From positions 162,983,609-163,047,608 of the forward strand of contig OZ024929.1 of the NCBI GenBank assembly GCA_964017235.1: a stretch of DNA of 64,000 nt. Reading direction: 5' to 3'. The position numbers were made by a program, and so were the translations under genes. Numbering within the stretch: position 1 is the stretch's first letter; the number at the start of each line of letters is the position of its first letter. Source of the stretch: Sabellastarte sp. h YS-2021. Its lineage: Eukaryota > Annelida > Polychaeta > Sabellida > Sabellidae. Below, piece by piece: positions 1 to 64,000 of the stretch. The notes beneath the pieces were generated by a model. The model ran no database searches. It was given only the letters and a program-made list of their open reading frames with translations, and had not been told where the DNA came from.

Positions 1-236
1 TGAGTTAGAGTCCGGAAACAAAAATTTTGACGAACAGACAAACGAATTAACGGAACTACACCAATTTAAAAAGGAACCTAGCTGTGATAGTGATCTATCT
101 CCCTGTCAAGTTTGAATTTGATCGGACAAAGTATTTTCGAGTTAGAGTCCGGAAACGGAAATGTTGATGGACAGACAGACGGACGTCAGACACATCAATC
201 TAATAGGCGGGTTGGTTACAAACAACCTGCATGAAA
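1..236 (-). repeat. HINE-like element end with terminal palindrome
   Basis: Two diverged copies of a phrase (GAGTTAGAGTCCGGAAAC at about 3 and 140) followed by a terminal palindrome at 208-234, GCGGGTTGG facing CAACCTGC. The same sequence occurs in reverse orientation at 27321-27590, where the palindrome GGTGGGTTG/CAACCCACC is better preserved. The palindrome marks the 5' end of the element on the minus strand; the rest lies outside the window. Confidence 0.5.
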
Positions 237-859
237 ATTCAGCAAAGCAAATAACATTTCACCAGAACCAAGTTTTTGGGAAAACTATATAGTTTCAATA
301 AATATTATTCATTTTTACCAAATTTTGTTCGTCTTCATGTAAAATAGATAAATGACTGGACATAAATCTTACCTGGGTGATACATGGGGATTTTAGGATC
401 AAAACGCACAAGACAATAAATTGTATCTTATTTTCATTCATGCACAAGGAAAATCTAGTTTTTGCTTCACAAAAAACATACATGATTCAATAAAAAATAT
501 ACATTAAATAAACAGAAACTTAATCATGACAAAATGATGAAAACATCACCACACAAATGGCGCTTAAGAGCAATTTCCGAAAACCTCCTGCTTGCATTTC
601 AAGGAAAGCTTTTTTCAACCCCATATTACGCTTTTGCGCTTTACTAATAAAAACAGCCCTGCATTTCAAATACCCTAACAAGCAATCAGTGCCCGTGAAT
701 GGGCTCTGTGTCAGCTGTGTGGTTCGAGTTTAAGAGTAGACGTGACAGAAGAAAAGGACACAAAGTTGTGCCCTGCAAATGGTATTCAGAAGGAAAGTAA
801 CAAGGTAACTGTTTAGGTGTAAAAAGTAGGTTAAAAACATATTTAAAGAAAATGCTGCA
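237..859. other. A+T-rich sequence, no gene seen
   Basis: Short ORFs only, without recognisable domains or paired splice sites. Nothing else could be identified here. Confidence 0.4.
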
Positions 860-1395
860 AATGCAATAGTTTGCAACTAATTTACTCAACAGTGAGAACC
901 TGAAAGTAGCTATTACTCAGCTATGCCATTATATACAGGTCTGTAATTTCACTATGTTATAGCTGACCCAAAAGTAGGTGAACAACACATTTAAATAAAA
1001 TACTCTAAATGCAACAGTTTTCAAGTTACAACTGATTTACTCAACAGTGAGAACCTGAAAATAGATATTGCTTAGCTATGCCATGAGCTACTGGTCTGAA
1101 ATTTTACTATGTTATAGCTGACCCAAAAGTACATGAAAAACATATAAAACAAAATACTCTAAATGCAACAGTTTTGAAGATACAAGCAATTCACTCAACA
1201 GTGATAACCTCAAAGTAGCTATTACTCGGCTATGCAATGAGCTACAGGTCTGCAATTTTACTATGTTATAGCTGACGCAAAAGTAGCTGAATAACATATT
1301 CATACAAAATTCTGTAAATGCAATAGTTTTTGAGTTATAAGTGATTTTACTCATTATGAAAAGTACTGAAAAATCAGAAAGTAGCTATTACTCAC
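860..1395. repeat. Tandem array, about 156-bp unit
   Basis: Three to four units, each carrying ACTCAGCTATGC, then GAGCTACAGGTCTGCAATTT, then an ACTATGTTATAGCTGACCC block, then an AACTGATTTACTCAACAGTG block. The same satellite is much longer at 37887-39060 and 46799-47575, with remnants at 48036-48205, 55440-55560 and 59960-60080. Confidence 0.8.
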
Positions 1396-1790
1396 TTAAA
1401 AATACCCAGCCCTGATACTCACACAAAGGATCTACTAGTGGCCTAGTACATATAAGCATGATAAGAGAGAAATCCCTGCAAAAGTCAATGAAAAAATAAG
1501 TGATTTAGTACATTATTTCATGAATTTTAATGCAATAAAATAATTTTAAAAATTCATAAAAAAAAAATTAAGACAGATCCGGGTCTGATACTCACACAAG
1601 CGAATCTACTTGTGACCTAGTACATATATGCAACAAATGAGAGAAATCCCTGCAATAGTCACTGAGAAAATTGTGATAAAGTATTTTAAAAAAACAGCAT
1701 GTCTCTGGGCCTTGTAGTTTTGGAGAAAAAGTTGTTCACGTGGACGCCGCAGAGTGACGACATAAAAAAGCTACGCTGAATTACGCTTTC
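1396..1790. repeat. Dispersed repeat block following the satellite
   Basis: Two copies of a 'CTGATACTCACACAA ... GGCCTAGTACATAT' block, then a block with AACAGCATGTCTCTGGG and CCGCAGAGTGACG. The same order of blocks recurs at 55560-55900 and 60150-60470, so this is part of a larger dispersed element. Confidence 0.65.
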
Positions 1791-3483
1791 GTGCCCTAAA
1801 GGATATATCAAGCAAAAGAAACTTAAATGGTGACACATCTACATGAATTAACATTCCATTTTCACAAACCTGATACATTGCTTTCAATAAACATTTGAGG
1901 TTATGTTTTAATGGGATAACTGACTAATTTTCCACCCTAATAACTACACATTTCTTGCAATTCATACAGATACCGGGGTACTTCTGAAATGGTAATGCGT
2001 TTCAGATTAACAATTTTACAGTACATTGCCAAAAGAGACTTTCAACAGGTCCCCAAGTCTTCCAATTATACAAATTCACTAACACTCTTTATCTTCTATA
2101 CAGAATAATAAAATTTGATTTCTCTCTGAGTAAACACATTAACTTTAACTAATTACATGATTAAATGAAAGTTTGAACAGGCTGAATAATTTGGCAATAG
2201 TGTACAGATGTAGTAAACTGGTATGAAACATTGTTCATTTTGCACTCCAGAAAAGTGAGTGATGTGTGAAAGTATAGAATCACATTCAAATGAACTACTA
2301 CACTAGTATTGCCAAATTATGGAGTCTGCCATATACTACACTTAACTTTTATCATACCTCTGGGTTCTCAGTACTTCCAAACAATGGTCCACTTTAACTT
2401 TCTCACTTCTAAATTCTGTTGCTTGAAACTGGATATTTATTTGAAAAGAGCTCATTATATCTCCAAATAACATTCATGCTTCTGACATTTAAAATTATGT
2501 ACATTTACTGTCCCTTTTATGTATAAAAACAAAGCCATGTATATTATGGACTAAAAGAATTCCAACCTTATACAAAGTATGGTTAAAAAAACTTACACTT
2601 TGTTTAGTGCTAAAAAGAATAATATCATTCAAATGAGCACAGGTCATTAATCCAAAATGGATTGTACATTACAACAGATAAAAGCTTTAATTTTAAACAC
2701 TGAAATTAAACCTTTTATTCCATTATTCCCTGAATAATAAGTTTAATAGAGACAACACTTTTATAACCTGTCACAGCTTTTGTGATCAAAGTGGGTTCTG
2801 CTTTATAGACAACTTGAGTGGATATTTACATAAAATGGCAGTAATACAAATTAGCTATTAGAGTCAAGCGAGCTTTGGAAGTTATTGCTGCAGTAGATTA
2901 CTTTAACTGTCACATCTAACAGAGTGCAACGGCAGCAAAACGAGTCTAAAAGCTGTGAATTTATCTTTTTGGGAAGCAAAAAAAAAACAGTCTCGATAAA
3001 ATATTATAAGTTTTTGCTGTGTCCCTCTGATAATTTCTGATTGAGATCAGAGTAAGATAACATGTAACCCCTTCACAGCAACAGAACAGGTACATCCCTG
3101 AGCCAGGCATTTTTCAAAAATTTCTGTTATTTTGGTCTCCATACTATACTATGATTTCATCTGTGTGATAGCAATAAAGTAATAACAGATTATTGGATGG
3201 CTGAAATTGTCATGTGAGAATATATGGAACCTCTCTTAATTATATATGACAATCTGTTTATTAAATTAGACCTATTATAATGACTTGACAGTCAAGGCCT
3301 AAAACCATAGTGCCTTCTCAACTATCTGATGATTGTTTTACTGCATCCAAGTATTTGATTTTTTCAGGGTTGACACCACAAATAAAGGTTTGTAGATTTT
3401 GGCTTTCAAGCCTACTACCAAATTACTAATGAGTTATATATTAAACTAGTATGGGAGTCAAGGGTACAGCAAATCAATTAACT
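1791..3483. other. Unique-looking intergenic or intronic DNA
   Basis: A+T-rich, with frequent stops in all frames. I could not identify a coding exon, RNA gene or repeat here. Confidence 0.4.
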
Positions 3484-4303
3484 AAAAATAGCATCAGAGA
3501 TGCCCGTACCCCACAGCCTGGGGAAATAATTTTCTACACCATGAGATATAGAAGTAGTGAAACAGTACAAAGATTGGGATACTTTCATGGCATTGTCAGT
3601 TATATAGCTCAAAATAATGTTTAAGTGGAGAAGATAACAAGAAGATTTTATAGGTCATGGTCTTTACGGCAAGGTCAAAGGTGAAATCAAGGTCACACAT
3701 TGACATTGCACACCTACACCCCCTAACCAATGTCCCTACCAAGCGTCAACTGCCTACACATTACGGTTTCCAAGATATAGCCCAGACAAGATTTTATAGG
3801 TCAAGGTCACTACAGAAAGGTCAAAGGTCAAATCAAGGTCACACCATGACGTACACCTACACCACCTAACCAATGTTCCCACCAAGTATCAACTTCCTAC
3901 ACCTTACAGTTTCCGAGATATAGCCCAGACAAGATTTTATAGGTCAAGGTCACTAAGGCAAGGTCAAATCAAGGTCAAACCATGACGCTGCACACCTACA
4001 ACCCCAAACTAATGTCCCTATCAAGTATCAACTTCCTACACCTTACGGTTTCTGAGATATAGTCCAGACAAGATTTTCAAATACGTCACTGCGGCAAGGT
4101 CAAATCAAGGTCACACCAAGACGCTACACACACACACACCCCCTAACCAATGTCCCTACCAAGTATCAACTTCCTACACCTTACAGTTTCTGAGATACAG
4201 CAGAGACAAACTTTTTCCTGCCACTCGCCAACCCGCCCGCCCATTCAGACACCATGGGTGAGAACAATCCCCCTGACAGCCCTCAAGGGCTGTGGGGTAA
4301 AAA
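3484..4303 (-). mobile_element. HINE family A copy with AGGTCA-rich tandem array
   Basis: The low-coordinate end holds the hairpin GCATCAGAGATGC followed by TACCCCACAGCC. The high-coordinate end holds a palindrome: CTGACAGCCC, TCAA, GGGCTGTGGGGTA. The half-copy near one end and full palindrome at the other are the asymmetric inverted repeats of Helentron-like non-autonomous elements. The interior is a tandem array of about 146-bp units with repeated AAGGTCA half-sites and a 'CCTACCAAGTATCAACTTCC' block. No transposase or helicase is encoded. Other copies: 4765-5854, 18861-20093, 31890-33530, 49446-55208. Confidence 0.75.
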
Positions 4304-4764
4304 TAAATATTTTTACAAGTACATTGTATCCACTCCAGACAACAAGTATGAAGAAAATGCTCTCTGTCAGTGAGTTTTAATCATTTTTAATATGGTGGAT
4401 ATACTTTTTTTCAGTAATAATTCAACTTAAAACCAATCATGACACTGATATGAGAGGCTTATATGCAAAACTGGATGAGTAGCATATCTGTAACATTATT
4501 TTAAGATCTGTAAAAAATAATTTCAAGATGACAGTCAGAACAGCCATCTTGTTTTTGTGAAAATGGTCAAAAACATTATGAGTATGGCTGTTGATAAAAC
4601 AGACTTTTACACCAATACAATATTTGTTGACAATACCTACGATGATTTTGCCTTAAATTAACATAAACTGTAGTCAAATACCCTTGTTTTGCAGCACATC
4701 ACTTGTATCTAAATTTTTCACCCATGCCTTTGTCCAATAGGTGTATATCCACATAGAAATTTAG
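4304..4764. other. Spacer between two HINE-A copies, no gene seen
   Basis: A+T-rich sequence without recognisable genes or repeats. Confidence 0.35.
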
Positions 4765-5854
4765 AAAAATAACTTCGGAGATGCCCGTACCCCACAGCCT
4801 GGGGAAATAGTTTTCATCATGAGATATAGGAGTAGTGAAACAAATATTGGGATACTTTCAGAGCAGTGTCAGTTATTTAAAGGTCCAAATAATGTTTAAA
4901 TAGAGAAAACAATATCTTAGAGAAAGAAAATGTATGTAAAGATAAAGTTTGTAAAAGAAGATAATTCATCAGCAAGATGACAGCATGAATCAGTAAACTA
5001 AAAATTACGAAACTATAAAATTTATTAATCGGAGTATAGCTGTCAATGGAAATAGCACACTTATATAAACGTACATATAATAATCAGTAGCAGCAATCCA
5101 TATATTTGTCATAAGAGAAACATGTGTCAAACATGACAGGTGAACACACCAAAGTTAAAGATCACACCATGATGATGCACACTTACAAACCCTAACCAAT
5201 GTCCCTACCAAGTGTCAACCTTCTACATCTTACAGAATCCAAGAAATGGCCCGGGCAAGAGTTCAAACTCATGGTCACTGCAACAAGGTCAAAAGTCAAA
5301 TCAAGATCACATCATGATTTTGCCCACCTACAGGCCCTAACCAATGTCCATACCAAGTGTCAACTTCCTACACTTTATGGTTTTCAAGATATTGGCCAGA
5401 CAATATATTTAAGGTCAAGGTCACTATAGCAAGGTCAAGGTAAAATCAAGGTCACACCATAATGTTGCACACCTGCAACCCTCAACAAATATCCCTACCA
5501 AGTTTCAACTTCCTACACTTTACAGTTTCCAAGATATTTGACGGGAAAAAATTTTATACGTAAAAGTTACTACACTAAGGTCAAATCAAGGTCATACTTT
5601 ATAATTTTCAAGATTAGCCCAGACAAGTTTTTCAAACACAAGGTCAAACGGCAATGTCAAATCAAGGTCACACCATAACACTGCACACCTACACCCCCTA
5701 ACCAATGTCCCTACCAAGTATCAACTTCCTACACATTACAGTTTCTGAGATACAAGCCTGACAAACTTTTCCTGCCAGCTGCCCAAACGCCCACCCATCC
5801 GGACACCATGGGTGAAACAATACCCTGACAGCCCTTAAGGGATGTGGGGTCAAA
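4765..5854 (-). mobile_element. HINE family A copy, diverged
   Basis: Begins with GATGCCCGTACCCCACAGCC and ends with a palindrome built on CAGCCCTTAAGGG and ATGTGGGGT. The 3' hairpin stem is eroded. It shares with other family A copies a left block (about 4810-5160, with GAGATATAGGAGTAGTG) and an array of AGGTCA-containing units at about 5150-5780. More mutated than 18861-20093 and 31890-33530, so probably older. Confidence 0.7.
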
Positions 5855-7869
5855 ACCTACCAGTTTTACAAAACAAGATATTTATATAATGTTAGAATAT
5901 TTTGTGTCATGTTGGAGTTCTCTGTTCACTTACTGTGTTAAAATGTATGTAATTATTTAAATAGTTCTCTGTTTTCATCTTTTCTCTTTGGTTTTTCTGT
6001 AAACTGTGTACAGGCTTCAAGGCTTTAATTCTGAAATTCAGTACATGTGCTGGATTATTTAAGTATTAATATGAAAAATTTAGGTAACCAGATGAATTGT
6101 CAAAAAGCACGAAAATTGTTGATCTGCGTTTTCAAAATTATACTTAAATTATACTTAATTTTTCAATTAATAATAAATTATACGTAAAAACTCCACCAGG
6201 TAATGTTTCTCTCACGTCATTCAAAAAGTGACTCTGGACGATTTTAATGTTCCTTGGTGCACTGTACCAGCATTTGTCTGTTCCCTTTTGTTATTTTCCT
6301 CTACAACTTTAACATGGTGACATTCTGTTTTGTACAAGATCAGATTACAAGCCGTGACATTTCTACTTTTCTGAAGAAAATGTCACTTTTGGCTCTACAA
6401 GTAGACACATCGTTTCTTTCATTGTCACTCTGCCACTTGATGGACTAAAGTTAGTTCGCACAGACATCATAATACTTTGTACCACAGTTCTATTTTTGTG
6501 ATTTATCATTTGACCTAGCCAAGGTCAAATTTTAGGTGCTGCTTGAACCAATCCTGTCAAAAAGGGTGCAGAAAAATTGACAAACCACATGATTTGTTCA
6601 GAGTGAGAAGATAAGCCATATAACTGAAAGAATGGCCTTACAACCTGCATCCAACTGCTGTATTTCATAAACATCAATTGAAACAGTAGCCCCTACCAGT
6701 ATTGTGCAGTACTTGGGGCTGGCTCCTGTAACTAATAATCTACTTTCGAAAAAGAACACTGAACTTTAGTTTGAAAAAGTGTGAACAAGAAAAAAATTAA
6801 GTTATAACACTATACAGATTAATCAAAGCACCCAAAAGATCAGTAAAAACTGACTTATGGCAAGAAAGATCAACTTTGAGTCATCAAAAAAATTCACTCG
6901 GGAAAAGTGTTTAACCATATTTAATATTTTTAATGCTCATCTACAATCACCGAAATAACACTCAGACCATACACAGTAAAAAGAATGGTTGTACAACCAA
7001 AGCGATTATGCTTGACACAGCATACTCTGGGTTATCAGGAGGCAAACTTGTAAAATAATGGAACAGGGGTATCAGACATAAGCCATTTTTTTAAAACCTT
7101 AGATTAAATGTCATTGTTAATGAATACATTAAACCTTTGACTGTCTAACCTCAATAGCTCAAGAAAAAATGTCACATTGACATTTTCAAGCTCACAGATA
7201 CAAACTGTCATCCACTATCATACCTTTAAACGACATGATAATTCTTTAGTATTATATAATTTTATAACATATTTATTTTTGAAAAGCATTGCTGCAAAAT
7301 TTTGTGGCACTGAAATGACCCAATAGGCTTTTTAATATATTTGCAGATAGTGTTATGTGAACTACAAGGCAGAAATATAAAGGAAATCACACGATTTATC
7401 TCGATGAGCTTCTTTAACAGTTTTTGCCATTTGTCAATGCACTAGCAGTGCTACATCACTCAGTCATGTGTTCTGTTCCAACCCGAGGAAACAAAAATGA
7501 TGCGACATCTGTTTACACTAGAAATATATTGAATTTCTATGTATACATGTTGATAGCTTGTATGCTTATTGACATGAAAATTAAAATGTCCATGTTTACA
7601 CGTTTGCAAATCTCTGGCTCTTTCCTTGCACTTCTAATAGGCACTTATTTCTTTGAAGAGCAGGGAGTGTAATTTCTTTTCCTGAAGTGACTGTAGATGT
7701 TAATGGCAGTGAGGTTCTGGCTATTGGTCATCTGTGTAGCTATGTATTTTTTGACAGAGAAGGGTTTGTGATATGACAAACAAGTACAGTGTAAGAAGTT
7801 ATACATATCATATATTTGTTGGCCAGTTAATTATCTACACAGATGTCTGGTGTAAACATATTCTAACAT
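5855..7869. other. No convincing gene
   Basis: Short ORFs at 6254-6448 and 7424-7672 have no recognisable domain and no clear splice partners. The rest is A+T-rich, with no repeat I could match elsewhere in the window. Confidence 0.35.
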
Positions 7870-8405
7870 AACATAATGCATGATTTTTATATGATGCTTG
7901 TAACTTAATGTCTCTAAGCGCTGCTACTAAGTAAAAATTACATATCATAAGCATGTTTGAATAAATATGTTTTGAGCTGTTTTCTAAAGTCTAACAGTGA
8001 TTTTCATGATCTAATGTTCACAGGTGCCTTATAGACATTAGTGAAGACACTGAAGTCAATCCTCTGTTGGACGGAGTGGCTCTCTTGTAAGTTTTTCATC
8101 ATTCAGCATTAGGAGATTCTGTAACATCCAATTTTTGATGCGACATCTAGAATTGAAATGTTCCACGAGTTTTTTGTGGTCATAGTAGCAAAGGCAGCAC
8201 TCAAGTCAAGTAGCACTAAGGCTACCATTTGTTTATTATTCAATGTAGACAGAATGTCATTTTGAACATGAAGTAGTACATACTTGGTGGAATGAAAAGG
8301 TATATATGCGGACTGCATTTTGCACCAATAATTATTTGCATCTAGATGTGTTCAAAGGTGATCTGCAACAACTTCTTCACCTTTGATAGAAATGGTTTGA
8401 GACAG
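7870..8405 (-). pseudogene. CR1-like LINE reverse transcriptase, 3' piece
   Basis: Minus-strand translation gives RT motif pieces: QSAYIPFHST at about 8315, then VALVLLDLSAAF at about 8225-8190 (the first catalytic block of CR1/L2-type RTs). Frame shifts follow. The C-terminal tail FRKQLKTYLFKHAYDM with a stop lies at about 7950. The 3' UTR has the AGCGCTTAGAG-type ending typical of CR1/L2 elements. The central palm with the catalytic DD box is missing, so this copy has an internal deletion. It continues upstream at 8652-8702 and 11241-11540 beyond two later insertions. Confidence 0.75.
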
Positions 8406-8651
8406 GTTGTTTATTTATTTATTTATTTATTTGGGGTTTTACGTCGCTTTCAACACTGTACAGGTCATATCACGACGGGTAGTTGGAAGGGCAGAGGAAA
8501 CCAGTACATAGAGTTCGCTAGGGTTGTGTACTGTAAACTGCCGACCAACGGCAAGCAACTACCAGCTTTCCCACTTAAGGCCATCACGGGGATCGAACCC
8601 CGGCCTCAGAGGTAGGAGGCGAGAGTGTTACCACTCTTCCACCGTGGCCCC
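8406..8651 (-). mobile_element. tRNA-derived SINE, full length
   Basis: On the minus strand it starts with a tRNA-like head at 8651-8580 with a perfect B box (GGTTCGATCCC) and an A-box-like GTGGAAGAGTGGT. The body at about 8578-8450 includes TGCCGTTGGTCGGCAG, and the end is GTAAAACCCC followed by a TAAA-type repeat. It is flanked by the direct repeat TTGAGACAG at 8397-8405 and 8652-8660, the target-site duplication. It interrupts the CR1-like LINE. A head-truncated relative lies at 48241-48409. The A+T tail and body resemble molluscan tRNA SINEs, but I cannot assign a named family. Confidence 0.88.
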
Positions 8652-8702
8652 TTGAGACAGTTTGACATAGGTCTATAGTTTTTCAAAATTTTTTTATCCA
8701 AA
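8652..8702 (-). pseudogene. CR1-like LINE reverse transcriptase, middle piece
   Basis: Minus-strand translation reads LDKKILKNYRPMSN, the conserved NYRPVSN block of CR1/L2 RTs. It joins in frame to LLLKKEN at 11241 across the inserted HINE, and to the QSAYIPFHST segment below the SINE. Confidence 0.75.
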
Positions 8703-11240
8703 CTAGAAATAGGACGTCCTGTTGATAGTAGATGCGAATAGAAACAGGATAGCATAGAAGAACACACATTATCATGTGTAATGTCCACCCCATGAACCTT
8801 TTGCCAAAATTGTACAGTAGTCTTGCGAGACCCTGTTTCATTTGTAAAATATATCAATGATGCTTAAATATTTATTAGTGTAGATGTAAATTATTTCAGC
8901 TTCATGCCTTTTTGCATTGGTTGGGTCGAAAATTTTGACGAAATCACTCTATCTTGCATGGTTAAGATTTAGATAGAAGCAAATTTCTGTTTTTCTATTT
9001 TTGGGAAAAATTCGAAAAATCAAAATGGCCGCCATTTTTGGGGAGGGGAAAATTTTTTGAAAATTGCAAAGATTACATTCCTTAGATACCCTGTGGGTCG
9101 AAAATTTCGATGAAATCGCTCTATCTCGCACAGTAAAGGAGATAGAAGTAAATTTGTGTTTTGCCATTTTGGGCAAAAATTCGAAAATTCAAAATGGCCG
9201 CCATTTTTGGGGAGGGGAAATTTTTTTGAAAATTGCACAGATTACATTCCTTAGATACCCTGTGGGTCGAAAATTTCGACGAAATCGCTCTATCTCGCAT
9301 GGTTAAGGAGATAGAAGCAAATTTGTGTTTTGCCATTTTTGGCAAAAATTCGAAAATTCAAAATGGCCGCCATTTTTAGGAGGGGAAAATTTTTTGAAAA
9401 TTGCAAAGATTACATTCTTTAGGTACCCTGTGGGTCGAAAATTTTGACGAAATCACTCTATCTCGCACGGTTAAGGAGATAGAAGGAAATTTGTGTTTTG
9501 CCATTTTTTGCAAAAATTCGAAAAATCAAAATGGCCGCCATTTTTGGGGAGGGGAAAATTTTTTGAAAATTGCAAAGAGTACATTCCTTAGATACCCTGT
9601 GGGTTGAAAATTTCGACGAAATCGCTCTCTCTCGCACGGTTAAGGAGATAGAAGCAAATTTGTGTTTTGCCATTTTTGGCAAAAATTCGAAAATTCAAAA
9701 TGGCCGCCAGTTTTGGGGAGGGGAAAATTTTTTGAAAATTGCAAAGAGTACATTCCTTAGATACCCTGTGGGTCGAAAATTTCGACGAAATCGCTCTATC
9801 TCGCACGGTTAAGGAGATGGAAGCAAATTTGTGTTTTGCCATTTTTGCCAAAAATTCGAAAATTCAAAATGGCCGCCATTTTTGGGGAGGGGAAATTTTT
9901 TTGAAAATTGCAAAGATTACATTCCTTAGATACCCTGTGGGTCGAAAATTTCGACGAAATCGCTCTTTCTCGCACGGTTAAGGAGATAGAAGCAAATTTA
10001 TGTTTTGCCATTTTTAGCAAAAATTCGAAAATTCAAAATGGCCGCCATTTTTGAGAAGGGGAAAATTTTTTGAAAATTGCCAAGAATACAATGCTCAGAT
10101 ACCCTGTGGGTCGAAAATTTCGACGAAATCGCTCTATCTCGCACAGTTAAGGAGATAGAAGCAAATTTGTGTTTTGCCATTTTTGGCAAAAATTCGAAAA
10201 TTCAAAATGGCCGCCATTTTTGGGGAGGGGAAAATTTTTTGAAAATTGCCAAGAATGCAATGCTCAGATTCCCGGTGGATCGAAAATTTAAACGAAATCG
10301 CTCTATCTCGCACGGTTAAGGAGATAGAAGGAAATTTGTGTTTTGCCATTTTTGGCAAAAATTCGAAAATTTAAAATGGCCGCCATTTTTGGGGAGGGGA
10401 AAATTTTTTGAAAATTGCAAAGAGTACATTCCTTAGATACCCTGTGGGTCGAAAATTTCGACGAAATCGGTCTATCTCGCACGGTTAAGGAGATAGAAGC
10501 AAATTTGTGTTTTGCCATTTTTGGCAAAAATTTGAAAATTCAAAATGGCCGCCATTTTTGGGGAGGGGAAAATTTTTTGAAAATTGCAAAGATTACATTC
10601 CTTAGATACCCTGTGGGTCGAAAATTTCGACGAAATCGCTCTATCTCGCACGGTTAAGGAGATAGAAGCAAATTTGTGTTTTGCCATTTTTGGCAAAAAT
10701 TCGAAAATTCAAAATGGCCGCCATTTTTGGGGAGGGGAAAATTTTTTGAAAATTGCAAAGAGTACATTCCTTAGATACCATGTGGGTCGAAAATTTCAAC
10801 GAAATCGCTCTATCTTGCACGGTTTCGGAGATATGAGCACATTTGCCTTTTTCAGTATTCAAAATAGCTAATTACTCATTTATTTAATTAATTACTCACT
10901 CATCTATGAAGCAATTCCTCCCAAAAGCAATCCCATACAAGCTATTAACCCAATGAACCTCCATACCAAATTTCAGAAAGCTAGGCTTAATAGCATTCCT
11001 TAAAATGTCTGAAAACCAAAGAGCTACTCAAAAGTAGCAAAGTAGCTATTACTCAGTTAGCTATAGAGCTATCATCACCAAAAGCAATCCCATACAAGCT
11101 ATTAACCCAATAAACCTGCATGCCAAATTTGGTAAAGATAGGATAAGAACTGTTGCCTAAAATGTCTGGAAACCAAGTGGGACGCCGGACGGCAGAAAAA
11201 GCAAAAATAATATGTCCACCCCTCAGTGGGGTGGACATAA
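8703..11240 (-). mobile_element. HINE family F, boundaries fixed by interrupted LINE frame
   Basis: The 5' end on the minus strand is at 11240: TTATGTCCACCCC followed by its complement GGGGTGGACAT (palindrome 11215-11238). A subterminal half-copy GGGGTGGACAT lies at about 8788-8798. The 3' end has the palindrome AGGACGTCCT and ends CTAG at 8703-8706. Removing 8703-11240 restores an uninterrupted LINE RT frame: KKEN then LDKK. Length is 2538 bp, filled mainly by a 169-bp array. No protein is encoded. This is the Helentron/Helitron-like insertion pattern, between A/T or T/T without target duplication. Confidence 0.8.
8880..10850. repeat. 169-bp tandem array with ATGGCCGCCAT core
   Basis: About eleven to twelve highly similar units at a 168-169-bp spacing. 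Each has AAAATGGCCGCCATTTTT, GGGTCGAAAATTTCGACGAA and CTATCTCGCACGG. Both strands stay open for about 80 codons because the units contain few stop trinucleotides, which makes overlapping pseudo-ORFs on both strands. Related units occur at 50140-50365 and 53758-54400. Confidence 0.92.
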
Positions 11241-11540
11241 TTCTCCTTCTTTAGCAGAAGTGTTATATCAGCATCCTTTAAGTTTGATGGAAAAGATCCC
11301 TCTTTCAAAGATTTGTTGATAACAGAACAGCTGGAGCTAAAATATTCTATAAGTGTGGCAGTGTGTTATCCAACTTAGATGCTCTAATAGGATTTGTCAG
11401 AAATTAATTTCATCAAGATTTTGTGGTGGTATCTCTCAGCAGTACATTCTGAGGTACACAAAATAAACAAGACCTCTGCCAGTTATCTCCTGTTGTGTTT
11501 ACTATTGCCTGTAGAAAGTTTGAAGAGGCTGTGAGTGAGT
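11241..11540 (-). pseudogene. CR1-like LINE reverse transcriptase, 5' piece
   Basis: Minus-strand translation from about 11330 gives INKSLKEGSFPSNLKD then ITLLLKKEN, matching the block just before the NYRPVSN motif in CR1/L2 RTs. Less clear RT-like sequence extends to about 11400. The frame continues at 8702 once the HINE is removed. The upstream limit is uncertain. Confidence 0.65.
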
Positions 11541-11734
11541 GTGATTGATCAAACAGTGTTCTGGATGTGCACTTTTTGAAGAAATTGTAATTAATACGCT
11601 ATAATCAGACCTACACCAGAAGCACAGCAAAAATTTGCTATGTAGTTTCTAGAATGCTCAATAAAAATATATTTTGTGAATACAAGCTAAAACATAGTTT
11701 ATATAAATTCAATAGTCAGATGTAGTAAATAGTT

Positions 11735-12018
11735 TTTAATACCATGAGGAATGGAAGAAATCAAACAGTACAAAAAGTAGGAGACTTTCAGAGCCAACAG
11801 TGTCAGTTATGTAAAGGTTCAAATAACATTTAAGTAGAGAAAATAATGTTAAAGAGAGAGAAAACGTATGTAAAGATACAATTTTAAACCATGGAAATTC
11901 AATAGCAAGATAACAGCATTAATCAGTAAACTAAAATTATGAAACTGTAATATCTATTAATGGAAGTATAGCTGTCAATGGAGATAGCACAAATAAGTAA
12001 AATTACAAATAATAATCA
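11735..12018 (-). repeat. HINE family A left-block fragment
   Basis: Matches the non-tandem part of family A elements (GACTTTCAGAGC, CAGTGTCAGTTATGTAAAGG, GCATTAATCAGTAAACTAAA) but lacks the terminal TACCCCACAGCC. The array side is cut off by another element whose CTAG end is at 12020. Confidence 0.65.
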
Positions 12019-12019
12019 A

Positions 12020-12200
12020 CTAGAAAAAGGTTTTTGCTTACAAAAACGAGTGGCCCAGATGGAGACTTGAGTTAATAAACCTGTATTAGTTGTGGTATGA
12101 GACTGTAAGCAGAAGGTAAGCTTTACTGTGTTTTAGAAAAGTGGATTATCTAAAAACTGTATCAGTTGTAGTATTAGACTGTAAGCAGAATGTGAGCCTT
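12020..12200 (-). repeat. HINE 3' end fragment (AAGCGGCCC-type)
   Basis: CTAG at 12020-12023 is followed by the hairpin GTTTTTGCTTACAAAAAC and GAGTGGCCC. This is the same arrangement as the intact 3' ends at 51091 and 49955. It is followed by two copies of a GTATTAGACTGTAAGCAGAA-type repeat. The opposite terminus was not found. Confidence 0.55.
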
Positions 12201-13394
12201 ATTATGTTTCATAGAGTGGTATATTTTATGAAAAGAATATGTCATTTTTTCTGTAAATTTGGGATCATAAATTTTTTTCCAGGACATATTTAATCCTAGA
12301 TTTATAATGATAAAGATATACTGCAGTAAACTATAATTGGCTATAGATAGGGACATTCATATGTTGTATATCTTTGAGGCATTTTATGCCTCTGAAAATT
12401 CATTGCTGTTTAATAATTTTATCAGATAAATATGCTTAAGATAATCATATTTGCGAAATCCTTTATTGTTCCATTGTAAAAAAATACACAGCCATGTTGT
12501 CATATGTTATTGTTAACATTTTTAATTCACAGATGACTCTATATCTTAATATCATGAAAGCCCAATGGTTTTACCGTACATATTATTAAGGCTTTTTCCA
12601 TTCTCTCAAAACAAACAAGTCATTCTTTCCACAAGGCTCTACTTTCATGAATCTAAAGATAAAAGTCCTTGTTTGAATTGTTTACCCAAAAAAGATTTAC
12701 TGTAAGCATATCCCTTAATGAAAAGAAATGAATACATCTTGATATCCCTTATCAACCTTTTTACTCAGTGTGCAGACATACTATGTAATCATATAGATGT
12801 TAACAGGCAAAGCACAGTGGGGGATCATTGCCCCATCAGTGAGAGAGTGGGACTTGCCATGAATCTGCCACCAGATAGATATCACACAAAAGTAAATACC
12901 GAGTTGGAGGAAAGTGGTTTTTTTCAGTCATTTTATCTTCTGAAAGTAGTCAAGTCTATATATTTGACCAATTTACATCGTGTATGTGAAGTAGCTAGAT
13001 GAACAACTGCTGCTAAACAAAAGCTGAATTAATTTATGCTTTTTGTCCCAAAAAGGAAAAGTCTATCCACACAATTCCACAAAAATGGAATCAGGAGAAT
13101 ATGGGATTTTTTTAATGTGCCTAAAATTGGGAATTTATATTATATGAACACTGATCAGCTGCAATATATTAATAACCACATCACTGCATGCTAAATACCT
13201 CATTTTTTTCTTTGAAGATGCCATAACTTCAAAAACACTAGGAGGTTAGCTTTGCCAGATAACAGAAATTTTGTTTTAGGTATACATGTGGCAGATGTGG
13301 TTTTAAAAAGTCTTAAAATAAATGAGGTGGGAGCAAAAACTATATATTTATCATGTTAAGTTGGTTAAAGTCTCTTAAATACAGGTATTTTAAG
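12201..13394. other. No convincing gene
   Basis: An ORF at 12718-13002 has no recognised domain. A possible acceptor TTAACAG lies inside it near 12806, but I found no matching exon. The rest is A+T-rich. Confidence 0.3.
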
Positions 13395-13720
13395 TAAAAA
13401 GGTCATTAAAAGTCATCCTTAAATTTAATCAATGTATCAAGTTGAACTGATGTCATTAACAGTAAGTCAGTTGGGAGCTGAAAACCCTCATTTTTACTTC
13501 AAGATGGCCATGACTGTACTTGTATTGGAACTCCAAGGTGGAAAGAAAATAAGAATGTCCCGATTTTCATCTTTAATAAGTGTGCAAAATTTAACTGAGG
13601 TCAGCTGAACAATACGATAGCTGGTTCCAAATGCTGAATTCATCATGCTCTTTGATAACACAATTAAACTATGAAGAATTTAAATACTCAGTAACTACCA
13701 GAGTTACACATATGATATTT
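13395..13720. repeat. Dispersed repeat shared with 56.3 and 60.5 kb
   Basis: GGTCATTAAAAGTC, then a long block containing AAGTTGAACTGATGTCATT and TCAGTTGGGAGCTGAAAACC. The same block is at 56262-56420 and 60470-60660, and its later part is inside the nested HINE at 51180-51640. It is internal sequence of the AAGCGGCCC-type HINE family. Confidence 0.7.
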
Positions 13721-14953
13721 TTCTACATATAAGCGAAGTACTGCTATAAGAATCACAATAAACAGTTAAACACTATTGTTTGAAATTTTAAAACTAAGAA
13801 CTTACCAAAATTTAACAAATCTTGAAAAGACTGTTCTCTTGACACTCTGTCAATGGCGATTATCAGGAACTGTTATGCCCCAATCACACAACACAGGCGG
13901 TATTTCTAGCAGTAAAAGACGGAAGGAAAAACAGACGCCAAATGTGTACCTCATGTGAAACCTGAATGTATACCTCCAACAACATTCTTGCTACTGACAA
14001 GAATTGGAATCTAGGAGGATAATTACCATGATTAGACAGAGAAAAGATACAGTAAAGATATTTTAAAGACAAAGAAAAGTTACAGTAACACTACAGCAAA
14101 CATACCACTTGACTAGAGACACAGAAAGAGGCAGAATAACACAGATTTGGGATAAAATGGCAGAACTGTTACAGAAGTGATACAACCCTGCAGTTACAGG
14201 CTGTTATGTAATACCATCAATACCTAGATCCCAATGTTCCATGCTGGCCTCATGAGCTACATATGAGTGCAACATATTTAACTTGTTTGGGCTTTTTTCT
14301 GGTTCGACACATTTTGTATTTTAGTAATATCCATGTGTTTAATACGTCAGATTTGTATTTGGGTAGGACACACAAAACAAAGAAGAGAAACCTCTGCGCA
14401 CATGTAACAACTTTTTCAAGAAAAGCCTCTCATGAGCCGTCACATATTGAACTAAGACATTTCAGACACTTCAAGTCTTCTGTGTGGGTGGACACAGAAA
14501 ACAAGGAATGCCACAGTTTGCAAACAGAAGTCTGGTAGTATTGCGGCATTATACAAAACTGACTTGGCAGGAGTTTTTCTTGGGTAATAAATATTCAAAT
14601 CATTTTGCATGGATAAAATTAAAGACTTCATACAAGTTGAAATTTCAAATAAAGATTCTCACCACTATCTATTGGTGTGGACAAATCTGCTCAACATTTT
14701 TGACAATGAATACTGACATACCCTGATACCTTTTAGGCTTAAAAAATGAGATCAAAATGGCTACCGCTTGGCTGTCAAAAATGAAATCTTTGAAAAATTA
14801 AGATTGTGACTCCTAAATCTCTCACTGTCCTGAGATATGTCCACAATATAATCAGGGTAAAAGCTTGATTCATTTTATTTCCCAACTTATAAACACAGCA
14901 GTGATCTAAGTACCATGGTACAAGATAATAAGTACTACAGCTGGATTAATAAA
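13721..14953. other. No convincing gene
   Basis: Short ORFs at 13776-13958 and 14263-14726 lack domains and splice support. No repeat could be assigned. Confidence 0.3.
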
Positions 14954-17728
14954 CTAGAGATTGCGTCTCGACGCAGTGTATCCCCGGACGGGACATAGTT
15001 AAGGCGTGAATGTGTCGGGCTTGAGCCTGTTTCCTGGAGCACCAGGTCAGGATTCTCCATAGTACCAGATTACTTCCAAAATCTAATCACTAGTTGTTTC
15101 ACTTATATGTGTCTTTAAAAATTACATTTCATGGATCCAGAAGATCCATATAGTGATCCGGATCGCTTCCAAAACTCAATCATTTCATCCTTTTACCTTT
15201 TCAGACATATTCTAAAAATTTCATCGAAATCCATCCATAAGTTTTTGTGTTATCTTGTACACAGACACATCTGGCAGCCTGGATCCACATGATCCAGACA
15301 GTGATCCAGATTACTCCCAAAATCTAATCACTTGTTCTTTGTCCCATTTAAGACATTTCCTGAAAATTTCATAAAAATCCATTCATGACTTTCTGAGCTA
15401 TTTGTCTTTAAAAATTACATTCACGGATCCAGAAGATCCAGATAGTGGTCCAGATCACTCGCAAAATTGAACCATTTCTTCCTTTTACCACTTCTTCCTT
15501 TTACCATTTGTAACATATCCTGAAAATAGTAAAATCCATTCCAAGATTATGTGCAAGCCTGGATCCAGATGATCCAGATCACTCCAAAAATGTAATCACT
15601 TGTTCCTTGTACCATTTAGGCCATTTGCTGAAACAATCCATCCATAACTTTTTGAGGTATCTGTCTTAAAAATTACATTTCATGGATCCAGAAGATCCAT
15701 ATAGTGATCCGGATCACTTCCAAAATTCAATCATTTCATCCTTTTACCACTTCTTCCTTTTACTATTTGTAACATAGCCTAAAAATATCATCAAAATTCA
15801 TCGTAAAATCATGTTGCAGGCTCGATCCAGATGATCCAGACGGTGATCCAGATCATTCCAAAAGTATAATCACTTGTTCCTTGTACCATTTAGGTCATTT
15901 GCTGAAAATGTCATCACAATCCATCCATAACTTTTTGAGGTGTGTCTTATTACATTTCACGGATCCAGAAGATCCATAGTGATCCGGATCACTTCCAAAA
16001 TTCAGTTATTTCATCCTTTTACCTTTTCAGACATATCCTGAAAATTTCATCAAAATCCGTCCATAAGTTTTTTTGCTACAATGTACACAAACACATCTGG
16101 CAACCTGGATCCAGATGATCCAGACAGTGATCCAGATCACTCCCCAAATCTAATCACTTGTTCCTCGCACCATTTAGGTCATTTGCTGAAAATGTCATCA
16201 CAATCCATCCATAACTTTTTGAGGTATCTGTCTTATTACATTTCATGGATCCAGAAGATCCATATAGTGATCCGGATCACTTCCAAAATTCAGCCATTTC
16301 ATCCTTTTACCTTTTCAGACATATCCTGAAAATTTCATCAAAATCCGTCCATAAGTTTTTTAGCTACAATGTACACAAACACATCTGCAACCTGGATCCA
16401 GATGATCCAGACAGTGATCCAGATCACTCCCCAAATCTAATCACTTGTTCCTCGCACCATTTAGGCCATTTGCTGAAAATGTCATCACAATCCATCCATA
16501 ACTTTTTGAGGTATCTGTCTTTAAAAATTACATTTCATGGATCCAGAAGATCCATATAGTGATCCGGATCACTTCTAAAATTCAACCATTTCATCTTTTT
16601 ACCTTTTCAGACATATCCTGAAAATTTCATCAAAATCCGTTCACAAGTTTTTGAGCTATATTGTACACAAACACATCTGGCAGTCTGGATCCAGATGATC
16701 CAGACAGTGATCCGGATCACTCCCAAAATCTAATCACTTGTTCCTCGTCCCAATAAGGACATCTCCTGAAAATTTCATCAAAATGCACCCATAACTTTTT
16801 GAGCTATCTGTGTTTAAAAATTAAATTTCATGGATCCAGAAGATCCAGACAGTGATCCGGATCACTCCCAAAATTTAATCACATCTTCCTTTTACCAATT
16901 TGGACATATCCTGAAAATTTTATCAAAATCCGTCTGTCAGTTTTTGAGTTATCTTGTTTACAAACAAACAAACAAATAGAGGGCCCAAAATGACCCACGG
17001 TCAGGTACTTTGGCGGTCAGTGGATGACCTTCAACGAAGATCTGTAACCGGTCAGCCTGGATGCTGGTACTCCATCATGTACTCAACCTCAAAAGCCATT
17101 TTCAATAGTTTCCACGCAATGTAGTCAGCATTAAGTGTGAAAATATCTCCAAATATGCCAAAAATGACCCTTGGTCAGGTACTTTGGCGGTCAGTGGATG
17201 ACCTTAAATGAAGATCTGTAACCAGTAAACCTGGATGGCAGAAGTCCATCATGTACTCAACCTCCAAAGCCATTTTCAATAGTTTCCATGCAATATAGTC
17301 AGCGTTAAGTGTGAAAATATCTCCAAAAAGGCCAAAAATGCCCCTCGGTCAAGTACTTTGGCGGTCAGTGGATGACCTTCAATGAAGAGCTTCAAGGTCA
17401 AATTTCTGCATGCTTATAGAGGACATATATATGTATTATATATACCAGCCATAGGATGATCTAACTTTCTGTCTTGGAGAACTGGGCCAAAATGTGCAAA
17501 AATGGCCAAAATCTGACCTTTAAGTGGCCACCAGTGACCTTGAGATTGAAGGTCAAGGTCACAAAACAATAGCGTTCGTGGCATTGCCCATATATACCCA
17601 CATACCAAATTTGAAAGTTCTAACTAAAATATTTTTTAAGTTATCGCGTCCAAAAGGAAATCTCTGCGGCGGCGGCGGCGTGACCGTACTGAATCCTAAG
17701 TATCCCCGACTTTCGTCCGGGGATACAA
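14954..17728 (-). mobile_element. HINE family E, complete, with GGATCC-rich array
   Basis: Low end: CTAG at 14954-14957, a perfect hairpin TGCGTC/GACGCA, then GTATCCCCGGACG. High end: a palindrome GTATCCCCG ... CGGGGATAC at 17700-17726. The half-copy and full palindrome are the asymmetric terminal repeats of this class. The interior is an array (15120-16965), then three copies of a 'GGTCAGGTACTTTGGCGGTCA' type repeat at about 16990-17390, then a (CGG)n stretch near 17667. No ORF of note. Confidence 0.8.
15120..16965. repeat. About 290-bp dimeric array rich in GGATCC/GATCCGGATC
   Basis: CATGGATCCAGAAGATCC or a close variant recurs near 15128, 15421, 15681, 15958, 16244, 16538 and 16831. Between these, a second half-unit carries TGGATCCAGATGATCCAGAC. 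Spacing is about 260-294 bp. One further unit lies alone at about 31640-31760 in the receptor intron. Confidence 0.9.
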
Positions 17729-18560
17729 TTAATGAAAGAGATGACATAAACACAAAGAATTATGCACTGGGATGCTATCCCTAAACCCCCTGATCAGCAC
17801 AGAATAAATGCAAGTCACATGCCCATAACTACTCAGGCCACAATCAAATTCCCCCATTCCTAACGTGTTACTGGGGTTTATGTGATGGCACTTATTACAA
17901 TATTTCTGGAATCAATTTTACACAAATCAGAAAACTACAACTTAAGCAGGAATTCAACAAAACAGGTCCAATTGTAATAGAAAACTTCCAAAAGGAACTA
18001 TTTGCTTCTGGACAAAAGGGAATTCTACTGCACAGGGATTTGACTGGTATGCCCAATATGATGACTTCCAGTCTAATACTCTGACATTATAATCTATCAA
18101 ATCACTAAGACAAGAAAACAGGAGCTGCATACTGTAATACTACACGTGGAATTCATACAACCTTCCTCTACATTAAATGAAGGTCGGAATTCCAACACAA
18201 CTGACACTGATGTACCAGATTAAATGTATGTAAACTACCCAAGATGTATGGCAATATTTAAGTGTGCAATAAGATTAATCCTTGAGTATCAGAAATCCAT
18301 TAAATTTACCATACATTTCCTAAATATCACCCCAGGATTGAAAATAATTAATTCTGGTGTCATATTTGATTCAGCAATGCTATTCTTCCATTGGCATATA
18401 AATTTACATGAAACGAGAACATCCTCCAGAGACACAGTTGTCATTATTACAACAGTCAGGTTTTTTAATATAGCAACAAATGTTCTATATGGGATAAAAC
18501 AGGTCGTAAAAACACAATGGGAGCATTTTTGAGACTTTTGAAACAAGCCTTGTGGTACAT
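17729..18560. other. No convincing gene
   Basis: ORFs of about 100 codons on both strands over 18224-18570 have no recognised domain or splice partner. The sequence otherwise looks unique. Confidence 0.3.
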
Positions 18561-18860
18561 AGCATGGCATCAGTAATGTTGCATTTTACAAAATCGCCTC
18601 CGATGACCATCTTTTTTAATCATTTTTGCCCAAAATGGATAGGGTTCCTCTAATAAGTAATATCAATGACTGTACAAAGCTTTAAGACGATCAGTGAAAG
18701 CAGTCTGGACTTAAGAGTGCATACAAGCTTTAAAACTGGGTGGCGGCCATCTTAAAAACAAGAGTTGACTACGGAGTTGACAAGTGCTGAGTCAGCAAAA
18801 TGTCAAAATTTATTACAACATAGTTTTGTAATATGGCTATATGGGATGAAACATGTTGAA

Positions 18861-20093
18861 AAAAAATAGCATCAGAGATGCCCGTACCCCACAGCCTTGG
18901 GAAATATTTTTAACACCATGAGATATAGAAGTACTGTATCAGTACAAAGTTTAAGATACTTTCAGAGCACTGTCAGTTATATAAAGATCCAAACAATGTT
19001 TCAATAGAGAAAATACTGTCTAAGAGAAATATAATGCATGTACTCCTTATCTACATTTGGTATGGCCGAATTATGGTTTAAATGTTTTGAATATTACCAT
19101 GCAGACAGAAGTGGTAATACATTCAATGAATGCTTATATGTGGTGTTGGAGCAAATTCTGTGGCTCACTTGATGAAATTCCATCTGTTACAATGGGAAAT
19201 TGTAAAATTAAAATTCTTGATGAATTCTAATATGACTTTAACAGTACTTAATCTGCATCAAAAGACAGACCCAAAGGTGCAACAAGCTTAAATAGGTCAA
19301 GGTCACTACGACAAGGTCAAAGGTCAAATCAAGGTCACACCATGATGCTGCACACCAGCACCTAACCAATGTCCCTACCAAGCATCAACTTCCTACACCT
19401 TACGGTTTCCCAGATATAGCCCGGACAAGATTTTATAGGTCAAGGTCACTACAGCAAGGTCAAAGGTCAAATCAAGGTCACACCATGATGTTGTACACCT
19501 ACACCCCCTCACCAATGTCCCTACCAAGTATCAACTTCCTACACCTTACAGTTTCCGAGATATAACCCAAACAAGATTTTATAGGTCAAGGTCACTACAG
19601 CAAGGTCAAAGGTCAAATCATGGTCAGACCATGACATTGCACACCTACACCCCCTAACCAATGTCCCTACCAAGTATCAACTTCCTACACCTTACAGTTT
19701 CCGATATAGCCTAGACAAGATTTTATAGGTTGAGGTCACTACGGCAAAGGTCAAATCAAGGTCACACCATGATGTGGCACACCTACACCCCCTAACCAAG
19801 GTCCCTACCAAGTATTAACTTCCCACACCTTACGGTTTCCGAGATATATCCCGGACAAGATTTTTAAACTCAAGGTCACTACGGCAAGGTCAAATCAAGG
19901 TCAGACCATGACGTTGCACACCTACACATCCTAACCAATGTCCCTATCAAGTATCAACTTCCTACACCTTACAGTTTCTGAGATACAGCCCGGACAAACT
20001 TTTTCCCGCCTCCCGCCTCCCGCCTGCCCGCCCATCCGGACACCACGGGTGAAAACAATACCCCAACAGCCCTCAAGGGCTGTGGGGTAAAAA
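18861..20093 (-). mobile_element. HINE family A copy, well preserved
   Basis: Low end: ATAGCATCAGAGATGC (hairpin stem GCATC/GATGC) then CCGTACCCCACAGCC. High end: ACAGCCCTCAAGGGCTGT followed by GGGGTA. A left block at 18900-19290 includes a short conserved ORF (19130-19291). It is followed by five to six units of about 146 bp with AGGTCA half-sites, two or three of which contain the exact direct repeat AGGTCAAAGGTCA. Confidence 0.8.
19130..19291 (+). other. Short ORF conserved among HINE-A copies
   Basis: A 53-codon ORF starting MLICGVGANSVAHL and containing SNMTLTVLNLHQKT. The same ORF is open at 49762 (MLICGVGAKSVAHL) and 32209 (MLLCGIGAKPVAHL). It sits just before the tandem array in the longer family A copies. 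Similarity may simply reflect common descent of the repeat. No family is recognised, and coding is unproven. Confidence 0.3.
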
Positions 20094-20708
20094 TGGGTGG
20101 TCGCCATCTTGGAAACTAGATGGCGGATGTAAAAAAGTTATTTTTCAGAAGCTGTCCCCCTTGACCCTGAAATGACACAGAAAACCTGAATATGATATCT
20201 TGAACCGTTTTGCTGTAATGAGGAAAAGTAGAAAGTGAAGGGGAAAAAAAGGGAAAAAAAATTTTGACGAAACCTAAAGGACATCCGATGAAAACAGATG
20301 TCCTAGTAATGTGGGGAAATAAATGTATATATCATAATGAACCATTTCCCCTAATTCCACATGTATTGTAATGAATATTTTATAGTGCTTAATCTCCTTG
20401 CATGACAGACTCTAAGAAGCTGGAGCCACAATGAAAGACTGAAACATTTTGAATCCAAAGACGTAAGCAGGTTGACGCAAGAGACACCGGGGAGACAGGA
20501 AAACTATGGAGGGTAAGCTTTACTAAATTAGGGAGGTCTTCAATTTGTGCCCGAAATGTGAATAACAAAATGTTTTATCAACAGTTTACATCAATTACTC
20601 CACATTCTGATATTTCTTCACTTTTCAACTTGCAAAGGTGTTCTCAAAAAGAGTCCTCAGGAAGTAAAATATTACTGAGGTGAGAAAACAGGTATTGTAG
20701 AAGTTAAA

Positions 20709-20730
20709 TTTATTCCTTTCACTATTTATT
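20709..20730 (-). promoter_or_regulatory. Candidate polyadenylation signals of the receptor gene
   Basis: AATAAA on the minus strand at 20714-20709 and 20730-20725, about 390-410 bases beyond the receptor stop codon at 21120. No transcript evidence is available, so use is inferred. Confidence 0.4.
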
Positions 20731-21119
20731 TTCCACTATATCAGTAATTGTCGAGATATCAACTAAAATATCGACTGTCTTCAGCTGCCCATAATGGCAC
20801 TTATGTCAACAGATGTGCAACCAACCAGTTGAATTTTTCTTTCAACTTATTTTTACCTACAGGTACAATCAATCTCAACCAACTAATTAACATTGCGAGA
20901 ATACATGTATAAGAATAATATGATCTCATGAATAACAATAAAACTTCAAGTACATGAAAAACTATTTACTGACTATTCGGTACTCTAAAGCTACACAACT
21001 CCTTTCTGTTTAATAATATTGCTTTGTCTTGTGTTTCTACAATATTGCAGATTTCTTCTCCACTACTGTCAGCTGGTATTTTCAGTGAAATGAAACAGAT
21101 TGTAAATGGAGAGCAAACA

Positions 21120-24100
21120 TTACTTGCAACATTTGTTGTGGCTCAGGTAATACATCCAAGTATTTAGTAAGCTGAAATAAGGGTAAATTATTACAGCATG
21201 CCATATTGACAAAGATAGAGCAGTGTCTATTGAATACAACAGCTTCATGTACAGAAATATCTTAACAACAATATAACAATTATTATGAAATACAAGCCTA
21301 AGACATTTACAGCAAAACAGTACTAAGGTTCTTGTTGGCTTTCTTCCATTACCTGAAAAACTGTAAAATCCTTTGAGAGCTGTAGTGTATACAATGCCAT
21401 ATGCAATGGTGAAACTTACCAAACATAATAAATTCAGCAATACAACCCCATAAACTACTGCAAAACTATGTTTTTCCAATATTAATATCCAATGCAATAC
21501 AAAAACATTGCAAAAAATATCCGGCTGAAATATAAAATTGTTTTTTTCCAGCTCAATGCTCATATATCTGACATAAAGGTATCCCAAAGACAAAACTAAT
21601 ATAGCTATAATGGAATTTATGAAAATTGTGGCTCTTTTGTGTGTCTCCTTTTTAGCAAATGGTTTCAGAGTATAAAATGCTCTGCTTAAACCAATGAAAC
21701 AGGTTAAAACAGTGGACATTTCAGTTACAAGTAAAAACACAAAGCTACAGATCAAGCAAAGGGGGCTACTTTGCCACGCTCGAAAATCATCCATGAATGA
21801 ATATTTGTACCTATGGAATGCTGAACCTATAACAATAAGATATGCCCCAAAGCCAGCATCTAAAAGTGCTAGAAATCTCTTACTGCTTCTCTCCAAACTG
21901 TACCAATTCTCCAACTTCAAGAACACAAGAAGATTCAAGAGAATACAAACCAAGCCCAAAATAAAGGCAGCTGGTTGGTACACCAACGGAACCAACTTCA
22001 AACTACATCTGGAATTAAGAGTTCTATCCGGGTAACAATGTTCAATGTATACCAGTGCACAGCAGTAATGAGCACTGTCTAACCAGAAATTCTGTAAATT
22101 CACTGATAATCTAAGTGAATCCCAGTACAACAAAATTAAAGGGTTTTTTCTCAAATCTAAGTGAGTAAGCTGGGTGTTACCATCAAATACATGTTTTCCA
22201 ACAAAGCGAATATTGTTTTGGGTCAAAAGAATAGTTCTCATGTTGACTGCACCTGTAAACGTGGCATCATCTAAGTAATCAATCATGTTGTGACTGGCAG
22301 ATAAATGCAGAAGTAAAATCATTTCAGTAAACACATAACAGCACAGAGAATGCAGTTTGTTGTCATTCAGTGAAAGGACCTTAATGTGAGAGGTCAACAG
22401 GTGCCTATCATCTGTCAGTGAGAAAGTACTTGTATAACTTATAGTGGAGATGTTACTTGAATCTAAGCTTACAGACAAAACTTGTCTTAACAAGAACAAG
22501 TTGATGGTTACATTATCAGTCCTGTCTGACTGCAACTGTATGGAAGCACCCTTTAATGCACTTTGACCAACAATTATCAGCTGGTTCACGTTATTTACAT
22601 CAAAAAAACAATCTGCTTTCAAACCTTTACAAATACACTGTGGAGGGCAGACAAAGCAATACAATTCATCATCACCGTATGGTGTACAAGATACCACACC
22701 ATTGCAGATTTCATGGGTTTCTAGGCAAGTTCCTGAACCACTACATTTCAGCATCCCTGGACAAGCCAGATTGTTGCAATGCTCTTCATCTTGCCCTGCT
22801 TCACATTCTGCCTGTCCATTGCACACATACATCAGTGGTATACAAACACCACTAATGTTACACTTAAACCGGTTCTGGCAATTAATCTGCTGACACCGCT
22901 GCAGATGTGACCCATCTGGGCAAAATCCAATCACTCCATCAAATGCCAACAAAAGACACAGGTTCCATATATCTATATGTCCAATGTTTTCACATAAAGT
23001 ATGTACCTGTCCTAGGAATTCCACAGTAATACTCTGGCCTGTTTGCAGAAAGAAATAGTCTATTAACTGTGACATACTCCACTTATTAACAACAGGCATC
23101 CTGAGGTCTCCAATGTACCCAGAAGTATTCACCGATGATAATCTGTGATGTTTGCTGGTTATATGCCAGTCAGGACACATTAGCTCATCAGTTGCATCAG
23201 CACAGTCATTAAAGCCATTGCACACCTTGTCCACCATTACACATTCCCCAGAAAGACACTTGAATAAGAAAGCTGTACACCAACAAGATGTCGAGCCATT
23301 TGATAGAGAACTGTACATTGCACCAGTACCAGGCTTAACACAACTGTGACATCCCTTCTCATCACTTCCATCTGGACAAATGGTTTCACCATCACACCTT
23401 TCAAAATAAGCAACGCACGTCCCTTCCAGGCACTGGAAGTAGTTGGAATGACATGCCACTTGTTTTACAGTTGTAATCATTTCTGTTTCACAGAAATAGA
23501 CTTTGGGTTCATCGGTAAGGCTCAAGTCAATATTATCAAAATAAGCAAATAACGGCAACAAAGGAGAAGTAATGAAATGTAATATGTAAAAATTATTGTT
23601 TTTCCAAGTTTTATCTGCCACTTCAAAAAGATAACTGTACCTGCTTGACATATACTGATAGCTTGTGTTAGTCACAGGGAAAAGAAATGGCACAAATAGA
23701 GTTAACGATAATGAGTTCATCAAAACATTATATTCAGGATGCAATTCAAATGGGTTCATCCAACCATCATATAGCCGAAAGTCAAAAATTGGTTTTAGAT
23801 TCAAGGCTTCACTGTGTCTCACATTAACAGGGCTTTTAAAATTGCACATTGTCCGTTCGATTTCTCTTGTTAAACTTACTACTACTGGGGGTTTCATAAT
23901 GTTGTTAAAAATAACTGGTTCATTTGGCTTGATGATAATTCCATATAATGCAAAACATTTATCAGCAACTGAAAGCCAGCCTTGCCCTGTAGGGCATGCA
24001 AACAGTGGAGGAGAAAGTACAACCCCACTTGGACTGCTTTCAACTTTATATTCTACTGTTGTACTATTTGACTTGTTCAGGGTTTTACTTGAAAACTTGA

Positions 24101-24359
24101 GAGTCCTTGCGGTATTCACGTAACAAAAATATTTCAGCCATTTTGAAGTTTCACATGGAACAAAGATTCTCGGGTTATGAAGCTTACTATGAATTGCACT
24201 CAGCTGCACAAAACTACCTTTATCTTCACAACTGGAGTTGGAAGTCCATACCGACTTCTCAAAGTTTTCTTTTGTTAGGATAGTAATTGCAGGTTCTCTT
24301 GAAAAGCCTAGTATTGGTGTGAGTGCGAGAACTTTTCCTTTACTGTGATATAGTTCATC
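21120..24359 (-). CDS. Receptor exon 3: lectin-like region, four LDLa, LRRs, 7TM, stop
   Basis: This exon encodes 1079 residues. Positions below are exon residues. About 25-145 has a lectin-like cysteine pattern (SSCEDKGSFVQLSAIHS, GWLSVADKCFALYG). LDLa modules lie at about 302-339 (CDGETICPDGSDEKGC, a full calcium cage), 359-395, 494-528 and 533-568. A cysteine-rich LRR cap (CPPQCICKGLKADC) is at 571-585, LRRs about 625-765 (LTHLDLRKNPL), and seven hydrophobic helices 790-1079. The helix-3 end reads GLSRAFYTLKPF in place of a DRY/ERW motif, and helix 7 reads LNTWMYYL in place of NPxxY. The reading frame is open upstream of the first GTG/ATG, back to the splice acceptor, so this is not a separate gene. 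Membrane receptor; G-protein coupling is inferred from the family. Confidence 0.92.
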   Translation of the reverse strand, partial: DELYHSKGKVLALTPILGFSREPAITILTKENFEKSVWTSNSSCEDKGSFVQLSAIHSKLHNPRIFVPCETSKWLKYFCYVNTARTLKFSSKTLNKSNSTTVEYKVESSPSGVVLSPPLFACPTGQGWLSVADKCFALYGIIIKPNEPVIFNNIMKPPVVVSLTREIERTMCNFKSPVNVRHSEALNLKPIFDFRLYDGWMNPFELHPEYNVLMNSLSLTLFVPFLFPVTNTSYQYMSSRYSYLFEVADKTWKNNNFYILHFITSPLLPLFAYFDNIDLSLTDEPKVYFCETEMITTVKQVACHSNYFQCLEGTCVAYFERCDGETICPDGSDEKGCHSCVKPGTGAMYSSLSNGSTSCWCTAFLFKCLSGECVMVDKVCNGFNDCADATDELMCPDWHITSKHHRLSSVNTSGYIGDLRMPVVNKWSMSQLIDYFFLQTGQSITVEFLGQVHTLCENIGHIDIWNLCLLLAFDGVIGFCPDGSHLQRCQQINCQNRFKCNISGVCIPLMYVCNGQAECEAGQDEEHCNNLACPGMLKCSGSGTCLETHEICNGVVSCTPYGDDELYCFVCPPQCICKGLKADCFFDVNNVNQLIIVGQSALKGASIQLQSDRTDNVTINLFLLRQVLSVSLDSSNISTISYTSTFSLTDDRHLLTSHIKVLSLNDNKLHSLCCYVFTEMILLLHLSASHNMIDYLDDATFTGAVNMRTILLTQNNIRFVGKHVFDGNTQLTHLDLRKNPLILLYWDSLRLSVNLQNFWLDSAHYCCALVYIEHCYPDRTLNSRCSLKLVPLVYQPAAFILGLVCILLNLLVFLKLENWYSLERSSKRFLALLDAGFGAYLIVIGSAFHRYKYSFMDDFRAWQSSPLCLICSFVFLLVTEMSTVLTCFIGLSRAFYTLKPFAKKETHKRATIFINSIIAILVLSLGYLYVRYMSIELEKNNFIFQPDIFCNVFVLHWILILEKHSFAVVYGVVLLNLLCLVSFTIAYGIVYTTALKGFYSFSGNGRKPTRTLVLFCCKCLRLVFHNNCYIVVKIFLYMKLLYSIDTALSLSIWHAVIIYPYFSLLNTWMYYLSHNKCCK

Positions 24360-24549
24360 CTAAAATAAAAACCAATTTAAAAAAAAAATTCAAAGTACAA
24401 ATCCGTACAAACATATTATAAATGAGAACAAGCATTCTGACGCATGCATTTATCTCCCACCATATAAATTAGATGTACTAAAGATAGTGGAATATAAATT
24501 TTCTTTTGAGATGGAGGCACATGTAGAAGTAACAAGCTTAATGTTTGAT
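24360..24549. other. Start of receptor intron 2
   Basis: Begins with the acceptor TTTTATTTTAG (minus strand). The ATIR-like ATCTCCC at about 24452 starts the next element. Confidence 0.5.
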
Positions 24550-26444
24550 TGCAATACTTATAAAGACAAAAGGCATTTACTCATTTTAGTAGCTATTACT
24601 CTGCCATCCAAAGAGCTACAGTTCTGCAACTTTATTATGCAGTAGATCAACCCAAACTAGGTAAGGACATATTTAGAAAAAATTGCCTATTTGTAACACT
24701 TTTAAAGATAAAAGACATTTACTCATTTTAGTGGCTATCACTCTGCCATCCAAAGAGCTACAGTTCTGCAACCTCACTATGTGGTAGATCATCCAAAAGT
24801 AGGTGAATGACTTATTTAGAAGAAATTGCCTATCTGTAATACTTTTAGAGATAAAAGACATTTATTCATTTTAGTAGCTATTACTCAGCTATCCAAAGAG
24901 CTACAGTTCTGCAACCTCACTATGTGGTAGATCATCCAACAGTAGGTGAATGACTTATTTAGAAGAAATTGCCTACATGTAATACTTTTAGAGAAAAAAG
25001 ACATTTACTCATTTTAGTAGCTATTACTCAGTTATCCAAAGAACTACAGTTCTGCAACTTCACTATGTGGTAGATCACACAAAAGTAGGTGAATGACTTA
25101 TTTAGAAGAAATCGCCTACCTGTAATACTTTTAGCGATAAAAGACATTTACTCATTTTAGTAGCTATTACTCAGCTATCCAAAGAGCTGCAGTTTTGCAA
25201 CCTCACTATGTGGTAGATCATCCAAAAGTAGGTGAATGACTTATTTAGAAGAAATTGCCTATCTGTAATCCTTTTAGAGATAAAAGACATTTACTCATTT
25301 TGGTAGCTATTACTCAGTTATCCAAAGAGCTACAGTTCTGCAACTACACTATGTGGTAGATCACATAAAAGTAGGTGAATGACTTATTTTGAAGAAATTG
25401 CCTACCTATAATACTTTTAGAGATAAAAGACATTTACTCATTTTAGTAGCTATTACTCAGCTATCTAATCACTTATCTATTGACCTACATCTGCAAAAGC
25501 AACAAAAATATAAAGGACACAGGACAAGTAAGCTTATCAAAAACTAGATGAATAACAAATGAAAAGATATGCCTAACTTTAGTACTTGTGAAGGTATTTG
25601 ACATTTATTTTCATCATAATTTTGCTACAAATAAGAAAATAGCTATTGCTCACTTATGACATGCAATGCAACCCCAAACGATATACCATCTCATAATTAA
25701 GTAAAAAGTAGCTGAACAAATTATTTTAGGAAAATACTGTAGCTGCGGTAGTTTTGGAGTTACAATGGATTTACTCAACAGTCACAATGTCAAAGTAGCT
25801 ATTACTCAGCTGTCCAGTGTGCAACAGGTTTGCTACTTTACTATCTGATAGCTCATTAAAAACTAGATGAATAACATATTTGAAAAGAATTCCCTAATTT
25901 TAATACTTTTGAAGATATTTGACATTTACTGATGTCATTATTTGCTAAAAATAAGAAAATAGCTATTACTGACTAATGGCATGCAATAGAACCCCCAACT
26001 ATATGCCATCTTATAGTTAAGGACAAAGTAGCTGAAAAACATATTTTAGGAAAATACTCTAACTGAACTAGTTTTGGAGTTACAATGGATTTACTCAACT
26101 GTAGAATTTCAAAGTAGCTATTACTTGGCTATCCAATGTGCAACAAATCTTTACTATGTGATAGTTTATCAAAAAGTAGATGAATAACATATTTGAAAAG
26201 AATTCCCTAACTTAAATACTTTGAAGATATTTGACATTTACTTATGTCATTATTTTGCTACAAATAAGAAAATAGCTATTACTCACTAATGGCACCTCAA
26301 ACTATGTACCATCTTATAGCTAAGGACAAATTAGCTTTGGAGAAATCTGCGTGACTAACTAATGCACGCACACACACACGCACGCACACACATACAGGCA
26401 TCATTTCATAATCTCCCTCCTGGGCTAAAGCCCGGCGGGAGATA
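24440..26444 (-). mobile_element. HINE family with ATCTCCCGCC termini and two arrays
   Basis: High end: palindrome ATCTCCC ... GGGCTAAAGCCC ... GGGAGAT at 26412-26443. Low end: half-copy ATCTCCCACC at 24452. Between them are about seven units of about 144 bp (24550-25470; ATTTACTCATTTTAGTAGC, CACTATGTGGTAGATCA) and about 2.5 units of 300-320 bp (25540-26330; AAAATAGCTATTACTCAC). A (CACG/CA)n stretch is at 26365-26392. The CTAG end was not seen. A related start lies at 50386 (ATCTCCCGCC). Confidence 0.65.
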
Positions 26445-27150
26445 ACAAGGTACTTATGGAAGCATGTAGAGATTCCCAGCATTAATTAATCCAAAATTAC
26501 AACAAAATTTATTTTGTTTTTATGAGATACTTGTCATAATTAAAAGAAACACTAATCAGGTAATTTCAAACTAAAGTAGTGCGTCCCCAAAAAGTGCTCT
26601 CTCAGAATCATTAGACTTAATTGGAAATAGGACACTTAGTTAAAAGTAGCTGCAACCTTCAAAAAGTAACAGGATAAAATCTATTTTGGGGTCATGTGAC
26701 CAAGGATGCCAAATAGGCATTGAGTTGATATTTCACATGTGGGATACAAAGATCTTGGTAAACAGCTAAAATTTGCTCTAAAACACTCTATCCCACTTTA
26801 TTTTGGCAATACTGTCCACTTTTTTTTAAAATCACTATTACCTAGTCCTAGGAATTATCCCATCTCAACCCCTCAAATCTGAGGGAAGGCTTATCTGCTC
26901 CCCCACTGGAAGTGTTTATGTTATCTGAAGACCATGTAATTAATAGCCCATCATCTGCATGTGTCTTGTGGTTGTAAATGACTGCTCTCTCATACAAAAT
27001 GTGTTGCCAGTACTGGGAGAAAGCAAGTATACTTATGAAACCACATTTAGTTGTTGAATAAGTGAATATAAAAACAAGCATGTACAGTGTTTCTAGCTTT
27101 TTCATTCACTATGTGATGAACGACTTGTAGTGCTATTGTTACACACATTT
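26445..27150. other. Receptor intron 2, no gene seen
   Basis: A stretch at about 26865-26905 (CCCCTCAAATCTGAGGGAAG) is matched in reverse at about 30210-30230, so part of it is a dispersed repeat. Nothing coding was recognised. Confidence 0.35.
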
Positions 27151-27600
27151 ATTATCTCCACCAAGGAGGTATTGTTTTCATGACCATTTGTTTGTCAGCA
27201 GGATTACACAAGTACTAATGATTGGACCTTCCTTTAAAATGTCAAAAGCTGGGTCATGGTCTAACTTAGATTCCATTAAATTATCAGGCCTGGATGTTTC
27301 TTAATTATTTTTATAAATTTTTAGGTGGGTTGCATGTAACCAACCCACCTATTAGATTGATGTGTCCGACGTCTGTCCATCCACATTTTTCGTTTTTGGA
27401 CTCTAACTCGAAAACAGTTTGACCAATCTACTTCAAACTTGACAGGGAGATAGATCACCATAATGGCTAGGTTCCTTTCGAAACTGGTGTAATTCCATCC
27501 TTTCGTTTGTCCGTTTGTTTGTCCATCCATCTGTCCTTCCACATTTTTGTTTCCGGACTCTAACTCGAAAACGGTTTCAGTATTGAGTAAATCACTTAAA
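27151..27600 (+). repeat. Two HINE-like 5' termini in plus orientation
   Basis: TTATCTCCACCAAGGAGGTA at 27151-27170 is a terminal palindrome with its body to the right. A second palindrome, GGTGGGTTG/CAACCCACC, is at 27323-27350 and is followed by the GTTTTTGGACTCTAACTCGA block also seen at 1-200. These are the only clearly plus-oriented HINE ends in the window. Confidence 0.55.
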
Positions 27601-27975
27601 ATCGTTACTTGAAAACTATTGCATTTAGAGTATTTTGTTTAAATATGATGTTCACCCACTTTTGAGTCAGCCATAACACAGTAAAATTGTAGACCTGTTG
27701 CCCATTGTATATACTAAATATGAAATAAATCTGAAAGAAACTGTGCCCTATAGCTTGAACACAAGCAATAATCAAATTTTTTTGATGTTTTTGACTCTCC
27801 AGAGCATAATTTTGACTCCTGGTCAACCAAAACAAAAGGGTGGCCAGATCTCTGCCATAGCAAGCCACTTGCAAATGAAATGTGGCTTGTAGGTTGAACA
27901 CAAGAAATCTCTGCGGACGCGGGCGATGACTGTGCATGATCCATAGTATCCCCGCTTTTGTGTCTGATACATTGA
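27590..27975 (-). repeat. Satellite remnant plus HINE end
   Basis: 27590-27700 is a reversed piece of the CTATGC/AACTGATTTACTC satellite. A GTATCCCCG ... GATAC terminus at 27949-27974, preceded by a GCGGACGCGGG stretch, matches the high end of the 14954-17728 element. The other end is missing. Confidence 0.5.
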
Positions 27976-28298
27976 TGGAGGTACAGTTTCTTTTCTTGAT
28001 GTACACATGATCTAGCAAGGAACCATAATCTCTTGTGGGTGCTTTAATAAGGCTGTTCCAACTTTGCGATTATATGTCTATTGCAGGCTAATTGTAAGTT
28101 GATTTTCCAATCCTAAGTCAGTCCTATTACACTTGTTTCAATCGTTTTACAATCATTAACATGTCAGTCGTAAACTTTTTTCCCCAGGCAGCAATTTCAA
28201 AAGGATTGAGTTTTAGCATTGTGTGTACAAATTGTGTGTACAAATGCTGAAATGCAAAAAGAGTGTCCGATTCTCAAAAGAAGCCATCCCAAAGGCAA

Positions 28299-29028
28299 CT
28301 AGACCTACGCATCGGAGAACTGATGCAAATTTGTATCCACCGAAAAGACAACTCACCAAAGCCAGTGAACCATTGTTTGACTTTGAAGGAGGGGCCCAAG
28401 GTCAAATCTGAAAACATCAGAAGATTCCCAGCCCATGACCTCCTATAAGTTGGTTTCATATTGCAAACCTCTAGGACCAATAATAAACCAGTTATCAGCA
28501 CTTTTAGGTTTGGGTATCCTCGTTCGACCTTGAAGGAGGGGTCCAAGGTCAAATCTGACCACATCAAAAGATTCCCAGCCCATGATTTCCTATAGGTTGG
28601 TTTACCATCCCAAAACTGTAGGACCAATAATAAGGGAGATATAAGCACTTTTTATGACTAACAAAGAAACGCCCGTGGCTGCCATCTTGTTTTTCAAAAT
28701 GAGGCCAAAAATATTCCCAGTCAAGATTTTGTAATGAGGAACATACCCTGCGAATTTGAGATCTCTACCTATAATACCCTTTGTTCTTGAGGGCCACCAA
28801 ATATCCTTGCTGAAAGTCGAGAAATTGCCCATGGTGGCCATCTTGTTTTCAAAATGAGGCCAAAAATATTCCCAGACAAGATTTTATGGTTATGAATATA
28901 TCCTACAAATTTGAGAAGGCTAGCTTTAATATTTTTTTCATTGGAGCGGTATTGGTGAAATCTCTCTAGATACTGCGGCGGCGGCGTAACGAAGTGAAAT
29001 CCATAGTATAGCATCCGGTGGATACAAA
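28299..29028 (-). mobile_element. HINE, complete, about 730 bp
   Basis: Low end: CTAG at 28299-28302, hairpin GCATCGGAGAACTGATGC, then GTATCCACCG. High end: palindrome around GTATAGCATCCGGTGGATAC at 29007-29026. It contains two copies of a 'GTCAAATCTGA ... AAGATTCCCAGCCCATGA' repeat and two of a 'TTCAAAATGAGGCCAAAAAT' repeat, and a (CGG)n stretch near 28975. Fragments of the same family lie at 36660-37010 and 48422-48983. Confidence 0.75.
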
Positions 29029-29176
29029 TATTGGGATTGCAATGCATAGGATTGTAATGCGATTGACTTAGGATTAAATAGATTGGCTTGTGATTATTGC
29101 AATGAATTTGACCTGCCCAATATATAGCGATCCAGTTTAATCATAGTTGCACATTGTTTAATCTTTGCAACAGTAA

Positions 29177-29195
29177 GGGGGGGGGGGGGGGGGGG
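29177..29195. repeat. G19 homopolymer
   Basis: A run of 19 G, possibly an assembly or sequencing weak spot. It lies in the receptor's second intron. Confidence 0.9.
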
Positions 29196-29199
29196 CTCA

Positions 29200-30779
29200 T
29201 ATATGTGTCAGACATTTCTGTTTCCACGAATTTGTAATCGTAAATTGATCGGAAGTCAATCTTTTGCAATCGTAATTTGTTCTTTTACAATTACATTCAC
29301 TGTAAGTTGAACCTTACACATTTGCATGGATCGGACATCAATCTTATTAAGAATTGCAAGTAAATCTTTCAAATGATAACTCAATCTTTGTAATTGTAAA
29401 TCAGTCTTTTGTCTTTTTCTTTCTTTGTTTGTGTTAGCTGGATTATGCTGCTTAGATATTCATGAAAAAATTTTAACATTGGTCTTGGTCCAACTTAGAT
29501 CCCTGTAAATTTTGATCTGATCAAGATCACAAAGCTTTTAATGGTACTTTGCCATGTCATCCAGGGGATACACTGGCTCAAATCAATGCATTTTCTAGTT
29601 ATTATTACATGCCTTGGCAGAGGTTTGTGTTCTCTGAATGCTATTGTTTACATTACAAGATGCTAGTGACAAATGGGCCAACATCGCTCTATCTGTGTAT
29701 AACACAATGCATTCCTATGAGCACTAATTAAATTTGGTTGAAGGACAAAAAGTTTTCATTGTCATTAATTAATATATTCCTGAGAATCTTCCGGGCTAGG
29801 CACATTTTCTTAAGTTCAAATTTGCATCCTATCATCTGTGGATGACCCCCCCCCCCCAAAAAAAAAAAAAAAAAAATCAGTAAAGAAAATATTACACATC
29901 CTTAACCACTGCACAAATTCATCTATTCCTTAAATTAAAAATTGCCCCAAATGTTTTACACGACTTTGTTTAATCCAGCTTCAAACTAAAAAGCTTGCAT
30001 GGTTGCAGAAAGATCAAGTAAAATGATACATGAAATACTCCTGTACACAACTTTATAAAAAAGGCTATTTAGTGTGATGTACTATGTGAAATACTGGATT
30101 ACAGTTAGACAAGAAAACCCAGATGTGAAATCATTTGTGGTTTGTGGCAATTTATTATCAGCACCCTACCTAGTTAAAATAAACACAGTCAGAGGGGTAG
30201 CAGATAGACCTTCCCTCAGATTTGAGGGACTTGGATGGTATAATTCCAAGGACTGTATTAGGATCATGTTTTCCAAAGATGCTGAAATATGTAATTATGT
30301 AAAAGTAGATTGCTCACACACATGCGGAGCCCTACTTGATCCAAAATTTGCTTTAAATCATGCCATCTCACTCTGTTGTTAAGATATCAGCCATTTTCGA
30401 AAAAAAATAACCTTAAAACACCCAATTATGGATAAACTGCTTTTCACATATGATGCACAACACATTTTAGACAGCCCTAGTAGTTCAAAGATATCGGTCA
30501 TTTTTAAAAAAATTATTTTTGGGTCATGTGACTGAATGATGTCCAAATATAGAAAAAGTGTGAAACACCCACTAGGGGAGTTCTGCATTCTATGAGAGTA
30601 TTCCAAGATTTGATTTTTACCAAAAAGGTATGGGGGGGAAACTAAAATTCTTTAATCGGTTTTATTTTCTACATTTGAGATTTAACGACTGATACTAAGA
30701 TTATATTTTGTTACAACAAATATTTTTTTTTGTTTTTCACAGACAACCTTTATTTGAGTATATTATAATAAACTATTGT
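29200..30779. other. Receptor intron 2, no gene seen
   Basis: 29030-29420 has many ATTGCAAT/AATCGTAA words that partly complement 28040-28190, suggesting an older inverted-repeat element around the HINE at 28299-29028. An ORF at 30074-30382 has no recognised domain. Confidence 0.35.
29846..29876. repeat. C12-A19 tract
   Basis: Twelve C followed directly by nineteen A; simple sequence in the second intron. Confidence 0.9.
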
Positions 30780-31213
30780 TCGTGAAAAAAAAACATAACC
30801 TGAAAATTTGGTGAAAATCCGTGCATGGGTTTAGGCTGTGGAACACCACAAACATTAAGACCCAATAATTTAAAAGTGTTGCTATGGCAACAATTGTTTG
30901 TTACCAGATACCTTCCAAAACCTAATCAGCTCTAGATCCTCTTAAGGTACACATACCCTGAAAATTTGGTGAAAATCCATTCATGGGTTTAGGCTCTGGA
31001 ACAACCACAAACTTAAGACCAAAGCGATGACATGGCAACAGTTGTGGCCACATACCCAAAAAAAACTAATCAGCTCTAGATTCTTTTAGGGTAAACATAC
31101 ACTGAAAATTTGGGTTTAGGCAATCGAACATCCACAAGCTTTATGCCTACCGTCGACGACGCCCGGACGGCGCAGGGGACAACTATAACCCCAGCCTTTA
31201 TGGGCATGGGTTA
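30780..31213 (-). repeat. HINE family G remnant
   Basis: Repeats of 'CTGAAAATTTGGTGAAAATCC', 'GTGTTGCTATGGCAACA' and 'CCTAATCAGCTCTAGAT' end in a terminal palindrome, AACCCCAGCC ... GGGCATGGGTT, at 31182-31211. The same array fills 39440-40455. The left end is truncated. It abuts the receptor exon 2 donor. Confidence 0.65.
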
Positions 31214-31224
31214 AAAATACTTAC

Positions 31225-31543
31225 ATGAAGTATTGGTATGAGGTGTATCATATTGTGTGAATCAACAACATGAAATAAATAATCTCTAGCATTATGCGAA
31301 GTAAAGGCTAAATAGGTGCTATTGTGGCATGGAACTTCTGCAAAGGCATTGTCTTCTTTATTAAAATACCAACGGACAGACTTTTGAAGCATTTGTCCAG
31401 GAAAAGTGTAAGTGAAATGGAATGTTATACCACCAACACACTTATAGCCAAGTTTTACATCAATCTTTTTGTTATCATCTGATTTTCGAAAGCTCCACCT
31501 CAATGGGAGATTTTTGATAATTTCCACATTTGCCCATGTGTAC
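31225..31543 (-). CDS. Receptor exon 2
   Basis: An internal exon of 319 bases: one base completing an Arg codon, then 106 codons with no stop, starting YTWANVEIIKNLP and ending MIHLIPILH. The acceptor TTTTTTATCTTTTCAG and the donor GTAAGT are strong. It encodes extracellular sequence between the CUB-like part and the lectin-like part. YTWANVE followed by one or two cysteines (GYKCVGG, EVPCHNS) is faintly reminiscent of a C-type-lectin fold, but I would not assert it. Phases fit exon 1 (2/1) and exon 3 (0/0). Confidence 0.85.
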
Positions 31544-31619
31544 CTGAAAAGATAAAAAAAACTTTGTAATCATTGTTTTCAAAAAGCTAACAAGAGATCA
31601 GTCTGTAGAATCAATTCAA

Positions 31620-31846
31620 TTTTTGAGTTATCTGTCTTTAAAAATTACATTTCATGGATCCAGAAGATCCAGATAGTGATCCGGATCACTCCCAAAATTG
31701 AATCATTTCTTCCTTTCATCTTTTGCAGACATATTCTGAAAATTTTATCAAAATCCGTCCATAAGTTTTTGAGTTATCTTGTTCACAAACAAACTCACAA
31801 ACCTACAAACCCAGGCAAAAACATAACCTCCTTGGCGGAGGTAAAA
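31620..31846 (-). repeat. Single GGATCC-array unit with ACCTCC palindromic terminus
   Basis: One unit of the 14954-17728-type array (CATGGATCCAGAAGATCC at about 31652). It ends with a terminal palindrome ACCTCCTTGGCGGAGGT at 31826-31842. A similar degraded terminus is at about 59228-59245. It lies in receptor intron 1. Confidence 0.65.
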
Positions 31847-31889
31847 AAGATTCTGTGAGCTCTAGTGAAGAATGTCAAGATGAAAAGAT

Positions 31890-33530
31890 GAAAATAGCAT
31901 CAGAAATGCCCATACCCCACAGCCTGGGAAAATAGTTTTCAACACCACGAGATATAGAAGTAGTGAAATAGTACACAGATTGGGATACTTTCAGAGCAGT
32001 GTTAGTGTCCAAATAATATTTAGGTAGAGAAAATAACATCTAAGAGAAAGAAATTGCATGTAAAGAATATTAAGTATTAAAACAAGACAATTCAGTAAAC
32101 TAAAAATTATGAAGCTTTAAGACTTCTCCCATTATGATTTTCATTTCTATGGTCGAATTATGGTTTGGATGTTTTGAATATTACCCATACATACAGATGT
32201 AGCAATACATGCTTTTATGTGGAATTGGGGCAAAACCTGTGGCTCACTTGATGCAATACAATCTGTTACAATGGGAAGTTGCAAAAGTAAAACAGTTAAT
32301 GACTTCTAATATGACTTTAACAGTGCTTAATCTACACCAAAAGACACCCAAAGGTGCAACAACCAAGATTCAAGTAAAAAGATATAACAGAGATATAAGA
32401 GAGATAAATAGTATCAGAAATCCTCGTAGAGACATAAAATAGCATCAGATATGCAAGATCAAAGGTCAAATCCATGTCACACCATGACGTTGCACACATA
32501 TAACCATTGACCAATGTCCCTACCAAATATCAACTTCCTACACCTTATGGTTTCCAAAATATAGCCCAGACAAGGTATTATAGGTCAAGGTCACTACAGC
32601 AAGGTCAAAGGTCAAATCAAGGTCACACCATGACGTTTTACATCTACACACCCTAGCCAATGTCCCTCCTCAGTATCAACTTCCTACACCTTACAGTTTC
32701 CAAGATATACCCCGGATATGATTTTATAGGTCAAGGTCACTACGGCAAGGTCAAAGGTCAAATCAAGGTCACGCCATGACGTTGCACACCTACACCCCTA
32801 ACAAATGTCCATATCAAGTATCAACTTCCTACACCTTACAGTTTCCGAGATATAGCCCGGACAAGATTTTATAGGTCAAGGTCACTACGGCAAGGTCAAA
32901 GATCAAATCAAGGTCAGACCATGACGTTGCACACCTACACCCCCTAACCAATATCCCTACCAAGTATCCACTTCCTACACCTTACAGTTTCCGAGATATA
33001 GCCCGGACAAGATTTTATAGGTCAAGGTCACTACGGCAAGGTCAAATCAAGGTCACACTATGACGTTACACACCTACACCCTCTAACCAATATCCCAACC
33101 AAGTTTCAACTTCCTACACCTTACAGTTTCCGAGATATAGAGCAGACAAGATTTTATAGGTCAAGGTCACTACAGCAAGGTCAAAGGTCAAACCAAGGTC
33201 ACACCATGACGTTGCACACCTACACCCCTTAACCAATGTTCCTACCAAGTATCAACTTTCTACACCTTACAGTTTCCGAGATGTAGCCCGGACAAGATTT
33301 TCAAACTCAAAGTCACTACGGCAAGGTCAAAGGTCAAATCAAGATCAGACCATGACGTTGCACACCTACACCCCCTAACCAGTGTCCCTACCAAGTACCC
33401 TATTACACCTTACAGTTTCTGAGATACAGCCGGGACAAACTTTTTCCCGCGCCCGGCCACCCAACCGCCCATCCAGACACCATGGGTGAAAACAATACCC
33501 TGACAGCCCTTAAGGGCTGTGGGGTAAAAA
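31890..33530 (-). mobile_element. HINE family A copy in receptor intron 1
   Basis: Low end: AATAGCATCAGAAATGCCC then ATACCCCACAGCC. High end: ACAGCCCTTAAGGGCTGT followed by GGGGTA. It contains the left block with the conserved short ORF (from 32209) and about seven array units of about 146 bp (32460-33420). Exact AGGTCAAAGGTCA occurs at about 32602, 32748, 33177 and 33326, and TCAAGGTCA repeatedly. It makes up about three quarters of the 2.2-kb intron. Confidence 0.82.
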
Positions 33531-33764
33531 ACTTCAAATTTGACCTTTAAAAACGTGACATTAATCTTTAAATTGAGAATAGAAATGTAAAAGTAGGCTT
33601 TGAGTTCTTGAAATGATCAGCCAACATACCAACGTTTAAAGCTCTAGCTAATGTTTTCTGACAGGAAATCTCTATAGGAATCATTCTCATTCAAATCTTA
33701 TTCTACAGTAAACTTTATGCAAATAGACAAAAGCATACAAATTTCAAGTCTTTCTTTTACAAAC

Positions 33765-35998
33765 CTGTATGTAAAGTACTTAGATGACTCTGATAATACT
33801 AAGCCTTCAATTAAGCAACTCTTGTCATGGTTTGGTGAGACTGTTAACTCTTGACCAAGAGTCTGCTGAATAACTCTGTGAGTGATGTGAAAATACGTCC
33901 AGTCCCATTGTACACCTGAATGTGAATTCAACAACTGAAATTGAGCATTTTCAACGTAATCCAACTCAATCAAATAGCTATGCCCTCTGTCTAACATGAT
34001 GGAAGAAGTCGGTCTGACTAAATAGTGCTTAAATTCCATCAAAATGTATAGAACACCACTATGTGGGCACATGCGGTTATAAATGGTGGCATGTTTAACC
34101 ATTTTTAAAAAATACCATTCCCCAGAATCTATCAACTTTAGCTGTCCCTCGTGATAGCCCTCATAGTTGAGAAGCATATATCCAGTGCAATCTTTCTGGT
34201 TTTTTTCATAGCACTGTAATTCTGTGATGCAGTCGGGTGTGGATGCACGCACATCTGTTGGTCCTAAAAACCCCAAAGAACGTTGAAGACGGATGCCTGC
34301 CAGAGAGGTCATGCTACCAAGATGGTAATATATGATTTGTGGCCTGAACCCTGTGGAATTACTTTCCACAGTTGCATATTCTTCTGGATCACCTGTGGTT
34401 CCAAAATAGTCCAACTGGTGCAATAATGTATAACTCAACATCCTGAGTCTTATTACTGCTTTGAAAGTCCCAACTGAGTAGGCTTTGTATGTGTTGAAGC
34501 TTAGTACAACAGAATTATGGATGCTGCCATTACTCTGCCAAGTCATTTCAAATGGATTATTAATATTTTTGCACCAAAATAATTTAACCATTGGTTTAAA
34601 GTGGTGATAATGAAATGCACCGGGATCAGCCATTGAAAACCCTCCATAATCACAAATATTGTCTTGTTCTTGAAAATTCTCTTGAAAAGAACGCAGATTT
34701 ACAAATAATGTGTCTGGACCCTCAAAATGCAGACTCAGAAGCTTTAAAGTTGCCTCAATGGCTGTTCCCTGTGGTACCATTGTTTTCAGTTGATATGAAC
34801 ACTGAACATTGCTCAACCTGTACACCTGGTGGACACCAATCACATATACAAAGCTACCTTTACTGGCCTTTGTTTTTTTCATGTAGCAAATATCTGAATT
34901 AAATCTTGCATTAGTCGCCGAGACATTTACATCAAACTGAACAGGATATTCTTCCTTGTCAGCTGTCATTGTTATCAGAAACTGGTTGGAAGTAGTATGC
35001 ACACTGTAAGATGGTAGCTGGGAGTTGGTATTTTTAATACTAAGGATCAAAGGTGACTTGGTACCTGGTCCATCAAAGATGCTAACTGATAATGACTTTC
35101 CAAATATGTTATTCAATGTCATCGAGCAAGATTGAAAAGGTAGAGCCTTGAAAAACCATTGTCTGATGGCTTTTGTGGCAGCTTGCACACCAAAAGGGAG
35201 CCCAAAAGACAACGTTTTATGGCCACCACCACTTTGAATTGCATAGTCCTGGATAATCGTGGAATTCAGTGTTTCATAGCACGCTCTCCAACTAAAAACT
35301 GTTGCATCGATTTGATATTCATACTTGGAGGTAATATTGACAGAGTTTCCAGTTATAAATACACTTAGAGGTGTAGCATAGCAACCACAGAATGAATATT
35401 GCCTGATAAAATGTATTTTATAGCTCATAAAAAGGGAATTGTCCATACATACACCCCGATACCTGGGCAAGCATAGCTTTACAAATGTAAAGTTGAGGGT
35501 TTTTTGGCTTTGGATAACAATGTGAAGAAACATTATTGTGTCATCAATCTTTTTCAACTTTATTCCAGGAAAATATAAAACAAAACCATTTTCAAAAACT
35601 GAGGTTATTCTGGCTCCAACGGTGGAACAACTCCTTTTGAAATGTATGCCTTCAACAACTGAATGGGATTTTGTACTTTCAAGTGTCTTTTCTTTCTCCT
35701 TATGGAACAAACAGTCACTGTTTTTCTCCAGCCATATGCTTAGGAACATTGCTTGGTAGGCCAGTGGAGACATGTCAACCCCCTTTTCGACAAGAAAAAC
35801 GGATAACCCTGACAGAAAATTGGAAATCCTCTGTTTCTGTATATCTAGATGCTGTACTTGCGAGTGTTGCTGTAGTAAGTCATGCTTTATAACCACGTTA
35901 GGACCAGTTATAACATCACCAGTAATGATTGAGGATGATACACAGCACAGAATACAGCTAAATACGCTTGACAACACGTTCACACAACCCATTCTCAT
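33765..35998 (-). CDS. Receptor exon 1: start, signal peptide, CUB-like extracellular region
   Basis: This exon encodes the first 744 residues plus two bases. ATG at 35998 (MRMGCVNVL) leads into a hydrophobic signal peptide of about 25 residues (VFSCILCCVSS); a second ATG two codons on is equally possible. A CUB-like segment at about 285-362 has SVSIFDGPGTKSPLIL and NQFLITMTADKE. A second CUB-like segment at about 400-520 has CSYQLKT and CDYGGFSM. Several NxS/T glycosylation sites are present. The frame runs past the donor AG|GTTTGT to a stop at 33698, but the donor plus phase fit to exon 2 shows it is spliced. The sequence directly before the ATG (TTTATTTGCTGTTAG) looks like an acceptor, so a 5' UTR exon may exist. 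Confidence 0.88.
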
Positions 35999-36173
35999 CT
36001 AACAGCAAATAAATCTACAGCTCTATACAAGATCATGTATATGTTCACAAACTCTTTCATGTTGTTTTCTATTCTATCAATGGAACAAAACATATCAGTC
36101 CAAGTTATAAACCACATTCACTACTTACCATTTGATTCAGTTGTGATAAAATGCCATGAAATGCAATCACTCA

Positions 36174-36180
36174 TTTTATA
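36174..36180 (-). promoter_or_regulatory. Possible TATA box for the receptor gene
   Basis: TATAAAA on the minus strand, about 176 bases upstream of the first ATG. It would be misleading if an upstream UTR exon exists, as the acceptor-like sequence before the ATG suggests. Confidence 0.25.
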
Positions 36181-37164
36181 TTTCACAGTAAATTGACAGA
36201 GGGTCAACACAAATTGCCGCACTTGTTCTGACTACCAGGATATAATTATCCCCAGCTGTATCTATGGTCAATGCAGCAGCTATAGAATATCACACCAGTG
36301 TAATTATTTTCACATTACATCAGTAGTCTGATTCACCCTATGCAACCTAACAAAATGTAATTAACTGTAACCCAACAAATATGTGCCACTATCAGTGACT
36401 AGTGATTTGACAGTTTACTAAAATAAACTGAAACACTTGCTGAAACAGTTTCTGACACACTGATTCTCACTGACTGATTCTCAGGGGCAAACTTGCAACA
36501 ACAATTTTTTTTTTAACTTAAAAAAAATTTTTTTTTTAATTTAAAAAAAAAATTTGCAGTTGATGGAAAAAGAGTAAAAGAATCAGCTTAATTTATTTTT
36601 ATTTGGAAGTGATTTCCTTCAGGTTCTTTTTAAATTCTAACCTCCAATATCAATGATCAGGGAGACATCAACTTTTCAGTAAGTTTCAGTAAGTTCACCC
36701 CATTTGACATTGAAGCAAGAATCAAAGGTCAAATCAAACCCCATAATAATACTTGTAGGCCATGATTTTCTTTAATTTCTTTACACATTCCTAACCCTTG
36801 AAACCAATACTGAGAGATACAAGAGCTTTACACTAACACCACCCTCTTTGACCTTATAGGCAGAGGTCAAAGGTCAAATCTGACTCTGCTAAAAGGTTTG
36901 CAGTCCATAATTTCCCATAAGTTATTTTCACATTCCAAACCTCTATGTAAAATAAAAGATATAAAGACAAGCTCAAAACATATCCCCCCAGTTTTGTGCA
37001 GGATATCCTAAATCAACCTTTCAGAATGAAAGTACACTAATCTGTTTAAAGGCCAAACTTTTTATCTTAGTGCAAAAAGATTGTATAAAGTTCCCTTTTG
37101 ATGTCTTTAAAGGTGTTACTATGAACAAAACCAACTTTCTGAGGAGATATAAATCATCATCTTC
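36181..37164. other. Upstream of receptor gene; simple sequence and repeat remnant
   Basis: 36505-36554 is a run of alternating T- and A-tracts that can fold on itself. 36660-37010 is a diverged piece of the GTCAAATCTGA/AGTCCATAATTTCC repeat found in the 28299-29028 HINE. No gene seen. Confidence 0.5.
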
Positions 37165-37886
37165 TTGATAGTAAACTCCTGCATAACAAATCCTTTGTCA
37201 AGAGGCGGACAGACTGCCCTGATACTGCTCAATCTCTCGGCAGCATTTGATACAATTGATCATTTTCCACCCTTCATCATTGTCTTCAGACCTGGTTTGG
37301 AATTGGTGGTTCTGCTCTGAAATGGTTCACCTCCTACCTGAGCGCTATCAGTCAATAAAAATTGGTTCTACTCTCTCTGATCTTTTTAAACTCCTGCTTG
37401 GTGTGCCCCAAGGCTCTGTCTTGGGTCCTTTATTATTTTCCCTGTATACAACCCCCCCCCCCCCCCCCCAGTTTGTTATTGGTAGACACAAAGGAGTAAA
37501 ATTTCATTGTTATGGAGATGACACTCAAGTCTATATCCATCTACCAGAGAAGAATTCAACTGCTGCCTTTGAAAAGTTGAACAGGTACCTGGATGATATA
37601 AAGGAGTGGATGTCAGCCAGTAAACTCAAACTTAATCCAGATAAAACTGAGTTTATTGTATTTGGTTCAAAAAGACAGAAGCACACATTGAAAGCATATT
37701 TTCCATCTAAAATCTTTGGTAGTCCTCTCTGCCCTGCTGAGTCGGTCAAGAATCTGGGTGTGGTTCAATTCTGATTTTTCCATGTCCAAACATGTTCAGA
37801 ATGTCTGCAAAAGTTGTTTTGTGCAACTCCGTGATTTTAGACATGTCAGGTGGTTTCTTACTCATGAGGCTTCTGTACTTGTGGCG
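37165..37886 (+). pseudogene. CR1/L2-like LINE RT fragment
   Basis: Translates to RT blocks: LNLSAAFDTIDH (about 37222-37260), GVPQGSVLGPLLFSLYT (37400-37450), then YGDDTQVYIHL (37511 onwards) and KLKLNPDKTEFIVFGS. The usual A of the YADD box is G here. A C18 tract at 37452-37469 and at least one frame shift after 37740 break the frame. Both ends are cut off: the 5' half is absent, and the 3' end runs directly into the satellite at 37887. It is related to the LINE at 56572-58906. Confidence 0.85.
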
Positions 37887-39060
37887 ATATTGGTATTACT
37901 CAGCTATACCATAAGCTACAGGTTTACAACTTTACTATGTGATAGCTGACCCATAAGTAGTTGAATATCCTATTTAAAACAAAATTCTCTAAATGCAATA
38001 GTTTTCAAGTTATAACTGATTTACTCAACTGTGAAAACCACAAAGTAGCTATTGCTCGGTTATTGAATGAGCTACACATCTGCAATTTCACTATGTTATA
38101 GCTAACGGAAAACTAGGTGAATAACATACTATAACATACTAGAAGAAAATACTGTAAATGCAATAGTTTTCAAGTTACAACTGATTTACTAAACAGTGAG
38201 AACCTCAAAGTAGCTATTGCTCAGCTATGCAATGAGCTACAGGTCTGCAATTTTACTATGCTCTTACTAACCAAAAAGTAGGTGAAGAACATATTTTAAG
38301 AAAACATTCTAAATGCAGTAGTTTTCAAGTTGTAACTGATTTACTGAACAGTGAGAACTTCAAAGTAGCTATTACTCAGCTATGCAATGAGCTACAGGTC
38401 TACAATTTTACTGTTATAGCTGACCCAAAAGTAACTGAATAACATATTTATGCAAAATACTGTAAAAGCAATAGTTTTCAAGTTATAACTGATTTACTCA
38501 ACAGGGATAACATCAAAGTAGCTATTACTCAGCTATGGAATGAGCTACACACCTACAATTTCACAATTGACCCAAAAGTATCTGAATAACATATTTATAC
38601 AAAATACTGTAAATGTAATAGTTTTCAAGTTACAACTGATTTACACAACAGTGAGAACCTCAAAATTGCTATTGGTCAGATATGAAATAAGCTACAGTTC
38701 TGTAATTTTTCGATGCTGTAGCTGACCCAAAAGTAGGTGAACAACATATTTAGAGAAAATATTCTAAACGTAATAGTTTTCAAGTTATAACTGATTTACT
38801 CAACAGGGATAACATCAAAGTAGCTATTACTCAGCTATGCAATGAGCTACAGGTCTGCAATTTTATTATGTTATAGCTGACCCAAAAGTATCTGAATCAC
38901 ATATTTATCCAAAACACTGTAAATGTAATAGCTTTTAAGTTACAACTGATTTACTCAAGAGTGAGAAGCTTAAAATAGATATTGCTCAGCTATGAAATAA
39001 GCTACAGGTCTGTAATTATACTATGTTATAGCTGATCCAAAAGTAGCTGAATAAAATATT
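37887..39060. repeat. Tandem satellite, about 156-bp unit
   Basis: Roughly seven units with CTCAGCTATGCAATGAGCTA, CTATGTTATAGCTGACCCAA and AATGCAATAGTTTTCAAGTT. The array resumes at 46799, in the same orientation. The intervening 7.7 kb is two adjacent insertions, a HINE and a DIRS element. Confidence 0.9.
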
Positions 39061-40459
39061 AAAAATAGCCAGTATCGGCAGGCAAGAACCCCAGCCCGCA
39101 GGTACAGGTAAATGGCCAACAACATTGAGATTGTCCGTTGTAAGAAGTATAGAGGACCAACAAGATGTTCATCAAAAGATTCACAGGCCATGATTTCTTA
39201 CAAGTAGTTTTCATATTTTGAAGCCCTAGAAACAATTATAAGGGAGATATAAGGCCTTTTTGACATGATCACCTTCCTATTTGGTATTAATGATGTGATA
39301 AGGGGGCCATTTTGTTTCCCAAACAAGGACACAATTACTCTGACACAAGCTTTCATGTCCATTTACATTTTGTGCAAATCTGATGAAGCTAGCTGCATTA
39401 TTTTAGGTTACAGAAAATAGTAAAGATTTTAGAATAAACTTTAAGACCCCAAAATTTTAAGTGTTGCCATGGCAACAGTTGTTGCCAGATAATCCCAAAA
39501 ACCTAATCAGCTCTAGATTCTCTTTAGGTAAACATATCCCGAAAAATTGGTGAAAATCCATGCAGGGGTTAAGGTTGTGGCACACCCACAAACTTTAAGA
39601 CCTGAAAATCTTAAAAGTGTTGCCATGGCAACAGTTGTTACTAGATACCCCAAAACCTAATCAGCTCTGGATCCACTTGGGGTAAAAATCCCCTGAAAAT
39701 TTGGTGAAAATCCGTGGAGGGGTTTAGTCTGTGGAACACCAACAAACTTTAAGACCCGAAAACCTTAAAAGTGTTGCCATGGCAACAGTTACCAGATATC
39801 CCCCAAAACCTAATCAGCTCTAGATCCTCTTGGGGTAAACATCCCCTAAAAATTTGGTGAAAATCTGTGCAGGGGTTTAGGCTGTGGAACACCCACAAAC
39901 TTTAAGACCCGAAAATCTTAAAAGTGTTGCCATGGCAACAGTTGTTACCAGATACTAGGGGTGTTGCGGTAGCGATTTTTTCCTTCCGGTTTCACGTCTA
40001 GTGCTTCCCGGTCGGTTACCGGTTAACCGTCTCTTATTTAAGAAAACATGAGAACCAAATAGTTTCCATACTGTAAAACAGGAATTCTAACATAACACAG
40101 ATGTGTCCTCGATTCTGATTGGCTAAAAGACGAAATATATGGTATCTGTGAATTATCGCTCATTATGGCTGTTGTTTTACAGTAAAAAGCAAATAAAAGT
40201 GGATTATGACATTTATTTTGTATGTAAGGTTAGTAAAATTTCTTTATATTCAAGTGTAAGCGGAAAACCGTTAGCTGAACTTTATGACGGTTTACAGTAA
40301 TTTATTTACCGTACCGACGATACCGGTACTACCGCAACACCCCTACCAGATACCCTCCAAAACGTAATCAGCTCTACACCATCTTGGGGTAAACATACCC
40401 TGAAAATTTGGTGAAAATCTGTGCAGGGGTTTAGGCTGTGGAACAACCACTGGGGTTAA
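39061..40459 (-). mobile_element. HINE family G inserted in the satellite
   Basis: Low end near 39061: GCCAGTATCGGC then GAACCCCAGCCCGC. High end: CACTGGGGTTAAAA at 40448-40461, part of the AACCCC ... GGGGTT palindrome. The interior is four to five repeats of 'GTGTTGCCATGGCAACAGTT' plus 'CCTAATCAGCTCTAGATCC' plus 'GAAAATTTGGTGAAAATC'. The interior is interrupted by the hAT-type MITE at 39956-40345. Confidence 0.65.
39956..40345. mobile_element. hAT-type MITE with exact 8-bp target duplication
   Basis: Terminal inverted repeats TAGGGGTGTTGCGGTAG and CTACCGCAACACCCCTA bound a 390-bp element. CCAGATAC directly precedes (39948-39955) and follows (40346-40353) it. An 8-bp duplication with such TIRs is characteristic of the hAT superfamily. 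A run of GGTTACCGGTTAACCG near 40014 adds internal palindromes. There is no coding capacity. It sits inside an array unit of the family G HINE. Confidence 0.93.
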
Positions 40460-40462
40460 AAA

Positions 40463-40662
40463 CAAAATTGAAAATTTTAATTACTTAAATGTAGCTTTTA
40501 TAAGCTACAAGCTTACCATGTGGGACTCAATGCTGTACTCGGATGGCCACAAGGCATCATGGCCAACGTCTAAGAAAAATAGACATTTATAGTTGGCCGT
40601 AGCCTCTAGTTGTTGTCACATGATAACTTCTGACCAATCGCCCTACTTTCTCGTTGAAATTT
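40463..40662. repeat. DIRS left inverted terminal repeat
   Basis: GCTTACCATGTGGGACTCAA, GTACTCGGATGGCCACAAGG and CCCTACTTTCTCGTTG occur here, and in reverse complement at 46625-46798. The outermost about 45 bases differ between the two ends, as in DIRS1-like elements. Confidence 0.9.
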
Positions 40663-40715
40663 TCTAAAACCTACCCCTCAGCTGTAAACAGCAGGGAGGC
40701 AGGGTGGGACTCTTC

Positions 40716-40820
40716 TGAGTCCCACATGGTAAGCTTGTAGCTTAAAAAAGCTACATTTAAGTAATTAAAATTTTCAATTTTATTACGCTACAATAGCTTA
40801 CCATGTGGGACTCAATGCTG
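40716..40820. repeat. DIRS internal complementary region
   Basis: The first part (about 40716-40782) is the reverse complement of the left outer end. The second part (from TTTTATTACGC) is the reverse complement of the right outer end. The fused order is what circular-intermediate models of DIRS replication require. Confidence 0.9.
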
Positions 40821-41255
40821 AATCCAATCGCCCGGTGGCGGGATTGCAGCTGAGACTGGAAGGTATGTCAATTTCTATTAGATTTAAAGTAATATATATA
40901 TTAGAAATAGTGTTAGAAATACCAGTCTGAGTCCCATTTACAGTGCCCCAATCCCGAAGACCCCCAAGTCCCAAAAACCTAAATAGAATGGAAGACAGTG
41001 CTAAAACTGTCTAGATGTTTTGACTGTAGGACGGAAGTGCAGCAGTGCTCACTTAGAAGTCTAAGGGTCCCTAGGGGCCCTTCATGAGTGAAAGACCAGC
41101 CTGATGGTTGGGATTCTCATAAAATTTTTTGCCACCTGAATATGAGATTAATGACAACTTAATAAGTCCTTAATACAAATTACTTTGATAAACTAAAAAA
41201 CAAAATGACCTTACCCGTAACATTTTGAAGGTAAAAGAATACCTAGATCCTGGGA

Positions 41256-42864
41256 TTAGACTCCTGAAGACTTGGTTGTAGCGGATGTGCCCCCCCCCCC
41301 CTTTTTCTTCCGAGGACAACTGGTCTGAGGGGAAGGATCTAGGACTTGTGCCGCCACCACGGGTCCCAGATACATATTGTTGTTGTTGTCTGACCAAGAA
41401 AGGTCTTTTAGGTTAAAATTTGTAAATGTGTTGTGAGCTTTCCAGTGACAGGCTTGCATGATTTGGTCCACCGATACCCCACCATAGAAGGCCTTAGAGG
41501 CCGCGAAGGCCCGGATGTCATGCGCTTTAACTTGGACCAAGTCCAAGGCTTGTTGGTCTGCTTGTTTATAACAAAGTAGGATGGTTTGTTTCAACCAGGA
41601 AGAGAAAGTAGCGGGTCTGATGTCTGAGGTATGTCCTTTCTTGAAGGAGATGAAAAGGAGGGAACGAGACCCTCTCAGGTCTTTGGTTCGATCCAAATAG
41701 TACCTCAGGGCCCGCACCGGACACAGGGTCCTGTCTTCTTTGAATTGTCTATCTACAATGGTAGTCAAAGTAGGAATAGTCACCGGAGACACACTTTGAG
41801 AACCTTCTCTTGCTAGTTGGTTTTTGGCTATGAAATCAGAAGAAGGGAACAAGGCGACCTTTTCCCATTGGCCTAGATTAGATACTTTGTTTGCGATCCA
41901 GGCATGGATTTCGCTGCGGCGCTTGCCGGAGGCCAAAGCTAGCAAGAAAGCAGTTTTGAGGGTAAGATGTTTGAGGTCTGTGTCTTTCATAGGCTCAAAG
42001 GGTGCTGTTGTGAGCTCATTGACAACAACAGAAAGGTTCCACTTAGGAAGATTTCTGGAACTTTTTGGACGATCCCTGTGGAAACTGGAGAGTAACCTAT
42101 GAAGGTCTGCATTGTGTGCAATATGGTGGGCCGTTGGGCCCAAAGTGTCAACGATTGCAGTCCTGTAACCATCAATGGTCGAGGGGTGCCTGTTTAGGTC
42201 TTGGTACAGGTACATGAAAAAAATCTGAGATTTGTTTCACAGATGGAGTGGAGAAGTCCACCGAATTTTCTCTGCACCATTTTTCAAATAGGGCCCACTT
42301 TGACTTGTAGATGGTCCTTGTTGATGATCGCTGAGGAGCAGCAATTCTCTCTGCCACCTCCATAGAGAAGCCTTGTTCTTGGAGTTGTCCGCTCCTAGAC
42401 ACCAGGCGTGGAGGTTGAGCTGTTGTGGGTTGATGTGGAACACATACTTGTGGGACTGTTTGAGTAGGGTCGTTGACACTGGGAGTTGCAGTGGGATCTC
42501 TGTTGAGAGCTGCACTAGGTCCCAAAACCAGGGCATCCCTGGCCAGCCTGGGGCTATTACGATGATCAGGCAATGGCATTGCTTGATCTTTTGGATCATC
42601 TTGTGAAGCAGAGCCGTAGGAGGGTAAGCATAGGCAATGAGACTCGTCCAGCTTATGTTCAGAGCATCTATGTCCCAAGCCTTTGGGTCTGGGACAGGAG
42701 ATACGTACAGTGGAAGTTTGTGGTTCAGATGAGTGGCAAATAAGTCTACATGAGGTGTGAACTACTTTTGGCAGATCTGTTTGAATACCTACAGATGTAG
42801 TGACCATTCTGTTGACTGCACTTGGTTTGACCGGGATAGAGGGTCGGCCATCACATTCAGGCAC
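41256..42864 (-). pseudogene. DIRS tyrosine recombinase, frame-shifted, catalytic Tyr lost
   Basis: The N-terminal part is 42864-42172. A one-base expansion of a T run near 42220 moves the rest (42215-41256, starting MYLYQDLNRHPST) to another frame. Catalytic landmarks: first Arg in ALASGKRRSEIHAW, the HxxR in AHDIRAFAAS, and the C-terminal block CHWKAHNTFTNFNLKD. In DIRS recombinases this last block normally reads FYL(R/K)D; here the codon is AAC, giving Asn in place of the nucleophilic Tyr. A C12 run near the end encodes KKKGGGG. It overlaps the RT-RNase H frame over 42237-42864. Confidence 0.9.
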
Positions 42865-44249
42865 CCTGGAATGTGTCTATCTTTCAATGTTATGTGATAG
42901 TGATGGCACCAGGTCATAATCTTCCACAGGAGAGCACACATCTCTGCTGAGTGAGTTCCTCCTTGTTTGTTGATGTAGGCTACCACTGTTGAGGTGTCCG
43001 TTGCAACTAGCACTGTTTGGTTTTGGCACTGGTCCTTGAAGTTTCGAAGGGCCAGTGAGACCGCCTTCAATTCTAGAACGTTTATGTGTAGCCTTTTTTC
43101 CCGATCTGACCACAGACCCTTGGTAGAAGTTTGATCTAAGTGAGCGCCCCAACCTTCGTTTGAGACGTCAGTAAAGAGTTGGATACTGTGGTCTTTGGGA
43201 TGAAGGTCTGCACCTTTCATCACGTTTGAGGGATTTTGCCACCAGTCTAGGTGGGCTGCAATGGCTTCTGTTCAAGGAAGGAGGCTGTCCAACGACTGAG
43301 GATATCTCCAGTGCTCCTTGAGATGAAACTGAAAGGGTCTCATGTGAAGGCGTCCCTCCGGGACCATTTTCTCCATTGAGGCAAGCAACCCAATTAGAGA
43401 CATCAAACATCTTGCAGTCAAAACATGTTTTGACTTGAGTCTTAGGATCAAATCCTGAAGTTTGAGCCATCTCTCTTGAGTGGGTTTTACAAGGGCTGAA
43501 TCTAGATGGTATTCGTAGCCCACGAACGAAAACACTTGAGTAGGTTTCAGTTCTGGGCTTCCTCCTGAGACTGGGACCTGATCAGCCAGTCGTCCAGGTA
43601 TTGGTGAAGTCTGAGTCCTCTGGAGAGGGCCATTAGTTTCACTTCCTTTACAATCATTGTAAAGACCTGGGGGGCTGTGGCTAGTCCGAATGGGAGGGAG
43701 GTGAACTGGAACACCTGTGACTTGTAGCAAAACCTTAGGTATTTCCTTGAGTTTGGATGGATGGGGATGTGCAGGTAAGCGTCTGACAGATCTATCGACG
43801 ATACCCATTCCCTGGAATCAGGGAGGTCCTGATGGACTCTGGAGTTTCCATTTTGAACTTTTCTACATGTAGAAAAGTGTTGAGCCTGCTTAGGTCTATG
43901 ACTGGCCTCCACATTGGTGAGGCTTGGGTACTAGGAACAGGCGACTGTAAAACCAGAGAGATTTTACATATTCCACCCTTTCGATTGCATTCTTTGACAG
44001 AAGAGACTGGATACAAGTAGCCAGGGCTTGGTCTTTTTGACGGGCCTTGTACTCTGACAGGATCAGAGGGAATCTGACCAAATTTGGCTTTGAAAGGAAT
44101 GGCAGTACGTAGCCATTGGTGATAATGTTTAACACGTTTGAAGAATAGTTGTTTGTTTGCCAGTCTCTTCTGAAAGAACAGAGGCAACCTCCTACTGGTG
44201 GACTGAGGGAGGCTTTTAAGGAGTCATTTGGGGGAAGGGGTTTCCACAC
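42237..44249 (-). pseudogene. DIRS reverse transcriptase-RNase H, broken
   Basis: RT blocks in order: LWFYSRLFLVPKP (about 43940), WRPVIDLSRLN, SIDLSDAYLHIPIHP, LPFGLATAPQVF, YLDDWLIRS (catalytic DD). Then RNase H: LFTDVSNEGWGAHL, LELKAVSLAL, VATDTSTVVAYINKQGG, IPGCLNVMADPLSR, and the C-terminal VDLFATHLNHKLPLY region typical of DIRS. Breaks: frame shifts near 43915, 43815 and 43555; in-frame stops at 43272 (a TGA where CGA would fit), 42789 and about 42762. It starts overlapping the gag end by about 34 bases. Confidence 0.92.
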
Positions 44250-46410
44250 CCTCGTCCCCTGTGATGGGGTCGAAAACGACCCCTGGAGCCTCTGAAGTTC
44301 GGTTTCCCCTTTCCTGAGGAAAACGATTGGTTACTGCTTTGTGAGGAGTTGCCCCCATAGGGGCGTTTCCTGTGGGAGCTTCTTCTCTTGTTGTGGGGAT
44401 CACGAAAGGGCTTATGTTGATAGGGTGCGGAACCCTGAGAGTCTTTAGAGGTGCCTTTTTTGAGGAGGAAGTCTTCACCTTCATTCACAAGTTGAGACTG
44501 GAACAAGGAGGGGTCCCAAAAGGACGAGTTCCTGAGTTCTTGGCGTCTCGTTTCCCCCAATAGTGGTTTTAAGAGGGTCATTTCGGCTTCGCGCCTAAGC
44601 AAGCCGGTGTTACCCATAGAATATAGTTCCCTCTGGAGTATATGGGCTAGGGATTTGCAGAGGCATGTAAGGGCCCTGTGTTGAATAAGAACTGTCTTAT
44701 TCCAAAAATCCAGGTACTCACAGACTTCCTCATATCCACGCTTTGCTGCTTTATCCGGATTGGCACCTTTCTGGATCTGTGTCTTAATCTTGACAGTTGA
44801 CTTAATGCTATGTTGACACTTCTCAAGGGAAGCATTGCAAGAAGATGAAGTTTTAGCAAAGGCAGCGGTGAAATTGAGGGTTGAGATATTTTGTCTAGCC
44901 TGATGCTCCAATTCATTAAGAATTGGTAGGGGGACCTTGCCCATAGGGGCCCCAGAGGGTTTAGGAGTAATACAGATTTTGGCGAAATCCGTATTCAACT
45001 CCTGATATTTGTCCTGATAACAGGGCTGTCCCACCCTGTACCACTTAGAAGTGGATGGAGGAGGCTTGATGTATTTGCCCTCAGGTAAATTAGCAGCGTT
45101 AAAGTCATGTTGAAATTTATCAAAGGCGTCCTTGATAACTGAGCTAAATGGAAGTATAGAGGAAGGACCTCCAGGTCTGAGCTCTTGACGACCTTTCTCA
45201 TCGTCCAGACCCATGACTGAAGTTGAGGACCTAGGCATAGACTCCCTGGGGTCAGGGAGGGAAAGAATGCGCCTAAAAGTGTCGACCTCTTCAGCGTACT
45301 GTGAGGGAATGTCAGACAGAGCTACTTCCCTATAATAAGGGATGTCTGGGTCATGTTGAGGGAGGTCTTGATCAGGAACAGCCCCTGAGGGCTGAGCTCC
45401 AGAGGGCTTAGAAGACCTGTGTCTGGCTACAGAGGACTGATCCTCCTCTGAGGAAGATGACACATATCTGGACCTTGATTTGTGTTCACTCTTATCAGAG
45501 TGCTTTTTAGGTTTAGTAGATCGGATCCGAGGTTCATCGGATTCCTCATTAGATTGATCCGAGGCAGACCAGGATTCAATTTCATGCCTACTGCGCGAGT
45601 GGCAATGCTTTTTGGCTTTATCCAAGACCTTCTTGGAAGGAAACTCAGTTGTAGCAACATTCTGATCCAATGTATCATGAGGGTCAGGTCCGAGACGTGG
45701 AGGAAGTGCTGGACCATAGTCCACATCCATATGCTAGGTTTGAATAGTAGTTCTATGTCTCGGAGGGGGTAGGGCCAGATTAACAGCAGTACGTGAAGAT
45801 GTACCAGGTTTGGAAGCAGAAACCGAGGTCTGATCCACCTCGGTTTGCTTTTTAGTAGTCATCTCCTCTCGGAGCGACTGAAAAGCTTCCAACATGGATG
45901 CCTGGAAGGAACCCATTTGCTGCTATAAATGAATATTTAAAGAATTTCCCAGGGATTTTTCGAGATTTGTTTCAATTTTTTGTTGCAAGGCAGTACCTGG
46001 GGTGGGTGGGACAGTTTTGGCTGGTGTTTTAAGTGATAAAGAACTGAAGGGTAGGGGCTGAGGACGGGGGGTGAGGTAAAAAGATTGTCAGCAGCACTCT
46101 CAAGGTCTGCATTTGAACCAGTGAAAGAATCCCCGTCGCCTTCGCCCAAAGGATCAAGTTCATCATCTTTTGCATTAGAAGCGTCCACCTTTTGTTTCTT
46201 TAAGTAGCGTTTCCTGTGTTGAATTTTTTTCATTTGGTCATCTGTGAAAGATGCACAGATATCGCAGGGCGCTTCAAAGGTGACACAGGGGTCATCACTC
46301 TTGCCAGATTCCCTACAAGTAGGGCAATAGTTGTGTAAATCAAAGGAAAAACAAAAATGGCGGCATTTTTGTGCTCTCGGTTTGACTTTATTCGTTTGAT
46401 GGATCGACAT
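44216..46410 (-). pseudogene. DIRS gag-like ORF1, broken
   Basis: The N-terminus at 46410 (MSIHQTNKVKPRAQKC) carries a cysteine-rich segment, CPTCRE ... PCDIC, usual for DIRS ORF1. A frame shift near 45990 is followed by an in-frame TAG near 45922 and another TAG at 45734. The 504-codon stretch 45730-44216 is then open. It has an acidic/Ser-rich region, a central predicted helical segment and a basic Gly/Arg tail (RGSRGRFRPHHRGRG), fitting nucleic-acid binding in a particle. The original product would be about 730 residues. Confidence 0.85.
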
Positions 46411-46619
46411 TTTAAACGCAATAAAAGACGTAGAAAATAAAGGGCCTGAACCGAGGAAAACTCAAAACACGCGAAACAAGAAATATACTTATCCTGTCAA
46501 AATAAAAATTTTACAGAATAATCCATGATATATAATAAAAGAAATAACCAAAAATGAACCTCCAACAATACGTAAAAGCTGAGAAATAAATGAAAATATA
46601 TGTATATTTACAAACAGCT

Positions 46620-46798
46620 ACCACTTCAACGTGGCCAACGAGAAAGTAGGGCGATTAGTCAGAAGTTATCATGTGACGACAACTAGAGGCTAAGGCCAAC
46701 TATAAATGTCTATTTTTCTTAGACATTGGCCATGATGCCTTGTGGCCATCCGAGTACAGCATTGCGTCCCACATGGTAAGCTATTGTAGCGTAATAAA
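46620..46798. repeat. DIRS right inverted terminal repeat
   Basis: Reverse complement of the left repeat with few mismatches (GTCCCACATGGTAAGC near 46777). It contains the promoter side of the element, since gag starts just inside it. Confidence 0.9.
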
Positions 46799-47575
46799 AT
46801 ACTGTAACTGCAATAGTTTTGAAGTTACAACTGATTTACTCAACAGTGATAACATCAAAGTAGCTATTACTCAGCTATGGAAAGAGCTACATGTCTGCAA
46901 TTTTACTATGTTATAGCTGACCCAAAAATAGATGACTAACATATATACACAAATTACTGTAAATACACTAGGTTTCAAGTTATGACTGATTTACTCAACA
47001 GGGATAACATCAAAGTAGCTATTACTCAACTATGGAATGAGCTACACCTCTACAATTTCACTATGTTATAGCTGATGCAAAAGTATCTAAATAACATATT
47101 TATCCAAAATACTGTAAATGTAATCGTTTTCAAGTTACAACTGATTTACTCAACAGTGATAACATCAAAGTAGATATTACTCAGCTATGCAATGAGCTAC
47201 AGGTTTGCAATTTTACTATGCTCTAGCTGATCCAAAATTAACTGAATGACAGATTTATGCAAAATACTGTAAATGCAATAGTTTTTAAGTTACAACTGAT
47301 TTACTCAACAGTAAGAACCTCAAAATAGCTATTGCTCATCTATAAAATAAGCTACAGGTCTGCAGTTTTACTATGTTATAGCTGATCCCAAAGTAGGTGA
47401 ATAAGATATTTAAAGAAAATATTCTAAATGCAATTGTTTTGAACTTACAACTGATTTACTCAACAGTGATAACATTAAAGCAGCTATTACTCAGCTATGG
47501 AAAGAGCTACAGGTCTCCAATTTTACTATGTTATAGCTGACCCAAAATTAGCTGAATAACATATTCCAAATGAAT
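46799..47575. repeat. Satellite array, continuation of 37887-39060
   Basis: Five units with the same phase and orientation as the array left of the insertions, starting ATACTGTAACTGCAATAG. Its first bases complete the unit cut at about 39060. Confidence 0.9.
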
Positions 47576-47884
47576 AACATATTCCTATGTGGCCTATTAT
47601 GCGATACATGTGCAGTAGACCACTGGTAATTGCAATTACTGTGCCCAGCTGTCAGTGTGGTGGGGCAAGATATGGGGGGAGGACTGAAACAAAGCTAACT
47701 GTTAATTGTTCCTGAATTAATAGTACTAATGTAAAATTCTGTCAGAGTCTATTTCAAATACCTCATTTATAAAGCATAATTGTTTAACTAACTTCATTAT
47801 ATTAATTTACATTTCAACTAAATCAAACTTTGAAATCCAACAATACAAATAAAATTTTAATTGTGCCTAGACCAAATAAAATTT
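47576..47884. other. No gene seen
   Basis: Short unassigned sequence between the satellite and the palindrome cluster. Confidence 0.35.
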
Positions 47885-48035
47885 TGATCTTGCCTAGGCG
47901 AGATTAAAATTTGATAAAATCAGCTCGTACAATTGTAATCTCGCCTAGGCGAGATCATAATTTTAATTTCGCCTAGGTGAGATTACAATTTTGATCTCGC
48001 CTAGGCGGATTTAAAATCTGCCTGGATTTTAATTT
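47885..48035. repeat. Cluster of CTCGCCTAGGCGAG palindromes
   Basis: Perfect or near-perfect palindromes centred on CCTAGG at about 47897, 47948, 47974 and 48003, separated by A+T-rich spacers with ATTTTAAT/ATTTTGAT. One is the 16-bp perfect palindrome TCTCGCCTAGGCGAGA. It breaks the satellite, which resumes as a remnant at 48036. Confidence 0.85.
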
Positions 48036-48205
48036 TGCCTGTGACATATATACACAAATTTCTGTAAATGCAATAGTTTTCAAGTTATAACTAATTTACT
48101 CAGCAGTGATAACCTCAAAATAGCTATTGCTCATCTATAAAATAAACTACATGTCTGCAAACTTGCTTTGTTACAGCTGATCCCAAAAAAGGTGAATTAC
48201 GGATT
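48036..48205. repeat. Satellite remnant
   Basis: About one unit of the 37887-39060 satellite (AATGCAATAGTTTTCAAGTT), diverged. Confidence 0.7.
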
Positions 48206-48240
48206 GGTAGGTTTCACATTGCAAACCTCTCGGATCAATA

Positions 48241-48409
48241 TTTATTTATTTACTTGTGGTTTTATGTTGCTTTCAAAACTGTACAGGTCATATTACGACG
48301 GGTAGTTGGAAGGACAGAGGAAACCAGTACATACAGTTCATCAGGGTTCTGTACTGTAAACTGCCGACCAACGGCAAGCAACTACCAGCTTTCCCACTTA
48401 AGGCCGTGC
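48241..48409 (-). mobile_element. tRNA SINE, head-truncated
   Basis: Body and tail match the SINE at 8406-8651 (CTGCCGACCAACGGCAAGCA, GGAAACCAGTACATA), but the tRNA head is missing. Flanked by CTCGGATCAATA (48229-48240) and CTCGGACCAATA (48410-48421), a 12-bp target duplication with one mismatch. It inserted into a HINE repeat. Confidence 0.85.
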
Positions 48410-48421
48410 CTCGGACCAATA

Positions 48422-48983
48422 ATAAGTAACTTATAAGCACTTTTAAATTTGGCTATCCTTGCTTGACCTTGAAGGAGGGGTCTAAGGTCAAATCTGACTA
48501 AATCAGAAGATTCCCAGCCCATGATTTCCTATAGGTTGGTTTCACATTGTAAACCTCTCGGACCAATAATAAGGGAGATAAAGGCACCTTTACAGTCCGC
48601 TATGTGGCGTAACTTGGCACTCCGTGGACAACCTTGAATTAAGAGCTTCAAGGTCAAATGTCTGCACAGTTGTAGAGGACATGTATATCTATTATACATA
48701 TCACCTTTGAAGAGATTCAACCTTCTACCTATGAGAACCAGCCAGTACAAAAAGGTACATAATTTTCAAAGAAATGCCTGTGGCGGCCATCTTGTTTTTT
48801 AGAATGAGGCTAATTTCAGTCCCAGAGAAGCTTACCTCCCAATGAATATATACTGCAAATTTGGTGAACCTAGCTGGTGTAGTTATCCTCTGAGTGTGTT
48901 ATGTCAAAAATCTCTCTACGTGCGGCGGCCGTGTAGCAAACACTAAACCAAAGTATCCATCGGATGCCTCCTGTGGATACAAT
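48422..48983 (-). repeat. HINE remnant related to 28299-29028
   Basis: It has the GTCAAATCTGA/GATTCCCAGCCCATGA repeat and ends in the palindromic GTATCCATCGGATGC ... GGATAC at about 48953-48982, after a GCGGCGGCC stretch. The 3' terminus with CTAG is missing. Confidence 0.6.
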
Positions 48984-49009
48984 AATTAAGAAAGAATAAG
49001 ATCAGGGGC

Positions 49010-49286
49010 CAGTTTCACAAAGCCTACTTAAGATAACGGTAATCTTAAATTCAAGGATTTCCTTAAATTTCTCATTCCTTTAAAAAAAATCTCAGTTTCA
49101 CAAAGCCTCCTTCCTTAAAGGAGAACTTGAAAACTCCCTTAAATTTCAAGGAGGCCGAAGATGTACCTTAAATTTAAGGAAGTGTCCTTTAAAGAATGTT
49201 TAATAACTGTAAAGAACATTTGCTTCCTCCTTAGGTTTCAAGGGAGACCTTTGTTAAGAAGATTTCAAGGAGGCTTTGTGAAACTG
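49010..49286. mobile_element. MITE-like element with CAGTTTCACAAAGCC ends
   Basis: CAGTTTCACAAAGCC at 49010 faces GGCTTTGTGAAACTG at 49272-49286. Internal sequence is rich in CCTTAAATTT/AAATTTAAGG words and includes another direct copy of the end at about 49094. No clear target duplication, so superfamily and exact limits are unknown. Confidence 0.6.
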
Positions 49287-49445
49287 AATTTTATGGTGGC
49301 CTTCCAAAATACACAAAAATGACCTTCCTTTACTAAACGAGGTCCTTTCCAGGGAGGATACATGGAACCGGTCCGATACTCACACAAAGGAATCTACTTA
49401 TGGTTTTGTACATGTATGCAAGATAAGAGTCAAATCCCTTCAATA
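49287..49445. repeat. Short remnant of the CTGATACTCACACAA block
   Basis: GATACTCACACAAAGGAATCTACT near 49375 matches 1413 and 1585; a diverged remnant. Nothing coding. Confidence 0.5.
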
Positions 49446-50139
49446 GCCGTACCCCACAGCCTAGGTTAATATTTTTAACACCATGAGATATGGAAGTACT
49501 GTATCAGTACAAAGTTCAGGATACTTTCAGAGCACTGACAGTTATATAAAGATCCAAACAATGTTTAAATGGAGAAAATAATGTCTAAAAGAAAGATAAT
49601 GCATGCAAAGATAAGGTATTAAAACAAGATAATTCAATAACAAGATGACAGCATTAATCAGTAAACTAAAATTACAACACTCTTTATCTACATTTGCATG
49701 GCCGAATTATGGTTTAGATGTTTTGAATATTACCATACAGAAGTGGTAATACATTCAATGAATGCTTATATGTGGTGTTGGAGCAAAATCTGTGGCTCAC
49801 TTGATGAAATTCCATCTCTTCCAATGGGAAGATATAAAAGTAAAATTCTTAATAAATTCTAATATGACTTTAACAGTGCTTAATCTGCATCAAAAGACAG
49901 ACCCAAAGGTGCAACAAGATTTTAAAGGTCACTACGACAAGGTCAAAGGTCCAACTAGAGGAACGCTCGCAAAAAAAAGATAATGTTTTTGCATAGCAAA
50001 AACAAAGCGTCCCGAAAAGGATATAAAGGTGAATGCTGAAGTATTAAGAAAATGCTTCGTTTCTAGCCTTATACTGTTGTGGCAACCAAAGTCAGCGCAG
50101 TCTGCTCTATCTAGCATGGTTTTCAAGATATAAGCATTT

Positions 50140-50365
50140 TTGTGTTTTGCAAAAACTTCGAAAATTCAAAATGTCCGCTATATTTGGCGAGACAAAAATA
50201 TTTTGAAAATTGGCATGGCTACTCTGCAGAGATACCTAGCAGGTCAAAAATTTTGTTCAGTTCGCTCCTTCTAGCACGGTTTTCGAGATATAAGCATTTT
50301 TGTGTTTTGCAAAAACTTTGAAAATTCAAAATGGCCACCATTTTTGGGGAGACAAAAATTTTTGA
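50140..50365. repeat. Two units related to the 169-bp array
   Basis: Units with AAAATTCAAAATGTCCGC and AAAATTCAAAATGGCCACCA, CTAGCACGGTTTTCGAGATA. They are the left half of an array interrupted by the 134-bp array and resumed at 53758. Confidence 0.8.
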
Positions 50366-50399
50366 CAAGACCATTCCCGCGGTGTGTATCTCCCGCCGA

Positions 50400-53300
50400 G
50401 CATTAAAGGAGAAGAAATAGCTTTTCCAAGATATTCACAATTTTTCATTTTCGTGTGTGAAAGTTCTCCCAAAAGTAGATGAATGAGTTATTTGATAAAA
50501 ATTGGGTATGCACAATACTTTTAGAGATAATTCGCATTTACTCATTTTGAGTAGGTGAATAATTAGCTATGGGTCTGAAACTTCACCAAGTGAAAGCTCT
50601 CCCAAAAGTAGGTGAATGAGTTATTTGAGAAAAATTGGCTATCTGCAATACTTTTAGAGATAATTCGCATTTACTCATTTTGAGTAGGTGAGTAATTAGC
50701 TATGGGTCTGAAACTTCACCATGTGAAAGCTCTCCCACAAGTACATGAATGAGTATTTGATAAAAATTGGGTACCCCTAATACTTTTACAGATAATTAGC
50801 ATTTACTCATTTTGAGTAGGTGAATAATTAGCTATGGGTCTGAAACTTCACCAAGTGAAAGCTCTCCGAAAAGTAGGTGAATGAGTTATTTGAGAAAACT
50901 TGGCAATCTGCAATACTTTTAGAGATAATTCACATTTACTCATTTTGAGTAGGTGAGTAATTAGCTATGGGTCTGAAACTTCCACAAATGAAAGCTCTCC
51001 CAAAAGTAGGTGAATGATTTATTTGAGAAAAATTGGCTATCTGCAATACTTTTAGAGATAATTCGCATTTACTCATTTTGAGTAGGTGAACTAGAAGAAT
51101 GTTTTTGCTGACAAAAACGAAGCGGCCCTGATGAAAAAGAAGTTACCCATAAAAGATGTCAACATATGCACCATAAGCAATAGAAACTGTGAACTTTATT
51201 GCATTGTGTATGTTACTTGTCCCTATTTTCATCTTTAATGAGTTCGCAGTGAGGTCAGTTGAACAATACAATAGCTGGAGATTAAAACCTCCATCATTTC
51301 GCTGCAAGATGGCCATAACTTTATTCATATTGCGACTTTAATGTGACCATAATATGAGAATGTCCCTTCAATATCAATATATGTTAGATATGGAAAAAGA
51401 AAGGAGCCAGATGGCTTTATTCAAATGTTATGGGCCAAAATTATATTAACAGTTTAAGGTCACCTTAAAGTCAGGATAACCCTTTGGTTTGCCATCCTTT
51501 ATAAGTGTGCAAAGTTTAACTGAGGTCAGCCGAACAATAAGATACTTGGAGGCTGAAAACCCCCTTATTTCACTTTAAGGTGGCTACAACTCCATTCATA
51601 CTGAGAGTTTAAGGTGACCATAAGTATTATTTTTATCTAGTTTAATACCAGTGATAATTTCGATATAAAAAATGGAAAAAGAAAGGAGCCAGAGCATTTT
51701 ATTCCAATTTGATGACTTTAAGCAGGCCATATGTCCATTAACATTTTGAGTTTAAGGTCACCATACAGTCAGGATATTCCTTTGGAAAATCTTAATATAT
51801 GTGCCAAGTTTGGTTGAAAAAAGTGAGAAACTAAGTGAACTGGAGGGCTAAACCCCCGTTTTTGACATTAAGGTGACCTTAAAATTGCAGATACAGGGCT
51901 AAAACTTCGGCATGTGAAAGATTATCAAAAAGTAGCTGAATAAGTTATTCCAACAAAACGCCGAAATCCTGACCGTTTTTGAGATACAGACCAAGTACTC
52001 ATTTTTAAAAAATTTACGAAAATAAAACGCCTCCCATTCAGGCATCTATGGTCCGATTGATGAGAAAATCCTTTCCGACCTTGGAAATTTGGTCTAGAAT
52101 GTACCTGATAAATTTTATACCACAGCTGTGTGTGGTTTTTTCCGAAACGCGATGACGAGGTGTTTTGGACTTATGCTTAAGGTTACCTTAAGTAAAGCTT
52201 AAGGTCTGTGCAAAGTATCTCAAAAATTTTTCCCACCCCTATAGTTTTAAAGAAAGATAAAAAGGAAAGAAAAATTTGAAAGGCTAAGAAGTTATTCAAG
52301 GGAGACCATAATCCGGCGGCGGCGGCGGCGGTGATCAGTCGAACTTCGGTGAAAACAAATAAGCGTCCCTAACGGGCCGCTTAATTATTAGCTATGGGTC
52401 TGAAACTTTACCAAGTGAAAGCTCTCCCAAAAGTAGGTGAATGAGTTATTTGAGAAAAATTGGCTATCTGCAATACTTTTAGAGATTATTCGCATTTACT
52501 CATTTTGAATAGGTGAGTAATTAGCTATGGGTCTGAAACTTCCCCAAGTGAAAGCTCTCCCAAAAGTAGGTGAATCATTTATTTGAGAAAAATTGGCTAT
52601 CTGCCATACTTTTAGAGATAATTCGCATTTACTCATTTTGAGTAGGTGAGTAATTAGCTATGGGTCTGAAACTTCACCATGTGAAAGCTCTCCCACAAGT
52701 ACATGAATGAGTTATTTGATAAAAATTGGGTATCCGCAATACTTTTACAGATAATTAGCATTTACTCATTTTGAGTAGGTGAATAATTAGCTATGGGTCT
52801 GAAACTTCACGGAGTGAAAGCTCTCCCAAAAGTAGGTGAATGAGTTATTTGAGAAAAATTGGCTATCTCCAATACTTTTAGAGATAATTCGCATTTACTC
52901 ATTTTGAGTAGGTGAGTAATTAGCTATGGGTCTGAAACTTCACCATGTGAAAGCTCTCCCACAAGTACATGAATGAGTTATTTGATAAAAATTGGGTATC
53001 CGCAATACTTTTACAGATAATTAGCATTTACTCATTTTGAGTAGGTGAATAATTAGCTATGGGTCTGAAACTTCACGGAGTGAAAGCTCTCCCAAAAGTA
53101 GGTGAATGAGTTATTTGAGAAAAATTGGCTATCTCCAATACTTTTAGAGATAATTCGCATTTACTCATTTTGAGTAGGTGAGTAATTAGCTATGGGTCTG
53201 AAACTTCACCATGTGAAAGCTCTTCCAAAAGTAGGTGAATGAGTTATTTGATAAAAATTGGGTATCCGCAATAGTTTTTGAGATAATTAGCATTTACTCA

Positions 53301-53757
53301 TTTTGAGTAGGTGAGTAATCAGCTACGGGTCTGAAACTTCACCAAGTGACAGCTCTCCCAAAAGTAGGTGAATGAGTTATTTGAGAAAAATTGGCTATCT
53401 GCAATACTTTTAGAGGTAATTCGCATTTACTCATTTGGAGTAGGTGAGTAATAAGCTATGGGTCTGAAACTTCACCATATGAAAGCTCTTCCAAAAGTAG
53501 ATGAATGAGTTATTTGAGAAAAATTGGCTATCTGCAATACTTTTTAAGAGATAATTCGCATTTACTCATTTTGAGTAGGTGAGTAATTATCTACGGGTCT
53601 GAAACTTCACCATGTGAAAGCTCTCCCAAAAGTAGATGAATGAGTTATTTGATAAAAATTGGGTATCCGCAATAGTTTTAGAGATAATTAGCATTTACTC
53701 ATTTTGAGTAGGTGAATAATTAGCTACGGGTCTGAAACTTCACCGAGTGAAAGCTCT
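50400..53757. repeat. 134-bp tandem array, interrupted, with dimeric higher-order units
   Basis: About five units at 50400-51090 and ten at 52385-53757, each with TTACTCATTTTGAGTAGGTG, AGCTATGGGTCTGAAACTTC and GTGAAAGCTCTCCCA. Two 266-bp dimers, 52681-52946 and 52947-53212, appear identical by eye, so a recent duplication is likely. Confidence 0.92.
51091..52384 (-). mobile_element. Third-level HINE, complete, about 1.29 kb
   Basis: Low end: CTAG at 51091, hairpin GTTTTTGCTGACAAAAAC, then GAAGCGGCCC. High end: AAGCGTCCCTAACGGGCCGC followed by TTAATTA. It interrupts one 134-bp unit. The interior carries the AACTGAGGTCAGCCGAACAA and TAAGGTGACCATAA blocks and a (CGG)n stretch at about 52315. 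A relative lacking its left end finishes at 61664. Confidence 0.8.
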
Positions 53758-54400
53758 TTGGAATAGCTGCTCTGCAGAGATACCCTGCAGATAAAAAATT
53801 TCGTCGAAATCATTCTATGTAGCACAGTTATCGAGATATTAGCATTTTTGTGTTTTGCAATTTTTACGCAAAAATTTGAAAATTCAAAATGGCCGCCATG
53901 TTTGGTAAGACAAAATTTTTTTGAAAATTTTTGGCATGGTTACTCTGCAGAGATACCGTGTGGGTCAAAAATTTCGTCGAAATCGCTCTATCTAGCACGG
54001 TTTTCGAGATATAAGCATTTTTATGTTTTGCAATTTTGCGAAAAATTCGAAAATTCAAAATGGCTGCCATTTTTGGCGAGAAATTTTTTTTTTTGAAAAT
54101 TGGCATGGCTACTCTCCAGAGATACCCTGTGGGACAAAAATTTCGTCGAAATCGCTCTATCTAGCAGGGTTTTCTAGATATAAGCATTTTTATGTTTTGC
54201 AATTTTTGCGAAAAATTCGAAAATTTAAAATGGCCACCATTTTTGGTGAGACAAATTTTTTTTGAAAATTGGCACGGATACTCTGCAGAGATACCCTGTG
54301 GGTCAAAAATTTCGTCGAAATTGCTCTATCTAGCACGGTTTTCGAGATATAAGCATTTTTTGTGTTTTCCTTATTTGGAAAATTCATAATGATTAATTAA
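53758..54400. repeat. Four units related to the 169-bp array
   Basis: AAAATTCAAAATGGCCGCCA, GTCGAAATCGCTCTATCTAG and TTTTCGAGATATAAGCATTT recur at about 163-168-bp spacing. Same family as 8880-10850 but a distinct subfamily. Confidence 0.85.
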
Positions 54401-55208
54401 TCATTAATTACTCGGCCATTTCTTAACCATTATCAATGCCAAAATCTAATGATTTCCAGATTTTAATAGAATGAATGTATTTGCCAAGTTTCAGGTGAAT
54501 TGATAAAATTCCTTTCAAGTTATCATCAGGACAAGCTTCCCCATCGAAAAAAAGACATTTTTGGTCATGTGACCTCTCTGATTGGTTGAAATGTCACTGC
54601 AGCATATTCAAAAAAATTCCCCAAGGCTACTGCCTAAACCTTCCAGATTTGAAAAGAATCCGCCTCCGGCGGAGCCGGCGGAGCCTGAAGGTCTCCCATA
54701 CACGAACAAGCGTCCCTTGCGGGATGCTTAATTAATGTAACACCATGATAATGCACACCTATAACCCCTAACCAATGTCCCTACCAAGTATCAACTTCCT
54801 ACACTTTACAGTTTCCGAAATATAGCCCAGAAAAGATTTTATAGGTCAAGGTCACTACGGCAAGGTCAAAGGTCAATTCAAAGTCACACCATGATCTTGC
54901 ACACCTACACCCCCTAACCAATGTCCCTAGTACGTATCAACTTCCTCCAACTCACGGTTTCCGAAATATAGCCCGGACAAGATTTTATAGGTCAAGATCA
55001 CTACGGCAAGGTCAAAGGTCAAATCAAGGTCAGACCATGACTTTGCACACCTACACCCCCTAACCAATGTCCCTACCAAGTATCAACTTCCTACAACTTA
55101 CGGTTTCTGAAATACAGCCCAGACAAACTTTTTCCCGCCCCCCCCGCCCATCCGGACACCATGGGTGAAAACAATACCCCGACAGCCCTTAAGGAATGTG
55201 GGGTAAAA

Positions 55209-55945
55209 ACTGTATCAGTTGCAGTATTAGACTGTAAGCAGAATAACAGCATGCACAGCTAGGCTTGATAAGAGGCAATTCTTTTCTCGCATGCAGTTTT
55301 ATTTGAGTGAGGGGAGTGGGGAGGGGGCAGATCTGTGCAGAAAAAGACTGCCTCTTCCTCACTCCCTTCACTGAAATAAAACGCAGGTGAGAAAAAGATT
55401 ATTTACAGTAGAATTAGGTTTTACAGCAAGTACTTAATTATGTAAGGGGTTCAGTTCTAAAATTTTACTATGTTATGACTGACACAAAACTACATCAAAA
55501 CACATTTAACAAAATGCTGTAAATGTAATACTTTTTAAGTTCTAAGTGATTTAGTGCATGAATACATGAATTCTAATTAAGAAAGATCCAGGCCTGATAC
55601 TCCCACAGGGGAATCTACTGGTGGCCTAGTAGATATATGCAAGATATGAGAGAAATCCCTGTAATAGTCGATGAGAAAATTGTGATAAAATATTGAAATT
55701 TTCAGACTTTGGGTGGGGGTACCTCTCTTCTAATGGCTCTGAGGAACGGACAGACAGATCTGCATGGTTTTTACGATTTATCATCCTCAATAGATAAGGT
55801 ATCTTTAAAAAACAGCATGTCTCTGGGTCTTGTAGTTTTGGAGCAGAAGTTGTTAATGCGGATATGTACGCCGCAGAGTGATGCCATAATGTCAGCTGAC
55901 ATAAAAACTTGCAAATTTAATAAATAAATTAAATTTTTATAAGTT
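55209..55945. repeat. Repeat mosaic
   Basis: It carries a GTATTAGACTGTAAGCAGAA unit (as at 12060-12190), a satellite remnant at 55440-55560, the CTGATACTCCCACAG block at 55590 and the AACAGCATGTCTCTGGG block at 55811. The order matches 860-1790. No gene. Confidence 0.65.
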
Positions 55946-56235
55946 AATACCCTATCCAATGGACAATTGCTTTTCCGGTCAGCGCAGACCGGCCCGCCAA
56001 ACGACAGAAAAAGTCATTCGGTATGCATGCATACTGGCCGGCCGGCCCTGGTGTGCATTCGCTAGGTGTCGCCTCTAGTACTTGCTTCCTGGCCAGTGCC
56101 CGTGACGTCATAGCATCTTTTTTCGTTTGGCGCGAGAGTTGTGCAAGCGAATATTTTCAGTGTTTGAAATTTGTAAATTTCTCTGGATATTTGAGGAGTT
56201 TTCTTAGTTTGCTTATAGCAAAGTGATATTTACTG
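55946..56235 (+). promoter_or_regulatory. CpG-bearing promoter-like stretch (CCAAT, CRE, E2F-like)
   Basis: In otherwise CpG-poor DNA this stretch has CCAAT at 55956, GGCCGGCCGGCC at about 56037, a full CRE palindrome TGACGTCA at 56103-56110 and TTTGGCGCGAG at 56126-56136 (E2F-like). An ORF at 56023-56226 is unrecognised. It could be the promoter of a host gene or of a mobile element. Dispersed repeat sequence starts right after it. Confidence 0.4.
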
Positions 56236-56239
56236 GTTA

Positions 56240-56571
56240 TAGCTCAGAATGTCGAATTTTAAGGAAAAATGTCATTAAAAGTCTTCCTTAAACTTAACAA
56301 TGTGTCACGTTGAACTGATGTCATTGAACAGTAAGTCGGTTGGGAGGTGAAAAAACCTCATTTTTTCTTCAAGGTGGCCATGACTGTACTTGCAAGGTGG
56401 CCATAACTTCATTCATATTGGGACTTAAAGGTGAGCATAAAATAAGAATGTCCCTTTTGCCACCCTTTATAAGTGCATAAAGTGTAGCTGAGGTTAGTTG
56501 AACAATAAGATAGCTGGAGGCTGAAAACTTCCTTTTTTTCACTATAAGGTGACCATAACTTCATTCATATT
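56240..56571. repeat. HINE internal repeat, left of LINE insertion
   Basis: GTCATTAAAAGTCTTCC and TAAGGTGACCATAACTTC blocks as at 60470-60910. It is cut by the LINE at 56571 and resumes at 58907. Confidence 0.75.
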
Positions 56572-58906
56572 CACGTTGCTTCCTCTCCTGCTACCTGTCA
56601 AACAAGAATTTCCTATAGGAGGTATCATCGTATCAATATGTCAGACTTTCGGGCTGACCTTAAGGAAATGCCTTTTGTCAAATGTCCAGCAAATTCTGTC
56701 TCACAGCTCTATGATCAGTATGTACAAGACTTGAGTTGTGTACTTGACAGGCATGCTCCGCTCGTGTCCAGTTTAAAGACGAAACAGCGTGCTGACAATA
56801 CAACAGAAGTCGTCTTCGACGTCAAAGTTTAAAGACGAAACAGCGTGCTGACAATACAACAGAAGTCGTCTTCGACGTCAAATTGCCTGGTGTAATCGTC
56901 TTGCAAACAGGGATAAAACTGTCTATTACAGGAATCTAACCTCCGATAATTGCCATGATTCTAAGAAACTATGGCAGGAGTTACATAAAGTCCTACATAG
57001 ATCCCATGGCACCACTCTGCCCTCTTGTGAATCATCAAAGTCATTGGCTGATCACTTTGCTACTTTTTTCTCAAATAAAATTTTTAAAATTCGTGAGAGT
57101 TTTTCTTCATCTGAGTCTTGTAACACTGTACATCCCCCCTTTGACCCTCCAAAACTAACAGACTTTACTAAAGTCACTCAAGATGAAATTGAAAAGATAA
57201 TCAGTAAATCACCCACTAAATCATGCTTGTTGGACCCATTACCCACATTTCTTATTAAGGAATGCATGGACATCCCTCTACCATCAATAACCAAGTTGGT
57301 CAATTGTTCACTCAGTGAGGGACTGGTTCCAGATGGCTTCAAAAAAGCCGTAGTCACTCCACTTATCAAGAAGGCCTCTCTTCCTGTTGAGGACTTGAAA
57401 AACTACCGCCCAGTATCTGGACTTAGCTTCATTTCTAAACTGGTGGAGCGTGTAGTTGCTAAACAGCTGGTTACTCACATTCATCAACATGACTTGGATA
57501 ACTCATACCAGTCTGCATATAAGTCAGGTCACTCAACTGAGACAGCTCTGCTTTCCATCAAAAATGATATTCATTTGTCACTATCTCGGGGTGAAGCCAC
57601 TGCCTTGGTACTTCTAGATCTTTCGGCTGCCTTTGATACTATTGATCATTCCACTCTCCTTGGCTGTCTTCTGGATTGGTTCGGTGTTGGCGGTTCAGCT
57701 TTGAAATGGTTCTCTTCATATTTGACTGAACGCTATCAGTGTGTAAAGATTGGTTCCACATTGTCTAACTTAAAAAAACTCCTGTTTGGTGTGCCTCAAG
57801 GTTCTGTTTTGGGTCCTCTCCTATTTTCTCTGTACACATCTCCCCTTAGTACACTGATTGGTAGACACAAAGGTGTAAACTTCCATTTTTATGCAGACGA
57901 CACACAACTCTATGTCCATCTCTCACACAGAAATGCCTCTGCTGCCTTTGATAAGTTGAATAGATGCCTTCAAGATGTAAAAGAATGGATGTCGTCTAGC
58001 AAACTTAAACTCTATCCTGATAAAACTGAGTTCATACTTATTGGCTCCAAGAAGCAGAGAGAAAGGTTAAGTGCATGTTTCCCAATCGATATCCTGGGCA
58101 ACCCCCTTCACCCCACCGAGTCTGTCAGGAACCTGGGTGTGTGGTTCGACTCTGATTTTTCCTTCTCAAAACACGTACAGAAAGTTTGCAATGGCTGCTT
58201 TTGTCAACTGAGGGATTTTAGAAATATCAGGCAGTTCTTGACTCAGGATGCTGCTGTGTCGGTTGCCAATGCCTTTGTTAGTAGTCGGTTGGACTATTGT
58301 AACTCACTTTTCAGGAGTCTCTCTAAAGCCAGTCTCCATAGATTACAGTCAATCCAAAATTGTGCTGCTAGAATTGTCACAAATTCATGTAGATACACTC
58401 ATATAACACCTGTACTCAGGAAACTCCATTGGCTCCCTATTCAGTTTCGCTCAGAGTTCAAACTGGCTACCCTGGTGTACAAGTTTATTCATACTGGTTT
58501 CCCTAAATATTTTGCTCCACATCTATCCACATACCGCACTACTTACAATACTAGACGCAGTCAGAGTGTTGCCAATTTCCTCAATGTACCAAAATTTCAA
58601 CCCACAATTCACAAGTCCACTAAGCAGTTTGGCTTCAGTTTTGCCTTTGATGCCCCCACTGTTTGGAATTCACTCCCTGAAGACATCCGTGCATCACCCA
58701 CTATGGCCTCTTTTAGAAAGAAGCTCAAAACCTATCTCTACGCAAAGGCTTATCCTCCTTAGCTCACTTTTCTTATGGCTTCTCCGTGGTGCCGACCTGT
58801 TTTTTGTCCCTGGACTTTGAATTTTCCTATTGCTATTGTCTTGTTGCGCCTTAGAGTCCACTACTCAGTGGAGATTAAGCGCTATAAAAGTCAAATTAGA
58901 ATTAGA
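56572..58906 (+). mobile_element. CR1/L2-like LINE, 5' truncated
   Basis: The insertion sits exactly within a repeat whose uninterrupted version is at about 60890 (CTTCATTCATATTGTGACTT). ATATT on both sides may be a short target duplication. The endonuclease domain is missing. The 3' end is the RT stop at 58762, a 3' UTR with TAAGCGCTATAAAAG, and a short AATTAGAATTAGAAT tail, as in CR1/L2-type elements. A 56-bp tandem duplication lies at 56771-56882. Confidence 0.88.
56852..58762 (+). CDS. LINE reverse transcriptase, nearly intact RT part
   Basis: Open for over 630 codons. RT blocks in order: KKAVVTPLIKK, LKNYRPVSGLSFISKLVE, YQSAYKSGHSTETALL, ALVLLDLSAAFDTIDH (first catalytic Asp), GVPQGSVLGPLLFSLYTSPL, FHFYADDTQLYVHL (YADD catalytic pair), KLKLYPDKTEF, then the C-terminal RLDYCNSL and LHWLPIQFR blocks common in CR1/L2-type LINEs. 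An ATG-type start at about 57044 gives 572 residues, but the frame is open upstream to 56852, where the tandem duplication disrupts it. It supplies no endonuclease and is unlikely to be autonomous. Confidence 0.9.
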   Translation, partial: QYNRSRLRRQIAWCNRLANRDKTVYYRNLTSDNCHDSKKLWQELHKVLHRSHGTTLPSCESSKSLADHFATFFSNKIFKIRESFSSSESCNTVHPPFDPPKLTDFTKVTQDEIEKIISKSPTKSCLLDPLPTFLIKECMDIPLPSITKLVNCSLSEGLVPDGFKKAVVTPLIKKASLPVEDLKNYRPVSGLSFISKLVERVVAKQLVTHIHQHDLDNSYQSAYKSGHSTETALLSIKNDIHLSLSRGEATALVLLDLSAAFDTIDHSTLLGCLLDWFGVGGSALKWFSSYLTERYQCVKIGSTLSNLKKLLFGVPQGSVLGPLLFSLYTSPLSTLIGRHKGVNFHFYADDTQLYVHLSHRNASAAFDKLNRCLQDVKEWMSSSKLKLYPDKTEFILIGSKKQRERLSACFPIDILGNPLHPTESVRNLGVWFDSDFSFSKHVQKVCNGCFCQLRDFRNIRQFLTQDAAVSVANAFVSSRLDYCNSLFRSLSKASLHRLQSIQNCAARIVTNSCRYTHITPVLRKLHWLPIQFRSEFKLATLVYKFIHTGFPKYFAPHLSTYRTTYNTRRSQSVANFLNVPKFQPTIHKSTKQFGFSFAFDAPTVWNSLPEDIRASPTMASFRKKLKTYLYAKAYPP

Positions 58907-59245
58907 ATATTGTGACTTTAAGGTGATCCTAAACTGAGAATGTCCCTTTCTGCAAACCTTTATAAATGTGCCAAGTTTTATTTTAAAAATTTAAACATTA
59001 ACTGAGCTTAGGGCTGCAGAGTGATGCCATAAAGCAAAACCATTTGAAAAAATACATTAAAATTTGACATTTGAAAATTCAGGGTTTTTGTATCCAGAAT
59101 GTGATATGGATTTTTCACAAAAGTTTAATTTCATTTTCCTTCGGTCAGGCCCTATGTACATAAGAAATTTCATAAAGATCTGTTCATATCTTTTTGCGTA
59201 TTAAGAAACAGAGATACAAACACATCCAAAACATAACCTCCTTAT
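58907..59245. repeat. HINE internal repeat, right of LINE insertion
   Basis: Resumes with TGTGACTTTAAGGTGATCC and ends near a degraded ACCTCCTTATGGTAGT terminus at 59228-59243. Confidence 0.65.
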
Positions 59246-59949
59246 GGTAGTAATGAGAGCAGATATTAGTGTAAGTTAATATTTCTGAATATGTCAAATA
59301 TATGAATTTAAAATACTCTTCATTGATCATACACAAATTGTGCAAGTAATAAGGAATCTTTACAGATTTTCTTTGCTAATACATTTATTTTGACTTTCCA
59401 CAAAGTAAGGCTGGCCATAATAAGCATTGTGTTTAAGTTAAAGAAACATTTTTCAGGGTAACTGGTCAAACTATTCAAGTACATGTATATTGCAACCCCT
59501 CTCCATTAAAAACCTGGGACAATGTGAATATAGAACAGTGTTGTAAAGTGGTTTTCTAATTCTAAACTAAATATTTTTAAAGTTAACATGCAACACAAAA
59601 TAACTCAAAGTATTAAATATCAGAGAAATTAAGTGATATTTGTGTCTCAATAATGTACACTAAGAGGAAAACAAAGAATGTTTGTGTGTGCACTGCAGTA
59701 AATGTGTATATGCAGGAGTGAGTGTTTACCTAAGTTCGGTAACCTGAGGAGATGCTGAAAAGGTCTGTTGTAAATCTTCCCCACCCCTCCCCCACCCCTC
59801 TCCACTTCAATTGAAACCCTGGAGGGAGAAAAACACAGACATATATAATCCACACACATACATAGAGGCAATTTTTGTTTCTGTAACACACACACACAGG
59901 CAATTCTGTTCTCTGATGCAGATTGTGCAAAGATCAGAAAATGTGCGAA
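59246..59949. other. No gene seen
   Basis: Contains a (CA)n tract at about 59886-59900 and a C-rich CCACCCCTCCCCCACCCC stretch near 59781. No domain in the ORFs. Confidence 0.4.
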
Positions 59950-61665
59950 ATGTCTAGTTTTATATGGAGCTATTACATAATTTTGCAAACAGCTACAAGT
60001 CTGAAATGTTACTATGTTATAGCTGAAAGAAAAACATATTTAACAAAATCTTTTAAATGCAATACTTTTCAAGTTGTAAGTGATTTACTAAATGAACTCA
60101 TGAGTTTTATTGCATGAAAAAAAATTATTTAAAAAATTCATAAAAAAAAATTAGGAAAGATCCAGGCCTGATACTCACTCAAGTGAATCTACTAGTGGCC
60201 TAGTACATACATGCAAGATAAGAGAAAGATGCTTTCAATAGTGAATGAGAAAATTGTGATCAAGTGTTGAAATGTTCACACTTTGGGTGGGGGTACCTCA
60301 CTTGTAATGGCTCTAGGGAACAGACGAACAGACTGATGAGCATGAATTTTACGATTTATCATCCTCAATAGTTAAGGTATCTTTTAAAAAAACAGCATGT
60401 CTCTGGGTGTTGTACATTTTGAGAAGAGGTTGTTCACGAGGATGCAGAGTGATGCCATAATGCCATAAAAAGGTCATTAAAAGTCTTCCTTAAACTTAAT
60501 CAATATGTCAAGTTGAACTGATGTTATTGAACAGTACGTCAGTTGGGAGCTGAAAACCCTCATTTTTACTTTACGATGGCCATGACTGTGCTTGTATTGG
60601 AACTCCAAGGTGGAAAGAAAATAAGATGTCCCTATTTTCATCTTTAATAAGTGTGCAAAATTTAACTGAGGTCAGTTGAACAATACAATAACTGGAGATT
60701 AAAACCTCCATCATTTCATTGGAAGGTGGCCATAACTTCATTCATATTGGGACTCTAAGGTGACCATAAAATAAGAATGTCCCTTTTGTCATCTTTTTTT
60801 TTTGTATAAGTGCATAAAGTTTAGCTCAGGTCAGTTGAACAATAAGATAGCTGGAGACTGAAAACTTCATTTTTTCACTGTAAGGTGACCATAACTTCAT
60901 TCATATTGTGACTTTAAGGTGACCATAAACTGAGAATGTCCCTTCAATATCAATATACGTTAGATATGGAAAAAGAAAGGGGCCACATGGCTTTATTGCA
61001 ATTTTATGATTTTAGGGAGGGGGGGCATAGCTCCAATCATATTAACAATTTAAGGTCACCATAAAATCGGGATAATCCTTTGGTAAATCTTAATATATAT
61101 GCCAAGTTTGGTTGAGAAAAGTGAAAAAGTAAGTGAACTGGAGGGCATTTTGACATTAAGGTGACCTTAAGGTTGCAGATACAGGGCTAAAACTTCGGCA
61201 TGTGAAAGATTATCCAAAAGTAGCTGAATAAGTTATGCCAACAAAACGCTGAAATCCTGACTGTTTTTGAGATACAGATCAAGTACCCAATTTAAAAAAA
61301 ATTACGAAAATGAAACGCCTCCCATTCAGGCATCTATGGTCCGATTGATGAGAAAATCCTTTCTGACCTCCAGAAATAGGTCTAGACTGTACCTGATAAA
61401 TTTTATAGCACAGGTGTGTGTGTTTTTTTCCAAAACACGATGACAGGTGTTTTGGAAAAATGCTTATGGTTACGTTAAGTAAAGTTTAAGGTCTCCGCAA
61501 AGTATCCCAAAAATTTCTCCGGCCCCTTTTGTTTTAAAGAAAGATAAGAAGGAAAGAAAATTTTTAAAGCCCAAGAAGTTATTCAAGGGAGACCATAATC
61601 CTGCGGCGGCGGCGATCAGTCGAACTTACGTGAAAACAAATAAGCGTCCCTGACAGGCCGCTTAA
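59950..61665 (-). mobile_element. HINE of the AAGCGGCC type, left end not found
   Basis: Satellite remnant, the CTGATACTCACTCAA block and the AACAGCATGTCTCTGGG block (59960-60470) lead into the TAAGGTGACCATAA-type interior (60470-61590). A CGGCGGCGGCG stretch is followed by the terminal palindrome AAGCGTCCCTGACAGGCCGC ending at 61664. Closely related to 51091-52384, which helps show how the longer version is built. Confidence 0.65.
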
Positions 61666-62516
61666 TAACGAATTAACCAGAGAGTTTATTTGATAAAAAC
61701 ATACCTGCCGACATGAGACAGTGGACATATGAAACTGAAGATCAACCTGAGACAAAACACTGCTTTCTCAGAAGATTGTTACATTCAACAAACAATGAAA
61801 AAATAACATCTGGTTTCAACAAAGGCATCGTCTATTGAATTTTAAAACAAGTAACAATAGGAATATAGTTCCAAACCCACCAGATATAACAGTCAACAAA
61901 ACTTAACTGCAAAACAGTCGGTGAAAACAAACAGGCATACTTTAAAAACATCAAGATATGGCTTTATGGCTTATATACACAAGTTTTGTACCTGAATAGA
62001 GAAAAAAATCACACGGATACATGTCTTGCAGAGAGTTCCTCAAAACTGAAACAACACAATATTATATTCAATAACTGCACAACTTGTTTCAGATATATAA
62101 ATACCCGTAACAGATAAATTAACAGTAGAAGCAAATTTTTATAGTCTCAACACAACAAAAATAATCCTAAAATACATGGTACATTAATGACATTCAGTAA
62201 GGTAACCAATTTATTGAAGCATAAATACAAGAACAGTAAGGTTCTTGATATTCTGACAGTTCAAAGCTAGGGTTTTACGTCCACTCAACAGCTAGGATCA
62301 TACTGGGCTGTCTGAATCATAATGCAAACATGATGTATTTTTGACATAATGCACTCTGTATGAGGAGGTCTTTTTACTCTGTGAGACATAGTTCTCCTAA
62401 GCTAGCTGAATAAATATGAGAACATTATGAAAAACAAGCCCGAAATGTGTTTCGGTCCCCTAGCGCAAGCGCAAATCCATCAGAGACACGAGTAGTGCAC
62501 TAGAATTTATACAAGT
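61666..62516. other. No repeat; possible small minus-strand exon
   Basis: On the minus strand TTTTGTCTCAG precedes a 42-base stretch ending TCGGCAG|GTATG at about 61708, so a 14-codon exon is possible but unproven. A perfect hairpin CCGAAATGTGTTTCGG is at about 62440. Otherwise unassigned. Confidence 0.25.
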
Positions 62517-62519
62517 CTG

Positions 62520-63105
62520 GGCCCGTATTCACGAAAGGTCTTAGACTTAGCCAGGTCTTAGGCTTAAATCCAGTCTTAAAGTTAAGACTTTTGTCTCAGC
62601 TAAGTTTTGTCTCAAAACCGTATTCACAACGGGGGTGACTTAGCTAAGTCCAAGATTATCAAATAACCACAGTGGTTTTCTGTGTCATGTGACCTTTCTT
62701 TTCTATTCAAACTATACTATTGGTGACATATATCCTTCATTTAATGTATTTTATCTAAGTAAAAGTGCTGTTTTGAAATGGGAAAACCTTGTTACCACAT
62801 ATAAACTTCCAAAGGCTGCTTTAATGAGGTGTTCTGTATAATTATACTTTATTTACAGCCATTTCAAATTTTGAAGTGGAGAAAAGTTTATGGCGGCCAT
62901 ATTTAAGTCCTCTTTACAAAATTTAAGCCCACTACCAACTAGTCTTAAAGTTGAGCCCTTGGCTAAGCCTAGGACCGGTCTTAAATTCTTTGTGAATACC
63001 ACTTAGCCTAAGACAAAAGTCTTAGCAGTTTTGGGGCAGAAACTTGAGACAAAAGTCTCAACTTTAATCCTAAGCCCTGGCTAAGACCTTTCGTGAATAC
63101 GGGCC
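62520..63105. mobile_element. MITE with GGCCCGTATTCACGAAAGG ends
   Basis: Near-perfect inverted repeats of about 25 bp (GGCCCGTATTCACGAAAGGT, CTTAG) bound 586 bp, with CTG directly on each side (62517-62519, 63106-63108). A 3-bp duplication would fit PIF/Harbinger, but the match is short. The interior repeats GACAAAAGTCT and TTAGCTAAG words. Non-coding. Confidence 0.75.
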
Positions 63106-63139
63106 CTGGTGACACAAAGAAATTCCAACTCAGACACAT

Positions 63140-63230
63140 CCCACAGCTGGTCTAGAACTCAGACGGTCACCCATCCAAGTACTAACGTAACCCATTGCCG
63201 CTTAACTTCAGGGAGCAGACAAAGTCCAGA
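63140..63230 (-). pseudogene. 5S rRNA-derived sequence (SINE3-like or 5S pseudogene)
   Basis: Minus strand reads CTGAAGTTAAGCGGCAATGG and then GTTAGTACTTGGATGGGTGA followed by CCG: the internal control region of 5S rRNA (GAAGTTAAGC ... TTAGTACTTGGATGGGTGACC). The 5' third of 5S is degenerate. Just upstream on the same strand (63290-63245) CGGTAGAGCTCGCGCTTCTA resembles a tRNA anticodon-arm region, so a composite SINE is possible. Confidence 0.8.
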
Positions 63231-63290
63231 GACAAAAAAAAAGTGATTCCTAGAAGCGCGAGCTCTACCGAGGTAGTCAAACTGTTGTGT

Positions 63291-64000
63291 CTATACCATA
63301 CATATTAACCTGTGGCAAGAAGAGTTTACTGCACCCACACACATACCCCACATGTGTGGAGCAGAAATGACCTTTTGTGACAGACAGAAGCTAATTTTGA
63401 TTTTGTGTGGTTGGCTGGGTAAATGGCTAATTTTAATGTTTGTAATCATGGAGAGAGATTTGGGATTCAAATTATGTAAACTATTCTGTTGTAAACAATG
63501 GGAAAAGAAGTCCATACCTATCAACAGAAGCCTCTGAAGTCAATCATAGCATGCTTCTAGTAATAAATTGTCAAACAGATATCTAGCACCTCCAAATTAT
63601 CATCCGTTCATGGACATTTAGTTCCGTGAATTGCGGAATGTATAGCTACAGCATATCAATAAACCACCTAAATGTATTCCTTGTTACATACCACACAGTA
63701 AAATATTTATTATCTAATTAACACTGAACACTTATCATCCTCTGAACACATTTCATATTCTAGCATAAATCAAAAAGAAAGGACAGAAACATTTACTGAG
63801 AACATTAGCACTTCTTTCAAATGTGTATTAAGGTGAAAAAAGTTTCGATAATATGGATTCTCCTATGATGAAATATCGTTTTCTAAAATGTCAGTACTGT
63901 ATCTTCTCTCTGCCACTAAAACATGTTATATTTGCACATGCTTAACTAGCTTTGCTTAATCATAGTGGGTATACCGTAGAGGTTCAGTCTTGGTTGCAAG
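63291..64000. other. No gene seen
   Basis: A+T-rich with short ORFs only (63291-63537 on both strands); no domain, no splice pairing, no repeat matched elsewhere in the window. Confidence 0.4.

Follow-up and report, generated by a model that had tools for sequence, protein, structure and literature searches.

What kind of transposable element leaves copies of dissimilar sequence that end in the same way, and why should such copies lie on the same strand? These questions are raised by a stretch of 64,000 nucleotides (the window) from the genome of the sabellid annelid Sabellastarte sp. h YS-2021, whose elements and two reference reading frames are listed in Table 1. We consider, with a probability of roughly 0.88, that these elements are HINEs, namely, rolling-circle transposons that are non-autonomous and depend for their movement on the Rep-helicase-endonuclease proteins of Helentrons.

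Table 1. Elements and gene-strand references in the window.
Feature	Position	Strand	Remarks
HINE A1	3484..4303	-	TTTT+TACCCCACAGCC palindrome, 143-bp array, 3' half-copy, GCATC hairpin, CTATTTT end
HINE A2	4765..5855	-	Ends worn, hairpin broken
HINE B	8755..11240	-	ATGTCCACCCC perfect 11-bp palindrome, 169-bp array, half-copy, ACACAT hairpin; 3' terminus (last bases) uncertain
HINE C	14954..17728	-	GTATCCCCGGACG palindrome, 174- and 293-bp arrays, half-copy, TGCGTC hairpin, CTAG/TTT
HINE A3	18862..20093	-	Full layout
Host ORF, LDLa and leucine-rich repeats	21120..24359	-	Gene strand reference
HINE F	24450..26445	-	ATCTCCCGCC 5' palindrome, good; 143/320-bp arrays; 3' half-copy worn (2 mismatches), 3' hairpin weak; 3' end approximate
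HINE D	28299..29027	-	GTATCCACCG, 5' inverted half worn; 147-bp array, GCATC..GATGC hairpin, CTAG/TT
HINE A4	31891..33530	-	Full layout
Host-like ORF, 766 aa, without Pfam match	33698..35998	-	Gene strand reference
HINE D2	48410..48982	-	Fragment; 5' end with complete palindrome (inverted half intact) and part of array
HINE A5	49447..55209	-	Interrupted by E; 3' hairpin lost
HINE E (AAGCGTCCC class)	49955..54731	-	Within A5 array; ends TT+AAGC and CTAG/TT
F-type piece	50369..53757	-	Inside E; 133-bp array and GGCGGGAGAT 3' end, without 5' module; low end approximate
HINE G1 (AAGCGGCCC)	51091..52384	-	Inserted in 133-bp array of F-type piece
HINE G2	60667..61665	-	5' part only

Taken along the minus strand, the full layout comprises a 5' palindrome, a tandem array, a 3' half-copy of the palindrome, a short hairpin, and an end in CTAG/TT or in a T run; it is displayed by A1, A3, A4, C, E, and G1. 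Seven types of half-palindrome were recognized at the ends of tandem-array elements, all of them found in the window and all on its minus strand. The sequence-only reading had claimed at least six families of unrelated sequence under one terminal architecture. The architecture is real, but the seven types fall into about five groups, and not all families are unrelated: C resembles D in a GTATCC and a GCC-rich module, E and G have AAGC..CCC, a GTTTTTG hairpin, and CTAG/TT in common, and the arrays of B and E consist of related 169-bp monomers that are approximately 77% alike. Each family seen in this genome has tandem arrays.

An origin of the half-palindromes by chance was rejected on the basis of controls. 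A blind scan for palindromes with 8-bp arms and a 10-bp inverted copy 0.2–4.5 kb away gave 28+45 matches, against a mean of 2.25 (maximum 7) in 20 dinucleotide shuffles; these matches are mostly internal to tandem arrays, with the ends of A1, A3, A4, B, and C among them. Termini were also counted throughout the genome for A, D, F, and G, with the reversed pattern as control. The 5' ends of A, G, and F gave 3752+3603 (7,355), 413+417 (830), and 104+105 (209) matches, respectively, and the 3' ends of A and D gave 4546+4373 and 1832+1776 (3,608), in every case against 0+0 for the reversed pattern; the G-class 3' end gave 610+672, against 3+5.

The palindromic 5' subTIR, the 3' subTIR, the 3' hairpin, and the T-rich ends fit the definition of HINEs as given in PMC4067079 and PMC7492417. 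The subTIRs are of 11–15 bp, palindromic or with an adjacent 5' inverted repeat, with 9–10 bp common to E and G, and a short palindrome lies near the 3' end, although it is weak in F, broken in A2, and lost in A5. The features of canonical Helitrons, namely, 5' TC, 3' CTRR, and insertion between A and T, are not those of these elements: C, D, E, and G end in CTAG/T, yet their 5' end is TT followed by the subTIR, and A ends in a T run. Both A and G-class ends carry Ts, as in a T-rich target with at least two Ts at each end.

The insertion sites bear on a different identity, according to which the elements would be MITEs belonging to a DDE transposon that duplicates 2 bp (TT), and the palindromes would be ordinary inverted repeats. 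When the flanks of the nested insertions E and G1 are rejoined, they agree with the uninterrupted array, apart from the doubling of a TT and changes at one or two bases; TT is single in the empty site and stands on both sides of the filled one. This is equally readable as a 2-bp TT duplication, an ambiguity likewise left undecided for HINEs in the account of PMC4067079. In the same direction, among the 100 G-class matches listed for each end, T occupies position -2 in 97 and position -1 in 99 of the 5' flanks, and position +1 in 98 and position +2 in 100 of the 3' flanks. However, the two ends are asymmetric, with a palindrome at one and a half-copy plus a separate hairpin at the other. Moreover, A has exactly four Ts before TACC in 65 of 100 5' ends and at least four Ts in 98 of 100 3' ends, further Ts being favored on the 3' side only, and a Helentron in this genome bears the E/G 5' module, as described below. 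We regard the DDE identity as very improbable. A target-site duplication of fixed length, which the earlier reading had held to be incompatible with its proposal, was absent beyond the T runs in 30 paired A ends (a repeat of at least 2 bp outside TTTT in 1 of 30 pairs, against a shuffled mean of 1.5), but the doubled TT of E and G1 may be such a duplication, of 2 bp.

An autonomous Rep-helicase element with matching ends, the expected partner, was found in part. Among 24 Rep loci, eight were extended, and termini were found at three of these, namely, E1, E2, and the 5' end of R009. E1 and E2, which are 98.5–99% identical over most of E1, are each bounded by a 5' palindrome on one side and a 3' half-copy on the other, in a HINE-like layout, with a weak 3' hairpin; the domain scan of E1 detected Rep, PIF1, and an endonuclease, the latter marginal (Exo_endo_phos, 22.5 bits for a cut-off of 24.5). 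R009 encodes OTU, Rep, PIF1, and an endonuclease (Exo_endo_phos_2, above the cut-off), and starts with the E/G-type palindrome and the 5' module common to E/G-class copies. Its 3' end was sought but not found and its domains are split over two reading frames, and thus R009 may be a relic; an F-like 5' module behind it (R009:13562) was set aside as a separate F piece. Termini of R010, R016, R018, R021, and R022 were sought without success, and none of the eight extended loci (of 24) yielded a partner Helentron for A, B, C, D, or F. The further proposal of a single machinery serving many cores is not demonstrated by these loci: E1 and R009 are 31–34% identical in their longest protein matches and their subTIRs differ. 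Judging from these sequences, the various subTIR classes probably depend on several Helentrons that are related to one another yet distinct.

In the mechanism that we envisage, Rep would recognize the subTIR and the hairpins, nick the TT and CTAG (or T-run) ends, and pass one strand into a T-rich target, with the tandem arrays as presumed cargo. The strand of landing or survival follows a local polarity over some tens of kb, which is observed across families and which, in the few places checked, is mainly that of the gene-sense strand.

Such polarity is apparent in the window, where 26 of 27 HINE pieces (merged by eye) lie on the same strand. On chromosome C1, using families A, D, F, and G and dropping near copies with identical flanks, pairs of HINEs from different families have the same orientation in 45 of 55 cases below 30 kb and in 38 of 45 cases at 30–60 kb, the coherence fading beyond 60–100 kb. 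An unrelated repeat with 17,115 copies, used as control, shows no coherence (14 of 30 pairs agree). Given this control and the removal of identical-flank copies, segmental duplication was rejected as the source. Composition skew was rejected as the whole cause, since the masked window has a small skew (T over A, 0.020; G over C, 0.012). It may nevertheless be a partial cause, because 11 of the 14 local stretches, which overlap in part and whose masking is imperfect, have more T than A on the HINE-sense strand once masked. That A, D, F, and G have this strand bias in common argues for a shared mode of insertion or retention.

It is tempting to speculate, and we do so tentatively, at somewhat less than even odds, that HINEs insert strand-selectively: the transposon strand would enter one particular strand of DNA that transcription or a replication fork has opened locally, and unrelated families would thereby become aligned over tens of kb, as fossil arrows of gene or fork direction. 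The coherence could also be the work of selection, if insertion occurred both ways in genes and antisense copies, for example those disturbing transcripts, were removed; we take this to be a serious possibility, if again short of an even chance. Long genes could have this same scale of tens of kb, and in four regions, a thin sample made up of the window and of the kinase stretches in which HINE modules were present (three among ten), the HINEs are mainly in gene-sense orientation, with one weak C piece antisense at locus L061. On C1, the gene-strand markers were 11 kinase matches, few of them near listed HINEs; kinase and HINE agree in 1 of 1 pair within 30 kb, 1 of 2 within 60 kb, 4 of 5 within 100 kb (three around one gene), and 8 of 16 at 100–300 kb. 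Selection is less easily reconciled with the control repeat, which lacks coherence in the same stretch, though it may be neutral in both orientations, and with the G copies, which are coherent too (32 of 43 agree within 100 kb) and some of which are not old, since the one copy compared is approximately 95% like G1.

Coherence might instead be secondary, HINEs entering older HINE DNA or T-rich strands, where islands would grow one way because T-rich strands give more TT targets in one orientation. That E, G1, and the F piece lacking a 5' module are nested in A5 in sense orientation accords with this, as do head-to-tail junctions on C1 from G to A (4017178 and 34000578), from G to B (70034080), and from A to F (16715753 and 24687546), together with the excess of T noted above. 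Nevertheless, we deem it unlikely: agreement at 30–60 kb is as strong as below 30 kb, a comparison over 259 kb of sequence gave no other match to the 100-base flanks of A1–A4, B, C, and D, and a skew of 0.020 is, by our estimate, far below that needed for an orientation bias of about ten to one. Open fork, transcribed strand, and selection are testable against each other in any annotated genome with HINEs. That neighboring families are co-oriented above chance hints at an orientation in step with that of genes or of DNA copying. Cross-family coherence, absent from the control repeat, offers a cheap genomic read-out of strand choice or retention by rolling-circle transposons in animals.

The terminal layout is not new, because it is the published HINE layout, whereas the strand coherence is new as far as the literature searched. 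Eleven such families were described in the genome of Crassostrea gigas (Cg_HINE; PMC7492417, 2020), with a 5' subTIR and its complementary inverted repeat, a microsatellite-like stretch, a central satDNA-like array in one orientation per element, a 3' subTIR, a 3' palindrome, a TT-rich target, and no target-site duplication, some families having common ends but unlike arrays. In contrast, CTAG 3' ends and strand coherence of neighbors go unmentioned in that account as we cite it, which reports both orientations and could not tie an autonomous partner to Cg_HINE; a Helentron such as R009, with the 5' module of HINEs from the same genome, bears on that question. By description in the same source, the bivalve elements Pearl, DTC84, and MgE have a similar architecture around a short satellite-like array, Pearl being a non-autonomous Helentron.

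According to PMC4067079, HINE-Mo has palindromic subTIRs 2–4 nt from the 5' end, and HINE-Mo and DINE-1 share with our elements a 3' stem-loop, Ts at both ends, tandem repeats (there in some copies, here in all families), and a Helentron partner (here a candidate one), but C, D, E, and G differ in ending with CTAG. The proto-Helentron-Pi of the same source resembles them in its 5' TT, 3' CTAG, and insertion between A and T, but it has a Helitron-like structure without endonuclease, unlike the E/G class with its Helentron subTIRs and the endonuclease encoded by R009. Finally, the IS200/IS605 elements are bacterial and use another enzyme, and what we see here is a strand pattern alone, which may follow transcription or selection; yet they too are single-strand transposons, and their orientation follows replication (PMC5371812).

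Every HINE (non-autonomous Helentron) of the window, in families A to G as named by their terminal half-palindromes, carries a 5' palindrome, worn in D and intact in the fragment D2, together with a tandem array, and the 3' ends that survive consist of a half-copy followed by a short hairpin. The elements, five of them A, and some additional fragments are read on the minus strand. The 3' terminus is a T run (CTATTTT) in A and CTAG|TT in C, D, E and G1; B has ambiguous last bases, and the 3' half-copy of F has two mismatches. A blind scan of the window for this layout gave more matches than any of 20 shuffles, most of them supplied by the arrays. The sequence-only reading had taken the seven half-palindromes for six or more families with one end layout and had proposed a single machinery for them: the layout stands, and the separateness gives way to about five groups, because C resembles D and E resembles G. 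The 169-bp monomers of B and E are related.

Genome-wide counts of the A, D, F and G termini (B, C and E left out), controlled with the reversed patterns, gave 7,355 matches for the A 5' end, 8,919 for the A 3' end, 830 for the G 5' end, 209 for the F 5' end and 3,608 for the D 3' end, each against 0 reversed, and 1,282 against 8 for the G-class 3' end. The window elements are ordinary in kind and rich in copies, and their architecture is already known, since the accessible sections of PMC7492417 and PMC4067079 cover the layout of the ends, the arrays, the T-rich target and the presence of many families per genome. Coordinates and strands are collected in the table, together with the other repeats and ORFs observed.

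Features of the window and of other loci in the same genome
Feature	Sequence	Coordinates	Strand	Remarks
A1, A3, A4	window		minus	whole
A2	window		minus	worn
A5	window		minus	without 3' hairpin
B, C, D, E, F	window		minus	one element each
G	window		minus	two elements
Four-level nest	window	49447-55209	single orientation	E in A array, F piece (without 5' module) in E array, G1 in F-piece array
Short palindromic repeats	window	47846-48017		tandem, around CTCGCCTAGGCGAG
Retroelement-like ORFs	window	40500-46800	minus	consecutive, RNase H match; possibly DIRS-like
Inverted ~164-bp copies	window	40496-40656, 46636-46799		flank the retroelement-like ORFs
Reverse transcriptase ORFs (RVT_1)	window	56852-58762, 37223-37774	plus	mutually related
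Exact 56-bp tandem	window	56770		near RVT_1 ORF 56852-58762
Control repeat	window	8416-8582, 48239-48405		non-HINE, 93% alike
Junctions, G 3' end to A 5' end	C1	4017178, 34000578		head-to-tail
Junction, G 3' end to B 5' end	C1	70034080		head-to-tail
Junctions, A 3' end to F 5' end	C1	16715753, 24687546		head-to-tail
Helentron E2	C2	137.35-137.37 Mb		5' palindrome twice, ~770 bp apart, repeats between; as if 5' part tandemly repeated
Kinase-adjoining stretch	L058		gene plus	D plus
Kinase-adjoining stretch	L059		gene minus	B, F, C pieces all minus
Kinase-adjoining stretch	L061		gene minus	488-bp A array minus, 81-bp C piece plus

Among 100 A 5' ends listed, exactly four Ts precede TACC in 65, more in 13 and fewer in 22, and among 100 A 3' ends listed 98 have at least four Ts, 71 of these at least five; from these counts most Ts look element-borne, with an extra T favoured on the 3' side. 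A repeat of at least 2 bp outside the Ts was seen in one of the 30 A elements with both ends among the matches listed, against a shuffled mean of 1.5. The G 5' flank (100 matches listed) ends in T (97), A (82), A (89), T (97), T (99), its sixth base being unbiased, and the G 3' flank (100 matches listed) opens with T (98), T (100) and is mixed thereafter. Two insertions lie within arrays, E in that of A5 and G1 in a 133-bp array. When the flanks of either insertion are joined, they line up with uninterrupted monomers, and besides one or two base changes the sole excess is one TT, which is either a 2-bp duplication or element-borne. The HINE paper, in its accessible part, is likewise undecided between the two, and gives a proto-Helentron TT..CTAG ends and an A/T target (PMC4067079).

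A family search placed Helitron_like_N at 24 genomic places, and termini were sought at the eight that were extended. The Helentrons E1 and E2, distinct from HINE family E, are 98.5-99% identical along most of their extent, and in both a 5' palindrome is paired with an 11-bp 3' half-copy; E1 has Rep and PIF1 domains and an Exo_endo_phos match just below cut-off. At the Rep locus R009, OTU, Rep, PIF1 and Exo_endo_phos_2 domains are spread over two reading frames. Its start, AAGCATCCC..GGGGTGCTTATTTGTTTT, belongs to the subterminal inverted repeat class of E and G. Of 254 candidate places for the R009 5' module 40 were scored, which gave 39 matches besides R009 itself; 30 of these 39 start at most 10 bases from the R009 terminus. 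A short element at a neighbouring locus, L053, has an R009-type 5' end and a 3' end made of GGGATGCT, a hairpin and CTAG. A check for an autonomous Rep-helicase partner with matching ends had been suggested: among the eight places extended, R009 supplies a 5' end of the E/G class, its 3' end was sought and not found, and R010, R016, R018, R021 and R022 yielded no termini. Since autonomous Helentrons could not be tied to oyster HINEs, according to the accessible sections of PMC7492417, the R009 link is a step.

Strand coherence, whereby neighbouring HINEs of the same or different families point the same way along the chromosome, is well supported as real in our sample of one chromosome plus local loci. 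When 22 directional modules were matched to loci and the matches clustered, 36 of the 37 clusters in the window were minus (26 of 27 after merging by eye into elements and fragments) and all eight in 18 kb around R009 were plus. Six of seven further loci with at least two clusters were internally consistent, two of the six overlapping and some clusters being pieces of one element; the lone exception, L025, had mixed orientation.

The wider test (5000 permutations) covered chromosome C1 only, among the matches listed. The A set, after two copies with identical flanks had been dropped, combined 98 of the 100 5' ends listed with 100 3' ends into 168 elements, to 25.7 Mb, and the G set 98 of 100 5' and 97 of 100 3' listed ends (five identical-flank copies dropped) into 163 elements, to 148 Mb; F contributed 27 of 30 listed C1 places (three tandem copies dropped; 70 listed places on other chromosomes left out), and D 100 listed places, to 48.7 Mb. 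Among these listed C1 matches, pairs of different families shared a strand in 45/55 cases within 30 kb and 38/45 at 30-60 kb, each reached by 0/5000 permutations, then in 43/74 at 60-100 kb (p 0.10), 172/324 at 100-300 kb (p 0.16) and 454/959 at 0.3-1 Mb (p 0.97). The within-family values, for the same listed matches, were 71/85 within 30 kb (reached by 0/5000 permutations), 52/82 at 30-60 kb (p 0.013), 60/99 at 60-100 kb (p 0.027), 228/403 at 100-300 kb (p 0.005) and 531/1101 beyond that bin (p 0.93), D with D being weaker (8/10, then 3/9 and 7/12). Earlier, more limited tests had given 46/56 within 30 kb for A alone (89 of 100 listed 5' ends used) and, among the matches listed, 32/43 within 100 kb for G alone (p 0.002) and 5/8 within 30 kb (p 0.42) and 21/31 within 100 kb (p 0.07) for A with G. 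The core pattern of the control repeat has 17,115 matches in the genome; the first 100 places of this repeat, on C1 to 13.3 Mb, showed no coherence (same-strand pairs 14/30 within 30 kb, 47/94 within 100 kb) and did not follow the strand of the HINEs (23/41 within 30 kb, p 0.28; 79/163 within 100 kb).

This coherence may be caused by insertion or by selection. Gene strand was compared in ten 5-kb stretches adjoining protein-kinase exons, three of which held HINE modules, and in the window, where the HINEs share the minus strand with both large host-like ORFs; by these strands the main HINE orientation is gene-sense in four regions. Kinase matches on C1 agree with listed HINEs in 4/5 pairs up to 100 kb apart, three of which lie around a single gene, and in 8/16 at 100-300 kb. 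That HINE orientation follows gene sense is suggestive only.

The literature searched, which covers few subscription papers, yielded no description of strand coherence in Helitrons or HINEs, and as far as this search extends that of HINEs was previously undescribed. PMC5371812, in its accessible part, describes such a strand pattern in bacteria, for IS200/IS605 and Tn7 among other elements.
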